A stretch of DNA of 64,000 bases, from positions 3,300,001 to 3,364,000 of the forward strand of contig NZ_CP159258.1 in the NCBI RefSeq assembly GCF_040438925.1, in the 5' to 3' direction. This document shows positions 1 through 64,000 of this stretch, piece by piece. Below the pieces are notes generated by a model. That model saw only the letters and a list, made by a program, of their open reading frames with translations, made no database searches and was not told where the DNA came from. Positions within the stretch are counted from its first letter, which is position 1. Every line of letters starts with the position of its first letter. The DNA is from Pseudomonas sp. MYb327. Its GTDB lineage: Bacteria > Pseudomonadota > Gammaproteobacteria > Pseudomonadales > Pseudomonadaceae. The translations under genes were made by a program, and so were the position numbers.

Positions 1-594
1 GGCGGTGCCGGTTTCGGAGCGGACCATGCGCTGTACGCCGGCCGACAGGGCAACCAGCTTGTGGTCGAAGCCCTGGTGCACGCGGTAGGAAATCGCGCGG
101 TCGTTGAAAAGGGAAGCGAACACCTCTTTGGCGGCGCGAATGACGTTTTCGACACCGCGGATGTTCAGGAAGGTTTCCTGCTGACCGGCGAAGGAAGCAT
201 CCGGCAAGTCTTCGGCGGTAGCGGAAGAACGCACGGCCACGGCCACGTCAGGGTTGCCGGCGGACAGCGTGGCGAACGCGGTACGGATTTCGGCATTCAG
301 TTTTTCAGGGAACTCGGCTTCCATGATCCACTGGCGGATCTGGGCACCAGTCTTGGCCAGGGCATTCACGTCATCGACGTCCAGGGCATCGAGCGCGTCG
401 TGAATCTGCTGATTCAGGCCGCTCAACTCCAGGAAATCACGATAAGCCTGAGCGGTCGTGGCGAAGCCACCAGGCACGGATACACCGGCACCTGCAAGGT
501 TGCTGATCATCTCGCCCAGGGATGCGTTCTTGCCCCCCACGTGCTCAACATCGTGTTTGCCGAGCTTGTCGAGGGAAACTACGTACTCTACCAA
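1..594 (-). CDS. ppsA: Phosphoenolpyruvate synthase, N-terminal 198 residues (runs off left edge)
   Basis: Converts pyruvate, ATP and water to PEP, AMP and phosphate in gluconeogenesis. The reverse strand reads [20 protein letters not shown] directly after the start and later has [20 protein letters not shown] and [11 protein letters not shown], the ATP-grasp/PPDK N-terminal nucleotide-binding domain. I place the start at a TTG (592-594) because the family N-terminus begins exactly there and a GGAGAG ribosome site lies six bases upstream; no in-frame ATG fits. Only the ATP-binding part is in the window; the phosphohistidine and PEP domains are off the left edge. It is divergent from ppsR, its regulator, across 174 bp. 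Identification is firm. Confidence 0.95.
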
Positions 595-768
595 GGTGAT
601 CTCTCCACTAACTGTGTTGGAAATGCTCAGAAGCCGGCCGCTATCAGAAGCGTTTGCCAGCTGTATGGCCTGGACCTGGAAAATAAGTGAGAATGCGGGC
701 CATTGGCGGCCGGCAAATCGCGCCTATCATATCCAAGAATGCTCATTAGCTTAAGGCCCAAGGTGCAA

Positions 769-1587
769 ATGAAACGATCTGCTTTCTTTATCTCCGATGG
801 CACCGGCATTACTGCCGAAACCCTGGGTCAAAGCCTCCTGGCGCAGTTCGAAAACATTACCTTCAGCAAAGTCACGCGGCCGTACATCGACAACGTGGAC
901 AAAGCGCGGGCCATGGTACAACAAATCAACAAAGCCGCCGAAACCGACGGCTTCCGTCCAATTATCTTCGACACCATCGTCAATCAGGACATCCGTGAGA
1001 TCCTTGCGACTTCCAATGGTTTCATGATCGACATTTTCTCGACCTTCCTGGCACCTCTCGAACAGGAACTGACCGAGCATTCTTCCTACACCGTCGGCAA
1101 GTCCCACTCCATTGGTGCGAACACCAATTACATGGAGCGTATCGAGGCGGTGAACTTCGCTCTCGACAACGACGACGGCGCCCGTACGCATTACTACGAC
1201 AAGGCCGACCTGATCCTGGTCGGCGTGTCGCGTTGCGGCAAAACCCCGACCTGCCTGTACATGGCCATGCAATTCGGGATTCGCGCGGCCAACTACCCGC
1301 TGACCGAAGACGACATGGAACGCCTGCAACTGCCTAGCGCCCTGCGTGCCCACCAGCACAAGCTGTTCGGCCTGACCATCGACCCGGACCGCCTCACCGC
1401 GATCCGCAACGAACGCAAGCCCAACAGCCGCTATTCGAGCTACGCCCAGTGCGAGTTCGAAGTGCGCGAGGTGGAAAACCTGTTCCGCCGCGAGAACATT
1501 CCGAACATCAACTCCACGCATTTCTCCGTGGAAGAAATCTCCGCGAAGATTCTGGTGGAGAAAGGTGTCGAGCGGCGGTTCAAGTAA
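769..1587 (+). CDS. ppsR: PEP synthase regulatory protein (bifunctional kinase/pyrophosphorylase)
   Basis: A 272-residue DUF299 protein that inactivates PEP synthase by ADP-dependent phosphorylation and reactivates it by Pi-dependent dephosphorylation. The start [17 protein letters not shown] is typical, and a P-loop-like [15 protein letters not shown] lies near residue 155. An in-frame ATG at 703 would add 22 residues not found in the family; ATG 769 has AAGG five bases upstream, so I use it. It is divergent from ppsA, the usual Pseudomonas arrangement, which supports its role as the dedicated regulator of the neighbouring enzyme. Confidence 0.95.
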
Positions 1588-1621
1588 TTAACCATTGCCT
1601 GTTCTGGCCTCATCGCCATCA

Positions 1622-1675
1622 GGCTGGCTCCCACAGTTGATTTGTGTAAACCGCAAATCCCTGTGGGAGTTAGCC
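1622..1675. repeat. REP-like inverted repeat between ppsR and prpD
   Basis: GGCTGGCTCCCACAG (1622-1636) faces CTGTGGGAGTTAGCC (1661-1675). This is an imperfect member of the Pseudomonas REP family seen repeatedly in the left 17 kb. It lies between the convergent ppsR and prpD genes and could also stop transcription from both sides. Confidence 0.6.
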
Positions 1676-1704
1676 TCCTGGCGATTGAACGATAACGCGG
1701 TCTC

Positions 1705-3189
1705 CTAGATAACAAACAAATCCACAAACCGGTTAACCGGTGTCGCTTCAAGCCTCTGCTGATCCTTGCACAACGCAAAAATCTCCTCACTCCGCTGACT
1801 GGTGAATCGTGTCAGCAAGTTCGCCTTGAACTTGTCCTCCAGCAATGGAATGCCATCGGCACGACGCCGACGATGGCCAATCGGGTATTCCACCACCACA
1901 TTCTCGGTGCTGGACCCATCCTTGAAAAACACCTGAATCCCGTTGGCAATGGAGCGCTTGTCGGCCTCCAGGTATTCACGGGTGAAAACCGGGTTTTCGA
2001 CGATGACCATTTTCTCGCGCAGCACATCGATGATCGGGTGCGCCTTATGGAAATCATCCTCGTAGTGCTCGGCTACCAGATTGCCGAAGGCCAGCGGCAC
2101 AGCGGTCATGTACTGGATGCAGTGATCGCGGTCGGCGGCATTGGCCAACGGGCCGACCTTGGAAATGATGCGAATCGCCGATTCGTGGGTGGTGATGACG
2201 ATCCTGTCGATTTCGTGCAGACGGTTTCGAACCTGCGGATGCAAGGTGACTGCTGCTTCACAGGCCGTTTGCGCATGGAATTCGGCAGGAAAGCTGATTT
2301 TGAACAGCACGTTTTCCATCACATAGCTGCCGTATGTTCGGGAGAAACTGAAAGCCCGTTTGTCCTCAGGTTTGAGCGCCAGATCCTTATTGGTATGGCT
2401 GAACAGCACGTCGTAGAAGCCCCACTGCTTGGCACTCAACACCCCGGGAATGCCCATCTCGCCGCGCATCGCGACATCCGCCAGACGCACGCCACGACTG
2501 GACGCATCCCCTGCCGCCCATGATTTGCGCGAGCCGGCGTTCGGCGCATGACGATAGGTGCGCAATGCCTGGCCGTCCGAGAACGCGTGGGACAACGCCG
2601 AGAGCAACTGCTCGCGATTGGCGCCCATCAGTTTCGCAGTCACGGCAGTCGAGGCTACTTTCACCAGGATCACGTGATCGAGACCGACCCGATTGAAAGA
2701 GTTTTCCAGGGCGATGATGCCTTGGATTTCGTGAGCCATGACCATTGCTTCGAGAACCACACGAACCGTCAACGGCGCCTCGCCATTGGCCACGCGCTTT
2801 TGCGACAGGTGATCCGCCACCGCAAGGATGCCGCCGAGGTTATCCGACGGATGACCCCATTCAGCGGCGAGCCAGGTGTCGTTGTAGTCGAGCCAGCGCA
2901 CGATGCATCCGATGTCCCATGCTGCCTTCACAGGATCGAGCCGATAACTGGTGCCCGGCACACGGGCACCGAACGGGACGACCGTGCCTTCGACAATCGG
3001 GCCCAAATGCTTGGTGCATTCAGGAAAACGCAGCGCCAACAGGCCACAGCCGAGGGTATCCATCAGGCAGTTGCGGGCAGTGTCGAGGGCTTCCCGAGAC
3101 TCGATTGTGTAGTTCAGGACGTAATCGGCAATGTCCTGCAGGACCGGGTCGTAGTCGGGGCGGTTGTTGAGGTCAACGTTGGCGCTCAT
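1705..3189 (-). CDS. prpD: 2-methylcitrate dehydratase
   Basis: A MmgE/PrpD-family protein of 494 residues, the usual full length. In the methylcitrate cycle it dehydrates 2-methylcitrate to 2-methyl-cis-aconitate during propionyl-CoA breakdown. Family stretches visible are [40 protein letters not shown] (residues about 105-125) and [20 protein letters not shown]. It is the last gene of a leftward prp operon and sits with acnD and prpF, which provide an alternative two-protein dehydration route; having both is common in Pseudomonas. A REP pair separates it from prpF, so read-through may be partial. Confidence 0.94.
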
Positions 3190-3203
3190 GTTGTTCGATC
3201 CCC

Positions 3204-3295
3204 CTGTGGGAGCTGGCTTGCCAGCGATAGCGGTGTCTCACATGACAATGATGTTGAATTTGACGGCCTCTTCGCTGGCAAGCCAGCTCCCACAG
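3204..3295. repeat. REP pair between prpD and prpF
   Basis: Two inverted copies of a REP element: CTGTGGGAGCTGGCTTGCC from 3204 and its near-exact reverse complement ending at 3295, about 40 bases apart. The paired, head-to-head arrangement is the REPIN layout described for Pseudomonas. It lies inside the prp operon, where such hairpins can modulate mRNA stability. Confidence 0.85.
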
Positions 3296-3330
3296 GATGG
3301 TGGTGCCGGTTCCTTCACGGGCGGTGTCGC

Positions 3331-4521
3331 TTAGAACGAATCGCCCGGCACGCGCACGAAGCCTTCCATCAACACCCGCGCACTGCGGCTCATGATGGCT
3401 TTGTTCACGGTCCATTCGCCGTTGACCAGACTGGCTTCCGCGCCAACGCGCAAGGTGCCGGACGGATGACCGAAGCGCACAGCATTGCGCTCGACGCCGC
3501 CCGCCGCAAGGTTGACCAGAGTGCCGGAAATCGCCGCCGCCGTACCGATCGCCACCGCCGCCGTGCCCATCATCGCGTGGTGCAGTTTGCCCATGGACAA
3601 CGCGCGCACCAGCAGATCGACATCTTCCGCTGCTACCGCTTTGCCGCTGGACGAAACGTAATCCGCAGGCTTGGCCACAAACGCCACTTTCGGGGTGTGC
3701 TGACGCTTGGCCGCTTCGTCGACATTGGAAATCAGGCCCATGCGCAATGCGCCGTAGGCACGGATGGTTTCGAACATCAGCAAGGCTTTCGGATCACCGT
3801 TGATCGCACCTTGCAGCTCGGTGCCCTTGTAGCCGATGTCTTCGGCATTGACGAAAATCGTCGGGATACCGGCGTTGATCATGGTTGCCTTGAAGGTGCC
3901 AACGCCAGGTACTTCGAGGTCATCGATCAGGTTGCCGGTAGGGAACATCGACCCGCCGCCGCCCTCTTCTTCCGCTGCCGGGTCGAGGAATTCGACCTGC
4001 ACTTCCGCTGCCGGGAAGGTCACGCCGTCGAGTTCGAAATCGCCGGTTTCCTGCACTTCACCGTTGGTGATCGGCACGTGGGCGATGATGGTCTTGCCGA
4101 TGTTGGCCTGCCACACGCGCACCACGGCCATGCCGTTGTGCGGGATGCGGCTGGCGTCTACCAAACCATTGCTGATGGCGAACGAACCGACCGCCGCGGT
4201 CAGGTTGCCGCAGTTGCCGCTCCAGTCGACGAATGGCTTGTCGATGGAGACCTGACCGAACAGGTAATCGACGTCGTGATCGGCCTTAATGCTTTTCGAC
4301 AGGATCACGGTTTTGCTGGTGCTGGAGGTCGCGCCGCCCATGCCGTCGATTTGCTTGTCGTAAGGATCCGGGCTGCCAATTACGCGCAACAGCAACGCGT
4401 CGCGGGCCGGGCCAGGAACCTGTGCTACTTCGGGCAAATCCTGCAGGCTGAAGAACACGCCTTTGCTGGTGCCGCCGCGCATGTAGGTGGCGGGAATTTT
4501 AATCTGAGCTGCGTGAGCCAT
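3331..4521 (-). CDS. prpF: 2-methylaconitate cis-trans isomerase
   Basis: A 396-residue PrpF-family protein with a diaminopimelate-epimerase-like fold. It isomerises the 2-methylaconitate made by AcnD so that the next hydratase can use it. Family marks include TYMRGGTSKGVFF at the N-terminus, IDGMGGATSSTSKT (about residues 60-75), DWSGNCGNLTAAVG and HPSGTLRVG. The start at 4521 (MAHAAQIKIPATYMRGG) has AGGAG upstream and matches the family; a longer in-frame start at 4563 adds 14 unlikely residues. It lies 66 bp downstream of acnD, its functional partner, on the same transcript. Confidence 0.94.
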   Translation of the reverse strand: MAHAAQIKIPATYMRGGTSKGVFFSLQDLPEVAQVPGPARDALLLRVIGSPDPYDKQIDGMGGATSSTSKTVILSKSIKADHDVDYLFGQVSIDKPFVDWSGNCGNLTAAVGSFAISNGLVDASRIPHNGMAVVRVWQANIGKTIIAHVPITNGEVQETGDFELDGVTFPAAEVQVEFLDPAAEEEGGGGSMFPTGNLIDDLEVPGVGTFKATMINAGIPTIFVNAEDIGYKGTELQGAINGDPKALLMFETIRAYGALRMGLISNVDEAAKRQHTPKVAFVAKPADYVSSSGKAVAAEDVDLLVRALSMGKLHHAMMGTAAVAIGTAAAISGTLVNLAAGGVERNAVRFGHPSGTLRVGAEASLVNGEWTVNKAIMSRSARVLMEGFVRVPGDSF

Positions 4522-4587
4522 GGTGCTCGTTACTCCTGATCTGAAAACAGACACGGGACTCAAAGTCCCGTGTCTATGCAGCGTGTG

Positions 4588-7182
4588 TTAAACGGCAACT
4601 GCCGATTCTTCGAGGAAGTCCTGGGCGAAGCGTTGCAACACGCCGCCAGCCTCGTAAATCGACACCTCTTCAGCGGTGTCGAGGCGGCAGGTCACCGGCA
4701 CATCGACGCGTTCGCCGTTCTTGCGATGGATCACCAGCGTCAACTCGGCGCGTGGCGTGCGATCGCCAATCACGTCGTAGGTTTCGCTGCCGTCGATGTC
4801 CAGGGTGTGGCGGTTGGTACCCGGTTTGAACTCCAGCGGCAACACGCCCATGCCCACCAGGTTGGTGCGGTGAATGCGCTCGAAACCTTCGGCGGCAATG
4901 GCTTCAACACCGGCCAGACGCACGCCTTTGGCCGCCCAGTCGCGGGACGAACCCTGACCGTAGTCGGCGCCAGCGATGATGATCAGCGGCTGCTTGCGAT
5001 CCATGTAGGTTTCGATGGCTTCCCACATGCGCATCACTTGGCCTTCCGGCTCGACGCGGGCCAGGGAACCCTGCTTGACCTTGCCGTTTTCCAGAACCAT
5101 TTCGTTGAACAGTTTCGGGTTGGCGAAGGTCGCGCGCTGCGCGGTCAAGTGGTCGCCACGGTGGGTCGCGTAAGAGTTGAAGTCCTCTTCCGGCAAGCCC
5201 ATTTTCGCCAGGTATTCGCCGGCGGCGCTGTCCATCATGATCGCGTTGGATGGCGACAGGTGGTCGGTGGTGATGTTGTCCGGCAGCACCGCCAGCGGGC
5301 GCATGCCCTTGAGCGGACGCGCGCCGGCCAGTGCGCCTTCCCAATACGGCGGACGGCGAATGTAGGTGCTCATCTCGCGCCAGTCGTACAGCGGCGCGAC
5401 TTTCGGGCCGGTGTCTTCATGGATGGCGAACATCGGGATGTAGACCTGACGGAACTGCTCAGGCTTCACCGAAGCTTTCACCACGGCGTCGATTTCTTCG
5501 TCGCTCGGCCAGATGTCTTTCAGACGGATTTCCTTGCCGTCGACCATGCCCAGCACATCTTTTTCGATGTCGAAACGGATGGTGCCGGCAATGGCGTACG
5601 CGACCACCAATGGCGGCGACGCGAGGAACGCCTGCTTGGCGTACGGGTGAATCCGGCCGTCGAAGTTACGGTTGCCGGACAACACGGCCGTGGCGTACAG
5701 ATCGCGGTCGATAATCTCTTGCTGGATCACCGGATCCAGTGCACCGGACATGCCGTTGCAAGTGGTGCAAGCGAACGCCACGACGCCGAAACCGAGCTGT
5801 TCCAGCTCATCGGTCAGGCCGGCTTCGTCGAGGTACAGGGCGACGGTTTTCGAGCCCGGTGCCAGGGATGATTTGACCCACGGCTTGCGGGTCAGGCCCA
5901 GTTTGTTGGCGTTGCGCGCCAGCAGGCCGGCAGCGATCACGTTGCGCGGATTGCTGGTGTTGGTGCAGCTGGTGATGGCGGCGATGATGACGGCGCCGTC
6001 GGGCATTTGGCCGGGAACATCGTCCCACTGACCGGAGATGCCTTTGGCCGCCAGATCCGACACCGCAACACGGGCGTGCGGGTTGCTCGGGCCGGCCATG
6101 TTGCGCACGACCGAAGACAGATCGAAGGTCAGGCCGCGCTCGTATTGCGCGTCTTTCAGGCTGTCAGCCCACAGGCCTGTGGTCTTGGCGTAGTTCTCTA
6201 CCAACTGCACCTGCTCGTCTTCACGGCCGGTGAGCTTGAGGTAGTCGATGGTCTGCTGGTCGATGTAGAACATCGCCGCGGTTGCGCCGTATTCCGGGGC
6301 CATGTTGGAGATGGTCGCGCGGTCACCCAGTGTCAGCGCCGCAGCGCCTTCACCGAAGAATTCCAGCCATGCGCCAACAACCTTTTGCTTGCGCAGGAAC
6401 TCGGTCAGCGCCAGCACCATGTCGGTGGCGGTGATGCCCGGTTGCAGCTTGCCAGTCAGTTCAACGCCGACGCTTTCCGGCAGACGCATCCACGATGCGC
6501 GACCGAGCATCACGCTCTCGGCTTCCAGACCACCGACGCCGATGGCGATCACGCCCAACGCATCGACGTGTGGGGTGTGGCTGTCGGTGCCGACGCAGGT
6601 ATCAGGGAACGCCACGCCGTCACGTACCTGGATCACCGGAGACATTTTCTCCAGGTTGATCTGGTGCATGATGCCGTTGCCCGGCGGGATCACGTCGACG
6701 TTCTTGAACGCCTTCTTGGTCCAGTTGATGAAGTGGAAACGGTCTTCGTTGCGACGGTCTTCGATGGCGCGGTTCTTCTCGAACGCCTCCGGATCGAAGC
6801 CACCGCGTTCGACGGCCAGGGAGTGGTCGACGATCAGTTGTGTCGGCACCACCGGGTTGACTTGCGCAGGATCGCCGCCCTGCTGGGCGATGGCGTCACG
6901 CAGGCCGGCGAGGTCGACCAGTGCGGTCTGGCCGAGGATGTCGTGACACACCACACGGGCCGGGAACCACGGAAAGTCGAGGTCGCGCTTGCGCTCGATG
7001 AATTGCTTCAGGGATTCGGTGAGCGTGGCCGGGTCACAGCGACGCACAAGGTTTTCCGCCAGCACGCGGGAGGTGTACGGCAGGGTGTCGTAGGCGCCTG
7101 GTTGAATGGCTTCGACAGCCGCACGGACGTCGAAGTAATCCAGTTTGCTGCCGGGCAGCGATTTGCGAAATTCTGTGTTCAT
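4588..7182 (-). CDS. acnD: Fe/S-dependent 2-methylisocitrate/2-methylcitrate dehydratase (aconitase family)
   Basis: An 864-residue aconitase-superfamily enzyme that acts with PrpF in the methylcitrate cycle. The three cluster cysteines are visible in AITSCTNTSNPRN and FACTTCNGMSG, and the swivel domain has ADYGQGSSRDWAAKG near residue 780. The N-terminus MNTEFRKSLPGSKLDYFDVR fixes the start at 7182; an in-frame extension to 7329 runs through the upstream REP sequence and is not credible. The ribosome site is weak (GAG). Its place between prpC and prpF distinguishes it from the housekeeping aconitases. Confidence 0.94.
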   Translation of the reverse strand: MNTEFRKSLPGSKLDYFDVRAAVEAIQPGAYDTLPYTSRVLAENLVRRCDPATLTESLKQFIERKRDLDFPWFPARVVCHDILGQTALVDLAGLRDAIAQQGGDPAQVNPVVPTQLIVDHSLAVERGGFDPEAFEKNRAIEDRRNEDRFHFINWTKKAFKNVDVIPPGNGIMHQINLEKMSPVIQVRDGVAFPDTCVGTDSHTPHVDALGVIAIGVGGLEAESVMLGRASWMRLPESVGVELTGKLQPGITATDMVLALTEFLRKQKVVGAWLEFFGEGAAALTLGDRATISNMAPEYGATAAMFYIDQQTIDYLKLTGREDEQVQLVENYAKTTGLWADSLKDAQYERGLTFDLSSVVRNMAGPSNPHARVAVSDLAAKGISGQWDDVPGQMPDGAVIIAAITSCTNTSNPRNVIAAGLLARNANKLGLTRKPWVKSSLAPGSKTVALYLDEAGLTDELEQLGFGVVAFACTTCNGMSGALDPVIQQEIIDRDLYATAVLSGNRNFDGRIHPYAKQAFLASPPLVVAYAIAGTIRFDIEKDVLGMVDGKEIRLKDIWPSDEEIDAVVKASVKPEQFRQVYIPMFAIHEDTGPKVAPLYDWREMSTYIRRPPYWEGALAGARPLKGMRPLAVLPDNITTDHLSPSNAIMMDSAAGEYLAKMGLPEEDFNSYATHRGDHLTAQRATFANPKLFNEMVLENGKVKQGSLARVEPEGQVMRMWEAIETYMDRKQPLIIIAGADYGQGSSRDWAAKGVRLAGVEAIAAEGFERIHRTNLVGMGVLPLEFKPGTNRHTLDIDGSETYDVIGDRTPRAELTLVIHRKNGERVDVPVTCRLDTAEEVSIYEAGGVLQRFAQDFLEESAVAV

Positions 7183-7251
7183 CGTCGGGACTCGGTCACG
7201 GTAAATACAAAGGGTGGGGCCTGGCGCAGCTCTCAAATTGAACACAGACCT

Positions 7252-7343
7252 CTGTAGGAGCTGGCTTGCCAGCGATCGCGGTAGGTCAATCAACAGAGAT
7301 GTCGAATGACAAACCGCCTTCGCTGGCAAGCCAGCTCCTACAG
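7252..7343. repeat. REP pair between acnD and prpC
   Basis: CTGTAGGAGCTGGCTTGCC begins at 7252 and its inverted copy ends CTCCTACAG at 7343. Same head-to-head layout and spacing as the pair at 3204-3295. Confidence 0.85.
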
Positions 7344-7386
7344 GGTCACCAGTTCATTCAGTGACCTGTGCAGGCATTCCCACCAT

Positions 7387-8514
7387 TCAGCGTTGTTCGA
7401 TTGGCACGAACTTGCGCTGTTCGACGCCGGTGTATTCGGCGCTCGGGCGGATGATGCGGTTGTTGGCACGTTGTTCGTACACGTGGGCGGCCCAGCCGGT
7501 CAGGCGCGAGCAGACGAAGATCGGTGTGAACAACTTGGTCGGAATACCCATGAAGTGGTACGCCGAGGCATGGTAGAAGTCGGCGTTCGGGAACAGTTTT
7601 TTCTGCTCCCACATGGTCTTGTCGATGGCTTCGGAAACCGGGAACAACACCTTGTCGCCCACTTCGTCAGCGAGTTTTTTCGACCAGCCTTTGATCACCT
7701 CGTTGCGCGGATCGTTGTCCTTATAGATCGCGTGGCCAAAGCCCATGATCTTGTCCTTGCGCTCCAGCATGCCGAGCGTGCCTTTGATCGCATCTTCCGG
7801 CGACGAGAAGCGTTCGATCATTTCCATCGCTGCTTCGTTGGCGCCACCGTGCAGCGGACCGCGCAGCGAACCGATGGCCGCGGTGATGCAGGAATAAAGG
7901 TCGGACAGGGTCGACGCGCAAACACGTGCGGTGAAAGTCGAGGCGTTGAACTCGTGCTCCGCGTAGAGGATCAGCGAAACGTTCATCACTTTGACGTGCA
8001 ACTCGCTTGGTTTCTTGCCGTGCAGCAGGTGCAGGAAGTGGCCGCCGATGGACTGCTCGTCGCTCACGCACTCGATGCGCTTGCCTTCGTGGCTGAAGCG
8101 ATACCAGTAGGTCATGATCGCCGGGAATGCAGCCAGCAGACGGTCGGTCTTGTCGTGCTGCTCGGAGAAGTTGTTCTCTGGCTCAAGGTTACCCAGGAAC
8201 GAGCAGCCAGTGCGCATCACGTCCATCGGGTGGGCGTCGGCGGGGATGCGTTCCAGCACTTCTTTCAGCGCTTGCGGCAGGTCACGCAGCTTGCTCAGCT
8301 TGGTGACATAGGCGTTCAGTTGCGCCTTGCTCGGCAGTTCGCCGTACAGCAGCAGGTAGGCAACTTCTTCGAACTGTGCGTCCGCCGCCAGTTCACGTAC
8401 GTCATAACCACGATAGGTCAGACCGGCGCCCGACTGGCCCACGGTGGACAGTGCGGTTTGCCCGGCTACCTGGCCACGGAGCCCGGCGCCACTGAGTACT
8501 TTTGCTTCGGCCAT
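7387..8514 (-). CDS. prpC: 2-methylcitrate synthase
   Basis: A 375-residue citrate-synthase-family enzyme that condenses propionyl-CoA with oxaloacetate to 2-methylcitrate. Visible family signatures are GYDVRELAADAQFEEVAYLL (residues about 30-50), catalytic-region GPLHGGANEAAMEMIERF, and MGFGHAIYKDNDPRN with the active-site His. The length matches PrpC rather than the longer, NADH-regulated GltA type. It lies 130 bp downstream of prpB in the operon. Confidence 0.95.
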   Translation of the reverse strand: MAEAKVLSGAGLRGQVAGQTALSTVGQSGAGLTYRGYDVRELAADAQFEEVAYLLLYGELPSKAQLNAYVTKLSKLRDLPQALKEVLERIPADAHPMDVMRTGCSFLGNLEPENNFSEQHDKTDRLLAAFPAIMTYWYRFSHEGKRIECVSDEQSIGGHFLHLLHGKKPSELHVKVMNVSLILYAEHEFNASTFTARVCASTLSDLYSCITAAIGSLRGPLHGGANEAAMEMIERFSSPEDAIKGTLGMLERKDKIMGFGHAIYKDNDPRNEVIKGWSKKLADEVGDKVLFPVSEAIDKTMWEQKKLFPNADFYHASAYHFMGIPTKLFTPIFVCSRLTGWAAHVYEQRANNRIIRPSAEYTGVEQRKFVPIEQR

Positions 8515-8580
8515 TTCTGCCTCCAGTTTTTCTTGAATTTGTTAGGAAATTGGCAAATTTACATGGATCGCGATGCAGGT

Positions 8581-8645
8581 CCTGACACCACGGTGTGTCA
8601 GGGATCCCTCGTTATCGTTAACGACCATCGCGAGCAAGCTTGCTC
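8581..8645. repeat. Two short hairpins in the prpB-prpC spacer
   Basis: CCTGACAC (8581-8588) pairs with GTGTCAGG (8595-8602), and GAGCAAGCTTGCTC (8632-8645) is a palindrome resembling a solitary REP half. They occupy the prpB-prpC gap on the leftward transcript and may act in mRNA processing; no T-run follows, so I do not call a terminator. Confidence 0.5.
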
Positions 8646-9536
8646 CTACTTCTTCGCCGCAAACAACGCATCGAGCTTCTGCTCGAAGGTGTGGTAGTCG
8701 ATGCGATCGTAAAGCTCCATGCGAGTCTGCATGGTGTCGATGACATTCGCCTGCGTGCCATCGCGACGCAGCGCGTTGTAGACGTTTTCCGCCGCCTTGT
8801 TCATGGCGCGGAAAGCCGACAGCGGGTACAGCACCAGCGATACATCGGCACCGGCCAGTTGCTCGGTGGTGTACAGCGGAGTTGCGCCGAATTCGGTGAT
8901 GTTGGCCAGGATCGGCGCTTTCACGCGGCTGGCAAACAGCTTGTACATGTCCAGTTCAGTGATGGCTTCAGGGAAGATCATGTCGGCACCAGCCTCGATG
9001 CACGCTGCTGCGCGATCCAGGGCAGACTCCAGACCTTCCACCGCCAGGGCGTCGGTACGGGCCATGATGACGAAGCTGTCATCGGTGCGGGCATCGACTG
9101 CAGCCTTGATGCGGTCGACCATTTCCTGCTGGGTCACGATTTCCTTGTTAGGACGGTGACCGCAACGCTTGGCGCCGACCTGGTCTTCGATGTGAATCGC
9201 CGCCGCGCCGAACTTGATCATCGACTTTACGGTACGGGCCACGTTAAAGGCCGACGAACCGAAACCGGTGTCCACGTCCACCAGCAGCGGCAGGTCGCAC
9301 ACGTCGGTGATGCGGCGCACGTCGGTCAGCACGTCATCCAGGCCGGTGATGCCCAGGTCCGGCAGGCCGAGGGAGCCGGCAGCTACTCCGCCACCCGACA
9401 GGTAGATCGCCTTGAAACCGGCGCGCTTGGCCAGCAGCGCGTGGTTGGCATTGATCGCGCCAACCACTTGCAATGGATGCTCGCTGGCGACCGCATCGCG
9501 GAAACGCTGGCCTGGAGTGCTCTTGTTCAAACTCAT
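8646..9536 (-). CDS. prpB: 2-methylisocitrate lyase
   Basis: A 296-residue isocitrate-lyase/PEP-mutase family enzyme that cleaves 2-methylisocitrate to pyruvate and succinate, the last step of the methylcitrate cycle. The catalytic cysteine loop reads [13 protein letters not shown] (about residues 120-132), metal-binding [14 protein letters not shown] precedes it, and the N-terminus has [19 protein letters not shown]. Its ATG overlaps the stop of the GntR regulator by four bases (ATGA), so the two are translationally coupled. Confidence 0.95.
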
Positions 9537-10252
9537 GACTCACCTCGTTTGGCTGTCGGGTTGGCGCCGTCCTGGTAATGACGGGCGATATTGCGTTTGG
9601 AAGCGCCGATGTGGCGGCGCATCAACAACTCGGCCAGTTCACCGTCACGGTCGGCGATGGCATCGAGAATTCGGTGGTGCTCTGCGAACGCCTGGTGGGG
9701 GCGATTGGGCGTGCTGGCGAATTTCATCCGGTACATGCGCACCAATTGATACAACTCGCCGCAGAGCATTTGGGTCAGCGTACGGTTGCCGCTGCCCTGG
9801 ATGATTCGGTAATGGAAGTCGAAATCGCCTTCCTGCTGGTAATAGCCTCGGCCGGCCTGGAACGCTTCATCGCGCTCGTGGGTTTCAAGGACGCGGCGCA
9901 GTTCATCGATCTCTTCGACGGTCATGCGCTCGGCAGCCAGACGACAGGCCATGCCTTCAAGGGATTCGCGGATTTCGTAGAGCTCGATCAACTCGGCATG
10001 GTCGAGCGACACCACCCGCGCCCCGACGTGCGGCACGCGCACCAGCAGGCGCTGGCCTTCCAGACGGTGGATGGCTTCGCGCAGCGGTCCACGGCTGATG
10101 CCGTAGGTCCGGGCCAGCTCCGGCTCGGAGATTTTGCTGCCGGGGGCGATATCACCCTTGACGATGGCCGCCTGAATGCGTCGGAAGACGTTTTCGGAAA
10201 GTGTTTCCGAGTCATCCTGAACGAGGAGTGGGGGATCCAATTGATCCAACAT
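9533..10252 (-). CDS. GntR-family (FCD) regulator of the prp operon
   Basis: A 239-residue GntR/FadR-type repressor: an N-terminal winged helix (residues about 20-85, with [20 protein letters not shown]) and a C-terminal all-helical FCD ligand domain containing [13 protein letters not shown] and the HxxxH-type [13 protein letters not shown] region. It is first gene of the leftward prp operon and overlaps prpB, so it very probably controls propionate catabolism. The start at 10252 ([10 protein letters not shown]) is preferred to an in-frame start at 10351, which would lie within the operator region. The effector, presumably a methylcitrate-cycle intermediate, is inferred. Confidence 0.88.
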
Positions 10253-10337
10253 ATTGTCGACACCTTGAAAGCTAGTGCGGCAAAAACTAACCAAAACCGC
10301 CGCATGAGTCAAAGGATAATTAGATATTGTCGACAAT
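10253..10337 (-). promoter_or_regulatory. Putative operator of the GntR/prp operon
   Basis: ATTGTCGACAAT at 10326-10337 is a perfect 12-bp palindrome about 75 bp upstream of the regulator's start. A partial copy, ATTGTCGACA, lies at 10253-10262, just upstream of the start codon. TTGTCGACAA-type palindromes are normal for FCD-type GntR proteins, so autorepression of the whole operon is likely. The second copy near the start could act as a roadblock. Confidence 0.6.
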
Positions 10338-10357
10338 CGTCTAATAACCATAATCTT

Positions 10358-10446
10358 TGTAGGAGCCGGCTTGCTGGCGATGGCGCAGGGTCAGTCAATG
10401 AATTGGGCGGCTGGGTAGACGCTATCGCCAGCGAGCCGGCTCCGAC
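10358..10446. repeat. REP pair upstream of the prp operon
   Basis: TGTAGGAGCCGGCTTGCTGGCGA from about 10358 faces a diverged inverted copy ending GCCGGCTCCGACGG near 10446. It lies in the divergent spacer between the GntR gene and the DTG-protease gene. Confidence 0.75.
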
Positions 10447-10644
10447 GGAGACCTATCTGCCTCAGGCGCTCCTCATAGCAGCCGGCCAGCGCTGGCGCCA
10501 TAAAACCACCGTGCTAGAATGCCGCCCGCATTTGTTTGTCACATCTGCACGGCTTGTCATAAATAACTGATAGGCCTACGAGGGAGCTTGCGCAGCGATG
10601 CCAGGGCCTTGAACCGAAATACGCACCGCTGCGCACCAGGATTT

Positions 10645-11181
10645 ATGAGACTCAAGCCCTTCCCCACACTCCTTTCTTGTCTTTGCCTGCCCGTTTTTGC
10701 AGTGGCGGGGGAAAAGACCGTGTACGGCCTCAATGAGTACGCATCCCTGGGCGGCATCGATCTGGAAGTGGCCGCCAAACTCGACACCGGCGCCAAAACC
10801 GCATCCCTGAGCGCCCGTGACATCAAGCGCTTCAAACGCAATGGCGAATCCTGGGTACGTTTCTACCTGGCCATCGACGCCGCCCATTCGCATCCGATCG
10901 ATCGACCGCTGGCCCGCGTCAGCAAGATCAAGCGCCGGGCCGGTGACTACGATCCGGAAGAGGGCAAGAAGTACACCGCCCGTCCGGTGATCGAACTGGA
11001 TATCTGCATGGGTTCGGCTTTACGCAGCATCGAAGTGAACCTGACCGACCGAAGCGCGTTCCAATATCCGCTTTTGATCGGCTCCGAAGCGCTCAAGCGC
11101 TTCGATGCGCTGGTCGACCCCAGTCTTAAATACGCTGCCGGCAAACCCGCCTGCGCCACCGACGCTCATACCGCAGAGTAA
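10645..11181 (+). CDS. Secreted retropepsin-like (DTG) protease, 'ATP-dependent zinc protease' family
   Basis: A 178-residue Pfam Zn_protease (PF05618) member. Residues 1-22 form a signal peptide (FPTLLSCLCLPVFAVAG), then YGLNEYASLGGIDLEVAAKLDTGAKTASL contains the DTG motif characteristic of aspartic retropepsins, so the traditional 'zinc' name is probably wrong. ATG 10645 is chosen because it gives the signal peptide and has AGGA just upstream; an in-frame start at 10588 does not. It is first of three tightly linked genes with a transglutaminase-like membrane protein and a RimK-like ligase, a set conserved in Pseudomonas whose substrate I cannot name from sequence. Confidence 0.85.
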   Translation: MRLKPFPTLLSCLCLPVFAVAGEKTVYGLNEYASLGGIDLEVAAKLDTGAKTASLSARDIKRFKRNGESWVRFYLAIDAAHSHPIDRPLARVSKIKRRAGDYDPEEGKKYTARPVIELDICMGSALRSIEVNLTDRSAFQYPLLIGSEALKRFDALVDPSLKYAAGKPACATDAHTAE

Positions 11182-11186
11182 TTTCA

Positions 11187-12722
11187 ATGCGCTCTCTTAC
11201 CCTTCATCTGAAAATGCTGATCGCCATCCTCGTGGTGCTGGGCATTTCAGTCACGGCCTATCAGATTTTCGTGCTGGGCATTCCCGTGACCGAGGACGCC
11301 ACCGACGACTTGTGGAACATCGACGCCAAAGTCGAGTTCGTCGCCAGTGCCAAAGACCCGGTCAAGATCCAGATGTTCGTGCCACCGCTGAGCCGAGACT
11401 ACGTCAGCCTCAACGAAAGCTTCATTTCCAACAATTACGGCGTAGCGGTGAACCGGGTAGACGGCAACCGCAAGGTCACCTGGTCGGCACGTCGGGCCAA
11501 GGGCAACCAGACACTTTATTACCGCCTGGTGCTGACCAAGCGCTACAGCGCGGAAAAAGCCAAGGTCAAAGGCCCGACCTTCCGTGACAGTATCGCCATC
11601 GAAGGCCCGGAGAAAATCGCCGCCGAAGCTTTGCTCGCGCCAATCCGCCAGCATTCGGCCGACGTCGAGACCTTCATTGGCGAAGCGATCAAACGTGTCA
11701 ACAATCTCAACGATGACAACGTGAAACTGCTGCTCGCGGGTGATCCGTCCACCGTGCAGAAAGCCAGGATTGTCGAACTGGTACTGGCCATCGCCCACGT
11801 ACCGGTGGAAAAAGTCCACACCATCCGCCTGGTGGCCGATCAGCCGCAAACTCCTGAACTCTGGCTGCGCAGCTTCAACGGCACGGACTGGCTGTACTTC
11901 AACCCGGAAACCGGCGAACAGGGCCTGCCGACCGACCGCCTGCTGTGGTGGACCGGCGACGAAAACCTGATCACCGTCGATGGCGGCAAGAAAGCCACTG
12001 TCACTTTCAGCATGAATAACAGCGAAATGAACGCCATTCGCCTGGCCAAGCTGACCGACGAAAACACCGACGCCAACTTCCTCGAATACTCGCTGTACGG
12101 TTTACCGCTGCAAACCCAGCAGACCTTCATGATCATGGTGATGATCCCGATCGGCGTGCTGGTGATCCTGATCCTGCGCAACCTGATCGGCCTGCAGACC
12201 CTGGGTACCTTTACCCCGGTGCTGATCGCCCTGGCCTTCCGCGAAACCCAGCTCGGCTTCGGCATCGTGTTGTTTACGATCATCACAGCATTGGGGCTGT
12301 CGTTGCGCTCCTACCTTGAACACTTGAAGTTGCAAATGCTGCCGAGGTTGTCGGTGGTGCTGACCTTCGTGGTGGTATTGATCGCGGCCATTAGCCTGTT
12401 CAGCCACAAGCTCGGCCTGGAGCGCGGGTTGTCGGTGGCGCTGTTCCCGATGGTCATCCTGACCATGACCATCGAACGCCTGTCGATCACCTGGGAAGAA
12501 CGCGGCGCCAGCCACGCCATGAAAGTAGCGATCGGTACCTTGTTTGCCGCTTCCCTGGCGCACCTGATCATGAGCGTGCCGGAACTGGTTTACTTCGTAT
12601 TCACCTTCCCGGCGATCCTGCTGATCCTGGTGGGCTTCATGCTGGCGATGGGGCGCTATCGCGGTTATCGCCTGACCGAACTGGTGCGTTTCAAGGCTTT
12701 CCTGAAAAAGGCTGACGCTTGA
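11187..12722 (+). CDS. Inactive transglutaminase-like protein with 7TM C-terminal domain
   Basis: A 511-residue membrane protein. One N-terminal anchor (about residues 5-30) is followed by a large periplasmic transglutaminase-like domain to about residue 300 (GTDWLYFNPETGEQGLP), then about seven hydrophobic helices from residue 315 (FMIMVMIPIGVLVILILRN onward). It starts 5 bp after the DTG-protease gene and its TGA overlaps the next ATG (TGATG), so the three are co-translated. The domain is usually annotated as lacking the catalytic Cys-His-Asp triad. Function unknown; a link to envelope or peptide modification is inferred from its partners. Confidence 0.85.
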   Translation: MRSLTLHLKMLIAILVVLGISVTAYQIFVLGIPVTEDATDDLWNIDAKVEFVASAKDPVKIQMFVPPLSRDYVSLNESFISNNYGVAVNRVDGNRKVTWSARRAKGNQTLYYRLVLTKRYSAEKAKVKGPTFRDSIAIEGPEKIAAEALLAPIRQHSADVETFIGEAIKRVNNLNDDNVKLLLAGDPSTVQKARIVELVLAIAHVPVEKVHTIRLVADQPQTPELWLRSFNGTDWLYFNPETGEQGLPTDRLLWWTGDENLITVDGGKKATVTFSMNNSEMNAIRLAKLTDENTDANFLEYSLYGLPLQTQQTFMIMVMIPIGVLVILILRNLIGLQTLGTFTPVLIALAFRETQLGFGIVLFTIITALGLSLRSYLEHLKLQMLPRLSVVLTFVVVLIAAISLFSHKLGLERGLSVALFPMVILTMTIERLSITWEERGASHAMKVAIGTLFAASLAHLIMSVPELVYFVFTFPAILLILVGFMLAMGRYRGYRLTELVRFKAFLKKADA

Positions 12723-13708
12723 TGTTCGGCTTCTGGAAGACCTGGAAGGCCCTGGAAGCCCGGGGCATCATGGGGATCAATCGGCGCAACGCGGACTACG
12801 TGCTCAAGTACAACAAGCGCAGCCTGTACCCGATCGTTGATGACAAGATCCTCACCAAGGAGCGCGCCATCGCCGCCGGCATTCATGTGCCGGAACTGTA
12901 TGGGGTGATTTCCACGGAGAAGGAAATCGACAAGCTCGACGAGATTATCGGCGGGCGCAACGACTTCGTGATCAAACCGGCACAGGGCGCCGGGGGCGAC
13001 GGCATTATTGTCGTGGCCGACCGCTTCGAGGGTCGCTATCGCACGGTGTCCGGCAAAATCATCGCCCACGAAGAGATCGAGCATCATATTTCCAGCATCC
13101 TCACCGGCCTGTATTCGCTCGGCGGACACCGCGACCGCGCGCTGATCGAATATCGCGTGATCCCCGACCAGATCTTCAAGAGCATCAGCTACGAAGGCGT
13201 GCCGGACATCCGCATCATCGTACTGATGGGCTACCCGGTGATGGCCATGCTGCGCCTGCCGACGCGTCAGTCCGGCGGCAAGGCCAACCTGCACCAGGGC
13301 GCCATCGGCGTCGGTGTCGACCTCGCCACCGGCCTGACCCTGCGCGGCACCTGGCTGAACAACATCATCACCAAGCACCCGGACACCACCAACGCGGTGG
13401 ACGGCGTGCAACTGCCCTACTGGGATGGTTTCATGAAACTCGCCGCCGGCTGCTATGAGCTGTGCGGGCTGGGTTACATCGGTGTCGACATGGTGCTGGA
13501 CCAGGAAAAAGGCCCGTTGATTCTGGAGCTCAATGCCCGGCCGGGGTTGAATATCCAGATCGCCAACGATTGCGGGCTGACACTGCGCACCCATGCGGTC
13601 GAGGCGCGCCTGGAAGAATTGAAGGCGCGCGGCGTGACCGAAACCGTCGAAGAGCGTGTGGCGTTTGTTCAGGAGATGTTTGGGCATATTCCGCCGGTTG
13701 AGGGTTGA
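12722..13708 (+). CDS. Alpha-L-glutamate ligase-like protein (RimK-type ATP-grasp)
   Basis: A 328-residue ATP-grasp ligase. Visible elements are the NKR-rich N-terminus (INRRNADYVLKYNKRSLYP), the ATP-binding lysine segment FVIKPAQGAGGDGIIVV (residues about 94-110), and the metal-binding LILELNARPGLNIQIAN (about 265-280). The family joins amino acids to carboxylates; the target here is unknown. It is translationally coupled to the preceding membrane protein, and a strong REP hairpin follows 17 bp downstream. Confidence 0.87.
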   Translation: MFGFWKTWKALEARGIMGINRRNADYVLKYNKRSLYPIVDDKILTKERAIAAGIHVPELYGVISTEKEIDKLDEIIGGRNDFVIKPAQGAGGDGIIVVADRFEGRYRTVSGKIIAHEEIEHHISSILTGLYSLGGHRDRALIEYRVIPDQIFKSISYEGVPDIRIIVLMGYPVMAMLRLPTRQSGGKANLHQGAIGVGVDLATGLTLRGTWLNNIITKHPDTTNAVDGVQLPYWDGFMKLAAGCYELCGLGYIGVDMVLDQEKGPLILELNARPGLNIQIANDCGLTLRTHAVEARLEELKARGVTETVEERVAFVQEMFGHIPPVEG

Positions 13709-13725
13709 TCCGAGACCAAGGTGCT

Positions 13726-13794
13726 GCCATCGCTGGCAAGCCAGCTCCTACAGGATATGCACAATTTTGCAGGAGCTGGCTTGCCAGCGATGGC
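13726..13794. repeat. Perfect REP inverted pair after the RimK-like operon
   Basis: GCCATCGCTGGCAAGCC begins at 13726 and its exact reverse complement ends at 13794; the arms are identical over 24 bases. It stands 17 bp past the stop of the upstream operon and can form a long hairpin that would stabilise or end that mRNA. Confidence 0.88.
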
Positions 13795-13908
13795 GTTCTC
13801 ATTGCCACCGAAGCCCCCAACCTGCCAATCCCCGACTTCCCCTCTAGGACCAAATCCCGCAGGGGACTACAATCGCCACCCCGCCTCGATGGCTGATCCA
13901 ACCCGCCC

Positions 13909-15246
13909 ATGCTGACCTGTTCCGTACACCCGCTACCCTATCGCGCCAACCCTGCCGAGTACTTCGCGGCCATTCGTCATGCCCCCGGCGCCGTGCTGCT
14001 CGACAGTGGCCGCCCCAGCGCCCAGCGCGGGCGGTTTGATCTGCTCAGCGCCTGGCCGCTGGAACAACTGACGGTTGCGCCTGACGAAAGTGGCGGCGAT
14101 TTCCTGCAACGCCTTCGCGATAACCTGACGCGACTCGGTGAAGCGACTGTTCCCGTTGAGCTGCCGTTTGCCGGCGGTTTGATCGGCTATCTGAGCTACG
14201 ACTTCGGCCGTCACCTGGAAAAACTGCCGAGTCAGGCGCAAGACGACTTGCAATTGCCGGACGCACGTTTCGGCCTGTACGACTGGGCACTGATCAGCGA
14301 TCACCACCAGGCCACCAGCCAATTGGTGTTTCACCCGACGCTGATCGACAGCGAGCGTCAGCGCCTGATCCAATTGTTTAGCCAGCCTGCACTGGAAACG
14401 GTCGAGCCTTTCAAACTGCAAGCGCCGATGGCTGCTGACCTGAGTGCTGACGAGTATCGCCACGCGATCAAGTGCATTCAGCAATACATCCAGGCCGGTG
14501 ACTGCTATCAGGTCAACTTTGCCCAGCGTTTCCGCGCTGAGTGCAAAGGTGATCCGTGGACCGCCTACATCGCGTTGCGAGCCGCATGCCCGACACCGTT
14601 TTCCGGGTTCCAGAGTTTGCCCGATGGCGACGCGGTGCTGAGTTTGTCGCCGGAACGCTTCATCAAAGTCAGCGAACGGCATGTGGAAACCCGGCCGATC
14701 AAAGGCACTCGCCCCCGTGGTTTGAGCACCGCCGAAGATGCCGCCAACGCCGCCGAACTGCTGGCCAGTCCCAAGGATCGTGCGGAAAACCTGATGATTG
14801 TCGACCTGCTGCGCAACGACCTTGGTCGCACTTGCCGCACCGGTTCGGTTCGGGTGCCGGAGCTGTTCAGCCTGGAAAGTTATCCGAACGTGCATCACCT
14901 GGTGAGCAGCGTGACCGGCGAACTGGCGGATAATCGGGATGCACTGGACCTGATCGCCGGCAGCTTTCCGGGCGGCTCGATTACCGGCGCGCCGAAGATT
15001 CGCGCGATGCAGATCATCGATGAACTGGAGCCGACCCGACGCGGGTTGTATTGCGGCTCGTTGTTATATCTGGACGTGCGCGGTGAGATGGACAGCTCCA
15101 TCGCCATTCGAAGCTTGCTGGTCAAGGATGGACAGGTGTGTTGCTGGGGTGGCGGCGGAATCGTCGCGGATTCCGAGTGGCAGGCCGAGTATCAGGAATC
15201 GATCACCAAGGTGAAGGTGCTTCTCGATACTTTGCAGAGCCTTTAG
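13909..15246 (+). CDS. pabB: Aminodeoxychorismate synthase component I
   Basis: A 445-residue chorismate-binding enzyme that makes 4-amino-4-deoxychorismate for folate synthesis with the PabA amidotransferase. The N-terminal anthranilate-synthase-like domain has FAGGLIGYLSYDFGRHLE (about residues 85-102). The catalytic half has the PIKGTRPRG lysine motif near residue 265 and SFPGGSITGAPKIRAMQIID near 350. Length and KGTRPRG separate it from TrpE. It is followed by a compact GC-rich hairpin. Confidence 0.93.
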   Translation: MLTCSVHPLPYRANPAEYFAAIRHAPGAVLLDSGRPSAQRGRFDLLSAWPLEQLTVAPDESGGDFLQRLRDNLTRLGEATVPVELPFAGGLIGYLSYDFGRHLEKLPSQAQDDLQLPDARFGLYDWALISDHHQATSQLVFHPTLIDSERQRLIQLFSQPALETVEPFKLQAPMAADLSADEYRHAIKCIQQYIQAGDCYQVNFAQRFRAECKGDPWTAYIALRAACPTPFSGFQSLPDGDAVLSLSPERFIKVSERHVETRPIKGTRPRGLSTAEDAANAAELLASPKDRAENLMIVDLLRNDLGRTCRTGSVRVPELFSLESYPNVHHLVSSVTGELADNRDALDLIAGSFPGGSITGAPKIRAMQIIDELEPTRRGLYCGSLLYLDVRGEMDSSIAIRSLLVKDGQVCCWGGGGIVADSEWQAEYQESITKVKVLLDTLQSL

Positions 15247-15252
15247 CCTTTA

Positions 15253-15280
15253 GTGGCGAGGGAGCAAGCTCCCTCGCCAC
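15253..15280. terminator. Hairpin between pabB and thrH
   Basis: GTGGCGAGGGAGC and GCTCCCTCGCCAC form a perfect 13-bp inverted repeat separated by two bases. It sits 7 bp past the pabB stop and 10 bp from the thrH stop, so it can serve both convergent genes. There is no clear T-run, so it may be a compact repeat element rather than a classical terminator. Confidence 0.6.
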
Positions 15281-15289
15281 AGATCGGAT

Positions 15290-15907
15290 TTACAAACTCA
15301 AAGCCCGATTCGAAGCCTTGATGAACTCCTGCTTCAGCGCTTCAAACGTGTGCACCGCCGGGAATTGCGGGAATTCGCGGATCACGTTGTCCGGCGCGTG
15401 GAACAGAATCCCCGCATCCGCCTCGCCCAGCATCGTGGTGTCGTTGTAGGAATCCCCCGCCGCAATCACCCGGTAGTAGAGGCTCTTGAAGGCCAATACC
15501 GACTGACGCTTGGGATCTTTCTGACGCAATTGATAGCTCGTCACCCGCCCGGCATCGTCGGTAATCAGACGATGGCAAAGCAAGGTTGGGAAGCCCAGCT
15601 GACGCATCAGTGGCTGGGAAAACTCATAGAAGGTGTCCGACAGAATCACCACCTGGAAGCGCTCACGCAGCCAGTTGACGAACTCGATGGCACCGTCCAG
15701 CGGCTTGAGCGTGGCAATCACTTCCTGGATATCGGCGAGTTTCAGGCCATGCTCGTCGAGGATTCGCAGGCGCTGCTTCATCAACACGTCGTAGTCGGGA
15801 ATGTCCCGGGTGGTGGCCCTGAGGGATTCAATCCCGGTTTTTTCGGCGAAGGCGATCCAGATTTCCGGGACCAGCACACCTTCAAGATCCAGACAGGCAA
15901 TTTCCAC
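15290..15907 (-). CDS. thrH: Bifunctional phosphoserine phosphatase / homoserine phosphotransferase
   Basis: A 205-residue HAD-superfamily enzyme that dephosphorylates phosphoserine and can transfer the phosphate to homoserine. It begins MEIACLDLEGVLVPEIW, where the HAD nucleophile motif is D-L-E rather than the usual DxD, characteristic of ThrH. Motif II is VVILSDTFYEF and motif IV is AAGDSYNDTTMLGEADAG. The length is normal. It is divergent from cysH across 163 bp. Confidence 0.93.
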   Translation of the reverse strand: MEIACLDLEGVLVPEIWIAFAEKTGIESLRATTRDIPDYDVLMKQRLRILDEHGLKLADIQEVIATLKPLDGAIEFVNWLRERFQVVILSDTFYEFSQPLMRQLGFPTLLCHRLITDDAGRVTSYQLRQKDPKRQSVLAFKSLYYRVIAAGDSYNDTTMLGEADAGILFHAPDNVIREFPQFPAVHTFEALKQEFIKASNRALSL

Positions 15908-16070
15908 GAGACACTCCCATTGGTATTGTTTATTGAGTCAAGCGAGCCCGAACTCTAGCGACTCCTCCCCCACCGCGCAACGCATCGGACGCCCCGGCCG
16001 GCGCAGCTTTTTGTTACCATCAGCCCCATATAGAGCGCCCAGCGCCACCGACCTGTAGGAAGCCGCCCTG

Positions 16071-16811
16071 ATGAGCCCAACGTTCGACGTCGTGGAACTC
16101 GCCACGACCTATGCCAAAAAATCCGCCCAAGACATTCTCAAACTCGCCTTTGCCGAGTTCGGCGATGACCTGTGGATCTCTTTCAGCGGCGCCGAGGATG
16201 TGGTGCTGGTGGACATGGCCTGGAAGCTGAACAAGAACGTAAAAGTGTTCAGCCTAGACACCGGCCGTTTGCATCCCGAGACCTACCGCTTCATCGATCA
16301 GGTGCGCGAGCACTACAAGATCGATATCGAACTGGTGTCGCCGGACTACACCAGGCTCGAACCATTCGTGAAGGAAAAAGGCCTGTTCAGCTTCTATAAG
16401 GACGGTCACGGCGAATGCTGCGGCATCCGCAAGATCGAACCACTGCGCCGCAAACTCTCAGGTGTAAAAGCCTGGGCCACCGGCCAGCGCCGCGACCAGA
16501 GTCCGGGCACTCGCAGCGCCGTCGCGGTGATGGAAATCGACACCGCGTTTTCGACCCCGGAACGCACCCTTTACAAATTCAACCCGCTGGCACAAATGAC
16601 CAGCGAAGAGATTTGGGGCTACATCCGTATGCTGGAGCTGCCGTACAACAGCCTGCATGAGCGCGGCTTTATCAGCATCGGCTGCGAACCGTGCACCCGC
16701 CCGGTCCTGCCGAACCAGCACGAGCGTGAAGGTCGCTGGTGGTGGGAAGAAGCCACGCAGAAAGAATGCGGGCTGCATGCGGGGAATATCATCAGCAAGT
16801 CCAAAGCCTGA
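16071..16811 (+). CDS. cysH: Assimilatory adenylyl-sulfate (APS) reductase
   Basis: A 246-residue PAPS/APS reductase family enzyme of sulfate assimilation that reduces the activated sulfate to sulfite with thioredoxin. Cys116-Cys117 (ECCGIRK) together with Cys205 and Cys208 (CEPCTRP) supply the four ligands of the 4Fe-4S cluster that marks the APS-specific type. The substrate-binding [14 protein letters not shown] is near residue 40. Located between thrH and a REP region, as in fluorescent pseudomonads. Confidence 0.95.
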
Positions 16812-16842
16812 TTCCACGCCTGGCGATATCCCCTGTTGGTTC

Positions 16843-16980
16843 CCGCTCGCTGGCGATAGCGATCTTCCTGCCACTAACGTGGGTGACCCGACCATCGCTA
16901 TCGCCAGCAAGCCGGCTCCTACAAGGGATTTGTGAACGACGTAAATCCCCTGTGGGAGCTAGCCTGCTAGCGATGGCAAC
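16843..16980. repeat. Cluster of three REP elements after cysH
   Basis: A REP at 16843-16865 (CTCGCTGGCGATAGCGAT) faces an inverted copy at about 16893-16925 (ATCGCCAGCAAGCCGGCTCCT). A third, CTGTGGGAGCTAGCCTGCTAGCGATGG, follows at 16951-16978. This is the last REP-type sequence seen; none appears in the remaining 47 kb. Confidence 0.8.
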
Positions 16981-17000
16981 ACCTCGGTCCCAAGCCAGCG

Positions 17001-17924
17001 TCAAACCGCACTGAACCGCTGCCCCAATCCCTGCTCCGCAAACTGCCCAATAATAAAATCCACAAACGCCCGGGTCTTGCCCGGCAACAGTTTGTGTTCA
17101 GCGTAATAGATAGAAATATTGCCATCGTCGACATACCAGTCCGGCAACACCCGCTGCAACGTCCCCGCCTCCAGGTAATCCACCGCGAACGGCATGCTCA
17201 CCAAAGCGATGCCCAAGCCCTGCTCCGCCGTAGCACAAGCCGCGTCGGAATCGCTCATGGTCATTCGCGCCTTCAGCGTTAACGGACTGTGTTGCTGAGT
17301 GCGACTGGTCAACTGCCAGGAACGCACGCGACCGGTCTGCGGTGAACGGATCAGGATTCCATCGTGAAGCTTGAGATCGTCAGGCTCGGCGATGGCGCCG
17401 CGCGTGGCCAGATAATCGGCGGAGGCTACGAGCACCCGATGCGCCGGCGTCAGCTTGCGGGCCACCACGCCTTGAGGCAGGTCGAATCCGCCACCAATCG
17501 CCGCATCGAATCCCTGGCCGATCAGATCGACCTGACGATTATCGAAATGCCAGTCCGGACTGATCGCCGGATATCGCCGCAAAAACTCGCCGAGCAACGG
17601 CACCACATACAAACGCCCGAATACCGTGCCCATGCTGACCTTCAACGTTCCCGCCGGACGTCCTTCGGCGCTGGCGAGGTTGGCCACGGCATTCTGGATG
17701 GTGTGCAAACTGGCACTGACTTCACCAAGAAACAGCTGACCGGCCTCCGTGAGCGCCAGGCTGCGGGTGCTGCGCTGGAACAGCCGTACACCCAAACGTG
17801 CTTCGAGTTTGGCCACGCTTTTACCCACCGCCGCCGGGGTCAGGCTCAAGCGCCGCGCTGCTTCAGCAAAACTGCCGACCTCGGCACTGCGCACAAAGCA
17901 TTCGATACTGCTGAAGGTCTCCAT
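17001..17924 (-). CDS. LysR-family transcriptional regulator
   Basis: A 307-residue LysR-type regulator with an N-terminal winged helix (SFAEAARRLSLTPAAVGKSV, residues about 18-37) and a periplasmic-binding-like effector domain containing GFDAAIGGGFDLPQGVVARKL. I start at ATG 17924 (METFSSIECF); the GTG at 17931-17933 is possible but less usual. No divergent enzyme gene lies next to it, so its target is not shown by context. It stands at the boundary between ordinary chromosome and the catabolic island and could belong to either. Confidence 0.85.
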   Translation of the reverse strand: METFSSIECFVRSAEVGSFAEAARRLSLTPAAVGKSVAKLEARLGVRLFQRSTRSLALTEAGQLFLGEVSASLHTIQNAVANLASAEGRPAGTLKVSMGTVFGRLYVVPLLGEFLRRYPAISPDWHFDNRQVDLIGQGFDAAIGGGFDLPQGVVARKLTPAHRVLVASADYLATRGAIAEPDDLKLHDGILIRSPQTGRVRSWQLTSRTQQHSPLTLKARMTMSDSDAACATAEQGLGIALVSMPFAVDYLEAGTLQRVLPDWYVDDGNISIYYAEHKLLPGKTRAFVDFIIGQFAEQGLGQRFSAV

Positions 17925-17933
17925 AAGCTCCAC

Positions 17934-18649
17934 TATAAACTTTTGGTTTACACAGACTATCGCAACTACGGTCTACACAGCCTTCAGTGGTCATTAGAAA
18001 ATAAAATGAAGTCATTAGATCTTAAAATGGAAACTGCCAAAGAGTGGTTACGCGAAATGCTGCATGCCCCTATGTCGAAATAGTTAACTATCTGGGCACT
18101 GACTAATTAGGAAGTGGCTTGACTGACCGAGCCGAGGTCAGGTCAAGCCGGTAGAGATAAATGGATGAAGGCAATGAACGACTGTAAAGTACTAGGACTA
18201 CGATCAGAGTAGATCTACAGCTAGCGATCAGAGAAACGCCCAGGAGATCTTCTCCCCGCCAGTCATCCAAATGGATAAAAGGCGCGCCGTGGCATTCATG
18301 ATCGAAACTGACAAACTATTGATCAAACTGCGCAGCGCCCCTTGGTAAGCGTCGGCATGTGCTCTGCCAAGAACGCAAACTGACATGAGTTTTCACTACG
18401 ATTGGAATTCTTTTCATTAAGGATGGAATCAGTCAGCCATCTAATGCAAACGTTAATGGCCTGGATGCGCGCCGTGTGTGAAGGGCTTTATGTCGAGATG
18501 TCGGGCCAGCGCTAGAAGACTTTCTGCGGTGCGGCATTGCACAGCCGCACTGCGAGGTGCACCTCCAGCTTAGCGACCCTCTGGGCTCCACCGTTGATGC
18601 TCAAGATTAGGGGGCGTTTGCGAGTTGCCGGCAACGGCGCGGCAGTCCG
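17934..18649. other. 716-bp gene-free stretch at the left edge of the island
   Basis: No reading frame here resembles a protein on either strand. The sequence is less GC-rich than its surroundings and holds a stem GGCTTGAC...GGTCAAGCC (18117-18149) and a repeated GATCAGAG (18204, 18225). It marks the change from REP-containing core sequence to the catabolic island and may be a degraded junction. I see no tRNA or integrase. Confidence 0.5.
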
Positions 18650-19507
18650 TTACAACTCACTTACGTTGACCACAACATTATCAATAAGCCGAGTCTTCCC
18701 TAGACGCGCCGCGACGAGAATTACCAGATGGCCGGACGTTTCCGACGTAAGGCTCAAATCATGCGCGTTCCTTATTTCCAGATACTCCAACTGAAACCCA
18801 GAGGAGGTTATGCGCTTACATTGCTCATCCAGCAGTTGTTCAATGTCCGGACTTCCGCGCTGTAAAGACAGGGCAACGTCCTTGAGGCATCGATAAAGGA
18901 TCGGAGCAGCGGCACGCTCCTGCTCATTGAGGTATCCATTACGGGACGAAAGCGCCAATCCATCAGAGGCCCGGACGGTAGGCGCACCCAAAATTGCGAT
19001 CGGGATGTTCAAATTTCTAACCATCGCACGGATCACAGCCAACTGCTGATAATCCTTTTCTCCAAAGACGGCTATGTCTGGCTGGACGACGTTGAACATT
19101 TTACTGACGATCGTCGCCATTCCATTGAAATGTCCCGGCCGAGCTGCACCACAAAGACCGTCTGATACTCTCGGAACGCTGACAATTGGTTGGGCCTCAA
19201 ACCCCTCGGGGTACATCTCAGCCACATCGGGTAAAAACAGCAAATCACAGCCAGCGTCCTTTAACTTGGACTGGTCGGCCTCTGGCGTCCGAGGATACTT
19301 TTCCAAATCCTCTGAAGGCCCGAATTGAAGAGGATTCACAAAGATAGTCGCCACTACGAAATCGGCATGTTGTTTAGCTACATCTATCAGTGCGATGTGG
19401 CCCTCATGCAAGTTGCCCATCGTAGCGACGAGCGCGATTTTTTTGTTTTCGCTCCGTGCGCGGGCCACAATTTTGCGAAGCGCTATAACCGTTTCCACAA
19501 TAACCAT
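18650..19507 (-). CDS. panC: Pantothenate synthetase, island-borne copy
   Basis: A 285-residue enzyme that joins pantoate and beta-alanine using ATP to give pantothenate, the CoA precursor. The ATP-binding motif [16 protein letters not shown] (about residues 25-40), [15 protein letters not shown] near 150 and LSSRNGYL near 185 are intact. ATG 19507 has AGGGGAG six bases upstream. It begins 12 bp after the stop of the quinone oxidoreductase gene and so is probably co-transcribed with it. There is no panB beside it, unlike the housekeeping panBC pair expected elsewhere, so this is likely a second copy carried to raise CoA supply. Confidence 0.93.
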
Positions 19508-19518
19508 CAGCAACTCCC

Positions 19519-20495
19519 CTAACGTATCTTAACCACAAGCTTGCCCACCGCCTTGCGCATGCGTAGCGCTTCGAGCGCATCGCCTGCGCTAGCCAATGCG
19601 TAGCACTGTGAAACCAATGGACGCAGCTTGCCTTCAGCGTGCCAGGCAAACAGCTTTCGATAGTTGGCCTGGTTTTCTTGCGGCTGGTGCTGGGTGAAAG
19701 CCCCCCAGAACACGCCCAGGACCGCCGCGCCCTTGAGCAAAGTGAGGTTGACCGGCAATTGTGGAATGCGCCCGCTGGCAAAACCGATCACTAACAAGCG
19801 GCCATTCCAGGCAATAGCTCGTATCGCTTGATCGAACAAATCGCCCCCACCGGATCGAAGATCACATCGGCACCACGGCCTTCGGTCAGCGCATTGACCT
19901 GCTCTTTGAGGCTGCCCTTTCCATAACAGATCAGCTCGTGGGCCCCTGCTGTCCGGGTAACTTCAAGTTTCTGCTTACTGCTGGCGGCCGCAATGACATG
20001 TGCCCCCATCGCCCAGCCGATCTCCACGGCAGCAAGGCCCACACCACCAGAAGCGCCCAGCACCAACAAAGTTTCGCCCTTTTGCAGCCTGGCACGCTGA
20101 CACAGGGCATGCATCGACGTGCCATAGGTCACACCGAACCCTGCTGCGCCGGCAAAGTCCATGCTGGCCGGCATTGACATTACCTGTTTTGCCTGTACCA
20201 CGACCTGCTCGGCGAAACTGCCCCAGCCGGTCAATGCCATGACTTTGTCACCCGGGTGAAGATGACTAACGCCGGCCCCCACCGCGGCCACTACACCAGC
20301 TGCCTCGCCTCCCGGGGCAAAGGGAAATGGCGGCTTGATCTGGTACTTGCCTTCAATCAGCAAGGTATCGGGAAAGTTAACGCCGGCCATGTGCACATCT
20401 ATTAGAACTTCGTCGCTCCCGGGTACAGGGCTCGCGATATCTTCCAGAACCAGGCTGTCGGCGGTGCCGAATGCTTTGCACAGCAGCGCTTTCAT
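19519..20495 (-). pseudogene. NADPH:quinone oxidoreductase family gene, split by a one-base frameshift
   Basis: A zinc-free medium-chain dehydrogenase normally near 325 residues. The first part (20495 to about 19845) has MKALLCKAFGTADSLVLEDI, FPFAPGGEAAGVV and the Rossmann loop LLVLGASGGVGLAAVEIG. It runs to GRGADVIFDPVG, then loses frame. The rest continues in another frame from LFDQAIRAIAWNGRLLVIGF to the end at 19519. The break falls at a run of five C (19844-19848); six would restore GGDLFDQ. Both halves are otherwise intact, so this is either a recent mutation or a homopolymer reading error. It is first gene before panC and divergent from the enoyl-CoA hydratase. Confidence 0.85.
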
Positions 20496-20530
20496 AAGTA
20501 TTCCATGTCGGTGTGGGTACTAGCCAGACA

Positions 20531-20553
20531 ATAACTGTCATACCATCAGTTAT
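20531..20553. promoter_or_regulatory. Island operator 1 (palindrome)
   Basis: ATAACTG and CAGTTAT, exact inverted arms with a 9-base spacer, lie 35 bp from the quinone oxidoreductase start and 27 bp from the enoyl-CoA hydratase start, in their shared divergent spacer. It is the most symmetrical member of the nine-site set. Confidence 0.75.
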
Positions 20554-20579
20554 ACCCACCTACGACACTGGAAGCAATC

Positions 20580-21356
20580 ATGACCGAAGAAGTCATCTAT
20601 CAGCACCTGAATGGCGGTATTGCGCTGATCACACTCAATCGTCCGAATAAGCGCAATGCTATCAACGTCAGCGCTTCACAAACCCTCGCCCGCTTGGTCG
20701 AAGAGACTGAAGCCAACCCTGACATCCGCGTCGTGGTCCTGACAGGTACCGGGCCTCTGGCGTTTTGCGCAGGTGCCGACCTCGACGACATCGCCGCCGG
20801 TATCGGCGAACAGATCGCCGTCAACCAATCCGGCATGTGTGGCCTGATTCATGCCGAGCGACGCAAACCCTGGATTGCTGCCGTTCGTGGCGCGGCACTT
20901 GGCGGTGGTACTGAGCTGGCGCTGGCCTGTGACCTGATCATTGCGGGCAACAATGCCAACTTCACCTTGCCCGAGGTCAAGCGCGGGTTGATCGCCGGCG
21001 CTGGCGGTATCTATCGACTGATCCGGCGCATTGCACCGGCCGTTGCGATGGAGTTGCTATTGACCGGCAATCGACTTGAAGCCGAACGCGCAAAAGCACT
21101 CGGCCTGATCAACCAGTCAGTGGACGATGAACTCGTGCTGGAGGCTGCCCTTCAACTGGCACGGCAAATCGCTGCCAATGCACCACTGGCCGTTCAGGAG
21201 ACTCTGATGGTAGCGCGCCAGGCACTGGCACTCGGAGAGTCGCAATTACGCCTTGATGTCGAAGCCGCGGGTTTGAGGTTACAGGCATCTGAGGATGTGC
21301 AGATTGGCGTGCGTGCATTTCATGAAAAACGTACGCCCGAATGGAAAGGCAGATAG
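20580..21356 (+). CDS. Enoyl-CoA hydratase/isomerase family protein
   Basis: A 258-residue crotonase-fold protein. The oxyanion-hole segments are GTGPLAFCAGADLDDI (about residues 56-70) and AVRGAALGGGTELALACD (about 100-117); PEVKRGLIAGAGG supplies a glutamate at the usual catalytic site. Such enzymes hydrate or isomerise unsaturated acyl-CoAs. It stands alone rightward under operator 1, divergent from the quinone oxidoreductase/panC unit. The exact substrate is not readable from sequence. Confidence 0.9.
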   Translation: MTEEVIYQHLNGGIALITLNRPNKRNAINVSASQTLARLVEETEANPDIRVVVLTGTGPLAFCAGADLDDIAAGIGEQIAVNQSGMCGLIHAERRKPWIAAVRGAALGGGTELALACDLIIAGNNANFTLPEVKRGLIAGAGGIYRLIRRIAPAVAMELLLTGNRLEAERAKALGLINQSVDDELVLEAALQLARQIAANAPLAVQETLMVARQALALGESQLRLDVEAAGLRLQASEDVQIGVRAFHEKRTPEWKGR

Positions 21357-21394
21357 TCATCGGTGGCACAGCGGCAAAGGGCTTCCACCACGCA

Positions 21395-21417
21395 ACAACT
21401 GACTACATGATAGTTAT
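21395..21417. promoter_or_regulatory. Island operator 2 (palindrome)
   Basis: ACAACTG-N9-TAGTTAT, matching 12 of 14 positions of the core AACTGAC-N5-GTCAGTT. It lies about 195 bp upstream of the rubredoxin gene. The rest of the 21357-21611 spacer shows no gene. Confidence 0.6.
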
Positions 21418-21611
21418 TCAGAAATCCAGGCCCCTTCGGATTGCCCCGGAGAAATAGCATTGGCGTCATTGGCAACCCATAAAAACCAAAGTTATATTAC
21501 TCAAAAGTAACGCATGAGAATCATCCCTCCTTTCACTCAAGGTGAAAAACTGACCAACAGTCAATACCACTTGTTCCGGCACGCCCAAAACATAACAAGA
21601 GGCTGATGGAA

Positions 21612-21779
21612 ATGAAGAAATGGCAGTGCTTCTTCTGTGGCTTTACCTACGACGAAAACCTGGGCTTACCTGAGGAAGGCATCTTGCCCGGGACGTTCTG
21701 GCACGACATCCCCGAGACGTGGGTCTGCCCGGAGTGCGGAGCGGCCAAGCAAGATTTCGCGATGATCGAAGCAAGCTGA
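21612..21779 (+). CDS. Rubredoxin
   Basis: A 55-residue one-iron electron carrier. It begins [15 protein letters not shown] and has the two CxxC iron-binding knuckles: CFFC near residues 6-9 and CPEC near residues 39-42. [14 protein letters not shown] is the classic second half. The start is set at 21612 with AGAGG nine bases upstream; an in-frame ATG at 21606 would add two residues and sits too close to that site. Rubredoxins of this type feed electrons to membrane hydroxylases such as AlkB, but no hydroxylase or rubredoxin reductase is in the window. It precedes a GMC oxidase and an aldehyde dehydrogenase, probably one transcript. Confidence 0.93.
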
Positions 21780-21860
21780 CCGGCTCATGTCAGCCATAAC
21801 CCTCACCGATTACCGACCCCGGCACCTGAGCCCGGTGGTCTGCCAGCGCCCAAACAGCAG

Positions 21861-21868
21861 AACAATAA
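21861..21868 (+). promoter_or_regulatory. Hfq/Crc-type motif before the GMC gene
   Basis: AACAATAA fits the AANAANAA consensus recognised by Hfq with Crc in Pseudomonas mRNAs. It is 21 bases upstream of the GMC start codon, next to the ribosome site. Confidence 0.4.
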
Positions 21869-21889
21869 AACGACCCCTGGGACAGCAAA

Positions 21890-23539
21890 ATGAATGAGCA
21901 ATACGACTACATCATAGTGGGAGCCGGCTCCGCAGGCTGCGTCTTGGCGAATCGCCTCTCGTCCCGGCACTCCGTGTCCGTACTGCTGATTGAAAGCGGC
22001 CCGGATGACACCAACGCATTGATTGCCATGCCCCGCGGCATAGGCAAATTGCTGACTCCGGGTAACCCGCATGTCTGGGATTACAAGGTTTCGCGAGCCC
22101 CCCAACAAGCTGAAGACATCTGGCTCAAAGGTCGCGCCATCGGTGGATCGAGCTCCATCAATGGCATGGTCTATGTGCGTGGTGCACCCGAAGACTATGA
22201 CGCGTGGGAAGCCGCCGGTTGCACCGGTTGGGGCTGGGACAACATGGGACGGCATTTCGTCGAGCTCGAGGACCATGCACTGGGGGCCGCACCAGAGCGA
22301 GGTATCGGAGGGCCGCTCAAGATTTCAGTTCAATCTTCAGGCGACCCACTGTGCGAAGCCGTGCTGACTGCGGGCGTGCAAGCGGGAACACCTCGAGTGG
22401 ATGATATCAACCTGGCCAACACCGCCGGGCCTGGCGGGCTGGGTTACCAAACCCAGAACATCTGGCATGGCCAGCGCTACAGTGCCGCGAAAGCCTTTCT
22501 TGATCCAGTGCGCAACCGCCCGAACCTGGACGTCCTGACACTGACCGATGTCCTGTGGATCAACTTTGAAGACAGGCGTGCAACCAGTGTGACTGTGCGT
22601 GACAGCCGGGGTGAACGCGCGATAGACGCGGGTAAGGAGATCATCGTCTGCGCCGGTGCCATTCAGTCGCCCAAATTGCTGCAGCTCTCCGGCATAGGGC
22701 CTGCCGCGCTGCTCGAGTCCCATGGCATTGCCGTGGTCAAGGATGCTCCCCAAGTGGGTCGTAACTTGCGCGAGCACTTCTTCCTTGCCATGCAGTACCG
22801 CGTGAAAAGCCACAGCCTGAATCATCGTTTTTTCGGCTTGGGCCTGCTGCGCTCCGTGTGGCAGTACTACACCGGCAGAAAAGGTCCGCTCACCCATAGC
22901 GCACATGAAATTGGCGGTTTCGTCAAAACCCGCCCCGAGCTCGACCGTCCCGACGCACAAATCGGTATTAGCCTGTACTCGCTGACTTACGGAGAAGATG
23001 AAGTCGTACCCGAAAAGCAACCCGGACTGACCTTGGGCGGCTATTTCATGCGCCCGCAAAGCCAGGGTGAGGTGTCGATTCGCTCTGCCAACCCCGATGT
23101 GCCGCCCTACATCTGCGCCAACTATCTGCAATCGGCAACCGATCGTGCGGCCGCCATTTCCATGTACCGCTGGATCCGCCAGCTTGCCTCACAACCGGCC
23201 TTGGCCCCCTATCTCGTCGGCGCGACTACACCGAGTGCCGATGCCCAAAGCGAGGAAGAAATCCTGGAAGCCTTCAAACAGTGGGGAGGCACCGCCTTCC
23301 ACGTGTCCGGCACCTGCCGCATGGGCAGCGATACCGAATCAGTATTGGACCCAAGCCTGAAGGTTCGTGGGGTATCGGGGCTCAGGGTGGTGGACACATC
23401 GATCATGCCAGCATTGATCTCAGGCAATACCAACGCCCCTGCCATGGCTATCGCTTTGCGCGCCGCCGAAATCATCGCCGCGGAACTGGCCAATCCGCAA
23501 ACCGCGACATCGGGGCACCTTACCGGGGTCGCAAACTGA
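21890..23539 (+). CDS. GMC-family FAD-dependent alcohol dehydrogenase (AlkJ/choline dehydrogenase-like)
   Basis: A 549-residue GMC oxidoreductase. The FAD dinucleotide fold is YDYIIVGAGSAGCVLANRLS at the N-terminus and GMC signature 1 is KGRAIGGSSSINGMVYVRG (about residues 81-99). The active-site His/Asn pair lies in TAFHVSGTCRMGSD and SGNTNAPAMAIALRAAEII near the C-terminus. Such enzymes pass electrons from primary alcohols to the respiratory chain. Placement between rubredoxin and an aldehyde dehydrogenase mirrors the alkG/alkJ/alkH logic, so conversion of a hydroxylated substrate to an aldehyde is inferred. Confidence 0.92.
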   Translation: MNEQYDYIIVGAGSAGCVLANRLSSRHSVSVLLIESGPDDTNALIAMPRGIGKLLTPGNPHVWDYKVSRAPQQAEDIWLKGRAIGGSSSINGMVYVRGAPEDYDAWEAAGCTGWGWDNMGRHFVELEDHALGAAPERGIGGPLKISVQSSGDPLCEAVLTAGVQAGTPRVDDINLANTAGPGGLGYQTQNIWHGQRYSAAKAFLDPVRNRPNLDVLTLTDVLWINFEDRRATSVTVRDSRGERAIDAGKEIIVCAGAIQSPKLLQLSGIGPAALLESHGIAVVKDAPQVGRNLREHFFLAMQYRVKSHSLNHRFFGLGLLRSVWQYYTGRKGPLTHSAHEIGGFVKTRPELDRPDAQIGISLYSLTYGEDEVVPEKQPGLTLGGYFMRPQSQGEVSIRSANPDVPPYICANYLQSATDRAAAISMYRWIRQLASQPALAPYLVGATTPSADAQSEEEILEAFKQWGGTAFHVSGTCRMGSDTESVLDPSLKVRGVSGLRVVDTSIMPALISGNTNAPAMAIALRAAEIIAAELANPQTATSGHLTGVAN

Positions 23540-23584
23540 ATACAGCCGCCTTCCATTGCACAACAAATAGAAAGGATGACTGCA

Positions 23585-25075
23585 ATGCCGACGCCCTTCA
23601 CCGACATAAAAAAATTTTACATCGACGGCCAATGGGTTTCCCCTTCCGAGGGCTATGAAACCATTTGCAATCCAGCGACCGAGGAAATCATTGGCCAAGC
23701 CCCTCTAGGCGGCAAACCGGAAGTCGATCTTGCCATTGCGGCTGCCCGCAACGCTTTCGATAACGGCCCCTGGCCTGCCATGCAGATGCCCGAGCGCATT
23801 GAGGCCATAAAGCGTTTTCGTGCGTCCATTATCAGCCGTCAGGACCTGATCAAGCAGCTGCTGATCGAAGAAGTCGGGGCCGTGCACATGCTGATGAACA
23901 GTGCCCAGTTCAACGGTGCTATCGAAGCCATCGACTACGCGATCGCGCTGGCGCAAAAGATCGAACCTGAACCGATCGCGATAGAGTCAAAGCCCAACCC
24001 TTTCGACCCTTCAGCACCTGACTTGCTGGGGGCCGGCGTCACTCTGTTCGAACCTTACGGCGTAGTAGTGGGTATCACCCCGTATAATTACCCTTTTCTG
24101 CTCAACATCGTAAAAGCCGTACCGGCGTTGCTCACAGGGAACACGGTGGTGATCAAACCCTCGCAATTCACGCCTTTCTCCGGCTTGCTGCTGGCCGAAA
24201 TCATCATCGAAGCGCAACTACCCAACGGCGTACTGAGTGTTGTTACCGGCGGCCCCGAAGTCGGGGCGATGCTGACCGAAGATCCGCGCGTTGACCTCAT
24301 CAGCTTTACCGGCTCCGATACCGTCGGCTCGGTCATTTTGCGTCAGTCGGCCAGCACCCTGAAGAAGGTTCACCTGGAACTGGGCGGTAAATCGGCAATG
24401 ATCGTCAGACATGACGCCGATGTGGTCAAAGCCGCGAGCCTGGCAGCCTTCAGTATTTCGCTACACGCCGGCCAGGGTTGCGCCCTGCTCACCCGCTTTC
24501 TGGTGCACAACTCCATTCGACCGGCATTCGCCGAGACCATGAAAGCGGTTCTAGCCCAGTTGAAGATCGGCGATCCACAAGATCCCAACGTGATCGTCGG
24601 TCCACTGATTCGCGAAAGTGCCCGCGCCAAGACCGAATACTATGTACAACTGGGGTTGGAGAGCGGCGCAACCCTGATCGCCGGTGGCAAGCGACCAGCC
24701 CATATTGATAAAGGCTTTTTCTACGAGCCGACCGTTTTTGACAACGTGGACAATGCATCTCGACTGGCGCAAGAGGAAGTCTTCGGGCCAATCGGCGTGA
24801 TCATCGGTTTCGACACCGATGAACAGGCGATACACATAGCTAACGATTCAAAATTTGGTCTCAGTGGTGCCGTGATGTCATCTGATCGCTCTGCTGCGTT
24901 TCGCATTGCGCAAAAACTAAGATCAGGCGGAGTTGCCATCAACGGTGGTACCGGAGACCTTTACGTCAAGGCCCCCTTTGGTGGCTACAAACACTCGGGT
25001 ATCGGACGGGAATTCGGCCCGCACTGGCTCAAAGAGTATCTGCTGGAAAAGGCCATTACCTATCCGATCGGTTAA
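23585..25075 (+). CDS. NAD(P)-dependent aldehyde dehydrogenase
   Basis: A 496-residue aldehyde dehydrogenase. Visible motifs are the NAD-binding FTGSDTVGSVI, the catalytic-glutamate motif LELGGKSAM (about residues 262-270) and the cysteine nucleophile in AGQGCALLTRFLV (about 297). The end has FGGYKHSGIGREFG. ATG 23585 has AAGGA at a proper distance; ATG 23576 abuts it and is unlikely. It starts 45 bp after the GMC gene and would oxidise the GMC product to a carboxylic acid ready for CoA activation. No terminator is obvious before the convergent CoA-transferase. Confidence 0.93.
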   Translation: MPTPFTDIKKFYIDGQWVSPSEGYETICNPATEEIIGQAPLGGKPEVDLAIAAARNAFDNGPWPAMQMPERIEAIKRFRASIISRQDLIKQLLIEEVGAVHMLMNSAQFNGAIEAIDYAIALAQKIEPEPIAIESKPNPFDPSAPDLLGAGVTLFEPYGVVVGITPYNYPFLLNIVKAVPALLTGNTVVIKPSQFTPFSGLLLAEIIIEAQLPNGVLSVVTGGPEVGAMLTEDPRVDLISFTGSDTVGSVILRQSASTLKKVHLELGGKSAMIVRHDADVVKAASLAAFSISLHAGQGCALLTRFLVHNSIRPAFAETMKAVLAQLKIGDPQDPNVIVGPLIRESARAKTEYYVQLGLESGATLIAGGKRPAHIDKGFFYEPTVFDNVDNASRLAQEEVFGPIGVIIGFDTDEQAIHIANDSKFGLSGAVMSSDRSAAFRIAQKLRSGGVAINGGTGDLYVKAPFGGYKHSGIGREFGPHWLKEYLLEKAITYPIG

Positions 25076-25140
25076 TAGCCCGAATTCGCCTGCCCCCGCA
25101 CCACGCTTAGCGCGTCGATGCGGGGCATTCACATCGTTCG

Positions 25141-26340
25141 CTAGCGAATGGCGCCTGAATCGCGCAAAGCCCTCAACTGGGCATCGGTCAAACCGATCTC
25201 GCGTAGCACTTCATCGGTGTGTTCACCAAATCCAGGGCCAGCCATGAGTCTTCCAATCGGTTGCTCATCGAATTGCGCCGGCGATACACCCACCTGGTAC
25301 TGGCTGTGTTCGTCGATATCTACCGAACTGATGAAGCCATTTTCCAACGCCTGTGGATCGGCCAGTACTTCAGCGGGGCTCTGAATCGGGGACCAGACAC
25401 CTTCCAACGTCTTGAAGCGCTCGCACCACTCTGCGTAATTACGGGTAGCGAACACTTCGTTGAGTTCGCCCACCAGTGCGCGCGAGTTGGCATGCCGTGA
25501 AGCCGCATCCTTGAAGCGCGGATCGCTGAGCAGCGCCGGCCGTTCGATATGAGCGACAAAATCCGGCCACCACTTCTCCATCAACAGGCAGATAGTCAAC
25601 CAGCGGCCGTCGCGTGTGCGGTAATTGTTGGCCAAGGCGAACGAACTGTCTTTCTGCCTCTCGATGGGAATAGTCGGTACGCCAATACTGGTAGCCAGCA
25701 GAGACTGTGACATCAAATACGTACCGACCATGTACAGCGCGTTATCGACCACTGCACCCTTGCCGGTGCGCTCGCGGCGAAACAGGGCTGCGGCAATGGC
25801 CCCTGCCAGGGTGACGCCCCCGGTAAGGTCGCCGATGGAGCCGGGTTGTTTGGGTGGTGGTTCATCCGGCAACGTCTGGTTGAACGCCGCACCGGCGCGG
25901 CACCAAGCCGTGGGGTAGTCGAACCCGCCATCGTTGGCCATGGCACCGTGCAAACCGTAGCCAGTACCGCGTGCGTAGATCAAACGCGGATTGCGCTTGA
26001 GCAAATCCTGCGGCTCGATACCCAGCTTTGCCCGCGCATCGGCACGCAAGTTGGTGAGGAACACATCGGCACCCTCGATCAATCGATACAACTGCTCTCG
26101 ACCCGCCTCCTGGGTCAGGTCCAAGGCGATGCCGCGTTTACCGCGGTTGCCGGTTTCAAAGAATGGATTGACCCGCCCGTCCGCGCCCGGCAGACGCATA
26201 TGCCGCGAAGCGTCTCCACCCTGAGCGCGCTCAACCTTGATGACATCCGCGCCCCAGTCCGCCAGCACCATCGCTGCAGCTGGCACATAGGTGTGTTCCG
26301 CAACTTCGATTACGCGTACACCGTTCATGACATCGTACAT
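25141..26340 (-). CDS. Family III CoA-transferase (CaiB/BaiF type)
   Basis: A 399-residue family III CoA-transferase, moving CoA between carboxylates without ATP. Typical regions are GVRVIEVAEHTYVPAAAMVL, ADWGADVIKVER, FETGNRGKRGIALDL and the catalytic-aspartate segment PGSIGDLTGGVTLAG (about residues 163-177). ATG 26340 has GGGAGG five bases upstream. A half operator (TAGCTGAC) lies 17-25 bp upstream, but its second half is missing. In context it could load CoA onto the acid produced by the GMC/ALDH pair; the donor is unknown. Confidence 0.92.
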   Translation of the reverse strand: MYDVMNGVRVIEVAEHTYVPAAAMVLADWGADVIKVERAQGGDASRHMRLPGADGRVNPFFETGNRGKRGIALDLTQEAGREQLYRLIEGADVFLTNLRADARAKLGIEPQDLLKRNPRLIYARGTGYGLHGAMANDGGFDYPTAWCRAGAAFNQTLPDEPPPKQPGSIGDLTGGVTLAGAIAAALFRRERTGKGAVVDNALYMVGTYLMSQSLLATSIGVPTIPIERQKDSSFALANNYRTRDGRWLTICLLMEKWWPDFVAHIERPALLSDPRFKDAASRHANSRALVGELNEVFATRNYAEWCERFKTLEGVWSPIQSPAEVLADPQALENGFISSVDIDEHSQYQVGVSPAQFDEQPIGRLMAGPGFGEHTDEVLREIGLTDAQLRALRDSGAIR

Positions 26341-26412
26341 AGCCCCTCCCGTTGGTAGCTGACACTCATGATCACGTATGCCCCCCCGGCAGTGCCAAGA
26401 CGCGGAGGCGAT

Positions 26413-27024
26413 TCACCGCGGACGCGGTGCGTAGCCCGCAAGAAAAAAGCGCACGATTTCTCTTAAGTGAGGTTCCACCTGCTCTTGCGCCAGCTGCACC
26501 CCCATTAGTCGTTCATGGGTGCGGCCCGCAAGGGTCAAAAAGATAATCGCGGCGTCGAGTGTGTTCGACATTTGCACCACACCTTTTGCGTTGAGTTGGT
26601 CGAGCCAGCCTGTCAACTGCGCCATGAAACCGCTCATGACCTCTTCACGGAAATTGATAATCAGCTGAGGAAATCTGACGCTCTCATGCGCACCTAACCG
26701 AGACATGGCCATGACACGCGGGGTACCGAGTTTGTCGTAAAACAGCAGGGCCAACTCGTAGAGCAATTGCGCGACTGGCCGATCAACCAGCAAAAAACTT
26801 AAATCGAGTTCGAAATCCCTGGAGATGTGCTCGAGCACAGCCTCAAACAACAACTCCTTGCTGGGAAAACGCCTATACAGTGCCGGCTTTGTTGTCTTCC
26901 CGGCCTCCGCGATACGACCGAGATTGGCATCGGTGTAGCCGAACTCCAGAAATTCGTCGGCGGCTGCCTGGAGCAGCGCCTCGTCCAATTCACGACGAGG
27001 CCGCCCCTTGGGTTTTACTGACAT
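26413..27024 (-). CDS. TetR-family regulator, candidate controller of the island
   Basis: A 203-residue TetR protein. The helix-turn-helix is at about residues 20-60 (LGRIAEAGKTTKPALYRRFP), followed by an all-helical ligand domain. Start 27024 (MSVKPKGRPRRELDE) has AAGGA five bases upstream; an upstream in-frame start at 27105 adds 27 residues with no family support. It is the only regulator inside the island and is placed between the CoA-transferase and SDR genes. I infer that it reads the 23-bp palindromes described at nine sites. A half-site (ACTGACAT) overlaps its own start codon. Confidence 0.9.
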   Translation of the reverse strand: MSVKPKGRPRRELDEALLQAAADEFLEFGYTDANLGRIAEAGKTTKPALYRRFPSKELLFEAVLEHISRDFELDLSFLLVDRPVAQLLYELALLFYDKLGTPRVMAMSRLGAHESVRFPQLIINFREEVMSGFMAQLTGWLDQLNAKGVVQMSNTLDAAIIFLTLAGRTHERLMGVQLAQEQVEPHLREIVRFFLAGYAPRPR

Positions 27025-27119
27025 GAAAGTCCTTCCACCATTTTGCTGTTCACCTACCCGATCAGTACCGGGCAGGTCGTTGTACGGCGCAAGGAAACTT
27101 AACATAACAGTCGGCTGTA

Positions 27120-27818
27120 TCAGGACAGGCCTACTACTGGAATGACGGCGCCGTTGAGCGCGCTGGCAGCATCACTGGCCAGGAATTGGAAAACTGCTGC
27201 CAACTGCTGCGGCGAGACCCAAAGGCTCGGATCTACATCTGGCATCGCGGCACGGTTCGCAGCGCTGTCGATGATGCTCGGGGCGACGGCATTGACGTTA
27301 ATGCCATGGCCACGCAGCTCCTGGGCCATGGATTCGGTGATCCGCGCCACGCTGCTTTTTGCTGCGCAATAGGCGCCCATCGAACCCTTGCCTGTGATGG
27401 CGGAAGCGGCCGATACGTTGATAATTTTGCCTGCGCCGGCTGCCAGCATTCCCGGCACGGTAGCGCGACAGGTGTTGAGCACGGTCGCGACGTTCAGGTC
27501 CATCATTTGCTGCCAAACAGTGCCGTCAGCGTCATGCACGTCACTTCCCATAGCAAATCCACCGGCAATGTTGCACAGCACGCCGGCCGGCCCTTTTTCC
27601 TGGAATACCTTGCCCAGCGCTGTCTGAGTCGCTGCGGTGTCGGTCAGGTCGACGACCACGAAATGCTTGTCGCCAGAGACACCCTCATAAACCGCTTGCA
27701 GCGCTTGCTCACTGCAATCGACCAACACAACCGGGCGGCCCTGCGCCAGAAAGGTTTGCGCGACAACACGGCCCACTGCACCCGCAGCGCCGGTGACCAC
27801 TACTAATGCGTCCGACAT
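27120..27818 (-). CDS. SDR-family NAD(P)-dependent oxidoreductase
   Basis: A 232-residue classical short-chain dehydrogenase. Cofactor loop TGAAGAVGRVVAQ is at residues 9-21, LCNIAGG replaces the usual NNAG, and the active site shows SAAS followed by YCAAK (Tyr about 149, Lys 153). It starts with a good AGAGGAG site and has an island operator 25-47 bp upstream. It may oxidise a ring or side-chain hydroxyl, or a 3-hydroxyacyl-CoA; the sequence does not decide. Confidence 0.9.
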   Translation of the reverse strand: MSDALVVVTGAAGAVGRVVAQTFLAQGRPVVLVDCSEQALQAVYEGVSGDKHFVVVDLTDTAATQTALGKVFQEKGPAGVLCNIAGGFAMGSDVHDADGTVWQQMMDLNVATVLNTCRATVPGMLAAGAGKIINVSAASAITGKGSMGAYCAAKSSVARITESMAQELRGHGINVNAVAPSIIDSAANRAAMPDVDPSLWVSPQQLAAVFQFLASDAASALNGAVIPVVGLS

Positions 27819-27833
27819 CTAGACTCTCCTCTT

Positions 27834-27841
27834 TTCTTGTT
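27834..27841 (-). promoter_or_regulatory. Hfq/Crc-type motif before the SDR gene
   Basis: On the mRNA strand AACAAGAA (AANAANAA type) abuts the AGAGGAG ribosome site of the SDR gene, a position where Hfq/Crc binding would block translation. Confidence 0.45.
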
Positions 27842-27842
27842 A

Positions 27843-27865
27843 ATAACTGACCATGTATCAGCTTA
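27843..27865. promoter_or_regulatory. Island operator 3 (palindrome)
   Basis: ATAACTG-N9-CAGCTTA, 12 of 14 core matches, lies 25 bp upstream of the SDR start codon in the divergent SDR/DUF35 spacer. Confidence 0.7.
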
Positions 27866-27965
27866 TACAACAGAAAAAGCGTGTTCGGCAACATCCTTAC
27901 GCCACATATCGATGAAGATCAAACATCTTATAGACGGCCTATTGCATCTTTGTTTGAGATGCTCT

Positions 27966-27988
27966 AAAAATAACAACATGTTAGTTTT
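27966..27988. promoter_or_regulatory. Island operator 4 (weak)
   Basis: AAAAATA-N9-TAGTTTT matches 11 of 14 core positions and lies 84 bp before the DUF35 gene. It gives the second arm of this divergent spacer its own site. Weaker than the others, so tentative. Confidence 0.4.
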
Positions 27989-28071
27989 GAGCGATAAATG
28001 ACTAGCGGTGGAAGCACTATGCAGGCTCAAGCATGATGTTCACTTCCTCCCCGTCAACGCTGGAGATTCTT

Positions 28072-28479
28072 ATGAGCACTGCCTACAAACGCGTATTGCC
28101 ACAGCTGGATGATCTCAACCGGTTTTTCTGGACCAGTGGCGCCGACGGCAAATTGCGCTTTCTGCGCTGCAACGACTGCGACCATTGGCTGCATCCGCCG
28201 GGAATCATCTGCCCGCAGTGCCTGAGCCGAAACCTCGCGCCGCAGGCGGTTTCGGGCCTGGGCACTATCGAGGCACTGACGATCAATCATCAGCCGTGGT
28301 CGCCTGACCAGCCTGTGCCTTATGCCGTCGCCATCGTTTCACTCGACGACCACAAAAGCCTGCAACTGACGACCAACATCGTCGGCTGCGCGCCCGAATC
28401 GTCCTTCATTGGTCAGCGGGTACGTGTGGTCTTCGAAGCTATCGAGGATGTTCACTTACCTCTGTTCACGCCTGTCTGA
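28072..28479 (+). CDS. DUF35 / OB-fold zinc-ribbon acyl-CoA-associated protein
   Basis: A 135-residue protein with a zinc ribbon (CNDCDHWLHPPGIICPQC, residues about 34-51) followed by an OB-fold (GTIEALTINHQPWSP). DUF35 proteins usually partner a thiolase-like Ltp protein, as in steroid side-chain retro-aldol cleavage, or a hydratase. ATG 28072 has GGAG six bases upstream. It leads a rightward run of four acyl-CoA dehydrogenases; no thiolase-like partner lies beside it. Confidence 0.88.
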   Translation: MSTAYKRVLPQLDDLNRFFWTSGADGKLRFLRCNDCDHWLHPPGIICPQCLSRNLAPQAVSGLGTIEALTINHQPWSPDQPVPYAVAIVSLDDHKSLQLTTNIVGCAPESSFIGQRVRVVFEAIEDVHLPLFTPV

Positions 28480-28489
28480 GAGAGCCCGC

Positions 28490-29587
28490 ATGCAAGAAGA
28501 ACACGCCGAAAGTCTCGCTTCGATCCGCGAACAGGCCAGGCGCCTGCTAAAGGATCAAGCCACCCCGGAACACTTGAAGTCGCTCCTGGATACACCCGCC
28601 AGTTTCGATCGACACTTGTGGAGTCATGCCGTCGACCAGGGCTGGCCAAGTGTCGCGGTAACCGAGCAATCGGGTGGTTTGGGTCTAGGCTGGAGCGGCC
28701 TTGGCGTGCTTTGCGAAGAAACCGGGCGCCTGACCACGTCATTACCGCTGATTGGCAACGCCGTGGCTGCTCATGCCCTGCAGTTCGCCAAAGGCAATTG
28801 GAGCACCTTGATCGAAGCATTGGCCAACGGAGGCAAGATCGCCTGCCTGGCCTTGGCGGATCCAGAGGACAGTGGCTTGGCGACAAGCCCGTCATTGTTG
28901 GCAAGCAACGGCATATTGCAGGGCGAAAAGGCCCTGGCAGCCTTTGCCAGCGTTGCCGACATTGCACTGGTCCAGGCACAAGGCGAACAAGGCAACGGGC
29001 TCTATCTGGTCGACCTAGCACACCCCGGTGTCACCCGCCGAACCTTCAATACCCTCGACAACGCCCGTGCCGCTGCTGTCCTGCAGTTCAAGCAGGTCCC
29101 GGCCACACCACTGGGCGGTGTCGACTTGATTCTGGATATCGCCAACCTGGCGGCCCTCGCCTGCGCCAGCGAGCAGATCGGCGGCGCCCGGGCCAGCCTG
29201 GATCTGGCCTGTGATTATGCCCGCGAGCGTCGTGCCTTCGGTCAACAGATTGGTAGCTTCCAGGGGATCAAGCACAAGCTCGCCGAAGCTTACTGCTTGC
29301 TGGAAATCGCCAAGGGTTGCACCAATGACGCGCTCAATGCCTGGGAAAACAGCTTGGTAGAGAGTCGCCAATTGAGCGCAGCAGCACGTATCGCAGCAAC
29401 CAAAGCCTACGACTACATCGCCCAGGAAGGACTGCATATCCACGGCGGCATGGGTATGACATGGGAAGCCATGCCTCATCACCACTACCGCCGCTCACGC
29501 ACGCTCGCCCTGGAACTGGGCAGCATCCACTACTGGCGTGAATGTCTGCTGAACGAAATCGGGCTGGAAACGGCGAATCATGGATAA
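28490..29587 (+). CDS. Acyl-CoA dehydrogenase, beta-type subunit (pair 1)
   Basis: A 365-residue acyl-CoA dehydrogenase-fold protein. The C-terminal half has RRAFGQQIGSFQGIKHKLAEAY and ends in the EGLHIHGGMGMTWEAMPHH signature found on the less catalytic partner of heteromeric FadE enzymes. ATG 28490 begins 10 bp after the DUF35 stop. It overlaps the next gene by 8 bp, which suggests equimolar synthesis of a heteromer. The N-terminal domain is short compared with stand-alone enzymes. Confidence 0.88.
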   Translation: MQEEHAESLASIREQARRLLKDQATPEHLKSLLDTPASFDRHLWSHAVDQGWPSVAVTEQSGGLGLGWSGLGVLCEETGRLTTSLPLIGNAVAAHALQFAKGNWSTLIEALANGGKIACLALADPEDSGLATSPSLLASNGILQGEKALAAFASVADIALVQAQGEQGNGLYLVDLAHPGVTRRTFNTLDNARAAAVLQFKQVPATPLGGVDLILDIANLAALACASEQIGGARASLDLACDYARERRAFGQQIGSFQGIKHKLAEAYCLLEIAKGCTNDALNAWENSLVESRQLSAAARIAATKAYDYIAQEGLHIHGGMGMTWEAMPHHHYRRSRTLALELGSIHYWRECLLNEIGLETANHG

Positions 29588-30800
29588 CGGCGGACCCATC
29601 ATGAGCAATACACTCGAACGCTATCGCGAACGCGCCAGATCCTGGCTGGCAGAGCACGCCCCCCTTTACGCTGGACAAGCACGGCGAGGGCTGAGCTTCA
29701 AAGAGGACCTGGACCTGGCTCGCGCCTGGCAAGCCCTCAAGGCAGAACACGGCTACGCCTGCATCACCCTGCCAACGGAGTTTGATGGTGCGGGTGGCAG
29801 CGAGCTGGAAAAAGTCGTCTTCAGCGAAGAAGAGATGCGTTATGACCTGCCACTGGTCTACTTCAGCATCAGCCTGAACAACCCCCTACCGATTTTCTTG
29901 CGCTACGCCCCGTCCTATTGGACCGAGCGCCTGGCCAGGCCCACTGTCCGTGGCGAGTTGATCTGGTGTCAGCTGTTTTCTGAGCCTTCGGCTGGCTCCG
30001 ACCTGGCGTCACTACGTTTGAAGGCTGTTGCAGTGGAAGGTGGCTGGCGCCTGAGCGGGCAAAAGGTCTGGACCAGCTGGGCACAAATCGCCGATTGGGG
30101 TGTGATCGTTGCCCGCACCGATCCGAGTCTGCCCAAGCACGCCGGGCTGACCTACTTCTTTGTCGATATGAAATCCCCTGGTGTGAGTGTTGTGCCGATC
30201 CGCCGTCTGGGCGAGGAAAGCGACCTCAACGAAGTGTTCTTCGATGATGTTTTCGTTCCCGACGATCAACGCTTGGGTGAGATCAATGGTGGTTTCAAGG
30301 TCGCGGTGGAAACGCTGATGATCGAACGCTATTCGGTCACCGACGAATCCGGCTACGCCCCCAGCCTGGAGAAATTCATCGCATTGGCCGGACAGTCGAA
30401 AATCAATGGCAAGCGCGCGCTTGATGACGCTGAGATCCGCGCCAGCATCGTCGATGTATTCGTCCAGCGCCAAGGCCTGCGCGCCATCCATCGCCAAGCC
30501 CTGGAGGCATTTGCCAAGGGCCAGGCTCCGGGCCCTGAAGGCGCCATGCGCAAATTGCTGTTGGGTCGCACCCGCCAGTCTTTAAGTCGGATGGCGATGA
30601 ACATCCAGGGCCCGAACAGCCTGGTCCTGAATGAAGATTCTCAGGCCAAGACCAACTTCACCAGCGCCTGGCTCGACCCCAGTTTGCGTATTGCCGGTGG
30701 TACCGACGAGTTACTGCTTAACACCTTGGCCGAGCGTGTGCTTGGCCTGCCGCAGGATTCACGGCCAGACAAGGGCCAGCCTTTTAACGCCAACAAATAA
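29580..30800 (+). CDS. Acyl-CoA dehydrogenase, alpha-type subunit (pair 1)
   Basis: A 406-residue acyl-CoA dehydrogenase with the FAD-side motif WCQLFSEPSAGSDLASL (about residues 128-144), the SGQKVWTSWAQ strand and a C-terminal RIAGGTDELLLNTLAERVLGL. It starts inside the end of the preceding gene; a second in-frame ATG at 29601 with GGCGGA upstream is an equally good start. Predicted partner of the 28490-29587 product in FAD-dependent alpha-beta desaturation of an acyl-CoA. Confidence 0.9.
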   Translation: MDNGGPIMSNTLERYRERARSWLAEHAPLYAGQARRGLSFKEDLDLARAWQALKAEHGYACITLPTEFDGAGGSELEKVVFSEEEMRYDLPLVYFSISLNNPLPIFLRYAPSYWTERLARPTVRGELIWCQLFSEPSAGSDLASLRLKAVAVEGGWRLSGQKVWTSWAQIADWGVIVARTDPSLPKHAGLTYFFVDMKSPGVSVVPIRRLGEESDLNEVFFDDVFVPDDQRLGEINGGFKVAVETLMIERYSVTDESGYAPSLEKFIALAGQSKINGKRALDDAEIRASIVDVFVQRQGLRAIHRQALEAFAKGQAPGPEGAMRKLLLGRTRQSLSRMAMNIQGPNSLVLNEDSQAKTNFTSAWLDPSLRIAGGTDELLLNTLAERVLGLPQDSRPDKGQPFNANK

Positions 30801-30845
30801 ACGCCCCGGGCGGCCTTGGTCGCCCGCCATCGAAGGATCTCGCTC

Positions 30846-32045
30846 ATGCATTTCACTCTCGATCAGGAAGACGAGCGCTTCCGTCAGGAAGTCCGTGCCT
30901 TCCTCAAGGCCAAACTGCCCCAGGATCTGGCTGAACGCAATCGCCGGGGTTACCACCCCTTGCGTGAAGACACCCGCCAGTGGACCAAGATCCTTCGCGC
31001 CCAGGGCTGGTCCGGCGCCAATTGGCCGACATCCTGGGGCGGCACCGGATGGTCGCCCGTGCGTCAGTTCATTTTCGAAGAGGAAAGCATCCTGGCCGGT
31101 GCGCCGGCGGTCGATACCGCTGGATTCAAGATGATCGGCCCGGTAATCATGACCTTCGCCAACGACACCATGAAGGCACAGTACGGCCCACGCATCCTCA
31201 GCGGGGATGTCTTTTGGGGCCAGGGTTTTTCCGAACCCAATGCCGGATCGGACTTGGGCTCTTTGACGACGCGTGCCGAACGCGACGGCGATGAATATGT
31301 CATCAACGGGCAGAAAATCTGGACCTCGTTCGTTGAAACCGCGGACATGATTTTCATCCTCGCCAAGACCGATCCGCAGGCACGTCAGCGTGGTATTTCG
31401 ATGATTCTTGTCGACCGCCAGGCGCCGGGCGTGACTATTCGCCCGATTTATGACATCGGTGAAAGTCACAGCCTCAACGAAGTCTTCTTCGATGATGTGC
31501 GGGTTCCGGTCAGCAATCTGGTCGGTGAGGAAGGCATGGGTTGGACCTACGCTAAATTCCTGCTGGAAAACGAGCGGGCGTTCAGTGCCGAATGGCCACG
31601 CAACAATGCCCACCTCGCCCGCCTACGGACTTTGCTTAATACACCGCAGCACGATGGTCGGCGATTGATCGATCGGCCTGGCTTTGCTAGTCGCCTGGCA
31701 CAACTCAATACTGACTTGCTGGCATTGCGCTGGCTGAGTCTGCGCGCCCTGCACGAAAAAGCAGGAGGCCATGTCCGTTTGCCGGTGGGCTCGCTGCTGA
31801 AAATCCGCGGTTCGGAACTCCTGCAAAAAATTGGCGAGTTGCAAGTCGAAGCCCTCGGCAGCCACGCCAGCTATGTCTACCCCGACCCATTGGGCGACGC
31901 CCAACGCCAGCGAACCTGGCCACCGGGCCCAAACACGGCGCCCGGCATCATGGCGGATTATTTCTACCGTCGCGCCACCACTATTTACGGTGGTGCAAAT
32001 GAAGTTCAACGCACGATTATCGCCCGTTCGTTCCTGGAGCTCTGA
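30846..32045 (+). CDS. Acyl-CoA dehydrogenase, alpha-type subunit (pair 2)
   Basis: A 399-residue acyl-CoA dehydrogenase: FWGQGFSEPNAGSDLGSL (about residues 125-142), INGQKIWTSFVETADM, and a C-terminal TIYGGANEVQRTIIARSFLEL in which the usual YEG glutamate position is glycine. ATG 30846 has AAGGA eight bases upstream. The following gene starts 2 bp after its stop, so the pair is tightly coupled. Confidence 0.9.
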   Translation: MHFTLDQEDERFRQEVRAFLKAKLPQDLAERNRRGYHPLREDTRQWTKILRAQGWSGANWPTSWGGTGWSPVRQFIFEEESILAGAPAVDTAGFKMIGPVIMTFANDTMKAQYGPRILSGDVFWGQGFSEPNAGSDLGSLTTRAERDGDEYVINGQKIWTSFVETADMIFILAKTDPQARQRGISMILVDRQAPGVTIRPIYDIGESHSLNEVFFDDVRVPVSNLVGEEGMGWTYAKFLLENERAFSAEWPRNNAHLARLRTLLNTPQHDGRRLIDRPGFASRLAQLNTDLLALRWLSLRALHEKAGGHVRLPVGSLLKIRGSELLQKIGELQVEALGSHASYVYPDPLGDAQRQRTWPPGPNTAPGIMADYFYRRATTIYGGANEVQRTIIARSFLEL

Positions 32046-32047
32046 GC

Positions 32048-33184
32048 ATGGATTTTCAACTCAATGAAGAGCAAAACATGCTCAAAGACAGCGTTCGCCG
32101 GTTCATGGAGGACAATTGCTCCTTCGAACAGCGCGGTGCAACCGTCGATAACGGCGCCTTCGATGGCGGTCATTGGCTTCAGATGGCCGAACTCGGGCTC
32201 CTGGCCCTGGGCCTGCCGGAAGATCTGGGGGGAATGAACTGCTCAGCCATCGAAAGTGCCTTGGTGATGGAAGAGCTCGGCCGTGTGCTTTGCGTCGAAC
32301 CCTATTGGGCCGTGGCCATCCAGGCGGCGCAAACCCTGCTAGCCAGCAACGACCCCAAAGCTCGTGCGGTGCTGCAGGCCATGGGCGAAGGTATGGCACT
32401 GCCCGTGCTGGCCCACGAAGAAGCACCGGCGCGTGGAGAGTTGGCATTCGTCCAGACCCGCGCCTTCGAGACAGCGCAGGGTCGCTGGCGCTTGAATGGG
32501 GAAAAGGTCGCCGTGGTCGGTGGCAATATCGCCGAGCTGTTCATCGTTTCAGTACGTACCTCCGGTGCGGCCGGGGACCGCGACGGCATCACTCTGTTCT
32601 TGCTCGACGCCAAAACGGTTGGCATCGACAAACGCAATGTCCGCCTGATCGATAATCGTTGGGCCAGCCACTTGGTGTTCACTAACGTCGAGGTGACTGA
32701 GGCCCAGGTTTTGGGCAAGGTCGGCGACGGCTATGCCGCGCTGAGCCACGCCAACGCCCACGCCATGGTCGGACTGTTCGCCGAAGCCGTGGGTGTCATG
32801 GAACAGTCGCTGTGGATCACCCGCGACTACCTGAAGATTCGCAAACAGTTCGGGCAGACTCTCTCCAACTTCCAAAGCCTGCAGCACCGAATGAGCGAAA
32901 TGCTCATCGAGCTGGAACTCTCGCGCAGCATGCTGCACCTGGCATTGGCCAGCCTCGATCTCGATGCAGCGCAGCGCGACCGGGCACTGTCGGCAGTCAA
33001 GGCGCATATCGGCAAAAGCGGACAATTCGTGTGCGGCCAGGCCATTCAGCTGCATGGCGGCATCGGCGTGACCGAGGAGTACGTCATCGGTCACTACTTC
33101 AAACGCATGACACTGATCAACGCAGCGCTTGGCACCAGCATGCATCACTACGAGTTGTTGGCAGAAGCAGAGCGCGCGGCCTGA
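32048..33184 (+). CDS. Acyl-CoA dehydrogenase, beta-type subunit (pair 2)
   Basis: A 378-residue partner-type acyl-CoA dehydrogenase beginning MDFQLNEEQNMLKDSVRRFM. It carries KQFGQTLSNFQSLQHRMSEM (about residues 268-287) and AIQLHGGIGVTEEYVIGHY near residue 335. The 2-bp gap to the upstream gene and the LHGGIG/IYGGAN pairing predict an alpha-beta heteromer. A clear terminator follows, ending the 28.1-33.2 kb transcript. Confidence 0.9.
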   Translation: MDFQLNEEQNMLKDSVRRFMEDNCSFEQRGATVDNGAFDGGHWLQMAELGLLALGLPEDLGGMNCSAIESALVMEELGRVLCVEPYWAVAIQAAQTLLASNDPKARAVLQAMGEGMALPVLAHEEAPARGELAFVQTRAFETAQGRWRLNGEKVAVVGGNIAELFIVSVRTSGAAGDRDGITLFLLDAKTVGIDKRNVRLIDNRWASHLVFTNVEVTEAQVLGKVGDGYAALSHANAHAMVGLFAEAVGVMEQSLWITRDYLKIRKQFGQTLSNFQSLQHRMSEMLIELELSRSMLHLALASLDLDAAQRDRALSAVKAHIGKSGQFVCGQAIQLHGGIGVTEEYVIGHYFKRMTLINAALGTSMHHYELLAEAERAA

Positions 33185-33212
33185 GGGTTTTTTGCCCTTC
33201 CCCGTTCGCCAT

Positions 33213-33247
33213 AAAAATCCGGACGCTGCATAAGGCTCCGGATTTTT
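33213..33247. terminator. Intrinsic terminator after acyl-CoA dehydrogenase pair 2
   Basis: AAAAATCCGGA (33213-33223) and TCCGGATTTTT (33237-33247) form a perfect 11-bp stem ending in five T. It separates the dehydrogenase operon from the Rieske gene. Confidence 0.8.
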
Positions 33248-33324
33248 CAACGCTGCTCCACACGCCCCACGGGGCACCCATGACAACAAACACACCGCTA
33301 TAACAAAACCAAGAGGACCGTGTG

Positions 33325-34359
33325 ATGTTGAACCTTTCCATGAAACCGACCGGTTGGTTCCAGATCGGCTGGAGCGATGAACTGGCTCCAGGCTCGGTCA
33401 AACCAATGAAATACCTTGGGCATGATCTGGTGGCATTCCGTAGCGAAACAGGCGAGCTTGCCGTACTCGATGCCCACTGCCACCACATGGGTGCGCATTT
33501 GGGTTATGGCGGCAAAGTGAAAGGCGACTGCATCGCCTGCCCTTACCATGGCTGGCAGTGGAACACCCAGGGTGAAAACGCCCTGATTCCCTATCAGGAC
33601 CATCCCATTCGCAAGAAGCTACGCAAGTGGGACGTCGTCGAGCAGCACGGCATCATGTTCCTGTGGCACGACCCCGCCGGTGGTCCACCCCGCGATGGCT
33701 GGTTGCCCGACGCATTCAATCACCCCGAACACCCGGCAGATCCCGCCGATTATTACCCGTGCTATCCCCATGCTGTGGTCTTTGCGCCTGAGGAGCCCAT
33801 CCATCCGCAACTGATTACCGAAAACGCTGCCGATACCATGCACTTCCGCTTTGCCCACAATGCCCCGGAAGACCCACTCCTGCTGGCCTTCGATACCAGC
33901 ACGGCGATCTGGAAGTCGACCATGGGGTTTCGCTCGAAGGTCACCAAGGAAGTCGCGATGCTGTTGCATGCTCGCAATGCCGGGGTCGGTCTGAACTTCT
34001 CGATATTCGATCATCCGGTCCTGGCGCGCCGTCTGGTGCTGTCATGCACGCCCATCGACGATGAAAAATCAGACCTGCGAGTAAGCTACTACTTCCGGCG
34101 CGATCCAAAGTCTCCTGAGCACATGCCTGAATCCGTTCGACAAATGGCACGACATACCCGCGTTCTTTTCGAAGAGGACGCGGTGATCTGGAGACACCAG
34201 AAGTTTGTGCAAAGGCCGATCTATGCCAGACAGGACGTCGCGGGCTATACCGCGCTGCGGACCTGGTGCGAGCAGTTCTATGAGGCGACAGGCAGTACCC
34301 AGGGACCGCTAAAAGTCCTGGAAGACACGGGCGAACCGGTCAACTGCAGTCTGCTGTGA
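33325..34359 (+). CDS. Rieske non-haem iron oxygenase, KshA-like terminal oxygenase
   Basis: A 344-residue oxygenase. The Rieske cluster ligands are C52/H54 and C72/H75 (CHHMG...CPYHGW, 17 residues apart). The mononuclear iron site is N167-x2-D170-x2-H173-x4-H178, with D285 (LFEEDAVIW) as likely third ligand. The overall layout and the end FEEDAVIWRH...WCEQFYEAT resemble 3-ketosteroid 9-alpha-hydroxylase oxygenase (KshA), so attack on a polycyclic or alicyclic ring is plausible but not proven. ATG 33325 has AGAGGA seven bases upstream. No ferredoxin or reductase gene lies beside it. Confidence 0.88.
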   Translation: MLNLSMKPTGWFQIGWSDELAPGSVKPMKYLGHDLVAFRSETGELAVLDAHCHHMGAHLGYGGKVKGDCIACPYHGWQWNTQGENALIPYQDHPIRKKLRKWDVVEQHGIMFLWHDPAGGPPRDGWLPDAFNHPEHPADPADYYPCYPHAVVFAPEEPIHPQLITENAADTMHFRFAHNAPEDPLLLAFDTSTAIWKSTMGFRSKVTKEVAMLLHARNAGVGLNFSIFDHPVLARRLVLSCTPIDDEKSDLRVSYYFRRDPKSPEHMPESVRQMARHTRVLFEEDAVIWRHQKFVQRPIYARQDVAGYTALRTWCEQFYEATGSTQGPLKVLEDTGEPVNCSLL

Positions 34360-34394
34360 CATCGCGCAAGGCGTTGCTCTGAGTCCTGGCGAAA

Positions 34395-34850
34395 TCAGTT
34401 GTTTCGCCGGGTTCCTTGCGGGATTTCCCCGCAGAAAATATCGACGTTGCCATCGGACGGCGCGGTTCTAACAACGATCGAGTATTCGCCTGAGAGTAGT
34501 TCTGACAGGGCGACAGGCACGCTTCTTGAGTAGGTCCAGCCGCGTACTGCGGCACGTTCAGTATTGACCTGATCATTCATCGAGAATGCGATAGGCCCCG
34601 GCTGCTGGCAGCTGCCCTTATAGATGAAGGTGTAGAGTCGCAAGGGCAGAGAAACGCCACCTGGAATGCCACTGATGATAAAGCTGAACCCCGTTTGAGT
34701 ACCGCGGCTTGCCAGTGTCACATTGGCAATCTGACCGGCGTTGCGTTGAGTGGCCAGTAAAGAAACGATCATCACTTGCTCGGTTGATGTGGTGCAAGCA
34801 CAGAGGGAGGCGGCGATCATGAAGACTGCCAATGGGTTTGTGACGTTCAT
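34395..34850 (-). CDS. Small putative lipoprotein, function unknown
   Basis: A 151-residue protein I do not recognise. It begins MNVTNPLAVFMIAASLCACTT, a signal peptide with a plausible lipobox LCAC (acylated Cys19), followed by a mature part rich in beta-type sequence (FSFIISGIPGGVSLPLRLYTF) and two further cysteines (SCQQPG, DIFCGEI) that could pair. Start 34850 has GGAG at six bases. It is convergent with the Rieske gene and downstream of a hairpin after the thiolase, so it is probably expressed separately. Its place in the island may be incidental. Confidence 0.65.
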   Translation of the reverse strand: MNVTNPLAVFMIAASLCACTTSTEQVMIVSLLATQRNAGQIANVTLASRGTQTGFSFIISGIPGGVSLPLRLYTFIYKGSCQQPGPIAFSMNDQVNTERAAVRGWTYSRSVPVALSELLSGEYSIVVRTAPSDGNVDIFCGEIPQGTRRNN

Positions 34851-34919
34851 CATCCACTCCGTCGACCCTATCAATGGTGCCGCTGGCCAATGGTCGCCTT
34901 TGAGCCTGGGCAGGACGCA

Positions 34920-34952
34920 AAAGCCTGGAATCCAGCGCGGGTTCCAGGCTTT
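34920..34952 (-). terminator. Hairpin downstream of the thiolase gene
   Basis: AAAGCCTGGAA (34920-34930) pairs with TTCCAGGCTTT (34942-34952), an 11-bp perfect stem. It lies 22 bp past the thiolase stop on the leftward transcript and ends in a short T-run on that strand. Confidence 0.65.
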
Positions 34953-34973
34953 CCTTTCAAGTCGCGTTAGGGG

Positions 34974-36161
34974 TCAAGGGTAGACTTCAAACAGCCCTGC
35001 CGCGCCCATACCGCCACCCACGCACATACTCACCACGACGAAGCGTACGCCGCGTCGACGCCCCTCCAGCAAGGCACTGCCCACCAGACGCGAACCGGTC
35101 ATGCCAAACGGATGACCAAGGCCGATGCCACCGCCATTGACGTTGAATATTTCCGGATCGATACCCAAGTGGTCACGGCAATACAAGGCCTGACAGGCAA
35201 ATGCTTCATTCAATTCCCAGAGACCGACATCGCCGATGGTCAAACCATGTTTGCCCAGCAGCTTCGGAATCGCTGTTACTGGGCCAATACCCATTTCTTC
35301 CGGTGCACAGCCAGTGACGATCAATCCCCGGTAGGCGCCCAGCGGATTCAACCCGCGTTGTTCAGCAACACGCGCTTCCATCAGCAGGCAGGCCGAGGCA
35401 CCGTCGGACAGCTGACTGGCGTTGCCAGCGGTAATACTGCCACCCTCCATGACTGGCTTGAGTGCCGCCAGACCTTCGGCGGTTGTGCTTGCACGCAGGC
35501 ACTCGTCTTCGCTGAACAGGAAACGTTTGTAACTGATCTCCCCGCTCTGTTTGTCGACCAGCTTTTGCGAGACCTGCATTGGTGCGATTTCTTCGGCGAA
35601 GACACCCCTGGCCTGGGCCGCGACGGCGCGCTGCATGGCCTGCAGGGAAAATTCATCTTGGGTCTGACGCGAAATACCGTACTGCCGAGCGACGTATTCG
35701 GCGGTCTCGATCATCGGCATGTAGGCAGAGGGTACCCGCTCCACCAGATCCATATCCTTGTCGCGTATGGCCCACTCAAGGTAGCTGGGAGTCAATGCGC
35801 TGACATTCTCTGAGCCGCCGCCAATGACGATGTCCATGCCATCGACCAGGATTTGCTTGGCGGCCATGCCGATAGCCATCAATCCCGAGGCACACTGTCG
35901 ATCGACGGTGGCGCCGGCGACACCGACGCCAAAGCCGGCCCGCAACGCCGCTGCGCGAGCCAGGTTGCGCCCTGCTGTTCCGGCTCCCATCGCGGCGCCA
36001 ATGATCACATCCTCGACTTCAGAAGGATCAACAGCGGCACGCAAGGTGCTGTGCAACAAGGCATGCGCTGTCAGGCTCGGCGACTTGATGTCGTTCAGAG
36101 CACCTCGATGGGCCTTGCCGATCGGTGTGCGCGCAGTGGAAACAATAACCGCTTCTCTCAT
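34974..36161 (-). CDS. Acetyl-CoA C-acyltransferase (thiolase)
   Basis: A 395-residue thiolase of the degradative type. The nucleophile cysteine is in VDRQCASGLMAIGMA (about residue 89). NVNGGGIGLGHPFGMTGSRL carries the catalytic His, and the second cysteine is in SMCVGGGMGAAGLFEVYP at the C-terminus. It should cleave 3-ketoacyl-CoA. It follows the double-length acyl-CoA dehydrogenase by 33 bp, so first and last steps of a beta-oxidation round are encoded together. It resembles FadA5/AtoB-type enzymes and not the Ltp aldolase type. Confidence 0.93.
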   Translation of the reverse strand: MREAVIVSTARTPIGKAHRGALNDIKSPSLTAHALLHSTLRAAVDPSEVEDVIIGAAMGAGTAGRNLARAAALRAGFGVGVAGATVDRQCASGLMAIGMAAKQILVDGMDIVIGGGSENVSALTPSYLEWAIRDKDMDLVERVPSAYMPMIETAEYVARQYGISRQTQDEFSLQAMQRAVAAQARGVFAEEIAPMQVSQKLVDKQSGEISYKRFLFSEDECLRASTTAEGLAALKPVMEGGSITAGNASQLSDGASACLLMEARVAEQRGLNPLGAYRGLIVTGCAPEEMGIGPVTAIPKLLGKHGLTIGDVGLWELNEAFACQALYCRDHLGIDPEIFNVNGGGIGLGHPFGMTGSRLVGSALLEGRRRGVRFVVVSMCVGGGMGAAGLFEVYP

Positions 36162-36194
36162 GATGTTATCCGGTTGTTCACGGTGGCTCGGGCC

Positions 36195-38522
36195 TCAGGT
36201 GCGAGGAGCACTGGGCAGTTTCAGGACAGCCTTGGCCAGAATGTCGCGCTGGACCTCATTGGCGCCGGCATAGATCGATACGGGCCGCGCCATCATCAAC
36301 GGCCAGTGCAAGTCGGTCAGCAGCGAGCCGATCCGTACGTCTCCAACGATGCCGCCAAAGTCACCGGCGATTTCCGCGCAAAATTCGGTGATGCGTTGCA
36401 ACAGCTCCGAGATGTAAACCTTGAGCATCGAAACTTCCGGCCCCGGTTGTTCATCTGCTTCGGCGATGCGATCACAGATTTGTGCGTAGAAAAGTCGGTA
36501 GTCATGCAGGTCTGCTTGCAAACAAGCCAGTCGATCGAGCACGCCACGGTCATTGGCCAGGCTCAGTTCCGTCACAAGCCGCCCGGCCAGTTCCAGCGCA
36601 CTGCCAGCCATTGCCGCGCTGCCCAGCCAGATCCGCTCATGGCCCAACAACGCTTTGGCCAGGCTCCAGCCCTGATGCAGTTCACCCAACAGGTTGCTGG
36701 CCGGAACGCGAACGTTGTCGAAGAACACTTCGCAGAACTCGTCTTCGCCTGCAATGTTGGCGATCGGACGGACGCTGACGCCCGGAGCACTCAGGTCGAT
36801 CAACAGAAAACTGATGCCCTGCTGTTTTTTCTCAAACTTGCCGGTACGCACCAACGCATAGATATGGCTGCACTCAGCGGCGTGAGTGGTCCAGATTTTC
36901 TGTCCATTGACGACGAACTCATCGCCGTCAAGATCTGCGCGGGTACGCAGGCTGGCCAGGTCGGAACCCGCGCCTGGCTCGGAGTAGCCCTGACACCACA
37001 TATCGTCGCAGGCCAGGATCCTTGGCAGGATGCGCGCACGTTGCTCCTCGGTGCCACCTTTGATGATGGTCGGACCGAGTTGGGTTTCACCGTTGTCGAT
37101 AATCCGCCCGACGCCAGCGCGTTCCATCTCCTCTTGGTAAATCAGCTGCTTACGAAAGGAAATACCCATGCCACCGTATTCACGAGGCCAGGCGGGAGCA
37201 CGCCAGCCGTGATCGTTGAGCAAGCGTAGCCAGCCGGTCAGGTCATCGCCGCGCAGGCGCAGGAATGGGCGGCGATCGTTCTGCCGCAAATGCTCGGGGT
37301 AAAACTCCGTCAGCCAGACACGCAGGCGCGCCCGGAACTCCTCGTCGCTCCACTCACGAGGATCACTGGTGCTCGACGCTTCGAAGGGTTCTAGCGCCGC
37401 TACAATAGGGTTTTCGCCAGTGAGCTTCGCAAATTGACGGCGGTGATCCCAGACCGACCCTAACCAGGCCGATCCGAACATCGCCGCCCGCAAGTACAGG
37501 CCGATGTCCACTTCCTCGGCAAAACCCATTGCGCCATGCAGTTGCACTGCTTGCTTGCCGGTCAGGATGGCGGCTTGAGCACATCGCGCCTTGGCGGCAC
37601 TGATAGCGGCCTGACTGGCCTGCGTCAGAGGTGCCTGCTCATGGCAGGTCAGCGCATGCTGCAAACTGGCCTTCGCCAGCGTCTGTTCGATGCTCAGGTC
37701 AACGCAGCGATGTTGAATGCTCTGGAAGGTGCCCAGCGGACGCTCGAACTGCACCCGTTGGCTGACGAAATCCAGAGTCTGTTGCAGGCAACCCGCTGCC
37801 TGCCCCGCCAATTCCGCCGACAGGGCGATACGCCCGCCTGCCAGGCTGAGTTGCAAGGCATTGAGCCCCGGCTGGCCCCTGAGCAGTGCCTGTTCAAAAA
37901 GCACGGGAGCCTGATCGAAGTCGACATGGTACTGAGCCCCGATGCCTGCCGCGAAGGCTTCAACCCGTACGCCTGGCGCATTCGCAGCGACAGCGACGAC
38001 CACCGGTTGTCCGTGTTCGAGGGCAGATACAAGCAAGACAGACTGATGTTCAGCGCCCAGCACAAAGACTTTGCGCCCGCTGAGCCGGCCTTGATCTACC
38101 TTGCACTCGATCAGCTCCGGATCCATCTGCCCGGCCTGTTCTTGCCAGGCCAAGGCCAGCAGGCGTTCGCCGCTGACCTGCCACGCTGCCAATTGCTCGG
38201 TGGCGGGGCCATTTTCCGCCTGCGTGAGCAACAACGATGGCATCACGCAACATCCTACAAAGGGTTCGGCGAACAAACGCTCCCCCATCACCTCGCACAG
38301 GACTGTCGCCTCACGCAAGCCCAAGCCGCTGCCACCCAATGCTTCCGGAAGCAGCAACCCAGTCCAGCCTAACGCTGCGATGTCGTGCCATAGCGATGAT
38401 TCCACCGGTCGCGCCTGGCCTATCCAGCCCCGCAAGCGCGATGGGCTGTGCGATCCTGTCAGAAAGTCATCGGCCGATTGGCGCAGCATGGCTGACAGCG
38501 ATTGATCTGCAATTACTCCCAT
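36195..38522 (-). CDS. Double-length acyl-CoA dehydrogenase (beta-alpha fusion, FadE34-like)
   Basis: A 775-residue protein made of two acyl-CoA dehydrogenase folds. The first half (1 to about 380) ends in VQLHGAMGFAEEVDIGLYL and looks like the partner subunit. The second half (about 390-775) has MWCQGYSEPGAGSDLASL, VNGQKIWTTHAAE and SIYAGANEVQRDILAKAVL, the catalytic type. This order equals a fused version of the split pairs nearby and recalls the steroid-pathway fused dehydrogenases. Nothing suggests an artefactual join; the linker reads through cleanly. It starts a leftward operon with the thiolase and has an operator 27 bp upstream. Confidence 0.92.
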   Translation of the reverse strand: MGVIADQSLSAMLRQSADDFLTGSHSPSRLRGWIGQARPVESSLWHDIAALGWTGLLLPEALGGSGLGLREATVLCEVMGERLFAEPFVGCCVMPSLLLTQAENGPATEQLAAWQVSGERLLALAWQEQAGQMDPELIECKVDQGRLSGRKVFVLGAEHQSVLLVSALEHGQPVVVAVAANAPGVRVEAFAAGIGAQYHVDFDQAPVLFEQALLRGQPGLNALQLSLAGGRIALSAELAGQAAGCLQQTLDFVSQRVQFERPLGTFQSIQHRCVDLSIEQTLAKASLQHALTCHEQAPLTQASQAAISAAKARCAQAAILTGKQAVQLHGAMGFAEEVDIGLYLRAAMFGSAWLGSVWDHRRQFAKLTGENPIVAALEPFEASSTSDPREWSDEEFRARLRVWLTEFYPEHLRQNDRRPFLRLRGDDLTGWLRLLNDHGWRAPAWPREYGGMGISFRKQLIYQEEMERAGVGRIIDNGETQLGPTIIKGGTEEQRARILPRILACDDMWCQGYSEPGAGSDLASLRTRADLDGDEFVVNGQKIWTTHAAECSHIYALVRTGKFEKKQQGISFLLIDLSAPGVSVRPIANIAGEDEFCEVFFDNVRVPASNLLGELHQGWSLAKALLGHERIWLGSAAMAGSALELAGRLVTELSLANDRGVLDRLACLQADLHDYRLFYAQICDRIAEADEQPGPEVSMLKVYISELLQRITEFCAEIAGDFGGIVGDVRIGSLLTDLHWPLMMARPVSIYAGANEVQRDILAKAVLKLPSAPRT

Positions 38523-38548
38523 CAGAGACTCCTGAACGTTTAAATCAA

Positions 38549-38571
38549 TTAACTAACGTTATGTCAGTTTT
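38549..38571. promoter_or_regulatory. Island operator 5 (palindrome)
   Basis: TTAACTA-N9-CAGTTTT, 13 of 14 core matches, lies in the 121-bp divergent spacer between the fused dehydrogenase (-) and the isochorismatase-fold gene (+). Confidence 0.72.
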
Positions 38572-38643
38572 CATTCTATACTCAGCCGGTGTCAACCACT
38601 ATTTCAAACTGCCCGTCGTGGCCAATCTGTCAGAGAGAAATTC

Positions 38644-39282
38644 ATGCCTAGAGGATTTGAAGCTGGAAAACGCCCTGCACTGCTCATCAGCGAATGCCAG
38701 CGGGGTGTCGTCGACCCGGAACTGTCTGATTTTCCAGGGCTTGCAGAGCAGGTTCAGCAACGCGGCGTGCTGCCGCGCATCGCTCGCTTGGCGGAAGCGT
38801 TCAGGGCCGCCGGACTGCCGGTATTGCACCTTCACGTAGCGCATCGTCCGGGTTATGTCGACCTGCCGCGCACCAGCGTGATCATTGCCCGCTCGACCAA
38901 GCAAAACCGAATGATTGTTGGTTCAGAGGATGTGAAGTCAGTTCCGGAAGTGGCACCTCACGACACGGACATCGTGCATGCACGCAGCTTCAGCCTGGTG
39001 GGTTTCCACGGTACCGACCTGGATTCGATCTTGCGTAACATGGGGGTGACGACCATTGTGCCGGTCGGTGTTTCGACCAACGTGGCTATTTCGGGCCTGT
39101 CATTGTGCGGATCAGACTTGGGTTATCAGGTCGTAGTACCCGAGGACTGCATCGCCGGTGCCACACCGCAAAGCCACGACTTTATCGTCAGCAACCTGCT
39201 GCCGCTTTACAGCACGTTGAGCGACAGCGAGTCGGTCATTGCGGCGCTCAGTGAGCGTATTGCTCACGCAGGACGTGCTTGA
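38644..39282 (+). CDS. Isochorismatase-fold protein with altered catalytic residues
   Basis: A 212-residue cysteine-hydrolase-fold protein. Family landmarks are clear, but the N-terminal aspartate position reads LLISECQRGVVDP (Glu for Asp), and the nucleophile motif GVSTNVAISGL has alanine where the catalytic cysteine stands in active members. The fold is kept (YQVVVPEDCIAG), so it may act on a different substrate or bind without cleaving. It is divergent from the fused acyl-CoA dehydrogenase under operator 5. Its last 35 bases overlap the end of the convergent acyl-CoA synthetase gene. Confidence 0.85.
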   Translation: MPRGFEAGKRPALLISECQRGVVDPELSDFPGLAEQVQQRGVLPRIARLAEAFRAAGLPVLHLHVAHRPGYVDLPRTSVIIARSTKQNRMIVGSEDVKSVPEVAPHDTDIVHARSFSLVGFHGTDLDSILRNMGVTTIVPVGVSTNVAISGLSLCGSDLGYQVVVPEDCIAGATPQSHDFIVSNLLPLYSTLSDSESVIAALSERIAHAGRA

Positions 39283-40789
39283 GAATTTTGTTCAAGGTTT
39301 GATTGCGCGGCAGTTGCTCAACGATTTCCAGTTGCTCGGGAATCTTCTGCCGCATCACCTGGGCCTGCATGAAGAAATCGACCATCTCCTCGAACTGCAA
39401 TGCCGGAACGCCCGGTTTCAGTTCGACGACGGCGCAGACTCGCTCGCCCCGCAGCTCATCCGGCAAGCCGATGACCGCTACGGCTGCCACCTTGGGATGG
39501 GTGAACAGCAGGTCTTCGATTTCCTTGGCCGAAATGTTCTCGCCCTTGCGAATAATCACATCCTTGAGCCGGCCGGTCAGAACGATACGACCATCGGCCC
39601 GGCGCATGCCCAGGTCGCCGGTGCGAAAAAAACCGTCGTCATCGAATGACACCACGTTCAATGCAGGGTCGGTATAGCCCTTGAACACCGCCTTACCGCG
39701 CACCCGGACTTCGCCCGACTCCCCCTCCCCTGCCAGGCTGCCGTCAGAGCGGATTATCCGTAATTCGATGTCCTGCATGGGTATGCCGTCGGCATTGGCC
39801 AACTGCTCGTCCGTATCGGACTCAAAGCCTGCGCAAATCAACGGGACTTCAGTCATACCGTAGTTATGAATCAGACCGCACCCTATCTCATCACGGACCT
39901 GGTAATAGAGTTCTGGCGGTTTGGGAGCGCCCCCACCGCAGAGCACGCGCATCCCGGGCAATAAAGGCGTTTGAGCATTGCGCCTTTGTTCAGCAAGCAA
40001 TAGCTGGTAATGGGCTGTGCTGCCGCCAGCGAGTGTCACGGCATATCGGCGATAGATTTCAGCAACTTCCTCGGCTTGGAAGCGGTCGAGCAACACAACG
40101 CTCATGCCTGAGGCCAGCAGCATAGTGGTGTACATCGCACCGCCAATGTGGGCGTACGGAAAAGCGACGCTGCCGACATCGGCGGCACTGACGCTCATTG
40201 ATCTCGCCAGGTTCCGCCCGCCGATCATCAAGCTTTCGTCAGTGTGACAAGCGCCCTTGGGTTGCGAGGTAGTACCCGAGGTGTAATAGACCCAGCGCAC
40301 CGCCTGACCGTCGCTAGGTGGTGGCGGTAAACTTGACGCCCGCCCACGTGGCAATTGATTACCCATGACAATCACCTGCGGCGGCCACTCGAGCTGCTGG
40401 CACAGGCGTTCGGCCATCGCCGGAAAATCACGCTCCCCGTTATCGGGAACCAGCAAGAACTCCGAACCATTTCCCTCGAGAACGCCGTGAACCTCGCGCT
40501 CACCGTACAACGAGATAATCGGGTTTTGCAGAGCGCCTAGGCGCGCCAGGGCCAAGGCTGTCATCACTGCCGGCAAGCCCGTGGGCAACATCCAGGTGAC
40601 CTGACTGCCGGCACTGATACCGAGCTCGTAAAAGCCCGCGGCCAAGCGCTCGGCAATATCCAGTGCCTGGACAAAGGTCATGTGCAGGTGTTTGCGGCCA
40701 TCGATCAGCATGGGGGCTTGCGGCGTCAATTCCGCGCGCCGTTCCAGCAATTGCCACAGGGTCTGGGCGTGCAACAGGGTCATGGGCAT
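39248..40789 (-). CDS. Acyl-CoA synthetase (AMP-forming) 1
   Basis: A 513-residue ANL-superfamily ligase that activates a carboxylate as acyl-AMP and then acyl-CoA. Core motifs present are the phosphate loop YYTSGTTSQPKGA (about residues 172-184), the aromatic-Thr motif NYGMTEVPL, the FFRTGDLGMRR hinge region with aspartate, and RLKDVIIRKGENISAKEIE. The C-terminal lysine lies in QTLNKILKH. It is the last gene of the leftward DUF1302 operon, 14 bp after the SDR. Which acid it accepts is unknown. Confidence 0.92.
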   Translation of the reverse strand: MPMTLLHAQTLWQLLERRAELTPQAPMLIDGRKHLHMTFVQALDIAERLAAGFYELGISAGSQVTWMLPTGLPAVMTALALARLGALQNPIISLYGEREVHGVLEGNGSEFLLVPDNGERDFPAMAERLCQQLEWPPQVIVMGNQLPRGRASSLPPPPSDGQAVRWVYYTSGTTSQPKGACHTDESLMIGGRNLARSMSVSAADVGSVAFPYAHIGGAMYTTMLLASGMSVVLLDRFQAEEVAEIYRRYAVTLAGGSTAHYQLLLAEQRRNAQTPLLPGMRVLCGGGAPKPPELYYQVRDEIGCGLIHNYGMTEVPLICAGFESDTDEQLANADGIPMQDIELRIIRSDGSLAGEGESGEVRVRGKAVFKGYTDPALNVVSFDDDGFFRTGDLGMRRADGRIVLTGRLKDVIIRKGENISAKEIEDLLFTHPKVAAVAVIGLPDELRGERVCAVVELKPGVPALQFEEMVDFFMQAQVMRQKIPEQLEIVEQLPRNQTLNKILKHVLREQYAH

Positions 40790-40803
40790 TCAACTCCAGC
40801 TAA

Positions 40804-41598
40804 TTACCAGGCACTGCGATGGCTGCCGCCATCGACAGGGATAAGGCAACCATTCATGTAACCCGCCCGAGCGGAGCACAAGTACACCGCCAACGAGGCG
40901 ATCTCTTGAGGATCGCCCGCGCGGCCAACGGGAATGCTCTTGGTCAAGCGCTGGAGCAGCGCGTCGGTGGCCAAACCGCGCTCCTTGGCCATGCGCCCCA
41001 CTTCTTCGAGCATGGTTGTGGTTGCGATCCAGCCCGTGGCGAGCGTGTTGACGGTGATGCCATCGACGGCGAACTCATCGGCCAGGGATTTGTTCAGCGT
41101 GACTACCGCCGCACGTGCGGTGGTTGCAGCCATCAGATTCAAGCCTGGCGCCGGCTCCTTGGCCGCGGCGGTACCGATGGTCAACAGACGCCCCCAGCGC
41201 TGCTCGCGCATATGCGGCAGGGTTGCTCGCGCCAGGTGCACTACACTCATTACCAGGTTTTGAAAGGCATTGAGAAACGCATCAGGATCCCCATCAAGAA
41301 AATCGCTTGGCTCTCCCCCGTGAACATTGGTGATGACAATGTCTGGCGAGCCAAAGGTCTGCCGTGCTGCTCCCACTGCTCGTTGCACATCGCCAGGCTG
41401 GGTCAGGTCAGCAATCACGCCACTGGCAATACCACCGGCATCACGCAACGCTGCCACCGTTAGCTCGATTGCATCACTATTGCGTGCGGCAACCATGACC
41501 TTGCATCCTTCAGCGGCAAGCAGTTCAGAGCAGGCGCGTCCTATGCCTTTACTGCCTCCGGAAACAAACGCAACTTTTCCTTCCAGACCAAGATTCAT
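40804..41598 (-). CDS. SDR-family protein lacking the YxxxK motif
   Basis: A 264-residue short-chain dehydrogenase with an intact cofactor loop, VSGGSKGIGRACSELL (about residues 12-27). The active-site stretch reads TAAAKEPAPGLNLMAATTARA, without the usual Tyr-x3-Lys. This recalls a divergent SDR subgroup rather than damage, since the rest, including PVGRAGDPQEIASLAVYL, is well kept. ATG 41598 with GGAG seven bases upstream is chosen over 41616 or 41676. It lies between the RND transporter and the synthetase in the same transcript. Confidence 0.85.
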   Translation of the reverse strand: MNLGLEGKVAFVSGGSKGIGRACSELLAAEGCKVMVAARNSDAIELTVAALRDAGGIASGVIADLTQPGDVQRAVGAARQTFGSPDIVITNVHGGEPSDFLDGDPDAFLNAFQNLVMSVVHLARATLPHMREQRWGRLLTIGTAAAKEPAPGLNLMAATTARAAVVTLNKSLADEFAVDGITVNTLATGWIATTTMLEEVGRMAKERGLATDALLQRLTKSIPVGRAGDPQEIASLAVYLCSARAGYMNGCLIPVDGGSHRSAW

Positions 41599-41682
41599 CA
41601 GTAGGCTCCAGCTCATCCGCAGGTTGTCAAAAGGTGCACGCGAGCACGGAGCAGATAAATCTGCCCCGTGCATCACTGGGTT

Positions 41683-44187
41683 TCAGGCTGTGGTGCGGAG
41701 TTTAATGGCGAGTTTGTCGGCGCCGTCCGGCGATTCCAGAACCGCCATCGGGTCATCGATCTTTGCGCTTTTTTCTACTTTTTCACGGTCGGTATCGTCC
41801 GCCGGTGTACGCAACAGGAAGTAGGACAGTGCCGGGATCAATACCAATGCACCGACCATGTTCCAGAGGAACATGAAGCTGAGCAGAATCCCCATGTCCG
41901 CCTGGAACTTGATCGGAGACCAGATCCACGGAATCACCCCGGCGGCCATTGTCAGGCCGACCAGTCCCACGATCCGCCCGACGAAATCCAGCGATCCCTC
42001 ATACGAGCGCGCGAGTGTCATGCCGTGCCGTTGCAAGCCCAGTTGTACGCTGAGCAGGTACAACGCGTAGTCGACACCGACGCCCACCCCAACCGCGATG
42101 ACCGGCAAGGTCGCCACCTTGATGCCGATGTTCAGCATCACCATAAGCGCCTCACAGAGGATAGAGGTGATGATCAACGGGATCAGTGCCACAACGACCG
42201 CTCGCCAGTTGCGGAAAGTGATGAAACACAGCAATGCCACGGCACCGTAAAGCACCAGGTGCAAGGTCCAGAAACTGCGCTTGACCACAATGTTGGTTGT
42301 CGCCTCAATGCCTGCGCTACCCGCTGCCAGCAGAAATGTGCGCGACTCGGTGCTGTACTGGGCGCTGTAGGCTTCCACTTCCTTGACCACACGCTCCAGC
42401 GTCGCCGCCTTGTGGTCTGACAGGTAGGCAATCACTGGAGTGATCACGCAGAAGCGATCGACCAACTCCGGGCGGTCGGTGGCAAACATGTTGAACGCCT
42501 GTGTGCGGTTACTGGCGTTACGTGGGATGGTCTGCCATTTGGGGTTGCCCTCGAACAGCCCGGAGGTCGTCAGGCGAATACCATCGGCCGGTGAAAACGT
42601 GGTCTGCACACCAGGCAACTCGCGCAAGCGGGCGCTCAATCGATCAGCCTCAGTGAGCGATGCAAATTCGGTGCATCCATTCGCCGGAGTTTTCAGCATG
42701 ACCACGAACTGGTCGGTGGACAGGCCATAATTCTGCGTCACGAAAGCCACATCGCGGTTATAGCGCGACTCGGGACGCAACTCCGGCGCTCCGGGGTTGA
42801 GATCACCAAACTGCACATGGTGCCCGATCATCAGCCCTCCCCCCGCCAACACGACCGCTCCCGCAACAGCGAACATGGCGGGACGGCGCTCCGTCAAACG
42901 AATCAGACCCGCACGCACTCGTTGCATCGAGCTATGGCCTGACTCCACCTGTTCAGACGTCTGAATACTGCGTTTGGCTGCCTGATCACTGACACCAAAA
43001 TACGATAGCAACACAGGGATCAGAAACAGTTTGGTGAAAATCAGGATCGCCACGCCCAAACTGGTGGTCAGGGCCATGTCACGAATCACAGGAATGTCGA
43101 TAATGATCAATACGGCAAAGCCGACGATATTGACCAGCAACGCTGTCAAGCCAGCCATGAACAGCCGACGGAATGTATAGCGGGCAGCCACGTACTTGTG
43201 AGTCCCGCGCCCTACATCCTGCATGATGCCGTTCATCTTCTGCGCACCATGGGACAGGCCGATGGCAAAAATCAGGAAGGGTACCAGGATCGAATAAGGG
43301 TCCAGCACATAGCCCAGAACGCTGAGCAGCCCCAATAGCCAAACCACGCCAAGCAAGGCGCAAAATACCAGCAACAGAGTGCTGCGCAGGCATCGGGTAT
43401 AGAAGAGCACCAGAGCGGTAGCAATCAATACCGAGAAACCGAAGTACGCCATGACCGAATACAGCCCGTCGATCAAGTCGCCGACGATCTTGGCGAAACC
43501 GATGATGTGAACCTTGATCGTATCGGTTTCCAGGGAGCGCACCTGCGCTTCCAGCTGCCGGGATAACTGCGCGTAATCGAGTGGCTTGCCGGTTTCGGGA
43601 TTGATGTCGAGCAAGGGCACGAAAATCATCGACGACTTGAGGTTGTTGGCCACATAGCTGCCGACAATACCCGCGCGGTTAATGTTCTCACGCAAGCGGT
43701 CCATCGATTTCGGACTGCCGTCCCAGCGGTCGGGAATGACCGGGCCGCCGCGGTAGCCCTCCTCGGTGACTTCAGTCCAGCGCAGGCTGCTGGTCCACAA
43801 GCTGCGCATCCAGCCCTGGTCAACCCCCGACATCAGGTAGACGGCGTCGTTGACCTTCTGCAAGGCGAGCAGGTAATCCTTGTCGAAGATATCGCCCTGA
43901 GTGTTTTCGACCACAATACGGGTCGCATTGCCCATGCCTCGCAGCGCATCCCGGTGTTCCAGATAATTCTGGATATAGGGGTGGGACTGCGGAATCATTT
44001 TTTCGAAACTGGTGTTGACCGGAAGCTTGAGCGCACTCCAGCCAAAGAACAGCGTCAGCAGCCCGCAAAACAGGATCACGCTGATGCGATGATTGAATAC
44101 GAGCCGTTCGAGCCAATTGCCGCTGTTCTTGTCGAATTCGGCAGGGTCCGCGATGACGGGCATTTGCAGCGCTTTCAAATCAACCAT
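41683..44187 (-). CDS. RND/MMPL-family transporter
   Basis: An 834-residue inner-membrane protein with duplicated RND halves: an anchor near residues 30-50, a periplasmic loop, five to six helices around 230-400 (SVLIATALVLFYTR), then a second loop and helix set around 640-790 (PVIAVGVGVGVDYALYLLSV). MMPL-type proteins export lipids or move hydrophobic compounds. No membrane-fusion partner is present. ATG 44187 has GAGG at five bases; a GTG at 44220 is less likely. It follows the YCF48-like gene and belongs to a set (DUF1302, DUF1329, YCF48, RND) that recurs beside catabolic clusters for lipophilic substrates. Confidence 0.9.
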   Translation of the reverse strand: MVDLKALQMPVIADPAEFDKNSGNWLERLVFNHRISVILFCGLLTLFFGWSALKLPVNTSFEKMIPQSHPYIQNYLEHRDALRGMGNATRIVVENTQGDIFDKDYLLALQKVNDAVYLMSGVDQGWMRSLWTSSLRWTEVTEEGYRGGPVIPDRWDGSPKSMDRLRENINRAGIVGSYVANNLKSSMIFVPLLDINPETGKPLDYAQLSRQLEAQVRSLETDTIKVHIIGFAKIVGDLIDGLYSVMAYFGFSVLIATALVLFYTRCLRSTLLLVFCALLGVVWLLGLLSVLGYVLDPYSILVPFLIFAIGLSHGAQKMNGIMQDVGRGTHKYVAARYTFRRLFMAGLTALLVNIVGFAVLIIIDIPVIRDMALTTSLGVAILIFTKLFLIPVLLSYFGVSDQAAKRSIQTSEQVESGHSSMQRVRAGLIRLTERRPAMFAVAGAVVLAGGGLMIGHHVQFGDLNPGAPELRPESRYNRDVAFVTQNYGLSTDQFVVMLKTPANGCTEFASLTEADRLSARLRELPGVQTTFSPADGIRLTTSGLFEGNPKWQTIPRNASNRTQAFNMFATDRPELVDRFCVITPVIAYLSDHKAATLERVVKEVEAYSAQYSTESRTFLLAAGSAGIEATTNIVVKRSFWTLHLVLYGAVALLCFITFRNWRAVVVALIPLIITSILCEALMVMLNIGIKVATLPVIAVGVGVGVDYALYLLSVQLGLQRHGMTLARSYEGSLDFVGRIVGLVGLTMAAGVIPWIWSPIKFQADMGILLSFMFLWNMVGALVLIPALSYFLLRTPADDTDREKVEKSAKIDDPMAVLESPDGADKLAIKLRTTA

Positions 44188-44220
44188 ATTTGCCTCTGAA
44201 AAGACTGGAGTCGTCGGCAC

Positions 44221-45288
44221 CTATTGCACAGTGACTTCCCGTACCCCGGAAAAACCAACGCTAACGGCTTTGCCATTCTTGAGCCCGGTCAGACTGGTAA
44301 ACCGTCCGGGACGCGACACCGTCAAGGGTTTGAAGCTGCTCACCGCGATATCACTGATAACGACTTTGCCATCGACCCCGGCCAACAGAAAACGGCCGTC
44401 AGGCAGACTCTGCACATCGCTGAGCGCCACATTGATTCCAGTGGGCAAGGGTTGCCACGTGGTGCCGCCATCCATGGATTTGAATGCCGTGCCCCGCAGA
44501 CCTGCGGCAACGAGCGTTGTCGGTGTCACCTTGATGCTGAAAAAACTGCCTGTGTAGCCGGTTTCCAGACGCTCGAAGCGTTGCGCCCGAGGATCCAGCT
44601 TAAAGACGACACCGCGTTCAGAAGCGATAAACAGCTGCTCACCGCTCCCGGAAATCGCCATGTAATGCAGGAACTCGGGATTGTCGGAGCGCTCCATCCA
44701 GGACTCCCACGTGTTGCCTCCATCGTGGGTGGCGAGCAAGGTTCCAAATGTCCCAACGACAACGCCGTTGTTCTCGTCGGAGAACCAGATTCCCATCAGC
44801 GCCTGTTCCGGACCGTCCTGATAATTGAGCTTGACCCCTTCCTGAAAGCTGACAGCTGATTCGTCACCGGCAGCCGCCAACTTGTCAAAGTGCTCGGTCA
44901 ACATCTTGCTCGCCGCCACGCCATCGAATTGCTTGACCCAATTACTTCCGCCATCACTGCTATGCAGGATCACGCCATCATGGCCGACTGCCCAGCCTTG
45001 CTTTGCCGTTGGAAAATGAACGCTCAACAGATCGCTTGAGACGGGTGAAGAGGCCTGGGTCCAGCTGGCACCGGCATCGTCGGAAACAATGATCAGGCCG
45101 CGCGCTCCCACCGCGATCAATCGCTCGCCCGCCGTGGTCACACTATTGAGATGAGCGCCGACCAAATTGCCTACAGACGATGCCGGGCGCTCCAGGGGAT
45201 CGGTGAAGTCGGTTTGGGCATTCACCGGATTCGACAACCCTGTGACTAGGGCTGCCGCCAGCACGAACATATAACGCACAGTTGCCAT
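44221..45288 (-). CDS. YCF48/BNR-repeat secreted beta-propeller protein
   Basis: A 355-residue exported protein: signal peptide MFVLAAALVTGLSNPVNA within residues 1-24, then repeated sialidase-type Asp-box units such as SDDAGASWTQ, HSSDGGSNW, THDGGNTWESW and KSMDGGTTWQ, spaced about 40-60 residues apart, building a beta-propeller as in Ycf48. It is presumably a periplasmic partner of the RND protein encoded 33 bp downstream. No enzymatic motif is visible. Confidence 0.87.
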   Translation of the reverse strand: MATVRYMFVLAAALVTGLSNPVNAQTDFTDPLERPASSVGNLVGAHLNSVTTAGERLIAVGARGLIIVSDDAGASWTQASSPVSSDLLSVHFPTAKQGWAVGHDGVILHSSDGGSNWVKQFDGVAASKMLTEHFDKLAAAGDESAVSFQEGVKLNYQDGPEQALMGIWFSDENNGVVVGTFGTLLATHDGGNTWESWMERSDNPEFLHYMAISGSGEQLFIASERGVVFKLDPRAQRFERLETGYTGSFFSIKVTPTTLVAAGLRGTAFKSMDGGTTWQPLPTGINVALSDVQSLPDGRFLLAGVDGKVVISDIAVSSFKPLTVSRPGRFTSLTGLKNGKAVSVGFSGVREVTVQ

Positions 45289-45361
45289 TTCATCCTCACA
45301 GCACTACTGAGCCAGGTGGGTTCGAAGAGCCAAGCACCAGGTGCTCGACTCTTCCCGGGTT

Positions 45362-46741
45362 TCAGCGTACGCCGGAGCCGGACAATGCCCCCGATGAGAA
45401 GTAGTTGGCTGGGTAAGGATCGACCTTGTAGAAACCGGTCATTTTCGGTGCACCCATCAGCGAGCCGTTGGAGTACACGTTCTTGGTCATGTCATAGAGC
45501 ACGTACTGACCATTGCGATAACCAGGCTTCTCGTACTGTTGAACCGCAGGCTGGTACATCAAGTGGTGAACTTTGCCGGCCTGATCCTCAGCAACGTAAG
45601 TCAGGATGCTCCAGCTGTCTTCGTCCAGATAGAAGCGCTTGACCTTCTGTACATGGCGCTCGCCAGGTTTGAGAGTCGCCTCCACTTCCCACACACGGTG
45701 CAGCTCCCAGCGCAGGTAGTCGGGGTTCAAGTGCTTGGGCGTGTTGATCGCTACAGGATCGGCCGCCCAGGTTCTGTAGGCGTTGTACGGTACGTACATC
45801 TCGCGCCGGCCCACCAGCTTGAAGTCGAACTTGTCCATCTTGCCGTCGAAGCCGTTGATCTCATCGAACAACAGCACGCCACCGCTGGAAGTACTGACCG
45901 TGTCGTACTTGAACTCAGGAGCCAGGCGTACACGACGCTGCCCAGGCACATAGCTCCATGCCATGTTGTCCCGTTCGGAAGTGTTCAGGAAGGCATGACG
46001 CATCTGTTTGACGCCCGCAGATGCGGCCGGTGACATGGTACTGGCGATCAATGCCCAGAACGGTTGATTGTCCGGGACCTTGTCGATGGTGTTATCCCAG
46101 AAAAGGTTACGGTTCTCGATCTTCTGCACGTTGGTCAGCGTTACGCCACCATTGTTATCGATCAGGTAAGCCGCCTGGGTACCTTCGGAATAGGGCAGCT
46201 CAAACTTGACGCTGGCATTCCACATGGCCTCGTAACCGTTCTTGGGAATCGGGAACGGGTACTGGGCATGGGCGTTGATCAAGCCAGGTGCGGAGCCGGC
46301 CAGTTGCGGATTCTTCACCCGCGAAATGGTGTTGTCGTAGACCCATTTTGGATAACAGGCCGTTCGATGAGTCGGGTAAATATCCAAGCGGTAGCTGTCT
46401 GGATAGCGTTTGAACAGCTCTTGTGTACCCACGTCGAGCTTGTCTTTGTATTGCGCCATGTTGGCTGCCGTGATGCTCAACACCGGCTTTTCATTGGCGA
46501 ACGGATCGACATACGGCGAGCCGCCCTTGTCACCCATGATCGGCTTGTAGCCGGCGGGGGCCGTGCACAAGCCACCTTCCCAGGAGGGAATGGTGCCATT
46601 GGCGTTGCCGGCCTTGACTGCGCCCAGCGGCGTAAGGCTGGTCCCCAGTTGTTTGATCTCTTCATCGGTGGGTGCGGCCAGAACCTGGCCTGCAAACAGA
46701 AGGCTTGCCGCCCCCCATACCATCATATTCTTGTAATTCAT
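45362..46741 (-). CDS. DUF1329 exported protein
   Basis: A 459-residue DUF1329 (LolB-like) protein with a signal peptide (MMVWGAASLLFAGQVLA), then APTDEEIKQLGTSLTPLGA and the family block LVGRREMYVPYNAYR near residue 320. It is predicted to be periplasmic or outer-membrane associated and nearly always pairs with DUF1302. The gene begins 38 bp after DUF1302 ends. A role in uptake or handling of hydrophobic substrate is inferred from this recurrent pairing, not from a known reaction. Confidence 0.9.
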   Translation of the reverse strand: MNYKNMMVWGAASLLFAGQVLAAPTDEEIKQLGTSLTPLGAVKAGNANGTIPSWEGGLCTAPAGYKPIMGDKGGSPYVDPFANEKPVLSITAANMAQYKDKLDVGTQELFKRYPDSYRLDIYPTHRTACYPKWVYDNTISRVKNPQLAGSAPGLINAHAQYPFPIPKNGYEAMWNASVKFELPYSEGTQAAYLIDNNGGVTLTNVQKIENRNLFWDNTIDKVPDNQPFWALIASTMSPAASAGVKQMRHAFLNTSERDNMAWSYVPGQRRVRLAPEFKYDTVSTSSGGVLLFDEINGFDGKMDKFDFKLVGRREMYVPYNAYRTWAADPVAINTPKHLNPDYLRWELHRVWEVEATLKPGERHVQKVKRFYLDEDSWSILTYVAEDQAGKVHHLMYQPAVQQYEKPGYRNGQYVLYDMTKNVYSNGSLMGAPKMTGFYKVDPYPANYFSSGALSGSGVR

Positions 46742-46779
46742 TGATGAACCCTCACATCAGGCAGGTAAAGGGAAGCCAA

Positions 46780-48498
46780 TCAAAAGGTCGTCTTGTAAGT
46801 GAACGACAGCCAGCCATGGTCGTTCTGCACCGCCGCGCCGTTCGTGTAGTCACTGGTGACGTAGCCGCGAGCCGGATTGTTTTTGTAATCGGCATGCGAG
46901 TCTATCCATTTGAGGGTGAAGTTGTGCAAGTTCATCCACTTGCCATTGATACCCACAGAGTAGTTGTAGGCACCTTCGCTAGTACCACCCAGCGTCGGGC
47001 TATTGCCGTCAATGCCGTAGGCCCAGGTCACCGGCATCGACACGTCCCAGCCCGGGAACAATTGCGGCCACTCAGGAGTGAAGCCAACTTGCGTACCGAC
47101 CGAGTGGTCATCTGCGCAGTTCTTGCTGTAAGCCGTCACGCAGCCATGGCCACGCCCGTTATAACGCGCCTCATTTTCAGTAATCTTGTCCAGCTTGTTA
47201 TAGGTCAACTCAGCTTGAAGAGTGCCTCCCTCCCAAAGGGCGGTGCGAGGTAGCAGATAAATACCGTTAATCAATGCATGGAAACTGTCGCCGCGTGCAC
47301 CCTCGGCCTGGGAGTAGCTGGCGTCCCCCGTGGAAATCACGGTGTAACCCGCCACCGAGTTCAACGCTGTGTTCTTACGGTAAGAAACTTCACCCGCAAC
47401 GCTGACCGTACCGAGGTTTTTGGTGAGACTCAGGCCGTACAGCTCGGTGTCTCGAGCATAGTTATAGCGAATGGCGTTGGGCACACCGGCGAAGCGGCCA
47501 GGCGCCACTTGTACGATACCGACCTGGGTAAAACTCCAAGGCAGTTTCTCACCGAACTTGCGGTAGTAGACCCCGGCCGTACCTTCCAGCCAGTAGGGGC
47601 TCCAGCGCAGGTTCACGCCGAAGTCACCGTGGCTGTCCGGCTCGATGTCGTCGCCATTCGGAATTCGGAAGATCGCAGCTGGCGAACCAAGATCGGAGCG
47701 AGCTCCGTCAGCATTCGAGAAGTAGGTACCACCTGGAACCAGGCGAAACGGCTTCCAATCCAGCAGGTATTGCGCACCGAACGAAAGTTCGTCAGTAAGC
47801 TGGACATCCGTGGATATTTGCTTGAGCGGCAGGAACAACTCTTTGGCTTCCGCACCAGGGCTGGTGGCAGCCTTGATGGTGTCAACCGGACCTTGGGAGT
47901 AAGCGATAGAGTTACCGAGGGTAAACAGCGATTCACCCCAGTAGACGTTGTGCTGACCGGCCTTCAGGTTGACGCCTACGCTACCGAGTTGAAACCCGGT
48001 GAACGCAAAGGCATCAAGAAATTCACCGGATGGCCCGGCGATGTAGCGATTGGCATAGCCGTTGTAGTGATTGTTGGTGTAGTTGCCACTGCCTACCAGA
48101 TTCGGATTGGGCTCTGCACTGTCCTGATAAGCATCGTCATACCAGCCAGCAGCACTGACGCGGAAACCATGCTTCTGCTTCCACGCGACATCCAGTTCGG
48201 TGATGAGGTCAACACGATTGGTGACCATGTCGCCTTTATCGAACTTGTGTTCCGTATCGTCGTAGAACGGCGAGTTATCAAAATCGTCGTTGCGCCCTTC
48301 CATCCGCCAGCCGGCATTGTAGCGAACGGTATTGTCCCAACGAACGCTAACATCAGGGTTGCCCGTTTCGACTTCAAACGCCAACGCTTCGTTGCCAACA
48401 GCCGCCCCCAGCAGCAACGCAATTGAACAAGACACATAGACCGGTTTAATGGAACTGACACTTCGACCGCTAACGCTGCGTTTTGTGGTTGTTTTCAC
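46780..48498 (-). CDS. DUF1302 outer-membrane beta-barrel (porin-like)
   Basis: A 572-residue DUF1302 protein. A long signal peptide ends near ALLLGAAVGNEALA (residue 41), followed by FEVETGNPDVSVRWDNTVRYN and an alternating beta-strand pattern to the C-terminal WLSFTYKTTF, whose final phenylalanine is the outer-membrane barrel sorting mark. The start is GTG at 48496-48498, with AGAGGC five bases upstream. It is the first gene of a leftward operon of about 9 kb ending with an acyl-CoA synthetase. Probably a channel for a lipophilic growth substrate. Confidence 0.9.
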   Translation of the reverse strand: MKTTTKRSVSGRSVSSIKPVYVSCSIALLLGAAVGNEALAFEVETGNPDVSVRWDNTVRYNAGWRMEGRNDDFDNSPFYDDTEHKFDKGDMVTNRVDLITELDVAWKQKHGFRVSAAGWYDDAYQDSAEPNPNLVGSGNYTNNHYNGYANRYIAGPSGEFLDAFAFTGFQLGSVGVNLKAGQHNVYWGESLFTLGNSIAYSQGPVDTIKAATSPGAEAKELFLPLKQISTDVQLTDELSFGAQYLLDWKPFRLVPGGTYFSNADGARSDLGSPAAIFRIPNGDDIEPDSHGDFGVNLRWSPYWLEGTAGVYYRKFGEKLPWSFTQVGIVQVAPGRFAGVPNAIRYNYARDTELYGLSLTKNLGTVSVAGEVSYRKNTALNSVAGYTVISTGDASYSQAEGARGDSFHALINGIYLLPRTALWEGGTLQAELTYNKLDKITENEARYNGRGHGCVTAYSKNCADDHSVGTQVGFTPEWPQLFPGWDVSMPVTWAYGIDGNSPTLGGTSEGAYNYSVGINGKWMNLHNFTLKWIDSHADYKNNPARGYVTSDYTNGAAVQNDHGWLSFTYKTTF

Positions 48499-48509
48499 TG
48501 CCTGCCTCT

Positions 48510-48523
48510 CCGATTCGAATCGG
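48510..48523 (-). promoter_or_regulatory. 14-bp perfect palindrome in the DUF1302 leader
   Basis: CCGATTCGAATCGG lies 12 bp upstream of the GTG start codon, between an A-rich motif and the ribosome site. It could be a second protein-binding site or an RNA hairpin controlling translation. It is unlike the 23-bp island operator. Confidence 0.45.
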
Positions 48524-48524
48524 T

Positions 48525-48532
48525 TTCTTATT
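48525..48532 (-). promoter_or_regulatory. Hfq/Crc-type motif in the DUF1302 leader
   Basis: AATAAGAA on the mRNA strand fits AANAANAA. It is about 26 bases upstream of the DUF1302 start, separated from the ribosome site by the 14-bp palindrome. Confidence 0.35.
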
Positions 48533-48665
48533 TTCGGCTATGACCCTCTGCAACCGAGGGCCTAGACACTGGGCACGAAGACCAAATGACTGCAGCAAGG
48601 ACGAGCGCAAATAGAGCATTTGGCCTTGACGCTGTCAATGACGATCCTTCAGAACCGCTAAGTCA

Positions 48666-48688
48666 CAAGCTAACAGATCGTCAGCTAT
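48666..48688. promoter_or_regulatory. Island operator 6 (DUF1302 side, weaker)
   Basis: CAAGCTA-N9-CAGCTAT, 11 of 14 core matches, 168 bp upstream of the DUF1302 start and next to the T-rich tract. Confidence 0.5.
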
Positions 48689-48941
48689 TGGCAAGACGTT
48701 TTCTCCTGATTTTTTTTGCTTTCTATTTTTTTACTTATTTATCAATCTGTTAATGAGAAAAAAGACCTCCACCCAAGAACCAGTTCATTACTGAGTGACA
48801 GTTAAACACCCGTGCAGCACCGCCTGTCATGTGAGTGAACCGCCACGAAATCGTCCAAACGAACGACTGATTTTTCCCGGATTCACGCGCTCTCCTCCCC
48901 CAGAGGTCAGATGCAACACAATAACCACTGGCATTCAAAAA

Positions 48942-48964
48942 ATAACTGATATATCGTCAGCTTT
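48942..48964. promoter_or_regulatory. Island operator 7 (flavoenzyme side)
   Basis: ATAACTG-N9-CAGCTTT, 12 of 14 core matches, 96 bp upstream of the dienoyl-CoA-reductase-like gene. An AACAATAA motif (48972-48979) follows directly. Confidence 0.7.
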
Positions 48965-49060
48965 ACTGCATAACAATAAACCAGCCGCTTTTTCATGCGA
49001 CCACGCCAAGCCCCCCTCCGGGCAGGTGTGCGGCAAGCAAAAAAAGCCAGGAGCCAGCTG

Positions 49061-51079
49061 ATGTCCACCGTGCCCTACCCGCATCTTTTCGAACCCATAC
49101 GCTTGCGTAATCTATACATTCCCAACCGCACGGTGATGGCGCCGATGTCGACTAATCTGGCCGGGCATGACGGCCAGGTAACGCCACAGCAAATCGCCTT
49201 CTATCGCGAGCGCGCTGAAGGCGGCACGGGCATGATCGTGGTGGAGTTCTGCTGTGTGGATGCAGCCAGTGGCCGCTCCGAGCACCGCCAGCTGACGCTG
49301 GAAACACCGGCGTTTGTTGCCGGTCATCAGCGCCTGGTGGAAGCCATCACCGGCGCCGGTTCCGTGGCGTGCCTGCAATTGCAGCATGGCGGCCAGGGTG
49401 CCAAACGCGAGCTGGTGACCGATGGCATGCCTTGGGCACCCAGCAATATCGCCTCGCGATCCGACCCTTCACGCCTGGTCGCCCGCGGCATGACCGAAGA
49501 GCAAATCGAACACCTGATCGAATGCTTCGGTCGCAGTGCGGAACTGGGCGTACTGGCCGGCTATCAAGCCTTTGAACTGCACGGCGCCCATGGCTATTTG
49601 CTGACGTCGTTCCTCTCGCCTTACAGCAACCACCGCGACGACGGCTGGGGTGGCGATGAAGAGCGTCGCCTGAACTTTCCACGCCGGGTAATCGAACGAG
49701 TACGCCAGAGCATCGGCGACCGCCCGTTGATTTATCGACTCTCGGCAGACGAGTTCACCCCCAAGGGCCTCAATATCGATGACATGGTGCGCATAGCACC
49801 CAAGCTGGTGGCTGCCGGCGTCGACGCGCTGCATGTGTCAATGGGATTGGGCTGGACGAGTTTTGACAAGGTCATCGAACCCATGTCGACCCCCGAAGGC
49901 TGGCGCCTGCCCTATTCGCGGCGCATCCGCGAAGCGGTCAATGTACCGGTCATCAGCGTCGGGCAGATTCGCTGGCCGCAAACGGCGGAAAACGCCATAC
50001 GTGACGGTGATGCCGACATGATCGCCCTGGGCCGTCCGCTGCTGGCCGATCCCGAGTGGGCCAATAAAGCACAGCGGGATGCTGCTTTGGATATACGCCC
50101 CTGCACCTCCTGCAACTATTGCGTCGCCATCAGTTCCGGCGCCCACGGCACTATCGGTTGCGCCGAGAACCCGCGCAGTGGTCATGAACTCGACCGTTTG
50201 CCTGACGCTGGCAACCTTCGCGGCCAACGCGCAGTTGTCGTCGGCGGTGGCCCTGGCGGCATGGCCGCGGCATTGATGCTGCAGCAAGCCGGTTTCGCCA
50301 CCGAGCTCCATGAGAGCCGTGACGAACTCGGCGGCGGCCTGATCGCCTCGGCCGCACCGCCGTTCAAGGACAAGCTGACCTGGTACTTGAATTACCTGAT
50401 TCGCCAGCTCGATAAAAGCGCCGTGAAGGTACACCTGAACAGTCATGTCGATGCCAGCACCCTGTCCGGACCGGGCGCACCAGCCATCGTGTTGCTGGCA
50501 ATCGGCGGCAGAGCCTTGCGCCTGCCGATCGAGGGCATCGACTCAAGCCATGTACGCGACGCCTATGAGTTGCTGATGGGACACACGCAAAACTTCCCCG
50601 CTGTCGACGAAACCTTGCCATTGCTGGTCTATGGCGGCGGCGAGACGGGGTGCGAAACTGCCGAGCTTCTAAGTGAAAAAGGCTATGCCGTGGTACTGGT
50701 CAGCCGTTCGCCGGCCAAACAACTCGCGCGTTCGGCCGAGGTGATCTATCGCGGCGTGCTCAATACCCGTCTGGCCAGCAACCCACGTATCCGCATCATC
50801 GATAACAGCAGCATTGTCGCCATTGCCGAAGACGGCCGCGTGCAATTGCAACACAACGACGGTGAACACAGTGAATTGCAAACCCTCGGCGTACTGATTG
50901 CCCAGGGACGCAGACCCGATGACACCTTGCTCAATAACTTGCTCGAGGCGGGTCTCGCCGTAGCGACCATCGGCGATGCGCGCAAGGGCGGACGCATCGG
51001 CGATGCCGTCCACGATGCCTATCAGACCGTACTCGGGCTGTGCGCCAGCGATGCGCCGCTGCGTCCGCTGGCGTGCTGA
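49061..51079 (+). CDS. 2,4-dienoyl-CoA reductase / Old Yellow Enzyme-like FMN-FeS-FAD oxidoreductase
   Basis: A 672-residue NADH:flavin oxidoreductase. Residues 1 to about 350 form the FMN TIM barrel (LFEPIRLRNLYIPNR, active-site FELHGAHGYLLTSFLSPYSN, WGGDEERR). A 4Fe-4S site follows with CTSCNYCVA and the downstream GCAENP. Then come two nucleotide-binding folds, VVVGGGPGGMAAALML and LLVYGGGETGCETAELL. It reduces a conjugated double bond in an acyl-CoA or cyclic enone. ATG 49061 has AGGAG seven bases upstream. It leads a rightward operon reaching 57.7 kb. FadH-like in layout; a ring-enone substrate is possible. Confidence 0.9.
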   Translation: MSTVPYPHLFEPIRLRNLYIPNRTVMAPMSTNLAGHDGQVTPQQIAFYRERAEGGTGMIVVEFCCVDAASGRSEHRQLTLETPAFVAGHQRLVEAITGAGSVACLQLQHGGQGAKRELVTDGMPWAPSNIASRSDPSRLVARGMTEEQIEHLIECFGRSAELGVLAGYQAFELHGAHGYLLTSFLSPYSNHRDDGWGGDEERRLNFPRRVIERVRQSIGDRPLIYRLSADEFTPKGLNIDDMVRIAPKLVAAGVDALHVSMGLGWTSFDKVIEPMSTPEGWRLPYSRRIREAVNVPVISVGQIRWPQTAENAIRDGDADMIALGRPLLADPEWANKAQRDAALDIRPCTSCNYCVAISSGAHGTIGCAENPRSGHELDRLPDAGNLRGQRAVVVGGGPGGMAAALMLQQAGFATELHESRDELGGGLIASAAPPFKDKLTWYLNYLIRQLDKSAVKVHLNSHVDASTLSGPGAPAIVLLAIGGRALRLPIEGIDSSHVRDAYELLMGHTQNFPAVDETLPLLVYGGGETGCETAELLSEKGYAVVLVSRSPAKQLARSAEVIYRGVLNTRLASNPRIRIIDNSSIVAIAEDGRVQLQHNDGEHSELQTLGVLIAQGRRPDDTLLNNLLEAGLAVATIGDARKGGRIGDAVHDAYQTVLGLCASDAPLRPLAC

Positions 51080-51116
51080 TGCTCAACCGAACTGGATCTT
51101 GCCCAAGGAAACCATC

Positions 51117-52319
51117 ATGCAACTGACGCTCTCCCCCGAGGATCTGGCCTTTCGCGAGTCGGTCCGGGCCTTTCTCAAGGATAAACTGACCGATGACGTC
51201 ATTCGTCGCAGCCGCACCGGTATGCATCCGCCGAACGAAGATGACCGACGCTGGTGGAACCGGGTGCTCAACGAGCAAGGTTGGGCCGCACCACATTGGC
51301 CGGTCGAATACGGTGGAACCGGCTGGAGCCATCTGCAGACGCACATCTTCGAGTACGAATGCAAACTGGCCGGCGCCCCGGAGCTGCGCTGGCAAGGCCT
51401 GCGCCTGCTCGCCCCGGTGTTGTACACCTATGGCAGCGAGCAACAAAAGGCTCGCTACCTGCCACCGATTCTCAATGGCGATGAAATGTGGGCGCAGGGC
51501 TTCTCCGAGCCCGGTGCCGGGTCTGACCTCGCCGCACTCAAGACCAAGGGCGTGCTTGACGGCGATCACTACGTAGTCAACGGCCAAAAGCTCTGGACCA
51601 CCGAAGGTCAGTACTGCGAGCAAGGCTTCTTTCTTGTACGTACGGAAAACAGTGATCGCCCGCAAAAGGGAATTTCGATGATGATCATCGACATGAAGTC
51701 ACCTGGCGTCACGGTGCGGCAGATCCCGATGATCAACGGTGAAGGCTCGACCTGCGAAGTGTTCCTCGACAACGTCCGGGTCCCGAGGGAAAACATTATC
51801 GGTGAAGTCAATCAGGCGTGGTCCCAGGCCAAGTTCCTGCTGTCCAACGAGCGCACCTCCAGCGCCGACATCTATAAGGCCCGCGCTGACCTTGAGCGCA
51901 TCCGCCTGATTGCCGGCGCAGAGCACAAGAATGGCTTGCCGCTGCTTCAGGATTCCGAATTCGTGAGGCGTTTCACCGGTGTGCGCCTGGAGGTTGAAGC
52001 GCTGGAATGGTCAGTGCTGCGCGTGCTGCATGAGGCCCCCAGCCACCACCCCATTGCCGCCTGCGCGTCGGTACTGAAAGTGCGCGGTTCATCCCTGCAA
52101 CAGAAACTCACCGAGCTGATGAGCGACGCGTTGGGTCAGCGCAGCCTGCGGGTCTACAGCCGCGATGAGGCGTTTGCCGACCCGACGGGCGATCCGCTGT
52201 GGCCGGACCATGTTCCCGGCGTCACCGCAGACCTCATGTACTTGCGCGCCTGCACCATTTTTGGCGGCGCCATGGAAGTACAAAAGAACATCATTGCCAA
52301 ACTGGCTTTCGGGTTTTGA
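51117..52319 (+). CDS. Acyl-CoA dehydrogenase, alpha-type subunit (pair 3)
   Basis: A 400-residue acyl-CoA dehydrogenase: MQLTLSPEDLAFRESVRAFL at the start, MWAQGFSEPGAGSDLAALK (about residues 124-142), VNGQKLWTTEGQY and a C-terminal TIFGGAMEVQKNIIAKLAFGF. ATG 51117 has AAGGAA six bases upstream, and the gene starts 37 bp after the flavoenzyme. The next gene begins 2 bp after its stop, the same spacing as pair 2. Confidence 0.9.
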   Translation: MQLTLSPEDLAFRESVRAFLKDKLTDDVIRRSRTGMHPPNEDDRRWWNRVLNEQGWAAPHWPVEYGGTGWSHLQTHIFEYECKLAGAPELRWQGLRLLAPVLYTYGSEQQKARYLPPILNGDEMWAQGFSEPGAGSDLAALKTKGVLDGDHYVVNGQKLWTTEGQYCEQGFFLVRTENSDRPQKGISMMIIDMKSPGVTVRQIPMINGEGSTCEVFLDNVRVPRENIIGEVNQAWSQAKFLLSNERTSSADIYKARADLERIRLIAGAEHKNGLPLLQDSEFVRRFTGVRLEVEALEWSVLRVLHEAPSHHPIAACASVLKVRGSSLQQKLTELMSDALGQRSLRVYSRDEAFADPTGDPLWPDHVPGVTADLMYLRACTIFGGAMEVQKNIIAKLAFGF

Positions 52320-52321
52320 CC

Positions 52322-53476
52322 ATGAATTTCGAACTCACTGATGAACACAAGCTGCTGGCCGAAAGTGCCGAGCGCTACATGCGCGAACGTTATGTATTCG
52401 AAGAGCGTCGCCACACCGTTACCAACGGTGCGCATTTCTCGCGCAAACACTGGCAGCACTTCGCCGAAATGGGCTGGCTGGCGCTGGACATCCCCGAAGC
52501 GGACGGTGGCGTGGGCGCCAGCAGTTTCGAGCTGACGCAGTTGATGGAACCCTTGGGACATGGCTTGGTGCTCGAACCTGTGGTCGACACAGCTGTGCTC
52601 TGTGCAAGCATCCTGGGCACAAGTGACAATACCGGCGAGCGCCAGCGCCTGCTTGAATCGATTGCCACCGGTGAAACCGTGATGGCCCTCGCCCATCAGG
52701 AACAAGACTCTCGCAATGAATACCAGGTGCAACTGCGCAGCAGCGCTCGCCGCGTAGCCGATGGCTGGGCCTTGAATGGCCAAAAGCACCGCGTATTCCA
52801 TGGCGGTGTAGCGGAAAGCTATCTGGTGAGCGCCATCCTTGAAGACAGCAACGAAGCGGCTCTCTTCGTGGTCGCGCGTGCGGCTGTGGGGATGACGGCC
52901 AACACCTACGAGCTGATCGACGGCAGTCGCGCCGCGGATCTGCATTTGCAAGACGTACAGGTCACTGACGCAAACCTGTTATTGCGCGGCGAAGCCGTGC
53001 AGCAAGCCATTGAAGCCGGGCTCGACCGCGCCATCCTGGCGTTGTGTGCTGCCAGCGTTGGCTCCATGGAAGCGGTCATGGCCATGACCGCTGACTACCT
53101 CAAGACACGCGTGCAATACGGCAAGCCTCTTGCGCAATTCCAGGCCCTGCAACATCGCATGGCGGAGATGTTCGTGGAAACCGACCAGGCCAGGTCCATG
53201 TTGTTCAGCGCGATCAATGCGTTTGACTCAGGGGTAGTCGAGACCCAGCGCCAGGCACTGTCCGGCGCCAAGGTATTTATCGCCCGCGCCCACTATTTCG
53301 TTGCCAGCCAAGGCATTCAGTTACACGGCGGCATCGGCACCACCGATGAGTATGCGGTCGGCCATCACTACAAGGCAGCCGTACTGTTTGAAAAGCGTTT
53401 TGGCGACAGCGATTTCCACCTGACTCGCGCCGCCGGCAACCTGCAACAACCCGTCGGAGGAGCTTTGTATGCGTGA
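52322..53476 (+). CDS. Acyl-CoA dehydrogenase, beta-type subunit (pair 3)
   Basis: A 384-residue partner-type acyl-CoA dehydrogenase: MNFELTDEHKLLAESAERYM, RVQYGKPLAQFQALQHRMAEM (about residues 262-282) and IQLHGGIGTTDEYAVGHHYK near the end. Predicted to form a heteromer with the preceding gene product. It overlaps the acyl-CoA synthetase start by 8 bp, so translation is coupled through to the ligase. Confidence 0.9.
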   Translation: MNFELTDEHKLLAESAERYMRERYVFEERRHTVTNGAHFSRKHWQHFAEMGWLALDIPEADGGVGASSFELTQLMEPLGHGLVLEPVVDTAVLCASILGTSDNTGERQRLLESIATGETVMALAHQEQDSRNEYQVQLRSSARRVADGWALNGQKHRVFHGGVAESYLVSAILEDSNEAALFVVARAAVGMTANTYELIDGSRAADLHLQDVQVTDANLLLRGEAVQQAIEAGLDRAILALCAASVGSMEAVMAMTADYLKTRVQYGKPLAQFQALQHRMAEMFVETDQARSMLFSAINAFDSGVVETQRQALSGAKVFIARAHYFVASQGIQLHGGIGTTDEYAVGHHYKAAVLFEKRFGDSDFHLTRAAGNLQQPVGGALYA

Positions 53477-55025
53477 TTATCTGCCACTGTCTTTCGCCGA
53501 TGACCTTGAACAACGCGCACGTTTTTATCGCAATGACCCGGCTTATATTCTGGGTGAGAAACGCATCAGCCACGACGAGCTGCTGTCCAGCGCAAAACTA
53601 ATCGGCTCGGCCTTGCATAATGCCGGGTTGCAGCATCAGGATCGGGTCGGGATCCTCTCGATGAATTCGATTGAGTTCGGCGAAATCATGGCTGCCACCC
53701 AGTGGGCCGGCTATATCCTCGCACCCGTCAATTTCCGGTTAGCCCCGGCCGAGATCGCCAGCATTGTCCGTGATGGCTCGCCTCGGCTGTTCTTTTTCGA
53801 AGCGCAGTATTTGCCGATCATGGAGCAATTGCGCCATGAAATGCCTTCAGTGGAGACCTTTGTCTGCATCGATGGCGAGAGCGACTGGGCAATCGGCTAT
53901 GAAGACTTCATCGCCACTGGCGATCCGCTCGGCCCACCGATCCGCGCCACCGAAGAAGACATCTGCTGCCTGATCTACACCAGCGGTACCACCGGAAAAC
54001 CCAAAGGCGTGATATGGGGCCACCGCGAGTATCGGCAGTTGGTCCAGGTCGATACCTGGTTGATCGACATGCAGCAACCGGACGTCACCCTGATCGTCAT
54101 GCCCATGTTCCATTTGGGCGGCATGGTCATCAGTCTGTCCCAGCACGTTCGTGGCGGCGCAGCCTTTCTTCAGCGTCAGTTCGAGCCTCTGGATGTGCTC
54201 AGGGCCATCGAAAAGGAGCGCTTGAGCATCCTGCTGCTGGCACCGACCATGGTACAGATGGTGCTCGAGCATCCGTACGTGAGCCAGGCCGACCTCTCAA
54301 GCGTACGCACCATCATTTACTCCGCAGCCCCCATGCCGGTGCCGGTACTGAAAAAAGCCATCGATGTGTTCAACGGCTGCAACTTCGTCAACCTGTTCGG
54401 CCAGAGTGAAATCTGCATGTTCTCGCTGTCGTCGTCCCAACATCGACCCGATGGCACTGAGCAGGAGCGCAAGCGCCTGGGCTCGGTGGGCAAGCCCTAC
54501 CCCAACCTGCTGGCCAAGGTGGTCGATGAGGACGGTAACGAATGCCTGCCAAACCAACCGGGGGAAATCCTCGCCAAGAGCAGCGCGATGTTCCGTGGTT
54601 ACTGGAACAACAATGCCGCCACCCTGCAAACCCTGCGTGATGGCTGGTGCCATACCGGTGACATGGGTCGCTTCGATGACGATGGTTTCCTGTACCTGGT
54701 CGATCGCAAGAAAGACATGATCATTACCGGTGGCGAAAACGTCTATTCACGGGAAGTCGAAGAAGCCCTGCTGCAACACGCTGCAGTATCCGAATGTGCC
54801 GTGATTGGCATTCCCGATGCCAAATGGGGTGAAAGCGTCTGCGCGGTCATCACCTTCAAACAGGGAGAAAGCACCAGCGAAGACGCCCTTATCGAGCACA
54901 CGCGGGCACTGATTGCCAGTTACAAGAAACCGAAAAAAATCATTGTGGTCGATGCGCTGCCCAAGCTAGTCACCGGCAAGGTCAACAAGATCGAACTGCG
55001 CAAGCTCTACGCACAACCGAACTGA
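53469..55025 (+). CDS. Acyl-CoA synthetase (AMP-forming) 2
   Basis: A 518-residue ANL ligase of the FadD/FadD3-like medium-size type. Motifs present: LIYTSGTTGKPKGVIWGH (about residues 170-187), NLFGQSEICMF, WCHTGDMGRFDDDGFLYLVDRKKD and GGENVYSREVEE, with the catalytic lysine in KLVTGKVNKIELRK at the end. A strong GGAGGAG precedes the ATG. It differs clearly from synthetase 1 (39.2-40.8 kb), so the pathway probably activates two different acids or two stages. Confidence 0.93.
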   Translation: MRDYLPLSFADDLEQRARFYRNDPAYILGEKRISHDELLSSAKLIGSALHNAGLQHQDRVGILSMNSIEFGEIMAATQWAGYILAPVNFRLAPAEIASIVRDGSPRLFFFEAQYLPIMEQLRHEMPSVETFVCIDGESDWAIGYEDFIATGDPLGPPIRATEEDICCLIYTSGTTGKPKGVIWGHREYRQLVQVDTWLIDMQQPDVTLIVMPMFHLGGMVISLSQHVRGGAAFLQRQFEPLDVLRAIEKERLSILLLAPTMVQMVLEHPYVSQADLSSVRTIIYSAAPMPVPVLKKAIDVFNGCNFVNLFGQSEICMFSLSSSQHRPDGTEQERKRLGSVGKPYPNLLAKVVDEDGNECLPNQPGEILAKSSAMFRGYWNNNAATLQTLRDGWCHTGDMGRFDDDGFLYLVDRKKDMIITGGENVYSREVEEALLQHAAVSECAVIGIPDAKWGESVCAVITFKQGESTSEDALIEHTRALIASYKKPKKIIVVDALPKLVTGKVNKIELRKLYAQPN

Positions 55026-55042
55026 ACCCAGGCGAGGTTGCC

Positions 55043-57262
55043 ATGAACTTGAATTTATCCGAAGAGCAGCAAATGTTGCTCAACTCCGTCACCCGCCTTT
55101 TCAGCGTTGAGTCCAGCCCTGCACGCGTGCGCGCAGCAGAAGCCCGTGGGTTCGACGCTGACTTGTGGCAGCAACTGGTGGATTTCGGTATCACAACCAT
55201 GCGCATACCGGCATCCGCCGGTGGTTCAAACTTGGGACTGCTGGAAGCACTGCTGGTTGCCGAGGAAGCGGGACGCCATCTGGTATCGGTGCCCCTGGCC
55301 GAATCGCTGCCGGCAGCCCGCCTGCTGGCACAACTCGACAGCCCGGCCGCAACAGCGCTGCTCGATCAAGCCAAACAGGGCGAACTGATCACGCTCGCCC
55401 CCCAGCCCTACTGCGCGGGGCGATCAATTGCCCTGCCGGGTGCCGGAGCCGCGGTTGCGGTGCTTGTTCGTCGGGGCGATGCCATTCTGGCCCTGACAGG
55501 GCTGGCGGCAAAACCGCCAAGCGCCAATCTTGGCGCCGATAGTGTGCAGATACTGGCCGCCGATGACGACACGGTCGAGAGCCACCTGGTCGCCAGCGGT
55601 ATTGAGTCCTGCCGCGCATTCGAGCAAGCGGTGGAGGAGTGGAAACTGCTCAAGGCAGCCATGCTGACGGGCCTTGCCCATCAGGCATTGAAGCTAGCCG
55701 CTGCTTATTCATGCGAGCGCCAGCAGTTCGGTCGGGCTATCGGTGGTTTTCAGGGTATCGCCCATCCACTGGCCGACGCCCTGACCGAAATCGAGGGCGG
55801 CCAACTGCTGGTACGACATGCGGTCTGGAGCATCGCGCGGCAGCAACCCGATGCGGCCGCATTGGTCTCCATGGCCTGGTGGTGGGCAACGCAATCTGCC
55901 GGGCGTGCGGTGGCCCGTGCGCTGCATACTTTCGGTGGCTACGGCGTTTCACTGGAATACGATGTGCAACTGTACTACCGCCGGGCAAAAGCCTGGGGGA
56001 TGCTCAATGGCGACCCGCAGCTTGAGCTGGACAGGCTTGCCGCACGCTTGTGGGGTGACGGCCACGCCGTCGCCCTGCCAGACGTCGGTGAGGTCAATCT
56101 GGAATTCGGCTACGGGCCGCAGGCTGCACTGTTCGCCGAAGAGGTTCGCGCGTTTTTCCGCAAACATCTGACCGAAGAATTGAAAGCCCACGCCCATCAT
56201 TCGGTCGATGGCTACCATGCCGGCTTTAACCGCATGCTGGCCGACGCAGGCCTGCTGTTTCCTCATTGGCCTGCCGAATTCGGCGGACGGGGCAAGAACG
56301 CATTTGACATGGCCGCCTTGCAGGAAGTGTTCGAAGCGCACAGCTGGCAACGCATCACCACCCCGATCACCAATCAGGTGGCGCAGATCGTCATGCGTTT
56401 CGCCAGCGACGAAGTCAAAACAGAAGCCCTGCCCCGCTTTGCCAGCGGCGAGGCATTGGCTTGCCTGGGCTTCAGTGAGCCCTCGTGCGGCTCCGACGTT
56501 TTTGCTGCGAAGACGCGTGCCACGCGCACCTTTGATGGCAACTGGGTCATCAACGGGCAGAAGATGTTCACTACCGCCGCCAACCTTGCGGACTATGTTT
56601 TCCTGCTGGTGCGGACCAACCCCGATGTGCCCAAGCATGCTGGCCTGACGCTGTTCCTGGTACCGATGGACTTGCCGGGCATCGAAGTCCACCCGGTGCA
56701 TACCCTGCAGGATGAGCGCACCAACATCACCTACTTGAGCGAAGTTGTCGTCGCCGATCGCTATCGGATCGGTGAAATCGACGGTGGCACCGCTGTCATG
56801 GCCGCAACCCTGGAGCTGGAGCACGGCGGTGATCAGTACCGCATCAGTTTCGAAAACATGTACAAGCATGCGCTGCAATGGGCGCAATCCACTCGGCGCG
56901 ATGGCCACCCCATGTTGGCAAATGCCGATGTACAACGCCGACTGGCACGTGTGGCAGTACACACGACCATTGCCCGCGACCTGTGCTACCGGACCATTTG
57001 GGGAGTACAGGAGCAAGTGCCTGGCCGCGCCGCCTTCGGACCGATGTCGAAACTGTTTTCCACCGAACAGTACCAGCGTGATGCCCTCGACTTGATGGAC
57101 CTTTGCGCGCCCGACACCTTACTGCAATCAAACACCGGGCTGGGGCATGTGGAGCTTGGCTATCGGCAGTCGATCGGCATGACGATCTACGGCGGTACCA
57201 GCGAGATCCATCGCAGCCTTATTGCCGAACAGGCACTCGGCATGCCGCGCTCCAGGACTTGA
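55043..57262 (+). CDS. Double-length acyl-CoA dehydrogenase 2 (beta-alpha fusion)
   Basis: A 739-residue fusion of two acyl-CoA dehydrogenase folds. The first half (1 to about 335) has RQQFGRAIGGFQGIAHPLAD and the partner-type LHTFGGYGVSLEYDVQLYY. The second half has CLGFSEPSCGSDVFAAKTRA, INGQKMFTTAANLADY and TIYGGTSEIHRSLIAEQALG. It differs from the fusion at 36.2-38.5 kb, so it is not a recent duplicate. It sits between synthetase 2 and the hotdog thioesterase. Confidence 0.92.
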   Translation: MNLNLSEEQQMLLNSVTRLFSVESSPARVRAAEARGFDADLWQQLVDFGITTMRIPASAGGSNLGLLEALLVAEEAGRHLVSVPLAESLPAARLLAQLDSPAATALLDQAKQGELITLAPQPYCAGRSIALPGAGAAVAVLVRRGDAILALTGLAAKPPSANLGADSVQILAADDDTVESHLVASGIESCRAFEQAVEEWKLLKAAMLTGLAHQALKLAAAYSCERQQFGRAIGGFQGIAHPLADALTEIEGGQLLVRHAVWSIARQQPDAAALVSMAWWWATQSAGRAVARALHTFGGYGVSLEYDVQLYYRRAKAWGMLNGDPQLELDRLAARLWGDGHAVALPDVGEVNLEFGYGPQAALFAEEVRAFFRKHLTEELKAHAHHSVDGYHAGFNRMLADAGLLFPHWPAEFGGRGKNAFDMAALQEVFEAHSWQRITTPITNQVAQIVMRFASDEVKTEALPRFASGEALACLGFSEPSCGSDVFAAKTRATRTFDGNWVINGQKMFTTAANLADYVFLLVRTNPDVPKHAGLTLFLVPMDLPGIEVHPVHTLQDERTNITYLSEVVVADRYRIGEIDGGTAVMAATLELEHGGDQYRISFENMYKHALQWAQSTRRDGHPMLANADVQRRLARVAVHTTIARDLCYRTIWGVQEQVPGRAAFGPMSKLFSTEQYQRDALDLMDLCAPDTLLQSNTGLGHVELGYRQSIGMTIYGGTSEIHRSLIAEQALGMPRSRT

Positions 57263-57272
57263 GGAACCACAG

Positions 57273-57731
57273 ATGCCGCGCTTGCAACTTGAGCTCCCGG
57301 AAGAATCTTTCTGCTTCAGCACAACGTTCAGGGTGCGGATGAGCGAAATCAATGCTGGAAATCACCTGGGCAACGACACGCTGATTTCCTTGATTTCGGA
57401 TGCACGCACGCTGTTCCTGTGCCATTACGGCATGCCACCTGACGATGTCGCCAACAGCCGCAGCAGTACACTGATCACCGACCTGGCAACGCTCTACAAG
57501 GCCCCGGCCTTTTTGAATGATCAATTGCTGATAGAAGTGGGGGTGACGGACCTGAATAGGTATGGAGGAGATTTTATCTACCGTATTACCCGTCAATGCG
57601 ATAACAGCGTGATCGCCCTGGCAAAAAATGGCTTCGTGTTCTTCGATTTTGTCGCATCGAAAGTCGTGGAAATACCTGCTGAGTTCAAAGAACGCTTCAG
57701 TGCATCTGCAGAAAGTTGCCTCATCCAATAG
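57273..57731 (+). CDS. Hotdog-fold thioesterase (4HBT/FcbC-like)
   Basis: A 152-residue acyl-CoA thioesterase-type hotdog protein: FSTTFRVRMSEINAGNHLGNDTLISLISDA at the N-terminus corresponds to the catalytic helix region, and YKAPAFLNDQLLIEVGV follows. It may release CoA from dead-end intermediates. ATG 57273 has GAGGAA six bases upstream and lies 10 bp after the fused dehydrogenase. It is the last gene of the rightward operon; a strong terminator follows at once. Confidence 0.82.
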   Translation: MPRLQLELPEESFCFSTTFRVRMSEINAGNHLGNDTLISLISDARTLFLCHYGMPPDDVANSRSSTLITDLATLYKAPAFLNDQLLIEVGVTDLNRYGGDFIYRITRQCDNSVIALAKNGFVFFDFVASKVVEIPAEFKERFSASAESCLIQ

Positions 57732-57733
57732 CG

Positions 57734-57760
57734 AAGTCGCCTGCTTTAGGCAGGCGACTT
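57734..57760. terminator. Bidirectional terminator at the end of the rightward operon
   Basis: AAGTCGCCTGC and GCAGGCGACTT form a perfect 11-bp stem with a five-base loop, followed by a T-rich stretch. It serves the thioesterase gene and the convergent enoyl-CoA hydratase gene. Confidence 0.82.
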
Positions 57761-57769
57761 TGTTGTTCT

Positions 57770-58549
57770 TCAAACGCCTCTGAAATGAGGAGCCCGCTTG
57801 GCCATGAACGCCTCGACCGCTTCACGATGATCCTGAGTCAGGTACAACGCTGCCTGGTTATCCATCTCGTAACCCAGCGCCTCGTCCAGAGTACCCATGC
57901 CCCGGGACAACGCCGATCGCACCAGCGCTACCGACAGTGGCGCATGGGCGGTGAAGCTGTGTGCCAGGGTGAGTGCCGTCGACAGCAAATCGTCAGCATC
58001 AGCGACCAACATATCGATGATGCCCAACCGCAACCCCTCTTCCGCTTCGACAACCGCTGCGCTGTAGAACAACCGTCGTGCCTGAGCGACACCGATACGC
58101 TGAGGAAGGCTCCAGAGCAATCCAAGGTCCGGAACCAACCCTACCTTGGCAAAGGATGAAACGAACTTGGCGCTGGGCGCTGCCACGACATAGTCGGCGG
58201 CGGCCGCCAATGAAAACCCGGCGCCGGCGGCATAACCTTGCACAGCGGCGATCACCGGTTTGTTTCCAGAAACCATCGCCTTGACCACCCGATGGCCGAG
58301 TACCATCCGTCCACGTCCGACGGGTAGTGGACGCTCGGCCGACATGCCAGAAACATCGCCACCGGAACAAAAATGCCCATTGGCACCATTGAGCACAATG
58401 GCCCGGCACTCCACATCGTCGTTCAGTGCCTCGAGACAATCTGCGAGAACGGTGAGTAAATCACGGGACAAAGCGTTTCGAGTCTTGGCATTGTTCAACG
58501 TCACAACCGCCACGGCACCGTGGCGTTCCAGCAAAACCAGGTCATTCAT
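57770..58549 (-). CDS. Enoyl-CoA hydratase/isomerase family protein 2
   Basis: A 259-residue crotonase-fold protein: LNNAKTRNALSRDLL, oxyanion segments GANGHFCSGGDVSGM (about residues 60-74) and AVQGYAAGAGFSLAAAADYVV (about 102-122), then FAKVGLVPDLGLLWSLPQR. The second catalytic glutamate position is taken by Asp in VPDLG, as in several isomerase-type members. Start 58549 has GGAG six bases upstream. Its ATG overlaps the end of the alpha/beta hydrolase gene by 8 bp, making a three-gene leftward operon from 60.3 kb. Confidence 0.88.
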   Translation of the reverse strand: MNDLVLLERHGAVAVVTLNNAKTRNALSRDLLTVLADCLEALNDDVECRAIVLNGANGHFCSGGDVSGMSAERPLPVGRGRMVLGHRVVKAMVSGNKPVIAAVQGYAAGAGFSLAAAADYVVAAPSAKFVSSFAKVGLVPDLGLLWSLPQRIGVAQARRLFYSAAVVEAEEGLRLGIIDMLVADADDLLSTALTLAHSFTAHAPLSVALVRSALSRGMGTLDEALGYEMDNQAALYLTQDHREAVEAFMAKRAPHFRGV

Positions 58550-59456
58550 ATTTGGCTCCATTGGCGAGTAGACCGCGTATTAACGCGATCAATGCAAGAG
58601 GCTGATCAATCATCATGTGATGGTAGGCGCCCGGTATGCCGAACGGTCCTCGCCCATCAGGCAACCCGGCGACAACGCGTTCGGCCATAGCTCTGGAAAC
58701 GATGGCGCTGTGCTCGCCGTAGACGAAATCTACCGGTCGCTGGACCCTCGGCAGCAAACTGGCAGCGGTCTCCTCATAGGCAACTCCGGAGGGCAGCATC
58801 GGGTCGAACTTCCAACAAAAGCCTTGCTTATGCTCGGCCAGTGAATGCCTGGCGATATGGTCGACGATGAACGGCAGTGCGCCTGGCTGTTCCGGCAACA
58901 GGCGATAACGCCCCAAGGCAGCTTCACGGTCCGGGTAATAGCGCCTTGGCGAAGGCTTTACCGGATCGAAGGGTGGAATGTCCTCGGGGTAAACCACCAG
59001 GGCATCGAGAATGATCAGCCGCTGGAACAGATCGGGGCGATCGGCACAGGCACGCAGCACCCGCGCTCCCCCGTAGCTGTGGCCTACGGCAATGACCGGC
59101 CCCAGACCAGCCTGTTCAATAAAGCCGACGATATCGGCAGCCGCGATCTGAAACGGATAATCCGAACGATGACTGCTGTCACCCATCCCGGACAGATCGA
59201 GGGCGACAACCCGGTAGTGTTCGGCGAAGAACGGCGCTATGCAGTCCCACCAATGCGCATGCGCACGCAGGCCATGCACAAACAGCAACACCGGCTTGTC
59301 AGAATTGAGTGGCGACCAGCTCAGGTAATGAAGCTCGATACCCTCGACGCTGACGCGATGTGATTGTCCCGCCTGGGCGATAGCCCAGCTAAACCAGCTG
59401 GGCACCTCCTGGGCGCGGCGGCCTAAGGCAGCCTGGGCGAAAGAGGCGCTCAGCAT
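58542..59456 (-). CDS. Alpha/beta-hydrolase
   Basis: A 304-residue alpha/beta-hydrolase. PVLLFVHGLRAHAHWWD carries the HG oxyanion motif, VIAVGHSYGGARVLRA the nucleophile elbow (Ser about residue 123), and AYHHMMIDQPLALI the catalytic His. ALDLSGMGDS is the usual strand before the lid. It may open a lactone or ring-cleavage product, as HsaD- or esterase-type enzymes do, but the substrate is not evident. It overlaps the hydratase downstream and is 6 bp from the one upstream. Confidence 0.87.
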   Translation of the reverse strand: MLSASFAQAALGRRAQEVPSWFSWAIAQAGQSHRVSVEGIELHYLSWSPLNSDKPVLLFVHGLRAHAHWWDCIAPFFAEHYRVVALDLSGMGDSSHRSDYPFQIAAADIVGFIEQAGLGPVIAVGHSYGGARVLRACADRPDLFQRLIILDALVVYPEDIPPFDPVKPSPRRYYPDREAALGRYRLLPEQPGALPFIVDHIARHSLAEHKQGFCWKFDPMLPSGVAYEETAASLLPRVQRPVDFVYGEHSAIVSRAMAERVVAGLPDGRGPFGIPGAYHHMMIDQPLALIALIRGLLANGAKYE

Positions 59457-59462
59457 GATCGA

Positions 59463-60257
59463 TCAACGCTGATTGAATTTAGGTGCGCGCTTCTCACGGA
59501 AGGCCGCGATGGCCTCGACATGATCCTTGCTCGCCGACGAAACGTTTTCGTAAGCCATACCTACGTCCATCATGCTCGCCGCCATCTGGCGCAGCGGTAC
59601 GTTTATAGTCGATTTGCTCCAACGCAGCGACTGGACCGGCATGGCGCCCAGTTTGTCGGCGTACGCATCGACGTAGGCATCCAATTCAGCAGCCGGTAAG
59701 GCGGCGTTGACCATACCAAACTCGACGCCTTGTTTAGCGGTGAACTTCTCGCCAGTGAACAGGTAATGCTTGGCACGGGCGTAGCCCATCAGGTATGGCC
59801 ACATGATCTGCCCACCGTCGCCGCTGATCAGACCGACGTTGTTGTGAGGATCGCCAAAGCGTGCGGTCTCGGAGGCGAAGACCACATCGCAGAACACCGC
59901 GACAGTGGCGCCCAGACCAATCGCATCGCCGTTGACCTTGGCAATGATCGGCTTATCGCACTCAAGCATGCCATTGACGATGCGCTTGGCTTCGCGAACG
60001 CAGCGATAAAACTCGGTCGGGTTGTCATGAAGCCATTGCATGTACTCGATATCACCACCGGCACTGAAGGCTCGGCCAGCACCGGAGACAACAATGATGT
60101 CGCTTTCCGTATCTTCGACCAAGTCGTAGAACAGCCAGGACAGCTCGGTGTGAGACTGACCGGCAAAGCTGTTGAGCTTCTCTGGCTGGTTGAAAGTCAC
60201 GTTCAGGACACGGCCACGACGTTCGAAAGCAATCGTCTTATAGTCAGCGAAATTCAT
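59463..60257 (-). CDS. Enoyl-CoA hydratase/isomerase family protein 3
   Basis: A 264-residue crotonase-fold protein: VTFNQPEKLNSFAG, VVSGAGRAFSAGGDIEYMQW (about residues 58-77), AKVNGDAIGLGATVAVFCD (about 103-121) and FGDPHNNVGLISGDGG. ATG 60257 has GGAG seven bases upstream. It is the first gene of a leftward three-gene operon with the alpha/beta-hydrolase and another hydratase, and has an island operator 38 bp upstream of its start. Confidence 0.9.
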   Translation of the reverse strand: MNFADYKTIAFERRGRVLNVTFNQPEKLNSFAGQSHTELSWLFYDLVEDTESDIIVVSGAGRAFSAGGDIEYMQWLHDNPTEFYRCVREAKRIVNGMLECDKPIIAKVNGDAIGLGATVAVFCDVVFASETARFGDPHNNVGLISGDGGQIMWPYLMGYARAKHYLFTGEKFTAKQGVEFGMVNAALPAAELDAYVDAYADKLGAMPVQSLRWSKSTINVPLRQMAASMMDVGMAYENVSSASKDHVEAIAAFREKRAPKFNQR

Positions 60258-60276
60258 CATCACACTCCACGGGGTC

Positions 60277-60284
60277 TTATTGTT
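60277..60284 (-). promoter_or_regulatory. Hfq/Crc-type motif before hydratase 3
   Basis: AACAATAA on the mRNA strand, 19 bases upstream of the start codon and just before the ribosome site. Confidence 0.42.
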
Positions 60285-60295
60285 AAACTCACTTG

Positions 60296-60318
60296 AAAGC
60301 TGACATTCGGTCAGTTAT
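60296..60318. promoter_or_regulatory. Island operator 8 (palindrome)
   Basis: AAAGCTG-N9-CAGTTAT, 13 of 14 core matches, in the divergent spacer between hydratase 3 and the GldA-like gene. A half-site, AACTGACATT, lies further right at 60388-60397, directly before the GldA-like gene's ribosome site. Confidence 0.75.
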
Positions 60319-60415
60319 GTGTAGAATGTATAGCACCGTAAACGGGGACGCAAGCCAAAAAAAGCCAAAGAAAAAATTACAATAACCAACTGACATTCAT
60401 TTTTAGGAGCTTCCC

Positions 60416-61492
60416 ATGCGGATATTTGCGGCAACCTCGCGCTATGTTCAGGGCGACGCGGCACTCGATGAATTGGGCCTCCATTGCAAAGTTCTGGGCA
60501 GGAGCGCCCTGGTGATCACCGACGCCGACATGGCCCGTCTGCTGGGTGACCGCGTGCTGGCGAGTTTCAAGGCAGCCGACGTTGCCTGTGCACTTGAAGT
60601 CTTCCCGGGGGAAATCACCCATGCCGCCATTACCGCTCTGGCTCAGGACAGTTTGCGGTTCGGTGCCGACATGGTGGTGGGTCTGGGTGGCGGTAAGGCG
60701 CTGGACACTGCCAAGGGTGTCGCCTTGAAGCTGGGCTTGCGTAGCGTGAGCGTGCCGACCATCGCATCGAACGATGGTCCTGCCAGTGCCGCCATTGCCG
60801 TGTACGACGATGAACACATCATGCAGGACATCCTCCATTTGCCACGCAACCCGGACCTGGTGCTGGTCGACACTGGTGTCATTGCCAATGCCCCGGCACG
60901 TTTTCTGCGCGCCGGTATTGGCGATGCCATTTCAAAGAAATTCGAAGCCCAGGCTTGCGCCTCCGCCGGTGCCCTTACCCTGCTGGGCACCCCGGCATCG
61001 CTTACTGGCCTGATGGCCGCCGATGCCTGCTACAGCATCATTCGCAAACACGCCGCCGCGGCGTTGCGCGCCGTCGAAGCCAAGCAGGTCAACGATGACC
61101 TGGAGGCACTGGTCGAAGCCACGGTGCTGCTCAGCACGATCAGTTTCGAAAACGGTGGCTTGTCAGTTTCCCACGCCATTGCTCGCGGCTTCTCTTATTT
61201 GCAGCGAGCCAAGGGCACACTGCATGGCGATCACGTTGCCTACGGCTTGCTCGTTCAATTGGTGCTGGAAAATCGCCCACTGGCGTTCATAGAAGAGCTG
61301 ATCGGTTTCTATCATGAGATTGGACTGCCGACGCTGTTGCAAGACTTTGGCCTGCTGCAGCCAAGCGATAAAGAGATTCGCGAGCTGGCCGAGAAGTCCA
61401 TGGTCAGTCCGAGTGCCGCGCGATTCTCCCCCCCAGTCGATTCCAATCAATTGGAGGCGGCCATCAAGCGCGTAGAACAACTGGGCGGATAA
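60416..61492 (+). CDS. Iron/zinc-dependent alcohol dehydrogenase, glycerol-dehydrogenase-like
   Basis: A 358-residue member of the GldA/Fe-ADH superfamily. NAD-binding VVGLGGGKALDTAKGVA is at residues about 85-101, PTIASNDGPASA follows, and the metal ligands are Asp in AGIGDAISKKFEA and two His in GGLSVSHAIARGF and LHGDHVAYG. The length matches glycerol dehydrogenase. Given its neighbours it more likely oxidises or reduces a pathway alcohol or ketone than glycerol; that is inference. It is divergent from hydratase 3 and convergent with the di-metal hydrolase. Confidence 0.88.
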   Translation: MRIFAATSRYVQGDAALDELGLHCKVLGRSALVITDADMARLLGDRVLASFKAADVACALEVFPGEITHAAITALAQDSLRFGADMVVGLGGGKALDTAKGVALKLGLRSVSVPTIASNDGPASAAIAVYDDEHIMQDILHLPRNPDLVLVDTGVIANAPARFLRAGIGDAISKKFEAQACASAGALTLLGTPASLTGLMAADACYSIIRKHAAAALRAVEAKQVNDDLEALVEATVLLSTISFENGGLSVSHAIARGFSYLQRAKGTLHGDHVAYGLLVQLVLENRPLAFIEELIGFYHEIGLPTLLQDFGLLQPSDKEIRELAEKSMVSPSAARFSPPVDSNQLEAAIKRVEQLGG

Positions 61493-61509
61493 TTCCCTGA
61501 GTGCCAGAC

Positions 61510-61543
61510 AGCAGAAAGGGGAGACTGGGCTCCCCTTTCTGCT
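61510..61543. terminator. Hairpin between the convergent GldA-like and metal-hydrolase genes
   Basis: AGCAGAAAGGGGAG and CTCCCCTTTCTGCT form a perfect 14-bp stem with a six-base loop. There is no T-run, but the position between two convergent stops supports termination in both directions. Confidence 0.68.
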
Positions 61544-61569
61544 GCCGAGAACTTTCTGCTGCCTGGAAC

Positions 61570-62376
61570 TCAGGAAAAACGCGCGAGCAATTCAGCCATG
61601 CCCGGGGACGGAATCATTTTTGCCGGGTTGTAGAACGGCGACAGCACCTTGACCAAGCGCTTCTTGCTGGCCTTGGAAATTTTTGCCTTCAGCAGCTTCT
61701 GGCGCTCGATGGATGCGGAGCGTTGTTCCTCAGTCATGCCTTCGCGATCTTTGTCAGTCAAGTAAGCCGCCACCCGCGCCGTGTGCGAACCGATGTGCTT
61801 GACCGCATAACCGAAGGCCCAGACCCGATACAACCAGGCGAACAGGCCGTTGCCATACAGCGCCTTATAGGCCTGGAAGCACACTTCCCGGTGTTCGAAC
61901 TCTTCTGCCAAGTGCCACTTCCACAAGTCCACCGCTTCTTGGTCGGCGCCTTCGAGGTACTCGCCAAGTTCCTCGAAAAAGACCTGTCCGGCCGACGAAC
62001 CCATGGCCTCGAAACCTTCGCAATAGGCGACATTGAAGCGCAGCGATTTTGTGTCGAGGAAACGCTGGTAATCCTCCTTGTAAGGTTTCTCCAGGGCCTG
62101 CATGCCTTCATAACCAGACTTGTACAGCATCTTGTTGAAAGCCACGTGCTGCTTGCAGTGCTGCACTTCCTGCTTGTTGAAAATCTCGATGCTTTCGCGC
62201 AGTTTTGGATGGCTTTCGCCCAGGGCATCCTTGACGCGCATCATGACTTTGACCAGAAACGGCTCGATATGCGCAGGTACCGTGGAAAACGCATTGTAGC
62301 TCTGGGCAAATTCATGGACCGGTGCCCAATGGGGTCGAATACTGGAAAAATCGAAGTTGGGTAGACGGACTTTCAT
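61570..62376 (-). CDS. Predicted metal-dependent hydrolase (PF10118), ferritin-like
   Basis: A 268-residue all-helical protein of the 'metal-dependent hydrolase' family. Probable metal ligands lie in IFNKQEVQHCKQHVAFN (E and H about residues 69-76) and WHLAEEFEHREVCFQAY (E-E-x2-E-H, about 150-165), a ferritin-like di-metal pattern that would equally suit an oxygenase or hydroxylase. Start 62376 has AGAGGA nine bases upstream; a GTG six bases earlier is less likely. It has its own operator and A-rich leader, so it is a dedicated regulon member. The true reaction of this family is not established to my knowledge. Confidence 0.8.
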   Translation of the reverse strand: MKVRLPNFDFSSIRPHWAPVHEFAQSYNAFSTVPAHIEPFLVKVMMRVKDALGESHPKLRESIEIFNKQEVQHCKQHVAFNKMLYKSGYEGMQALEKPYKEDYQRFLDTKSLRFNVAYCEGFEAMGSSAGQVFFEELGEYLEGADQEAVDLWKWHLAEEFEHREVCFQAYKALYGNGLFAWLYRVWAFGYAVKHIGSHTARVAAYLTDKDREGMTEEQRSASIERQKLLKAKISKASKKRLVKVLSPFYNPAKMIPSPGMAELLARFS

Positions 62377-62390
62377 CGCCACGGTTCCTC

Positions 62391-62401
62391 TTATTGTTAT
62401 T
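62391..62401 (-). promoter_or_regulatory. Double Hfq/Crc-type motif before the metal-hydrolase gene
   Basis: On the mRNA strand AATAACAATAA contains two overlapping AANAANAA matches directly before the AGAGGA ribosome site. This is the clearest such site in the window. Confidence 0.5.
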
Positions 62402-62444
62402 GATCGTGCTCAAGTCGGGCCGCAGGAGCCCAACTGCAAGAATA

Positions 62445-62467
62445 ATAAATGACTGTTTGTCAGTTGT
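62445..62467. promoter_or_regulatory. Island operator 9 (palindrome)
   Basis: ATAAATG-N9-CAGTTGT, 13 of 14 core matches, 69 bp upstream of the metal-hydrolase gene. Confidence 0.7.
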
Positions 62468-62511
62468 ATTCCGATCCAGGCTCCGCGTCAATCGTCACGG
62501 AACCCCTCGGA

Positions 62512-63660
62512 CTAACGGCGGGTCACCACGGATGCGCCCCAGCGGCGGATGTCATTAACGAAAAGCTCTGGCACCTCCATCGCCGCAAAATGTCCGCCTT
62601 CAGGCAATGACGTCATGTCAGCCAGGTTGTAGACCAACTCGATCCGGCTGCGTGGAGCCACAGGCGTAAGCGCATCACCCGAGTACTCGGCGAACGTCGT
62701 CGGGGTTTCACAACGAACACCGGCAGGCAGTAGCGTAAAACCATCCTTGACCACGCCGGGGTAATACCAGAGCGCACTGGTGAAGCTGCCGGTCATCACA
62801 TACAGCACGATGTTGCTCAGCAGAGTGTCCAGGTCGAAGACCTGTTCGAAGCTGCGCTGGCGCAAATCCGCCCAGTCATGAAAGCGCTCCAGTATCCATG
62901 CTGCCTGGCCCATTGGGTTATCCGCTGCAGCCCAGGCAATCGACTGTGGCTTGCTCATCTGTACCGCTGCATAACCGCTGTAGGCCCGCTGGGCGGCTTC
63001 GGCCTGGCGCTGCCAATTGAGCTCAGCGTCGTCTCGCGGTGGTGTCAGCGAGCGAAAGCCCAGCATGTTCAAATGAATCGCTTCGACATGCTCGCCATGG
63101 TCCAGGCCAAGCCAGGACGTGACGATGGAGCCCCAATCGCCGCCCTGAGCCCAATAGCGCGGGTAGCCAAGTACCTCAGTCATCAACTTGTTCCACAGGA
63201 TCGCCGTCTGACGCTGGCTGAAGACCCCTGGTGGTTTGCCGCTGAAACCGAAGCCCGGCAAGCTTGGGATGATGAGATCGAAGGCCTGATCGGCACTGCC
63301 ACCATGGCGTGACGGAAAGGCCAGCGGTTCGATGACGTCCCAAAATTCCAGATGCGAGCCCGGCCAGCCATGGGTCAACAGCAATGGCCGACGACCTTCG
63401 GCTTCGCCTTTGACATGGACGAAATGCACCTCCAGGCCGTCGATCTCGGCGATGAATTGCGGGTAACGATTAAGCCGGTCCTGGCAGGCCTGCCAATCGA
63501 ACGACTCAAGCCAGTGGCGTTGCAGTCGATGCAAAAATTCACTGTCACAGCCCAGTGTCCAACCAGTACCGGCTGGAGCCGGGGGTAACCGACAGTCCTC
63601 GACCTTGCGCATCACCCGCGCGATGTCGGCATCGGTCCATTGCACTTCGAAGGCGTTCAT
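62512..63660 (-). CDS. Epoxide hydrolase (EHN-domain alpha/beta-hydrolase)
   Basis: A 382-residue epoxide-hydrolase-family protein with the N-terminal EHN domain (residues 1 to about 110: WTDADIARVMRKVEDCRLPP). The alpha/beta core has the oxyanion motif LLLTHGWPGSHLEFWDV, nucleophile elbow YWAQGGDWGSIVTSWLG (Asp), tyrosines in the lid, and His in PEGGHFAAMEVPELF. It adds water to an epoxide to give a diol. ATG 63660 has GGAG five bases upstream and abuts the stop of the upstream hydratase gene. An epoxidised intermediate of the island's substrate is implied. Confidence 0.9.
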   Translation of the reverse strand: MNAFEVQWTDADIARVMRKVEDCRLPPAPAGTGWTLGCDSEFLHRLQRHWLESFDWQACQDRLNRYPQFIAEIDGLEVHFVHVKGEAEGRRPLLLTHGWPGSHLEFWDVIEPLAFPSRHGGSADQAFDLIIPSLPGFGFSGKPPGVFSQRQTAILWNKLMTEVLGYPRYWAQGGDWGSIVTSWLGLDHGEHVEAIHLNMLGFRSLTPPRDDAELNWQRQAEAAQRAYSGYAAVQMSKPQSIAWAAADNPMGQAAWILERFHDWADLRQRSFEQVFDLDTLLSNIVLYVMTGSFTSALWYYPGVVKDGFTLLPAGVRCETPTTFAEYSGDALTPVAPRSRIELVYNLADMTSLPEGGHFAAMEVPELFVNDIRRWGASVVTRR

Positions 63661-63661
63661 A

Positions 63662-64000
63662 TCAGCTCCAGGTCCAGTTCGGATCGCGCTTTTCCATTTG
63701 GGCACGCCGCGCTTCAGTCGAATCGTTGTAGCGCGTCACGCGGCCGGTGTAATCCTGTTCGATACGATAACCTTCCTTGAGCCCCAGGTCCTCGACCCGT
63801 GTCAGCGATTCCTTGGCCAGGCGCAGGCCGATTGGACTGTTGCGGGCGATACTGGTGGCCAGACCGAGGGCTGCGTCCATCAATTTCTCCGGTGCAACGA
63901 CCTCCTCGACAGCACCCAATCGATAGAACTCTTGCGCCGGAACCGCCTCGCCCGTGAAAAACATCTTGCGCGTCTTGAAAGGCCCGACCAGCCGCTGCAA
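63662..64000 (-). CDS. Enoyl-CoA hydratase/isomerase family protein 4, C-terminal 112 residues (runs off right edge)
   Basis: The C-terminal part of a crotonase-fold protein: KTRKMFFTGEAVPAQEFYRL, GAVEEVVAPEKLMDAALGLA, and the tail STEARRAQMEKRDPNWTW. The start lies beyond base 64000. It ends one base before the epoxide hydrolase start, so both are on a leftward transcript coming from outside the window, and the catabolic locus continues there. Confidence 0.88.
   Translation of the reverse strand: MQRLVGPFKTRKMFFTGEAVPAQEFYRLGAVEEVVAPEKLMDAALGLATSIARNSPIGLRLAKESLTRVEDLGLKEGYRIEQDYTGRVTRYNDSTEARRAQMEKRDPNWTWS

Follow-up and report, generated by a model that had tools for sequence, protein, structure and literature searches.

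A repeated 23-bp palindrome in a catabolic island of Pseudomonas sp. MYb327 and the TetR-type regulator that probably reads it

A 23-bp palindrome recurs in front of the genes of a catabolic island in Pseudomonas sp. MYb327, and we consider it, with a probability of roughly 0.8, to be the operator of an island-specific, autoregulated repressor of the TetR type. This predicted repressor, regulator A, is a protein of 248 aa encoded on the minus strand at genome positions 3,403,290-3,404,036, 39 kb past the end of the window, by which we mean the analysed stretch of 64,000 nucleotides. The first-pass annotation, limited to the window, had chosen the TetR protein in view (regulator B below), and that assignment is corrected here. 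A 24-site operator together with a named candidate repressor permits a direct binding test and mapping of the regulon in any genome, and regulator A is a possible sensor for the substrate of the island.

The palindromic sites and their distribution

The palindrome has the consensus ATAACTGACAAATTGTCAGTTAT in a matrix of 124 sites from six relatives and Massilia, and is laid out as the half-site ATAACTGACA, inverted, with a spacing of 3 bp. When up to three mismatches were allowed, the core AACTGAC-N5-GTCAGTT matched the window 11 times against 1.58 expected (100 shuffles, maximum 4) and the form ATAACTG-N9-CAGTTAT 7 times against 0.82 (shuffle maximum 4). Taken alone, the latter form recovers just 7 of the palindrome sites. 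We confirmed that the nine sites originally listed are all present, lie 5' of genes and stand far above chance: with the 124-site matrix all of them score 21.4-30.2 bits, the 124 sites having themselves been chosen with the own-genome matrix, so that the second matrix is not wholly independent. At 10, 12 and 14 bits this matrix finds 11, 11 and 10 matches in the real window versus 6, 1 and 0 in the reversed window, and 60 Markov-shuffled windows contain on average 0.43 matches at 10 bits (maximum 3, top score 19.3).

The core quality given by the first-pass annotation was correct, with one or two mismatches in the seven strong sites and three in those at 27966 and 48666. Its description of the latter two as weaker forms holds for their core mismatches but not for their matrix scores, which are strong. 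Its list was incomplete, as the 124-site matrix adds the sites at 60382 and 21546; among core matches it lacked 21548, which falls in the second of these sites (23-mer 21546-21568), and one at 48453 with three mismatches, which lies within a gene and reaches 8.3 bits. The sites had further been called intergenic, and as far as can be told none of the nine lies inside a real gene, the 48942 site overlapping just an 88-aa ORF that we take as spurious. A plus-strand frame at 61501-62364, which would make the 62445 site look convergent, was rejected as a gene; it shows only 41-53% identity in relatives and, judged by this comparison, is probably spurious. The minus-strand frame at 61570-62382 is conserved, so the 62445 site lies upstream of a start. 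The own-genome matrix gave no site of at least 8 bits between the start of the window and 20.5 kb, nor in the 20 kb preceding the window.

Beyond the end of the window the sites continue for about 50 kb, and the whole island holds 24 sites of at least 12 bits in 16 spacers (reversed control, 3 at 12 bits). Most of them lie within about 120 bp 5' of a gene start and many occupy divergent spacers; 28 of the 94 ORFs of the island (roughly 30%) have an upstream site. Across the entire genome we counted 42 matches with at most two mismatches versus 27 for the reversed-pattern control, and 19 of the 42 fall within 93 kb (3320533-3413714; binomial p about 1e-23, for a stretch picked after the sites were seen). 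The clustering is real, and the island extends far beyond the part covered by the window. The other 23 matches show no excess over the whole-genome control, in agreement with the earlier proposal of a regulon limited to one island; a scatter of sites elsewhere, which had been named as a possible refutation, did not appear beyond the control.

A -10 box fixed beside the site was also considered, as TATAAT-like words peak at the site edge (29/282). We do not claim it because, by a rough estimate, this is what the motif's own TAT yields. A consensus promoter scan of 19000-28500 returned 1 promoter-like site, below the shuffle mean of 4.6.

Table 1. Palindromic sites and selected genes of the window (window coordinates; of two scores, the first is from the own-genome matrix and the second from the 124-site matrix)
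Feature	Position	Strand	Score (bits)	Remarks
Operator-like site	20531..20553		26.5, 28.8	divergent spacer
Zinc-type alcohol dehydrogenase	19791..20495	-		flanks 20531 site
Enoyl-CoA hydratase	20580..21356	+		flanks 20531 site
Operator-like site	21395..21417		23.6, 22.8	5' of GMC oxidoreductase / aldehyde dehydrogenase genes
Weaker second site	21546..21568		13.9, 13.4	2 core mismatches; spacer shared with 21395
Operator-like site	27843..27865		24.0	24 bp 5' of SDR gene preceding window TetR
Operator-like site	27966..27988		25.9, 29.0	44 bp 5' of OB-fold / acyl-CoA dehydrogenase genes (28033 on)
Operator-like site	38549..38571		28.7	divergent spacer: fused acyl-CoA dehydrogenase (-) / isochorismatase-like (+)
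Operator-like site	48666..48688		18.7, 21.4	167 bp 5' of DUF1302/DUF1329/BNR/MMPL block (-)
Operator-like site	48942..48964		27.3, 30.2	30 bp 5' of BaiCD-like flavoenzyme gene (48995, +)
Operator-like site	60296..60318		28.9	divergent spacer: enoyl-CoA hydratase (-) / iron-type alcohol dehydrogenase (+)
Weaker second site	60382..60404		12.2, 19.7	spacer shared with 60296
Operator-like site	62445..62467		29.3 (own-genome matrix)	62 bp 5' of 61570-62382 gene (-)
Regulator B, window TetR (TetR_N, TetR_C_7)	26413..27024	-		after SDR gene behind 27843 site
SDR dehydrogenase	27120..27818	-		precedes regulator B; Massilia ortholog also with sites upstream
OB-fold protein and four acyl-CoA dehydrogenases	28033..33184	+		Massilia putida: order kept, site in front
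Rieske oxygenase, KshA_C domain	33322..34359	+		best solved chains: 3-ketosteroid 9alpha-hydroxylase oxygenase
MMPL, BNR, DUF1329, DUF1302 genes	41683..48498	-		putative transport block behind 48666 site
BaiCD-like flavoenzyme, acyl-CoA dehydrogenases, CoA ligase	48995..57262	+		behind 48942 site; flavoenzyme 392.5 bits, under BaiCD family cut-off of 825
Conserved gene	61570..62382	-		behind 62445 site; 76-86% identity in 6/6 relatives

Candidate regulators

The window TetR had been described as the only regulator of the island. In fact at least three are encoded there, the others being regulator A and a MarR protein, regulator C (MarR_2 domain, genome 3,383,050-3,383,571). Regulator A carries a TetR_C_38 domain and is EthR-like, with the all-helical fold plus C-terminal domain seen in TetR proteins. 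It scores 23.7 bits against PF00440, for which the cut-off is 24, and many of its homologues carry PF00440 in listings. The nearest solved fold and sequence are those of EthR, which also comes first among the 20 PDB entries retrieved with the sequence at E <=0.1, none of them named KstR. In Mycobacterium tuberculosis EthR controls an ethA-like monooxygenase, whereas regulator A, for all its resemblance in fold and sequence, would run a large catabolic island.

The palindrome co-occurs better with A than with B or C. Regulator A was present in all nine Pseudomonadaceae tested, namely those having B or a close C and rich in the motif. All 11 close homologues examined have the palindrome upstream of the A gene, and a 36% homologue has it 70 bp upstream; in MYb327 itself the nearer site, at 97 bp, is weak (12.5 bits) and the 34-bit site lies at 217 bp, and in another genome, G115, the sites are 404 and 536 bp away. 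Three distant homologues were divided, the Sphingomonas gene having its own palindrome but not those of Azospirillum (no site of at least 6 bits near the start) and Novosphingobium resinovorum (28% homologue, no motif within the 10 kb examined). The motif and regulator A keep company in members of the Gamma-, Beta- and Alphaproteobacteria, and the motif was found in catabolic clusters on plasmids of Massilia and Azospirillum.

Several points weigh against A, among them the weak or far-off sites at the A genes of MYb327 and G115 and the missing sites at those of Azospirillum and Novosphingobium. Azospirillum has sites at 2 of 5 orthologs of site-bearing genes versus 1 of 10 others. The lineages are few, with about five independent placements, and several of the 11 homologues share identical site sequences; moreover, because some 30% of the island ORFs have an upstream site, the sites at A across the Pseudomonas clade amount to about one piece of evidence for autoregulation. 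B and C are near-constant companions too, in 8/9 and 9/9 genomes, and joint transfer of the catabolic genes, A and the motif could explain their association even if A does not bind the palindrome.

That the palindrome is instead the operator of regulator B, which would repress the island and its own operon, appears quite unlikely. B does sit behind the SDR gene that follows the 27843 site, which is about 820 bp upstream of B. Its orthologs (60-69%), counted with its own copy, were found in 8 of 398 Pseudomonadaceae, each of which is a motif genome, and an Azospirillum plasmid encodes a 29% homologue about 54 kb from A, though with no site of at least 10 bits nearby. However, genome G242 (92% complete) keeps 12 sites of at least 14 bits while B was not found there, the only matches being of 26-30% and located elsewhere, and neither the three Massilia stretches nor the central Azospirillum stretch, all of which contain sites, gave a match to B. 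B travels with the GMC oxidoreductase and aldehyde dehydrogenase genes, all absent from the G242 stretch. In five of five relatives measured, the nearest upstream site of at least 14 bits is 1,215-6,268 bp from B, and the 250 bp upstream of B at eight loci revealed no conserved palindrome of its own. The evidence from G242, Massilia and Azospirillum, together with the distance to good sites, led us to set the window TetR aside; it probably does not read the palindrome. Regulator A passes all the tests that B fails (G242, Massilia, Azospirillum and the distance to a site), the one exception being its gene in Azospirillum, which lacks a site.

Regulator C came into consideration because G242 has the MarR and no B. 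Its orthologs (67-70%) occur in the same genomes, G242 included, a 23-mer site precedes the SDR-MarR pair or the MarR gene itself in MYb327 and 6/6 relatives measured, and the Massilia cluster holds a 45% homologue. C was dropped when the MarR loci showed another operator: TTGACA-N6-TGTCAA (at most two mismatches) lies near the start of C in 15/19 loci (7/9 own and close, 2/3 at 42-45% and 6/7 at 28-35% identity) and 0 times in reversed stretches. The two palindromes have the half-site TGACA in common, but the spacing is N6 rather than N3; C also gave no match in the site-bearing central stretch of Azospirillum; two other Azospirillum records hold a relative, so that C may lie elsewhere on that plasmid. 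We regard C as a very unlikely reader of the 23-mer. Its likeness to BilQ and other MarR regulators, likewise MarR_2 (weak BilQ match, 26 bits, cut-off 125), concerns C alone, which by position is tied to a palindrome other than the 23-mer. The regulators tested are part of those in these genomes, and a general chromosomal regulator might bind the palindrome; this is highly improbable given the lack of excess outside the island, the slight excess (172 against 139) among 11 Pseudomonas that lack A and the presence of the motif in the plasmid clusters. Repeat elements can be repeated palindromes, yet the chance that a mobile or structural repeat rather than an operator is involved is next to negligible: conservation is confined to the 23 bp (information drops to 0.25 bit one base outside the site and to <=0.06 further out), and orthologous genes of distant bacteria carry the sites at their promoters.

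Proposed control and relation to known systems

We infer binding by A, the sign of regulation, the ligand and the substrate. Without inducer, a dimer of regulator A would occupy the sites and repress the CoA-thioester catabolic operons of the island, and it would repress its own gene as well. Release of A from the DNA would come about through a pathway metabolite that fits its EthR-like pocket; an acyl-CoA of a steroid- or terpenoid-like substrate is the most likely candidate.

The island regulon would be a KstR-like catabolic regulon. KstR and KstR2, which serve cholesterol catabolism in Actinobacteria, are alike in being TetR-type repressors, in that their palindromes occupy the divergent spacers of a single catabolic cluster and in having a site before the regulator's own gene. 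For KstR2 the motif AnCAAGnnCTTGnT and a proposed 15-gene regulon with three promoter regions are given (PMC3068626); that operator differs from the consensus found here, where the 23-bp site occurs in 16 spacers. KstR (5fmp) is also a weaker fold match to A than EthR (rank 30, TM 0.48). A review reports KstR1/KstR2 homologs to be absent from bile-acid-degrading Proteobacteria, whose distinct regulatory mechanisms it calls largely unknown (PMC8399759). EdcR of Caenibius tardaugens is a TetR-type repressor of steroid catabolic operons for estradiol degradation with palindromic operators (PMC8700777), but its operator TnnCnnTACnAnTnGTAnnGnnA and TetR_C_11 C-terminal domain differ from those of A. 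Other TetR proposals in Caenibius do not name this palindrome in the sections available (PMC12882949, PMC12239570). A literature search for PF19352 / TetR_C_38 returned no papers, and none among the matches listed, judged by title and the start of the abstract, dealt with the palindrome or regulator A. With the chances evenly balanced, A and its 23-bp operator may be the proteobacterial equivalent of KstR: a self-contained unit controlling the catabolism of steroid- or terpenoid-like compounds, which spread together with catabolic genes across the Gamma-, Beta- and Alphaproteobacteria. The MarR with its own operator and the module-bound TetR, both behind operators of A, would then make up a second tier inside the island.

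The island probably serves the breakdown of steroid-like molecules. The putative substrate is a ring compound of steroid- or terpenoid-like type, to judge from resemblances of the island's KshA_C Rieske protein, SCP2-type thiolase and acyl-CoA dehydrogenase; 4x28, one of the structures matched, is a steroid side-chain enzyme. Pfam scans of part of the island's ORFs returned neither an extradiol dioxygenase nor a 3-ketosteroid dehydrogenase family. Growth on testosterone is reported for a strain named Pseudomonas resinovorans (PMC4810484), and a Metapseudomonas resinovorans protein, tied to that strain by name only, is an 83% homologue of regulator A.

Distribution of the palindrome over a catabolic island

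The 23-bp palindrome that the first-pass annotation had placed at nine positions in the window is present at all nine, each scoring 21-30 bits against a weight matrix of 124 sites from relatives and Massilia; the two sites it had called weak (27966 and 48666) are thus good ones. Allowing up to three mismatches, the core AACTGAC-N5-GTCAGTT has 11 matches in the window versus 1.58 in shuffled sequence, and the outer form ATAACTG-N9-CAGTTAT has 7 versus 0.82 expected. A matrix of 19 sites from the strain's own genome yielded a symmetrical 23-mer, the 124-site matrix the consensus ATAACTGACAAATTGTCAGTTAT, and conservation is almost nil outside the 23 bp. The larger matrix found two extra window sites, at 60382 and 21546; on the reversed window it gave six matches at 10 bits, one at 12 and none at 14. 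Site 62445 apparently lies between convergent genes, but a conserved gene there occupies the other strand (61570-62382, minus), so that this site is also upstream of a start. Long plus-strand ORFs at window 61501-62364 and 63605-64597 probably represent antisense shadows of conserved frames opposite them, namely that same minus-strand gene and an enoyl-CoA-hydratase-like frame at about 63650-64500, also minus.

The catabolic island is larger than the window, which spans genome positions 3,300,001-3,364,000. Across the 6.15-Mb genome the palindrome with up to two mismatches has 42 matches versus 27 for the reversed pattern, and 19 of the 42 fall within 3,320,533-3,413,714. Scanning genome positions 3,280,001-3,440,000 returned 25 sites of at least 12 bits (reversed control, 3) and 21 of at least 14 bits (reversed control, 0). 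One of the 25 is intragenic (3,365,462); the other 24 lie in 16 spacers, seven inside the window and nine past it, if the sites at window 48942 and genome 3,384,636 and 3,404,254 are counted as intergenic despite falling in or across doubted mechanical ORF calls. In a greedy and partly spurious ORF set, 28 of 94 island ORFs have a site of at least 12 bits no more than 350 bp upstream. The island genes are those of CoA-thioester catabolism, with many acyl-CoA dehydrogenases, CoA ligases, hydratases, thiolases and OB-fold partners, together with a Rieske oxygenase carrying a KshA_C domain and a DUF1302/DUF1329/BNR/MMPL block; such resemblances as were noted among them point to steroid enzymes. 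One group of genes (GMC oxidoreductase to glycolate-oxidase-like, see table) looks as if it were a removable module, and none of its members was found in the fetched stretch of the relative G242. Also within the island is an anti-phage gene pair of Gabija type (GajA, E 4.5e-228; GajB, E 9.2e-140), probably an insertion because it had no match in the fetched stretches of six relatives.

Coordinates of regulators and other island features
Feature	Position	Remark
Regulator A	genome 3,403,290-3,404,036	candidate regulator
Regulator B	window 26413-27024, minus	TetR
Regulator C	genome 3,383,050-3,383,571	MarR
GMC oxidoreductase, aldehyde dehydrogenase, CoA transferase, TetR B, glycolate-oxidase-like genes	window 21890-27024 and genome 3,414,555-3,420,934	
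Gabija-type pair	genome 3,386,193-3,389,004 (L006:4193-7004), minus	beyond window
Chemotaxis receptor (MCP)	genome 3,389,228-3,391,240	
Cache-domain protein	genome 3,408,369-3,409,196	site 54 bp upstream
MarR loci	L006:1050-1571, L032, L053, L054, L055, L091, L093, L096, L098	

Choice of regulator

The first-pass annotation took B, the TetR protein of the window, for the island's sole regulator and the reader of the palindrome. At least two others, A and C, are also encoded in the island, beyond the window, and further regulators are possible, the search having covered part of the island ORFs. From sequence comparison we propose that A, not B, reads the palindrome, with a probability of roughly 0.8. 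The telling case is G242, in which B was not found (the genome is 92% complete) and which nevertheless has 12 sites of at least 14 bits in 100 kb (reversed control, 0); C is present, and A, on another contig, is preceded by two sites that score 29.7 and 23.9 bits. B occurs in 8 of 398 Pseudomonadaceae, own genome included (nearest named homologue 93%, in Pseudomonas sp. TH41). It stands far from the palindrome: about 820 bp from the nearest site in its own genome, and 1,215-6,268 bp from the nearest upstream site of at least 14 bits in all five relatives measured. That B is the reader is therefore very improbable.

Regulator A had no Pfam match at 1e-6 and was recognised only through its match (52%) to a TetR protein encoded on a Massilia putida plasmid, where a 25.4-bit site precedes the gene by 45 bp. 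At a looser threshold TetR_C_38 scores 26.2 bits (cut-off 23.9) and TetR_N slightly below its cut-off; the AlphaFold model (mean pLDDT 89) best matches EthR. A would be autoregulated: all 11 close homologues have at least one site of at least 14 bits upstream of A, the nearest at 45-404 bp. A is present in 8 of 288 Pseudomonadaceae, own genome included, a smaller draw than the 398, and in nine of ten genomes tested, these nine having been pre-selected for B or a close C and not by motif alone; in the exception, G458, A is missing and a 42% MarR is present.

Regulator C, found at 67% identity or more in 9 of 398 Pseudomonadaceae (own genome included) and at 28-30% in three others, has a different palindrome directly upstream, TTGACA-N6-TGTCAA. 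This occurs at seven of nine own and close C loci, two of three at 42-45% identity and six of seven at 28-35%, with none in 4.2 kb of reversed control; a MarR family thus shares a putative operator near its own start, seen at 15 of 19 loci with identities as low as 28%. In G167 and G242 the 23-mer is also present, about 145 bp upstream of C, and in the remaining cases measured it heads an SDR-MarR pair containing C. Hence C is probably controlled by the 23-mer's regulator rather than being that regulator.

Distant lineages

On the Massilia putida plasmid (Betaproteobacteria), stretches of 40 and 50 kb contain seven and six sites of at least 14 bits (reversed control, 0), and a third, of 50 kb, contains one. 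A Massilia ortholog was assigned to 36 island proteins, of which 12 have an upstream site in the own genome; an upstream site is also found in Massilia for 8 of these 12 versus 3 of the other 24 (Fisher p 0.0018). B had no match in the three stretches (about 140 of 457 kb). At 47-66 kb of plasmid NZ_CP019037.1 there are two copies of A, 82% identical over 221 residues, both with sites upstream.

The Azospirillum sp. B510 plasmid (Alphaproteobacteria) has four sites of at least 14 bits in a central 40.6 kb (control, 0) and none in the flanking 48-kb stretches. The central stretch encodes an A homologue (53%), with no good site beside its own gene, and matched neither B nor C; a B homologue (29%) is found at a distance of about 54 kb, and a C relative occurs in two Azospirillum records. 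Sites stand at two of five orthologs of site-bearing genes versus one of ten others, counts that slightly reduce the support for A, that for B rising slightly. In Sphingomonas paeninsulae a 36% A homologue has a 20.0-bit site 70 bp upstream, the sole one of at least 14 bits in 30.5 kb, and a 35% C relative lies about 418 kb away in the same record. Novosphingobium resinovorum has A (28%) and C (44%) homologues and zero sites of at least 14 bits in 40 kb.

Proposed mechanism and known systems

Many sites lie within about 120 bp of gene starts. This placing, the predicted TetR fold and the occurrence of site pairs where divergent spacers are wide suggest repression that would be lifted by a pathway metabolite. 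An N-terminal NKQGQ-LGRKG-ETR stretch of A, strongly conserved among 46 homologues, could touch the A/T-rich outer bases of the site.

A review reports that KstR homologs are absent from bile-acid-degrading Proteobacteria, whose distinct regulatory mechanisms are largely unknown (PMC8399759). The nearest parallel in logic is KstR2 and the nearest proteobacterial case EdcR; both have different operators (PMC3068626; PMC8700777). In the literature covered, which includes few subscription papers, we found no description of the 23-bp motif or of regulator A. The palindrome is confirmed and its range widened, and a different regulator is proposed for it. A TetR-type operator regulon is ordinary in kind; this one is unusual for its size and because it can be followed through three classes. 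The island also encodes a chemotaxis receptor, behind a transporter gene headed by a site, and a Cache-domain protein, which suggests that substrate sensing may belong to the same regulon.
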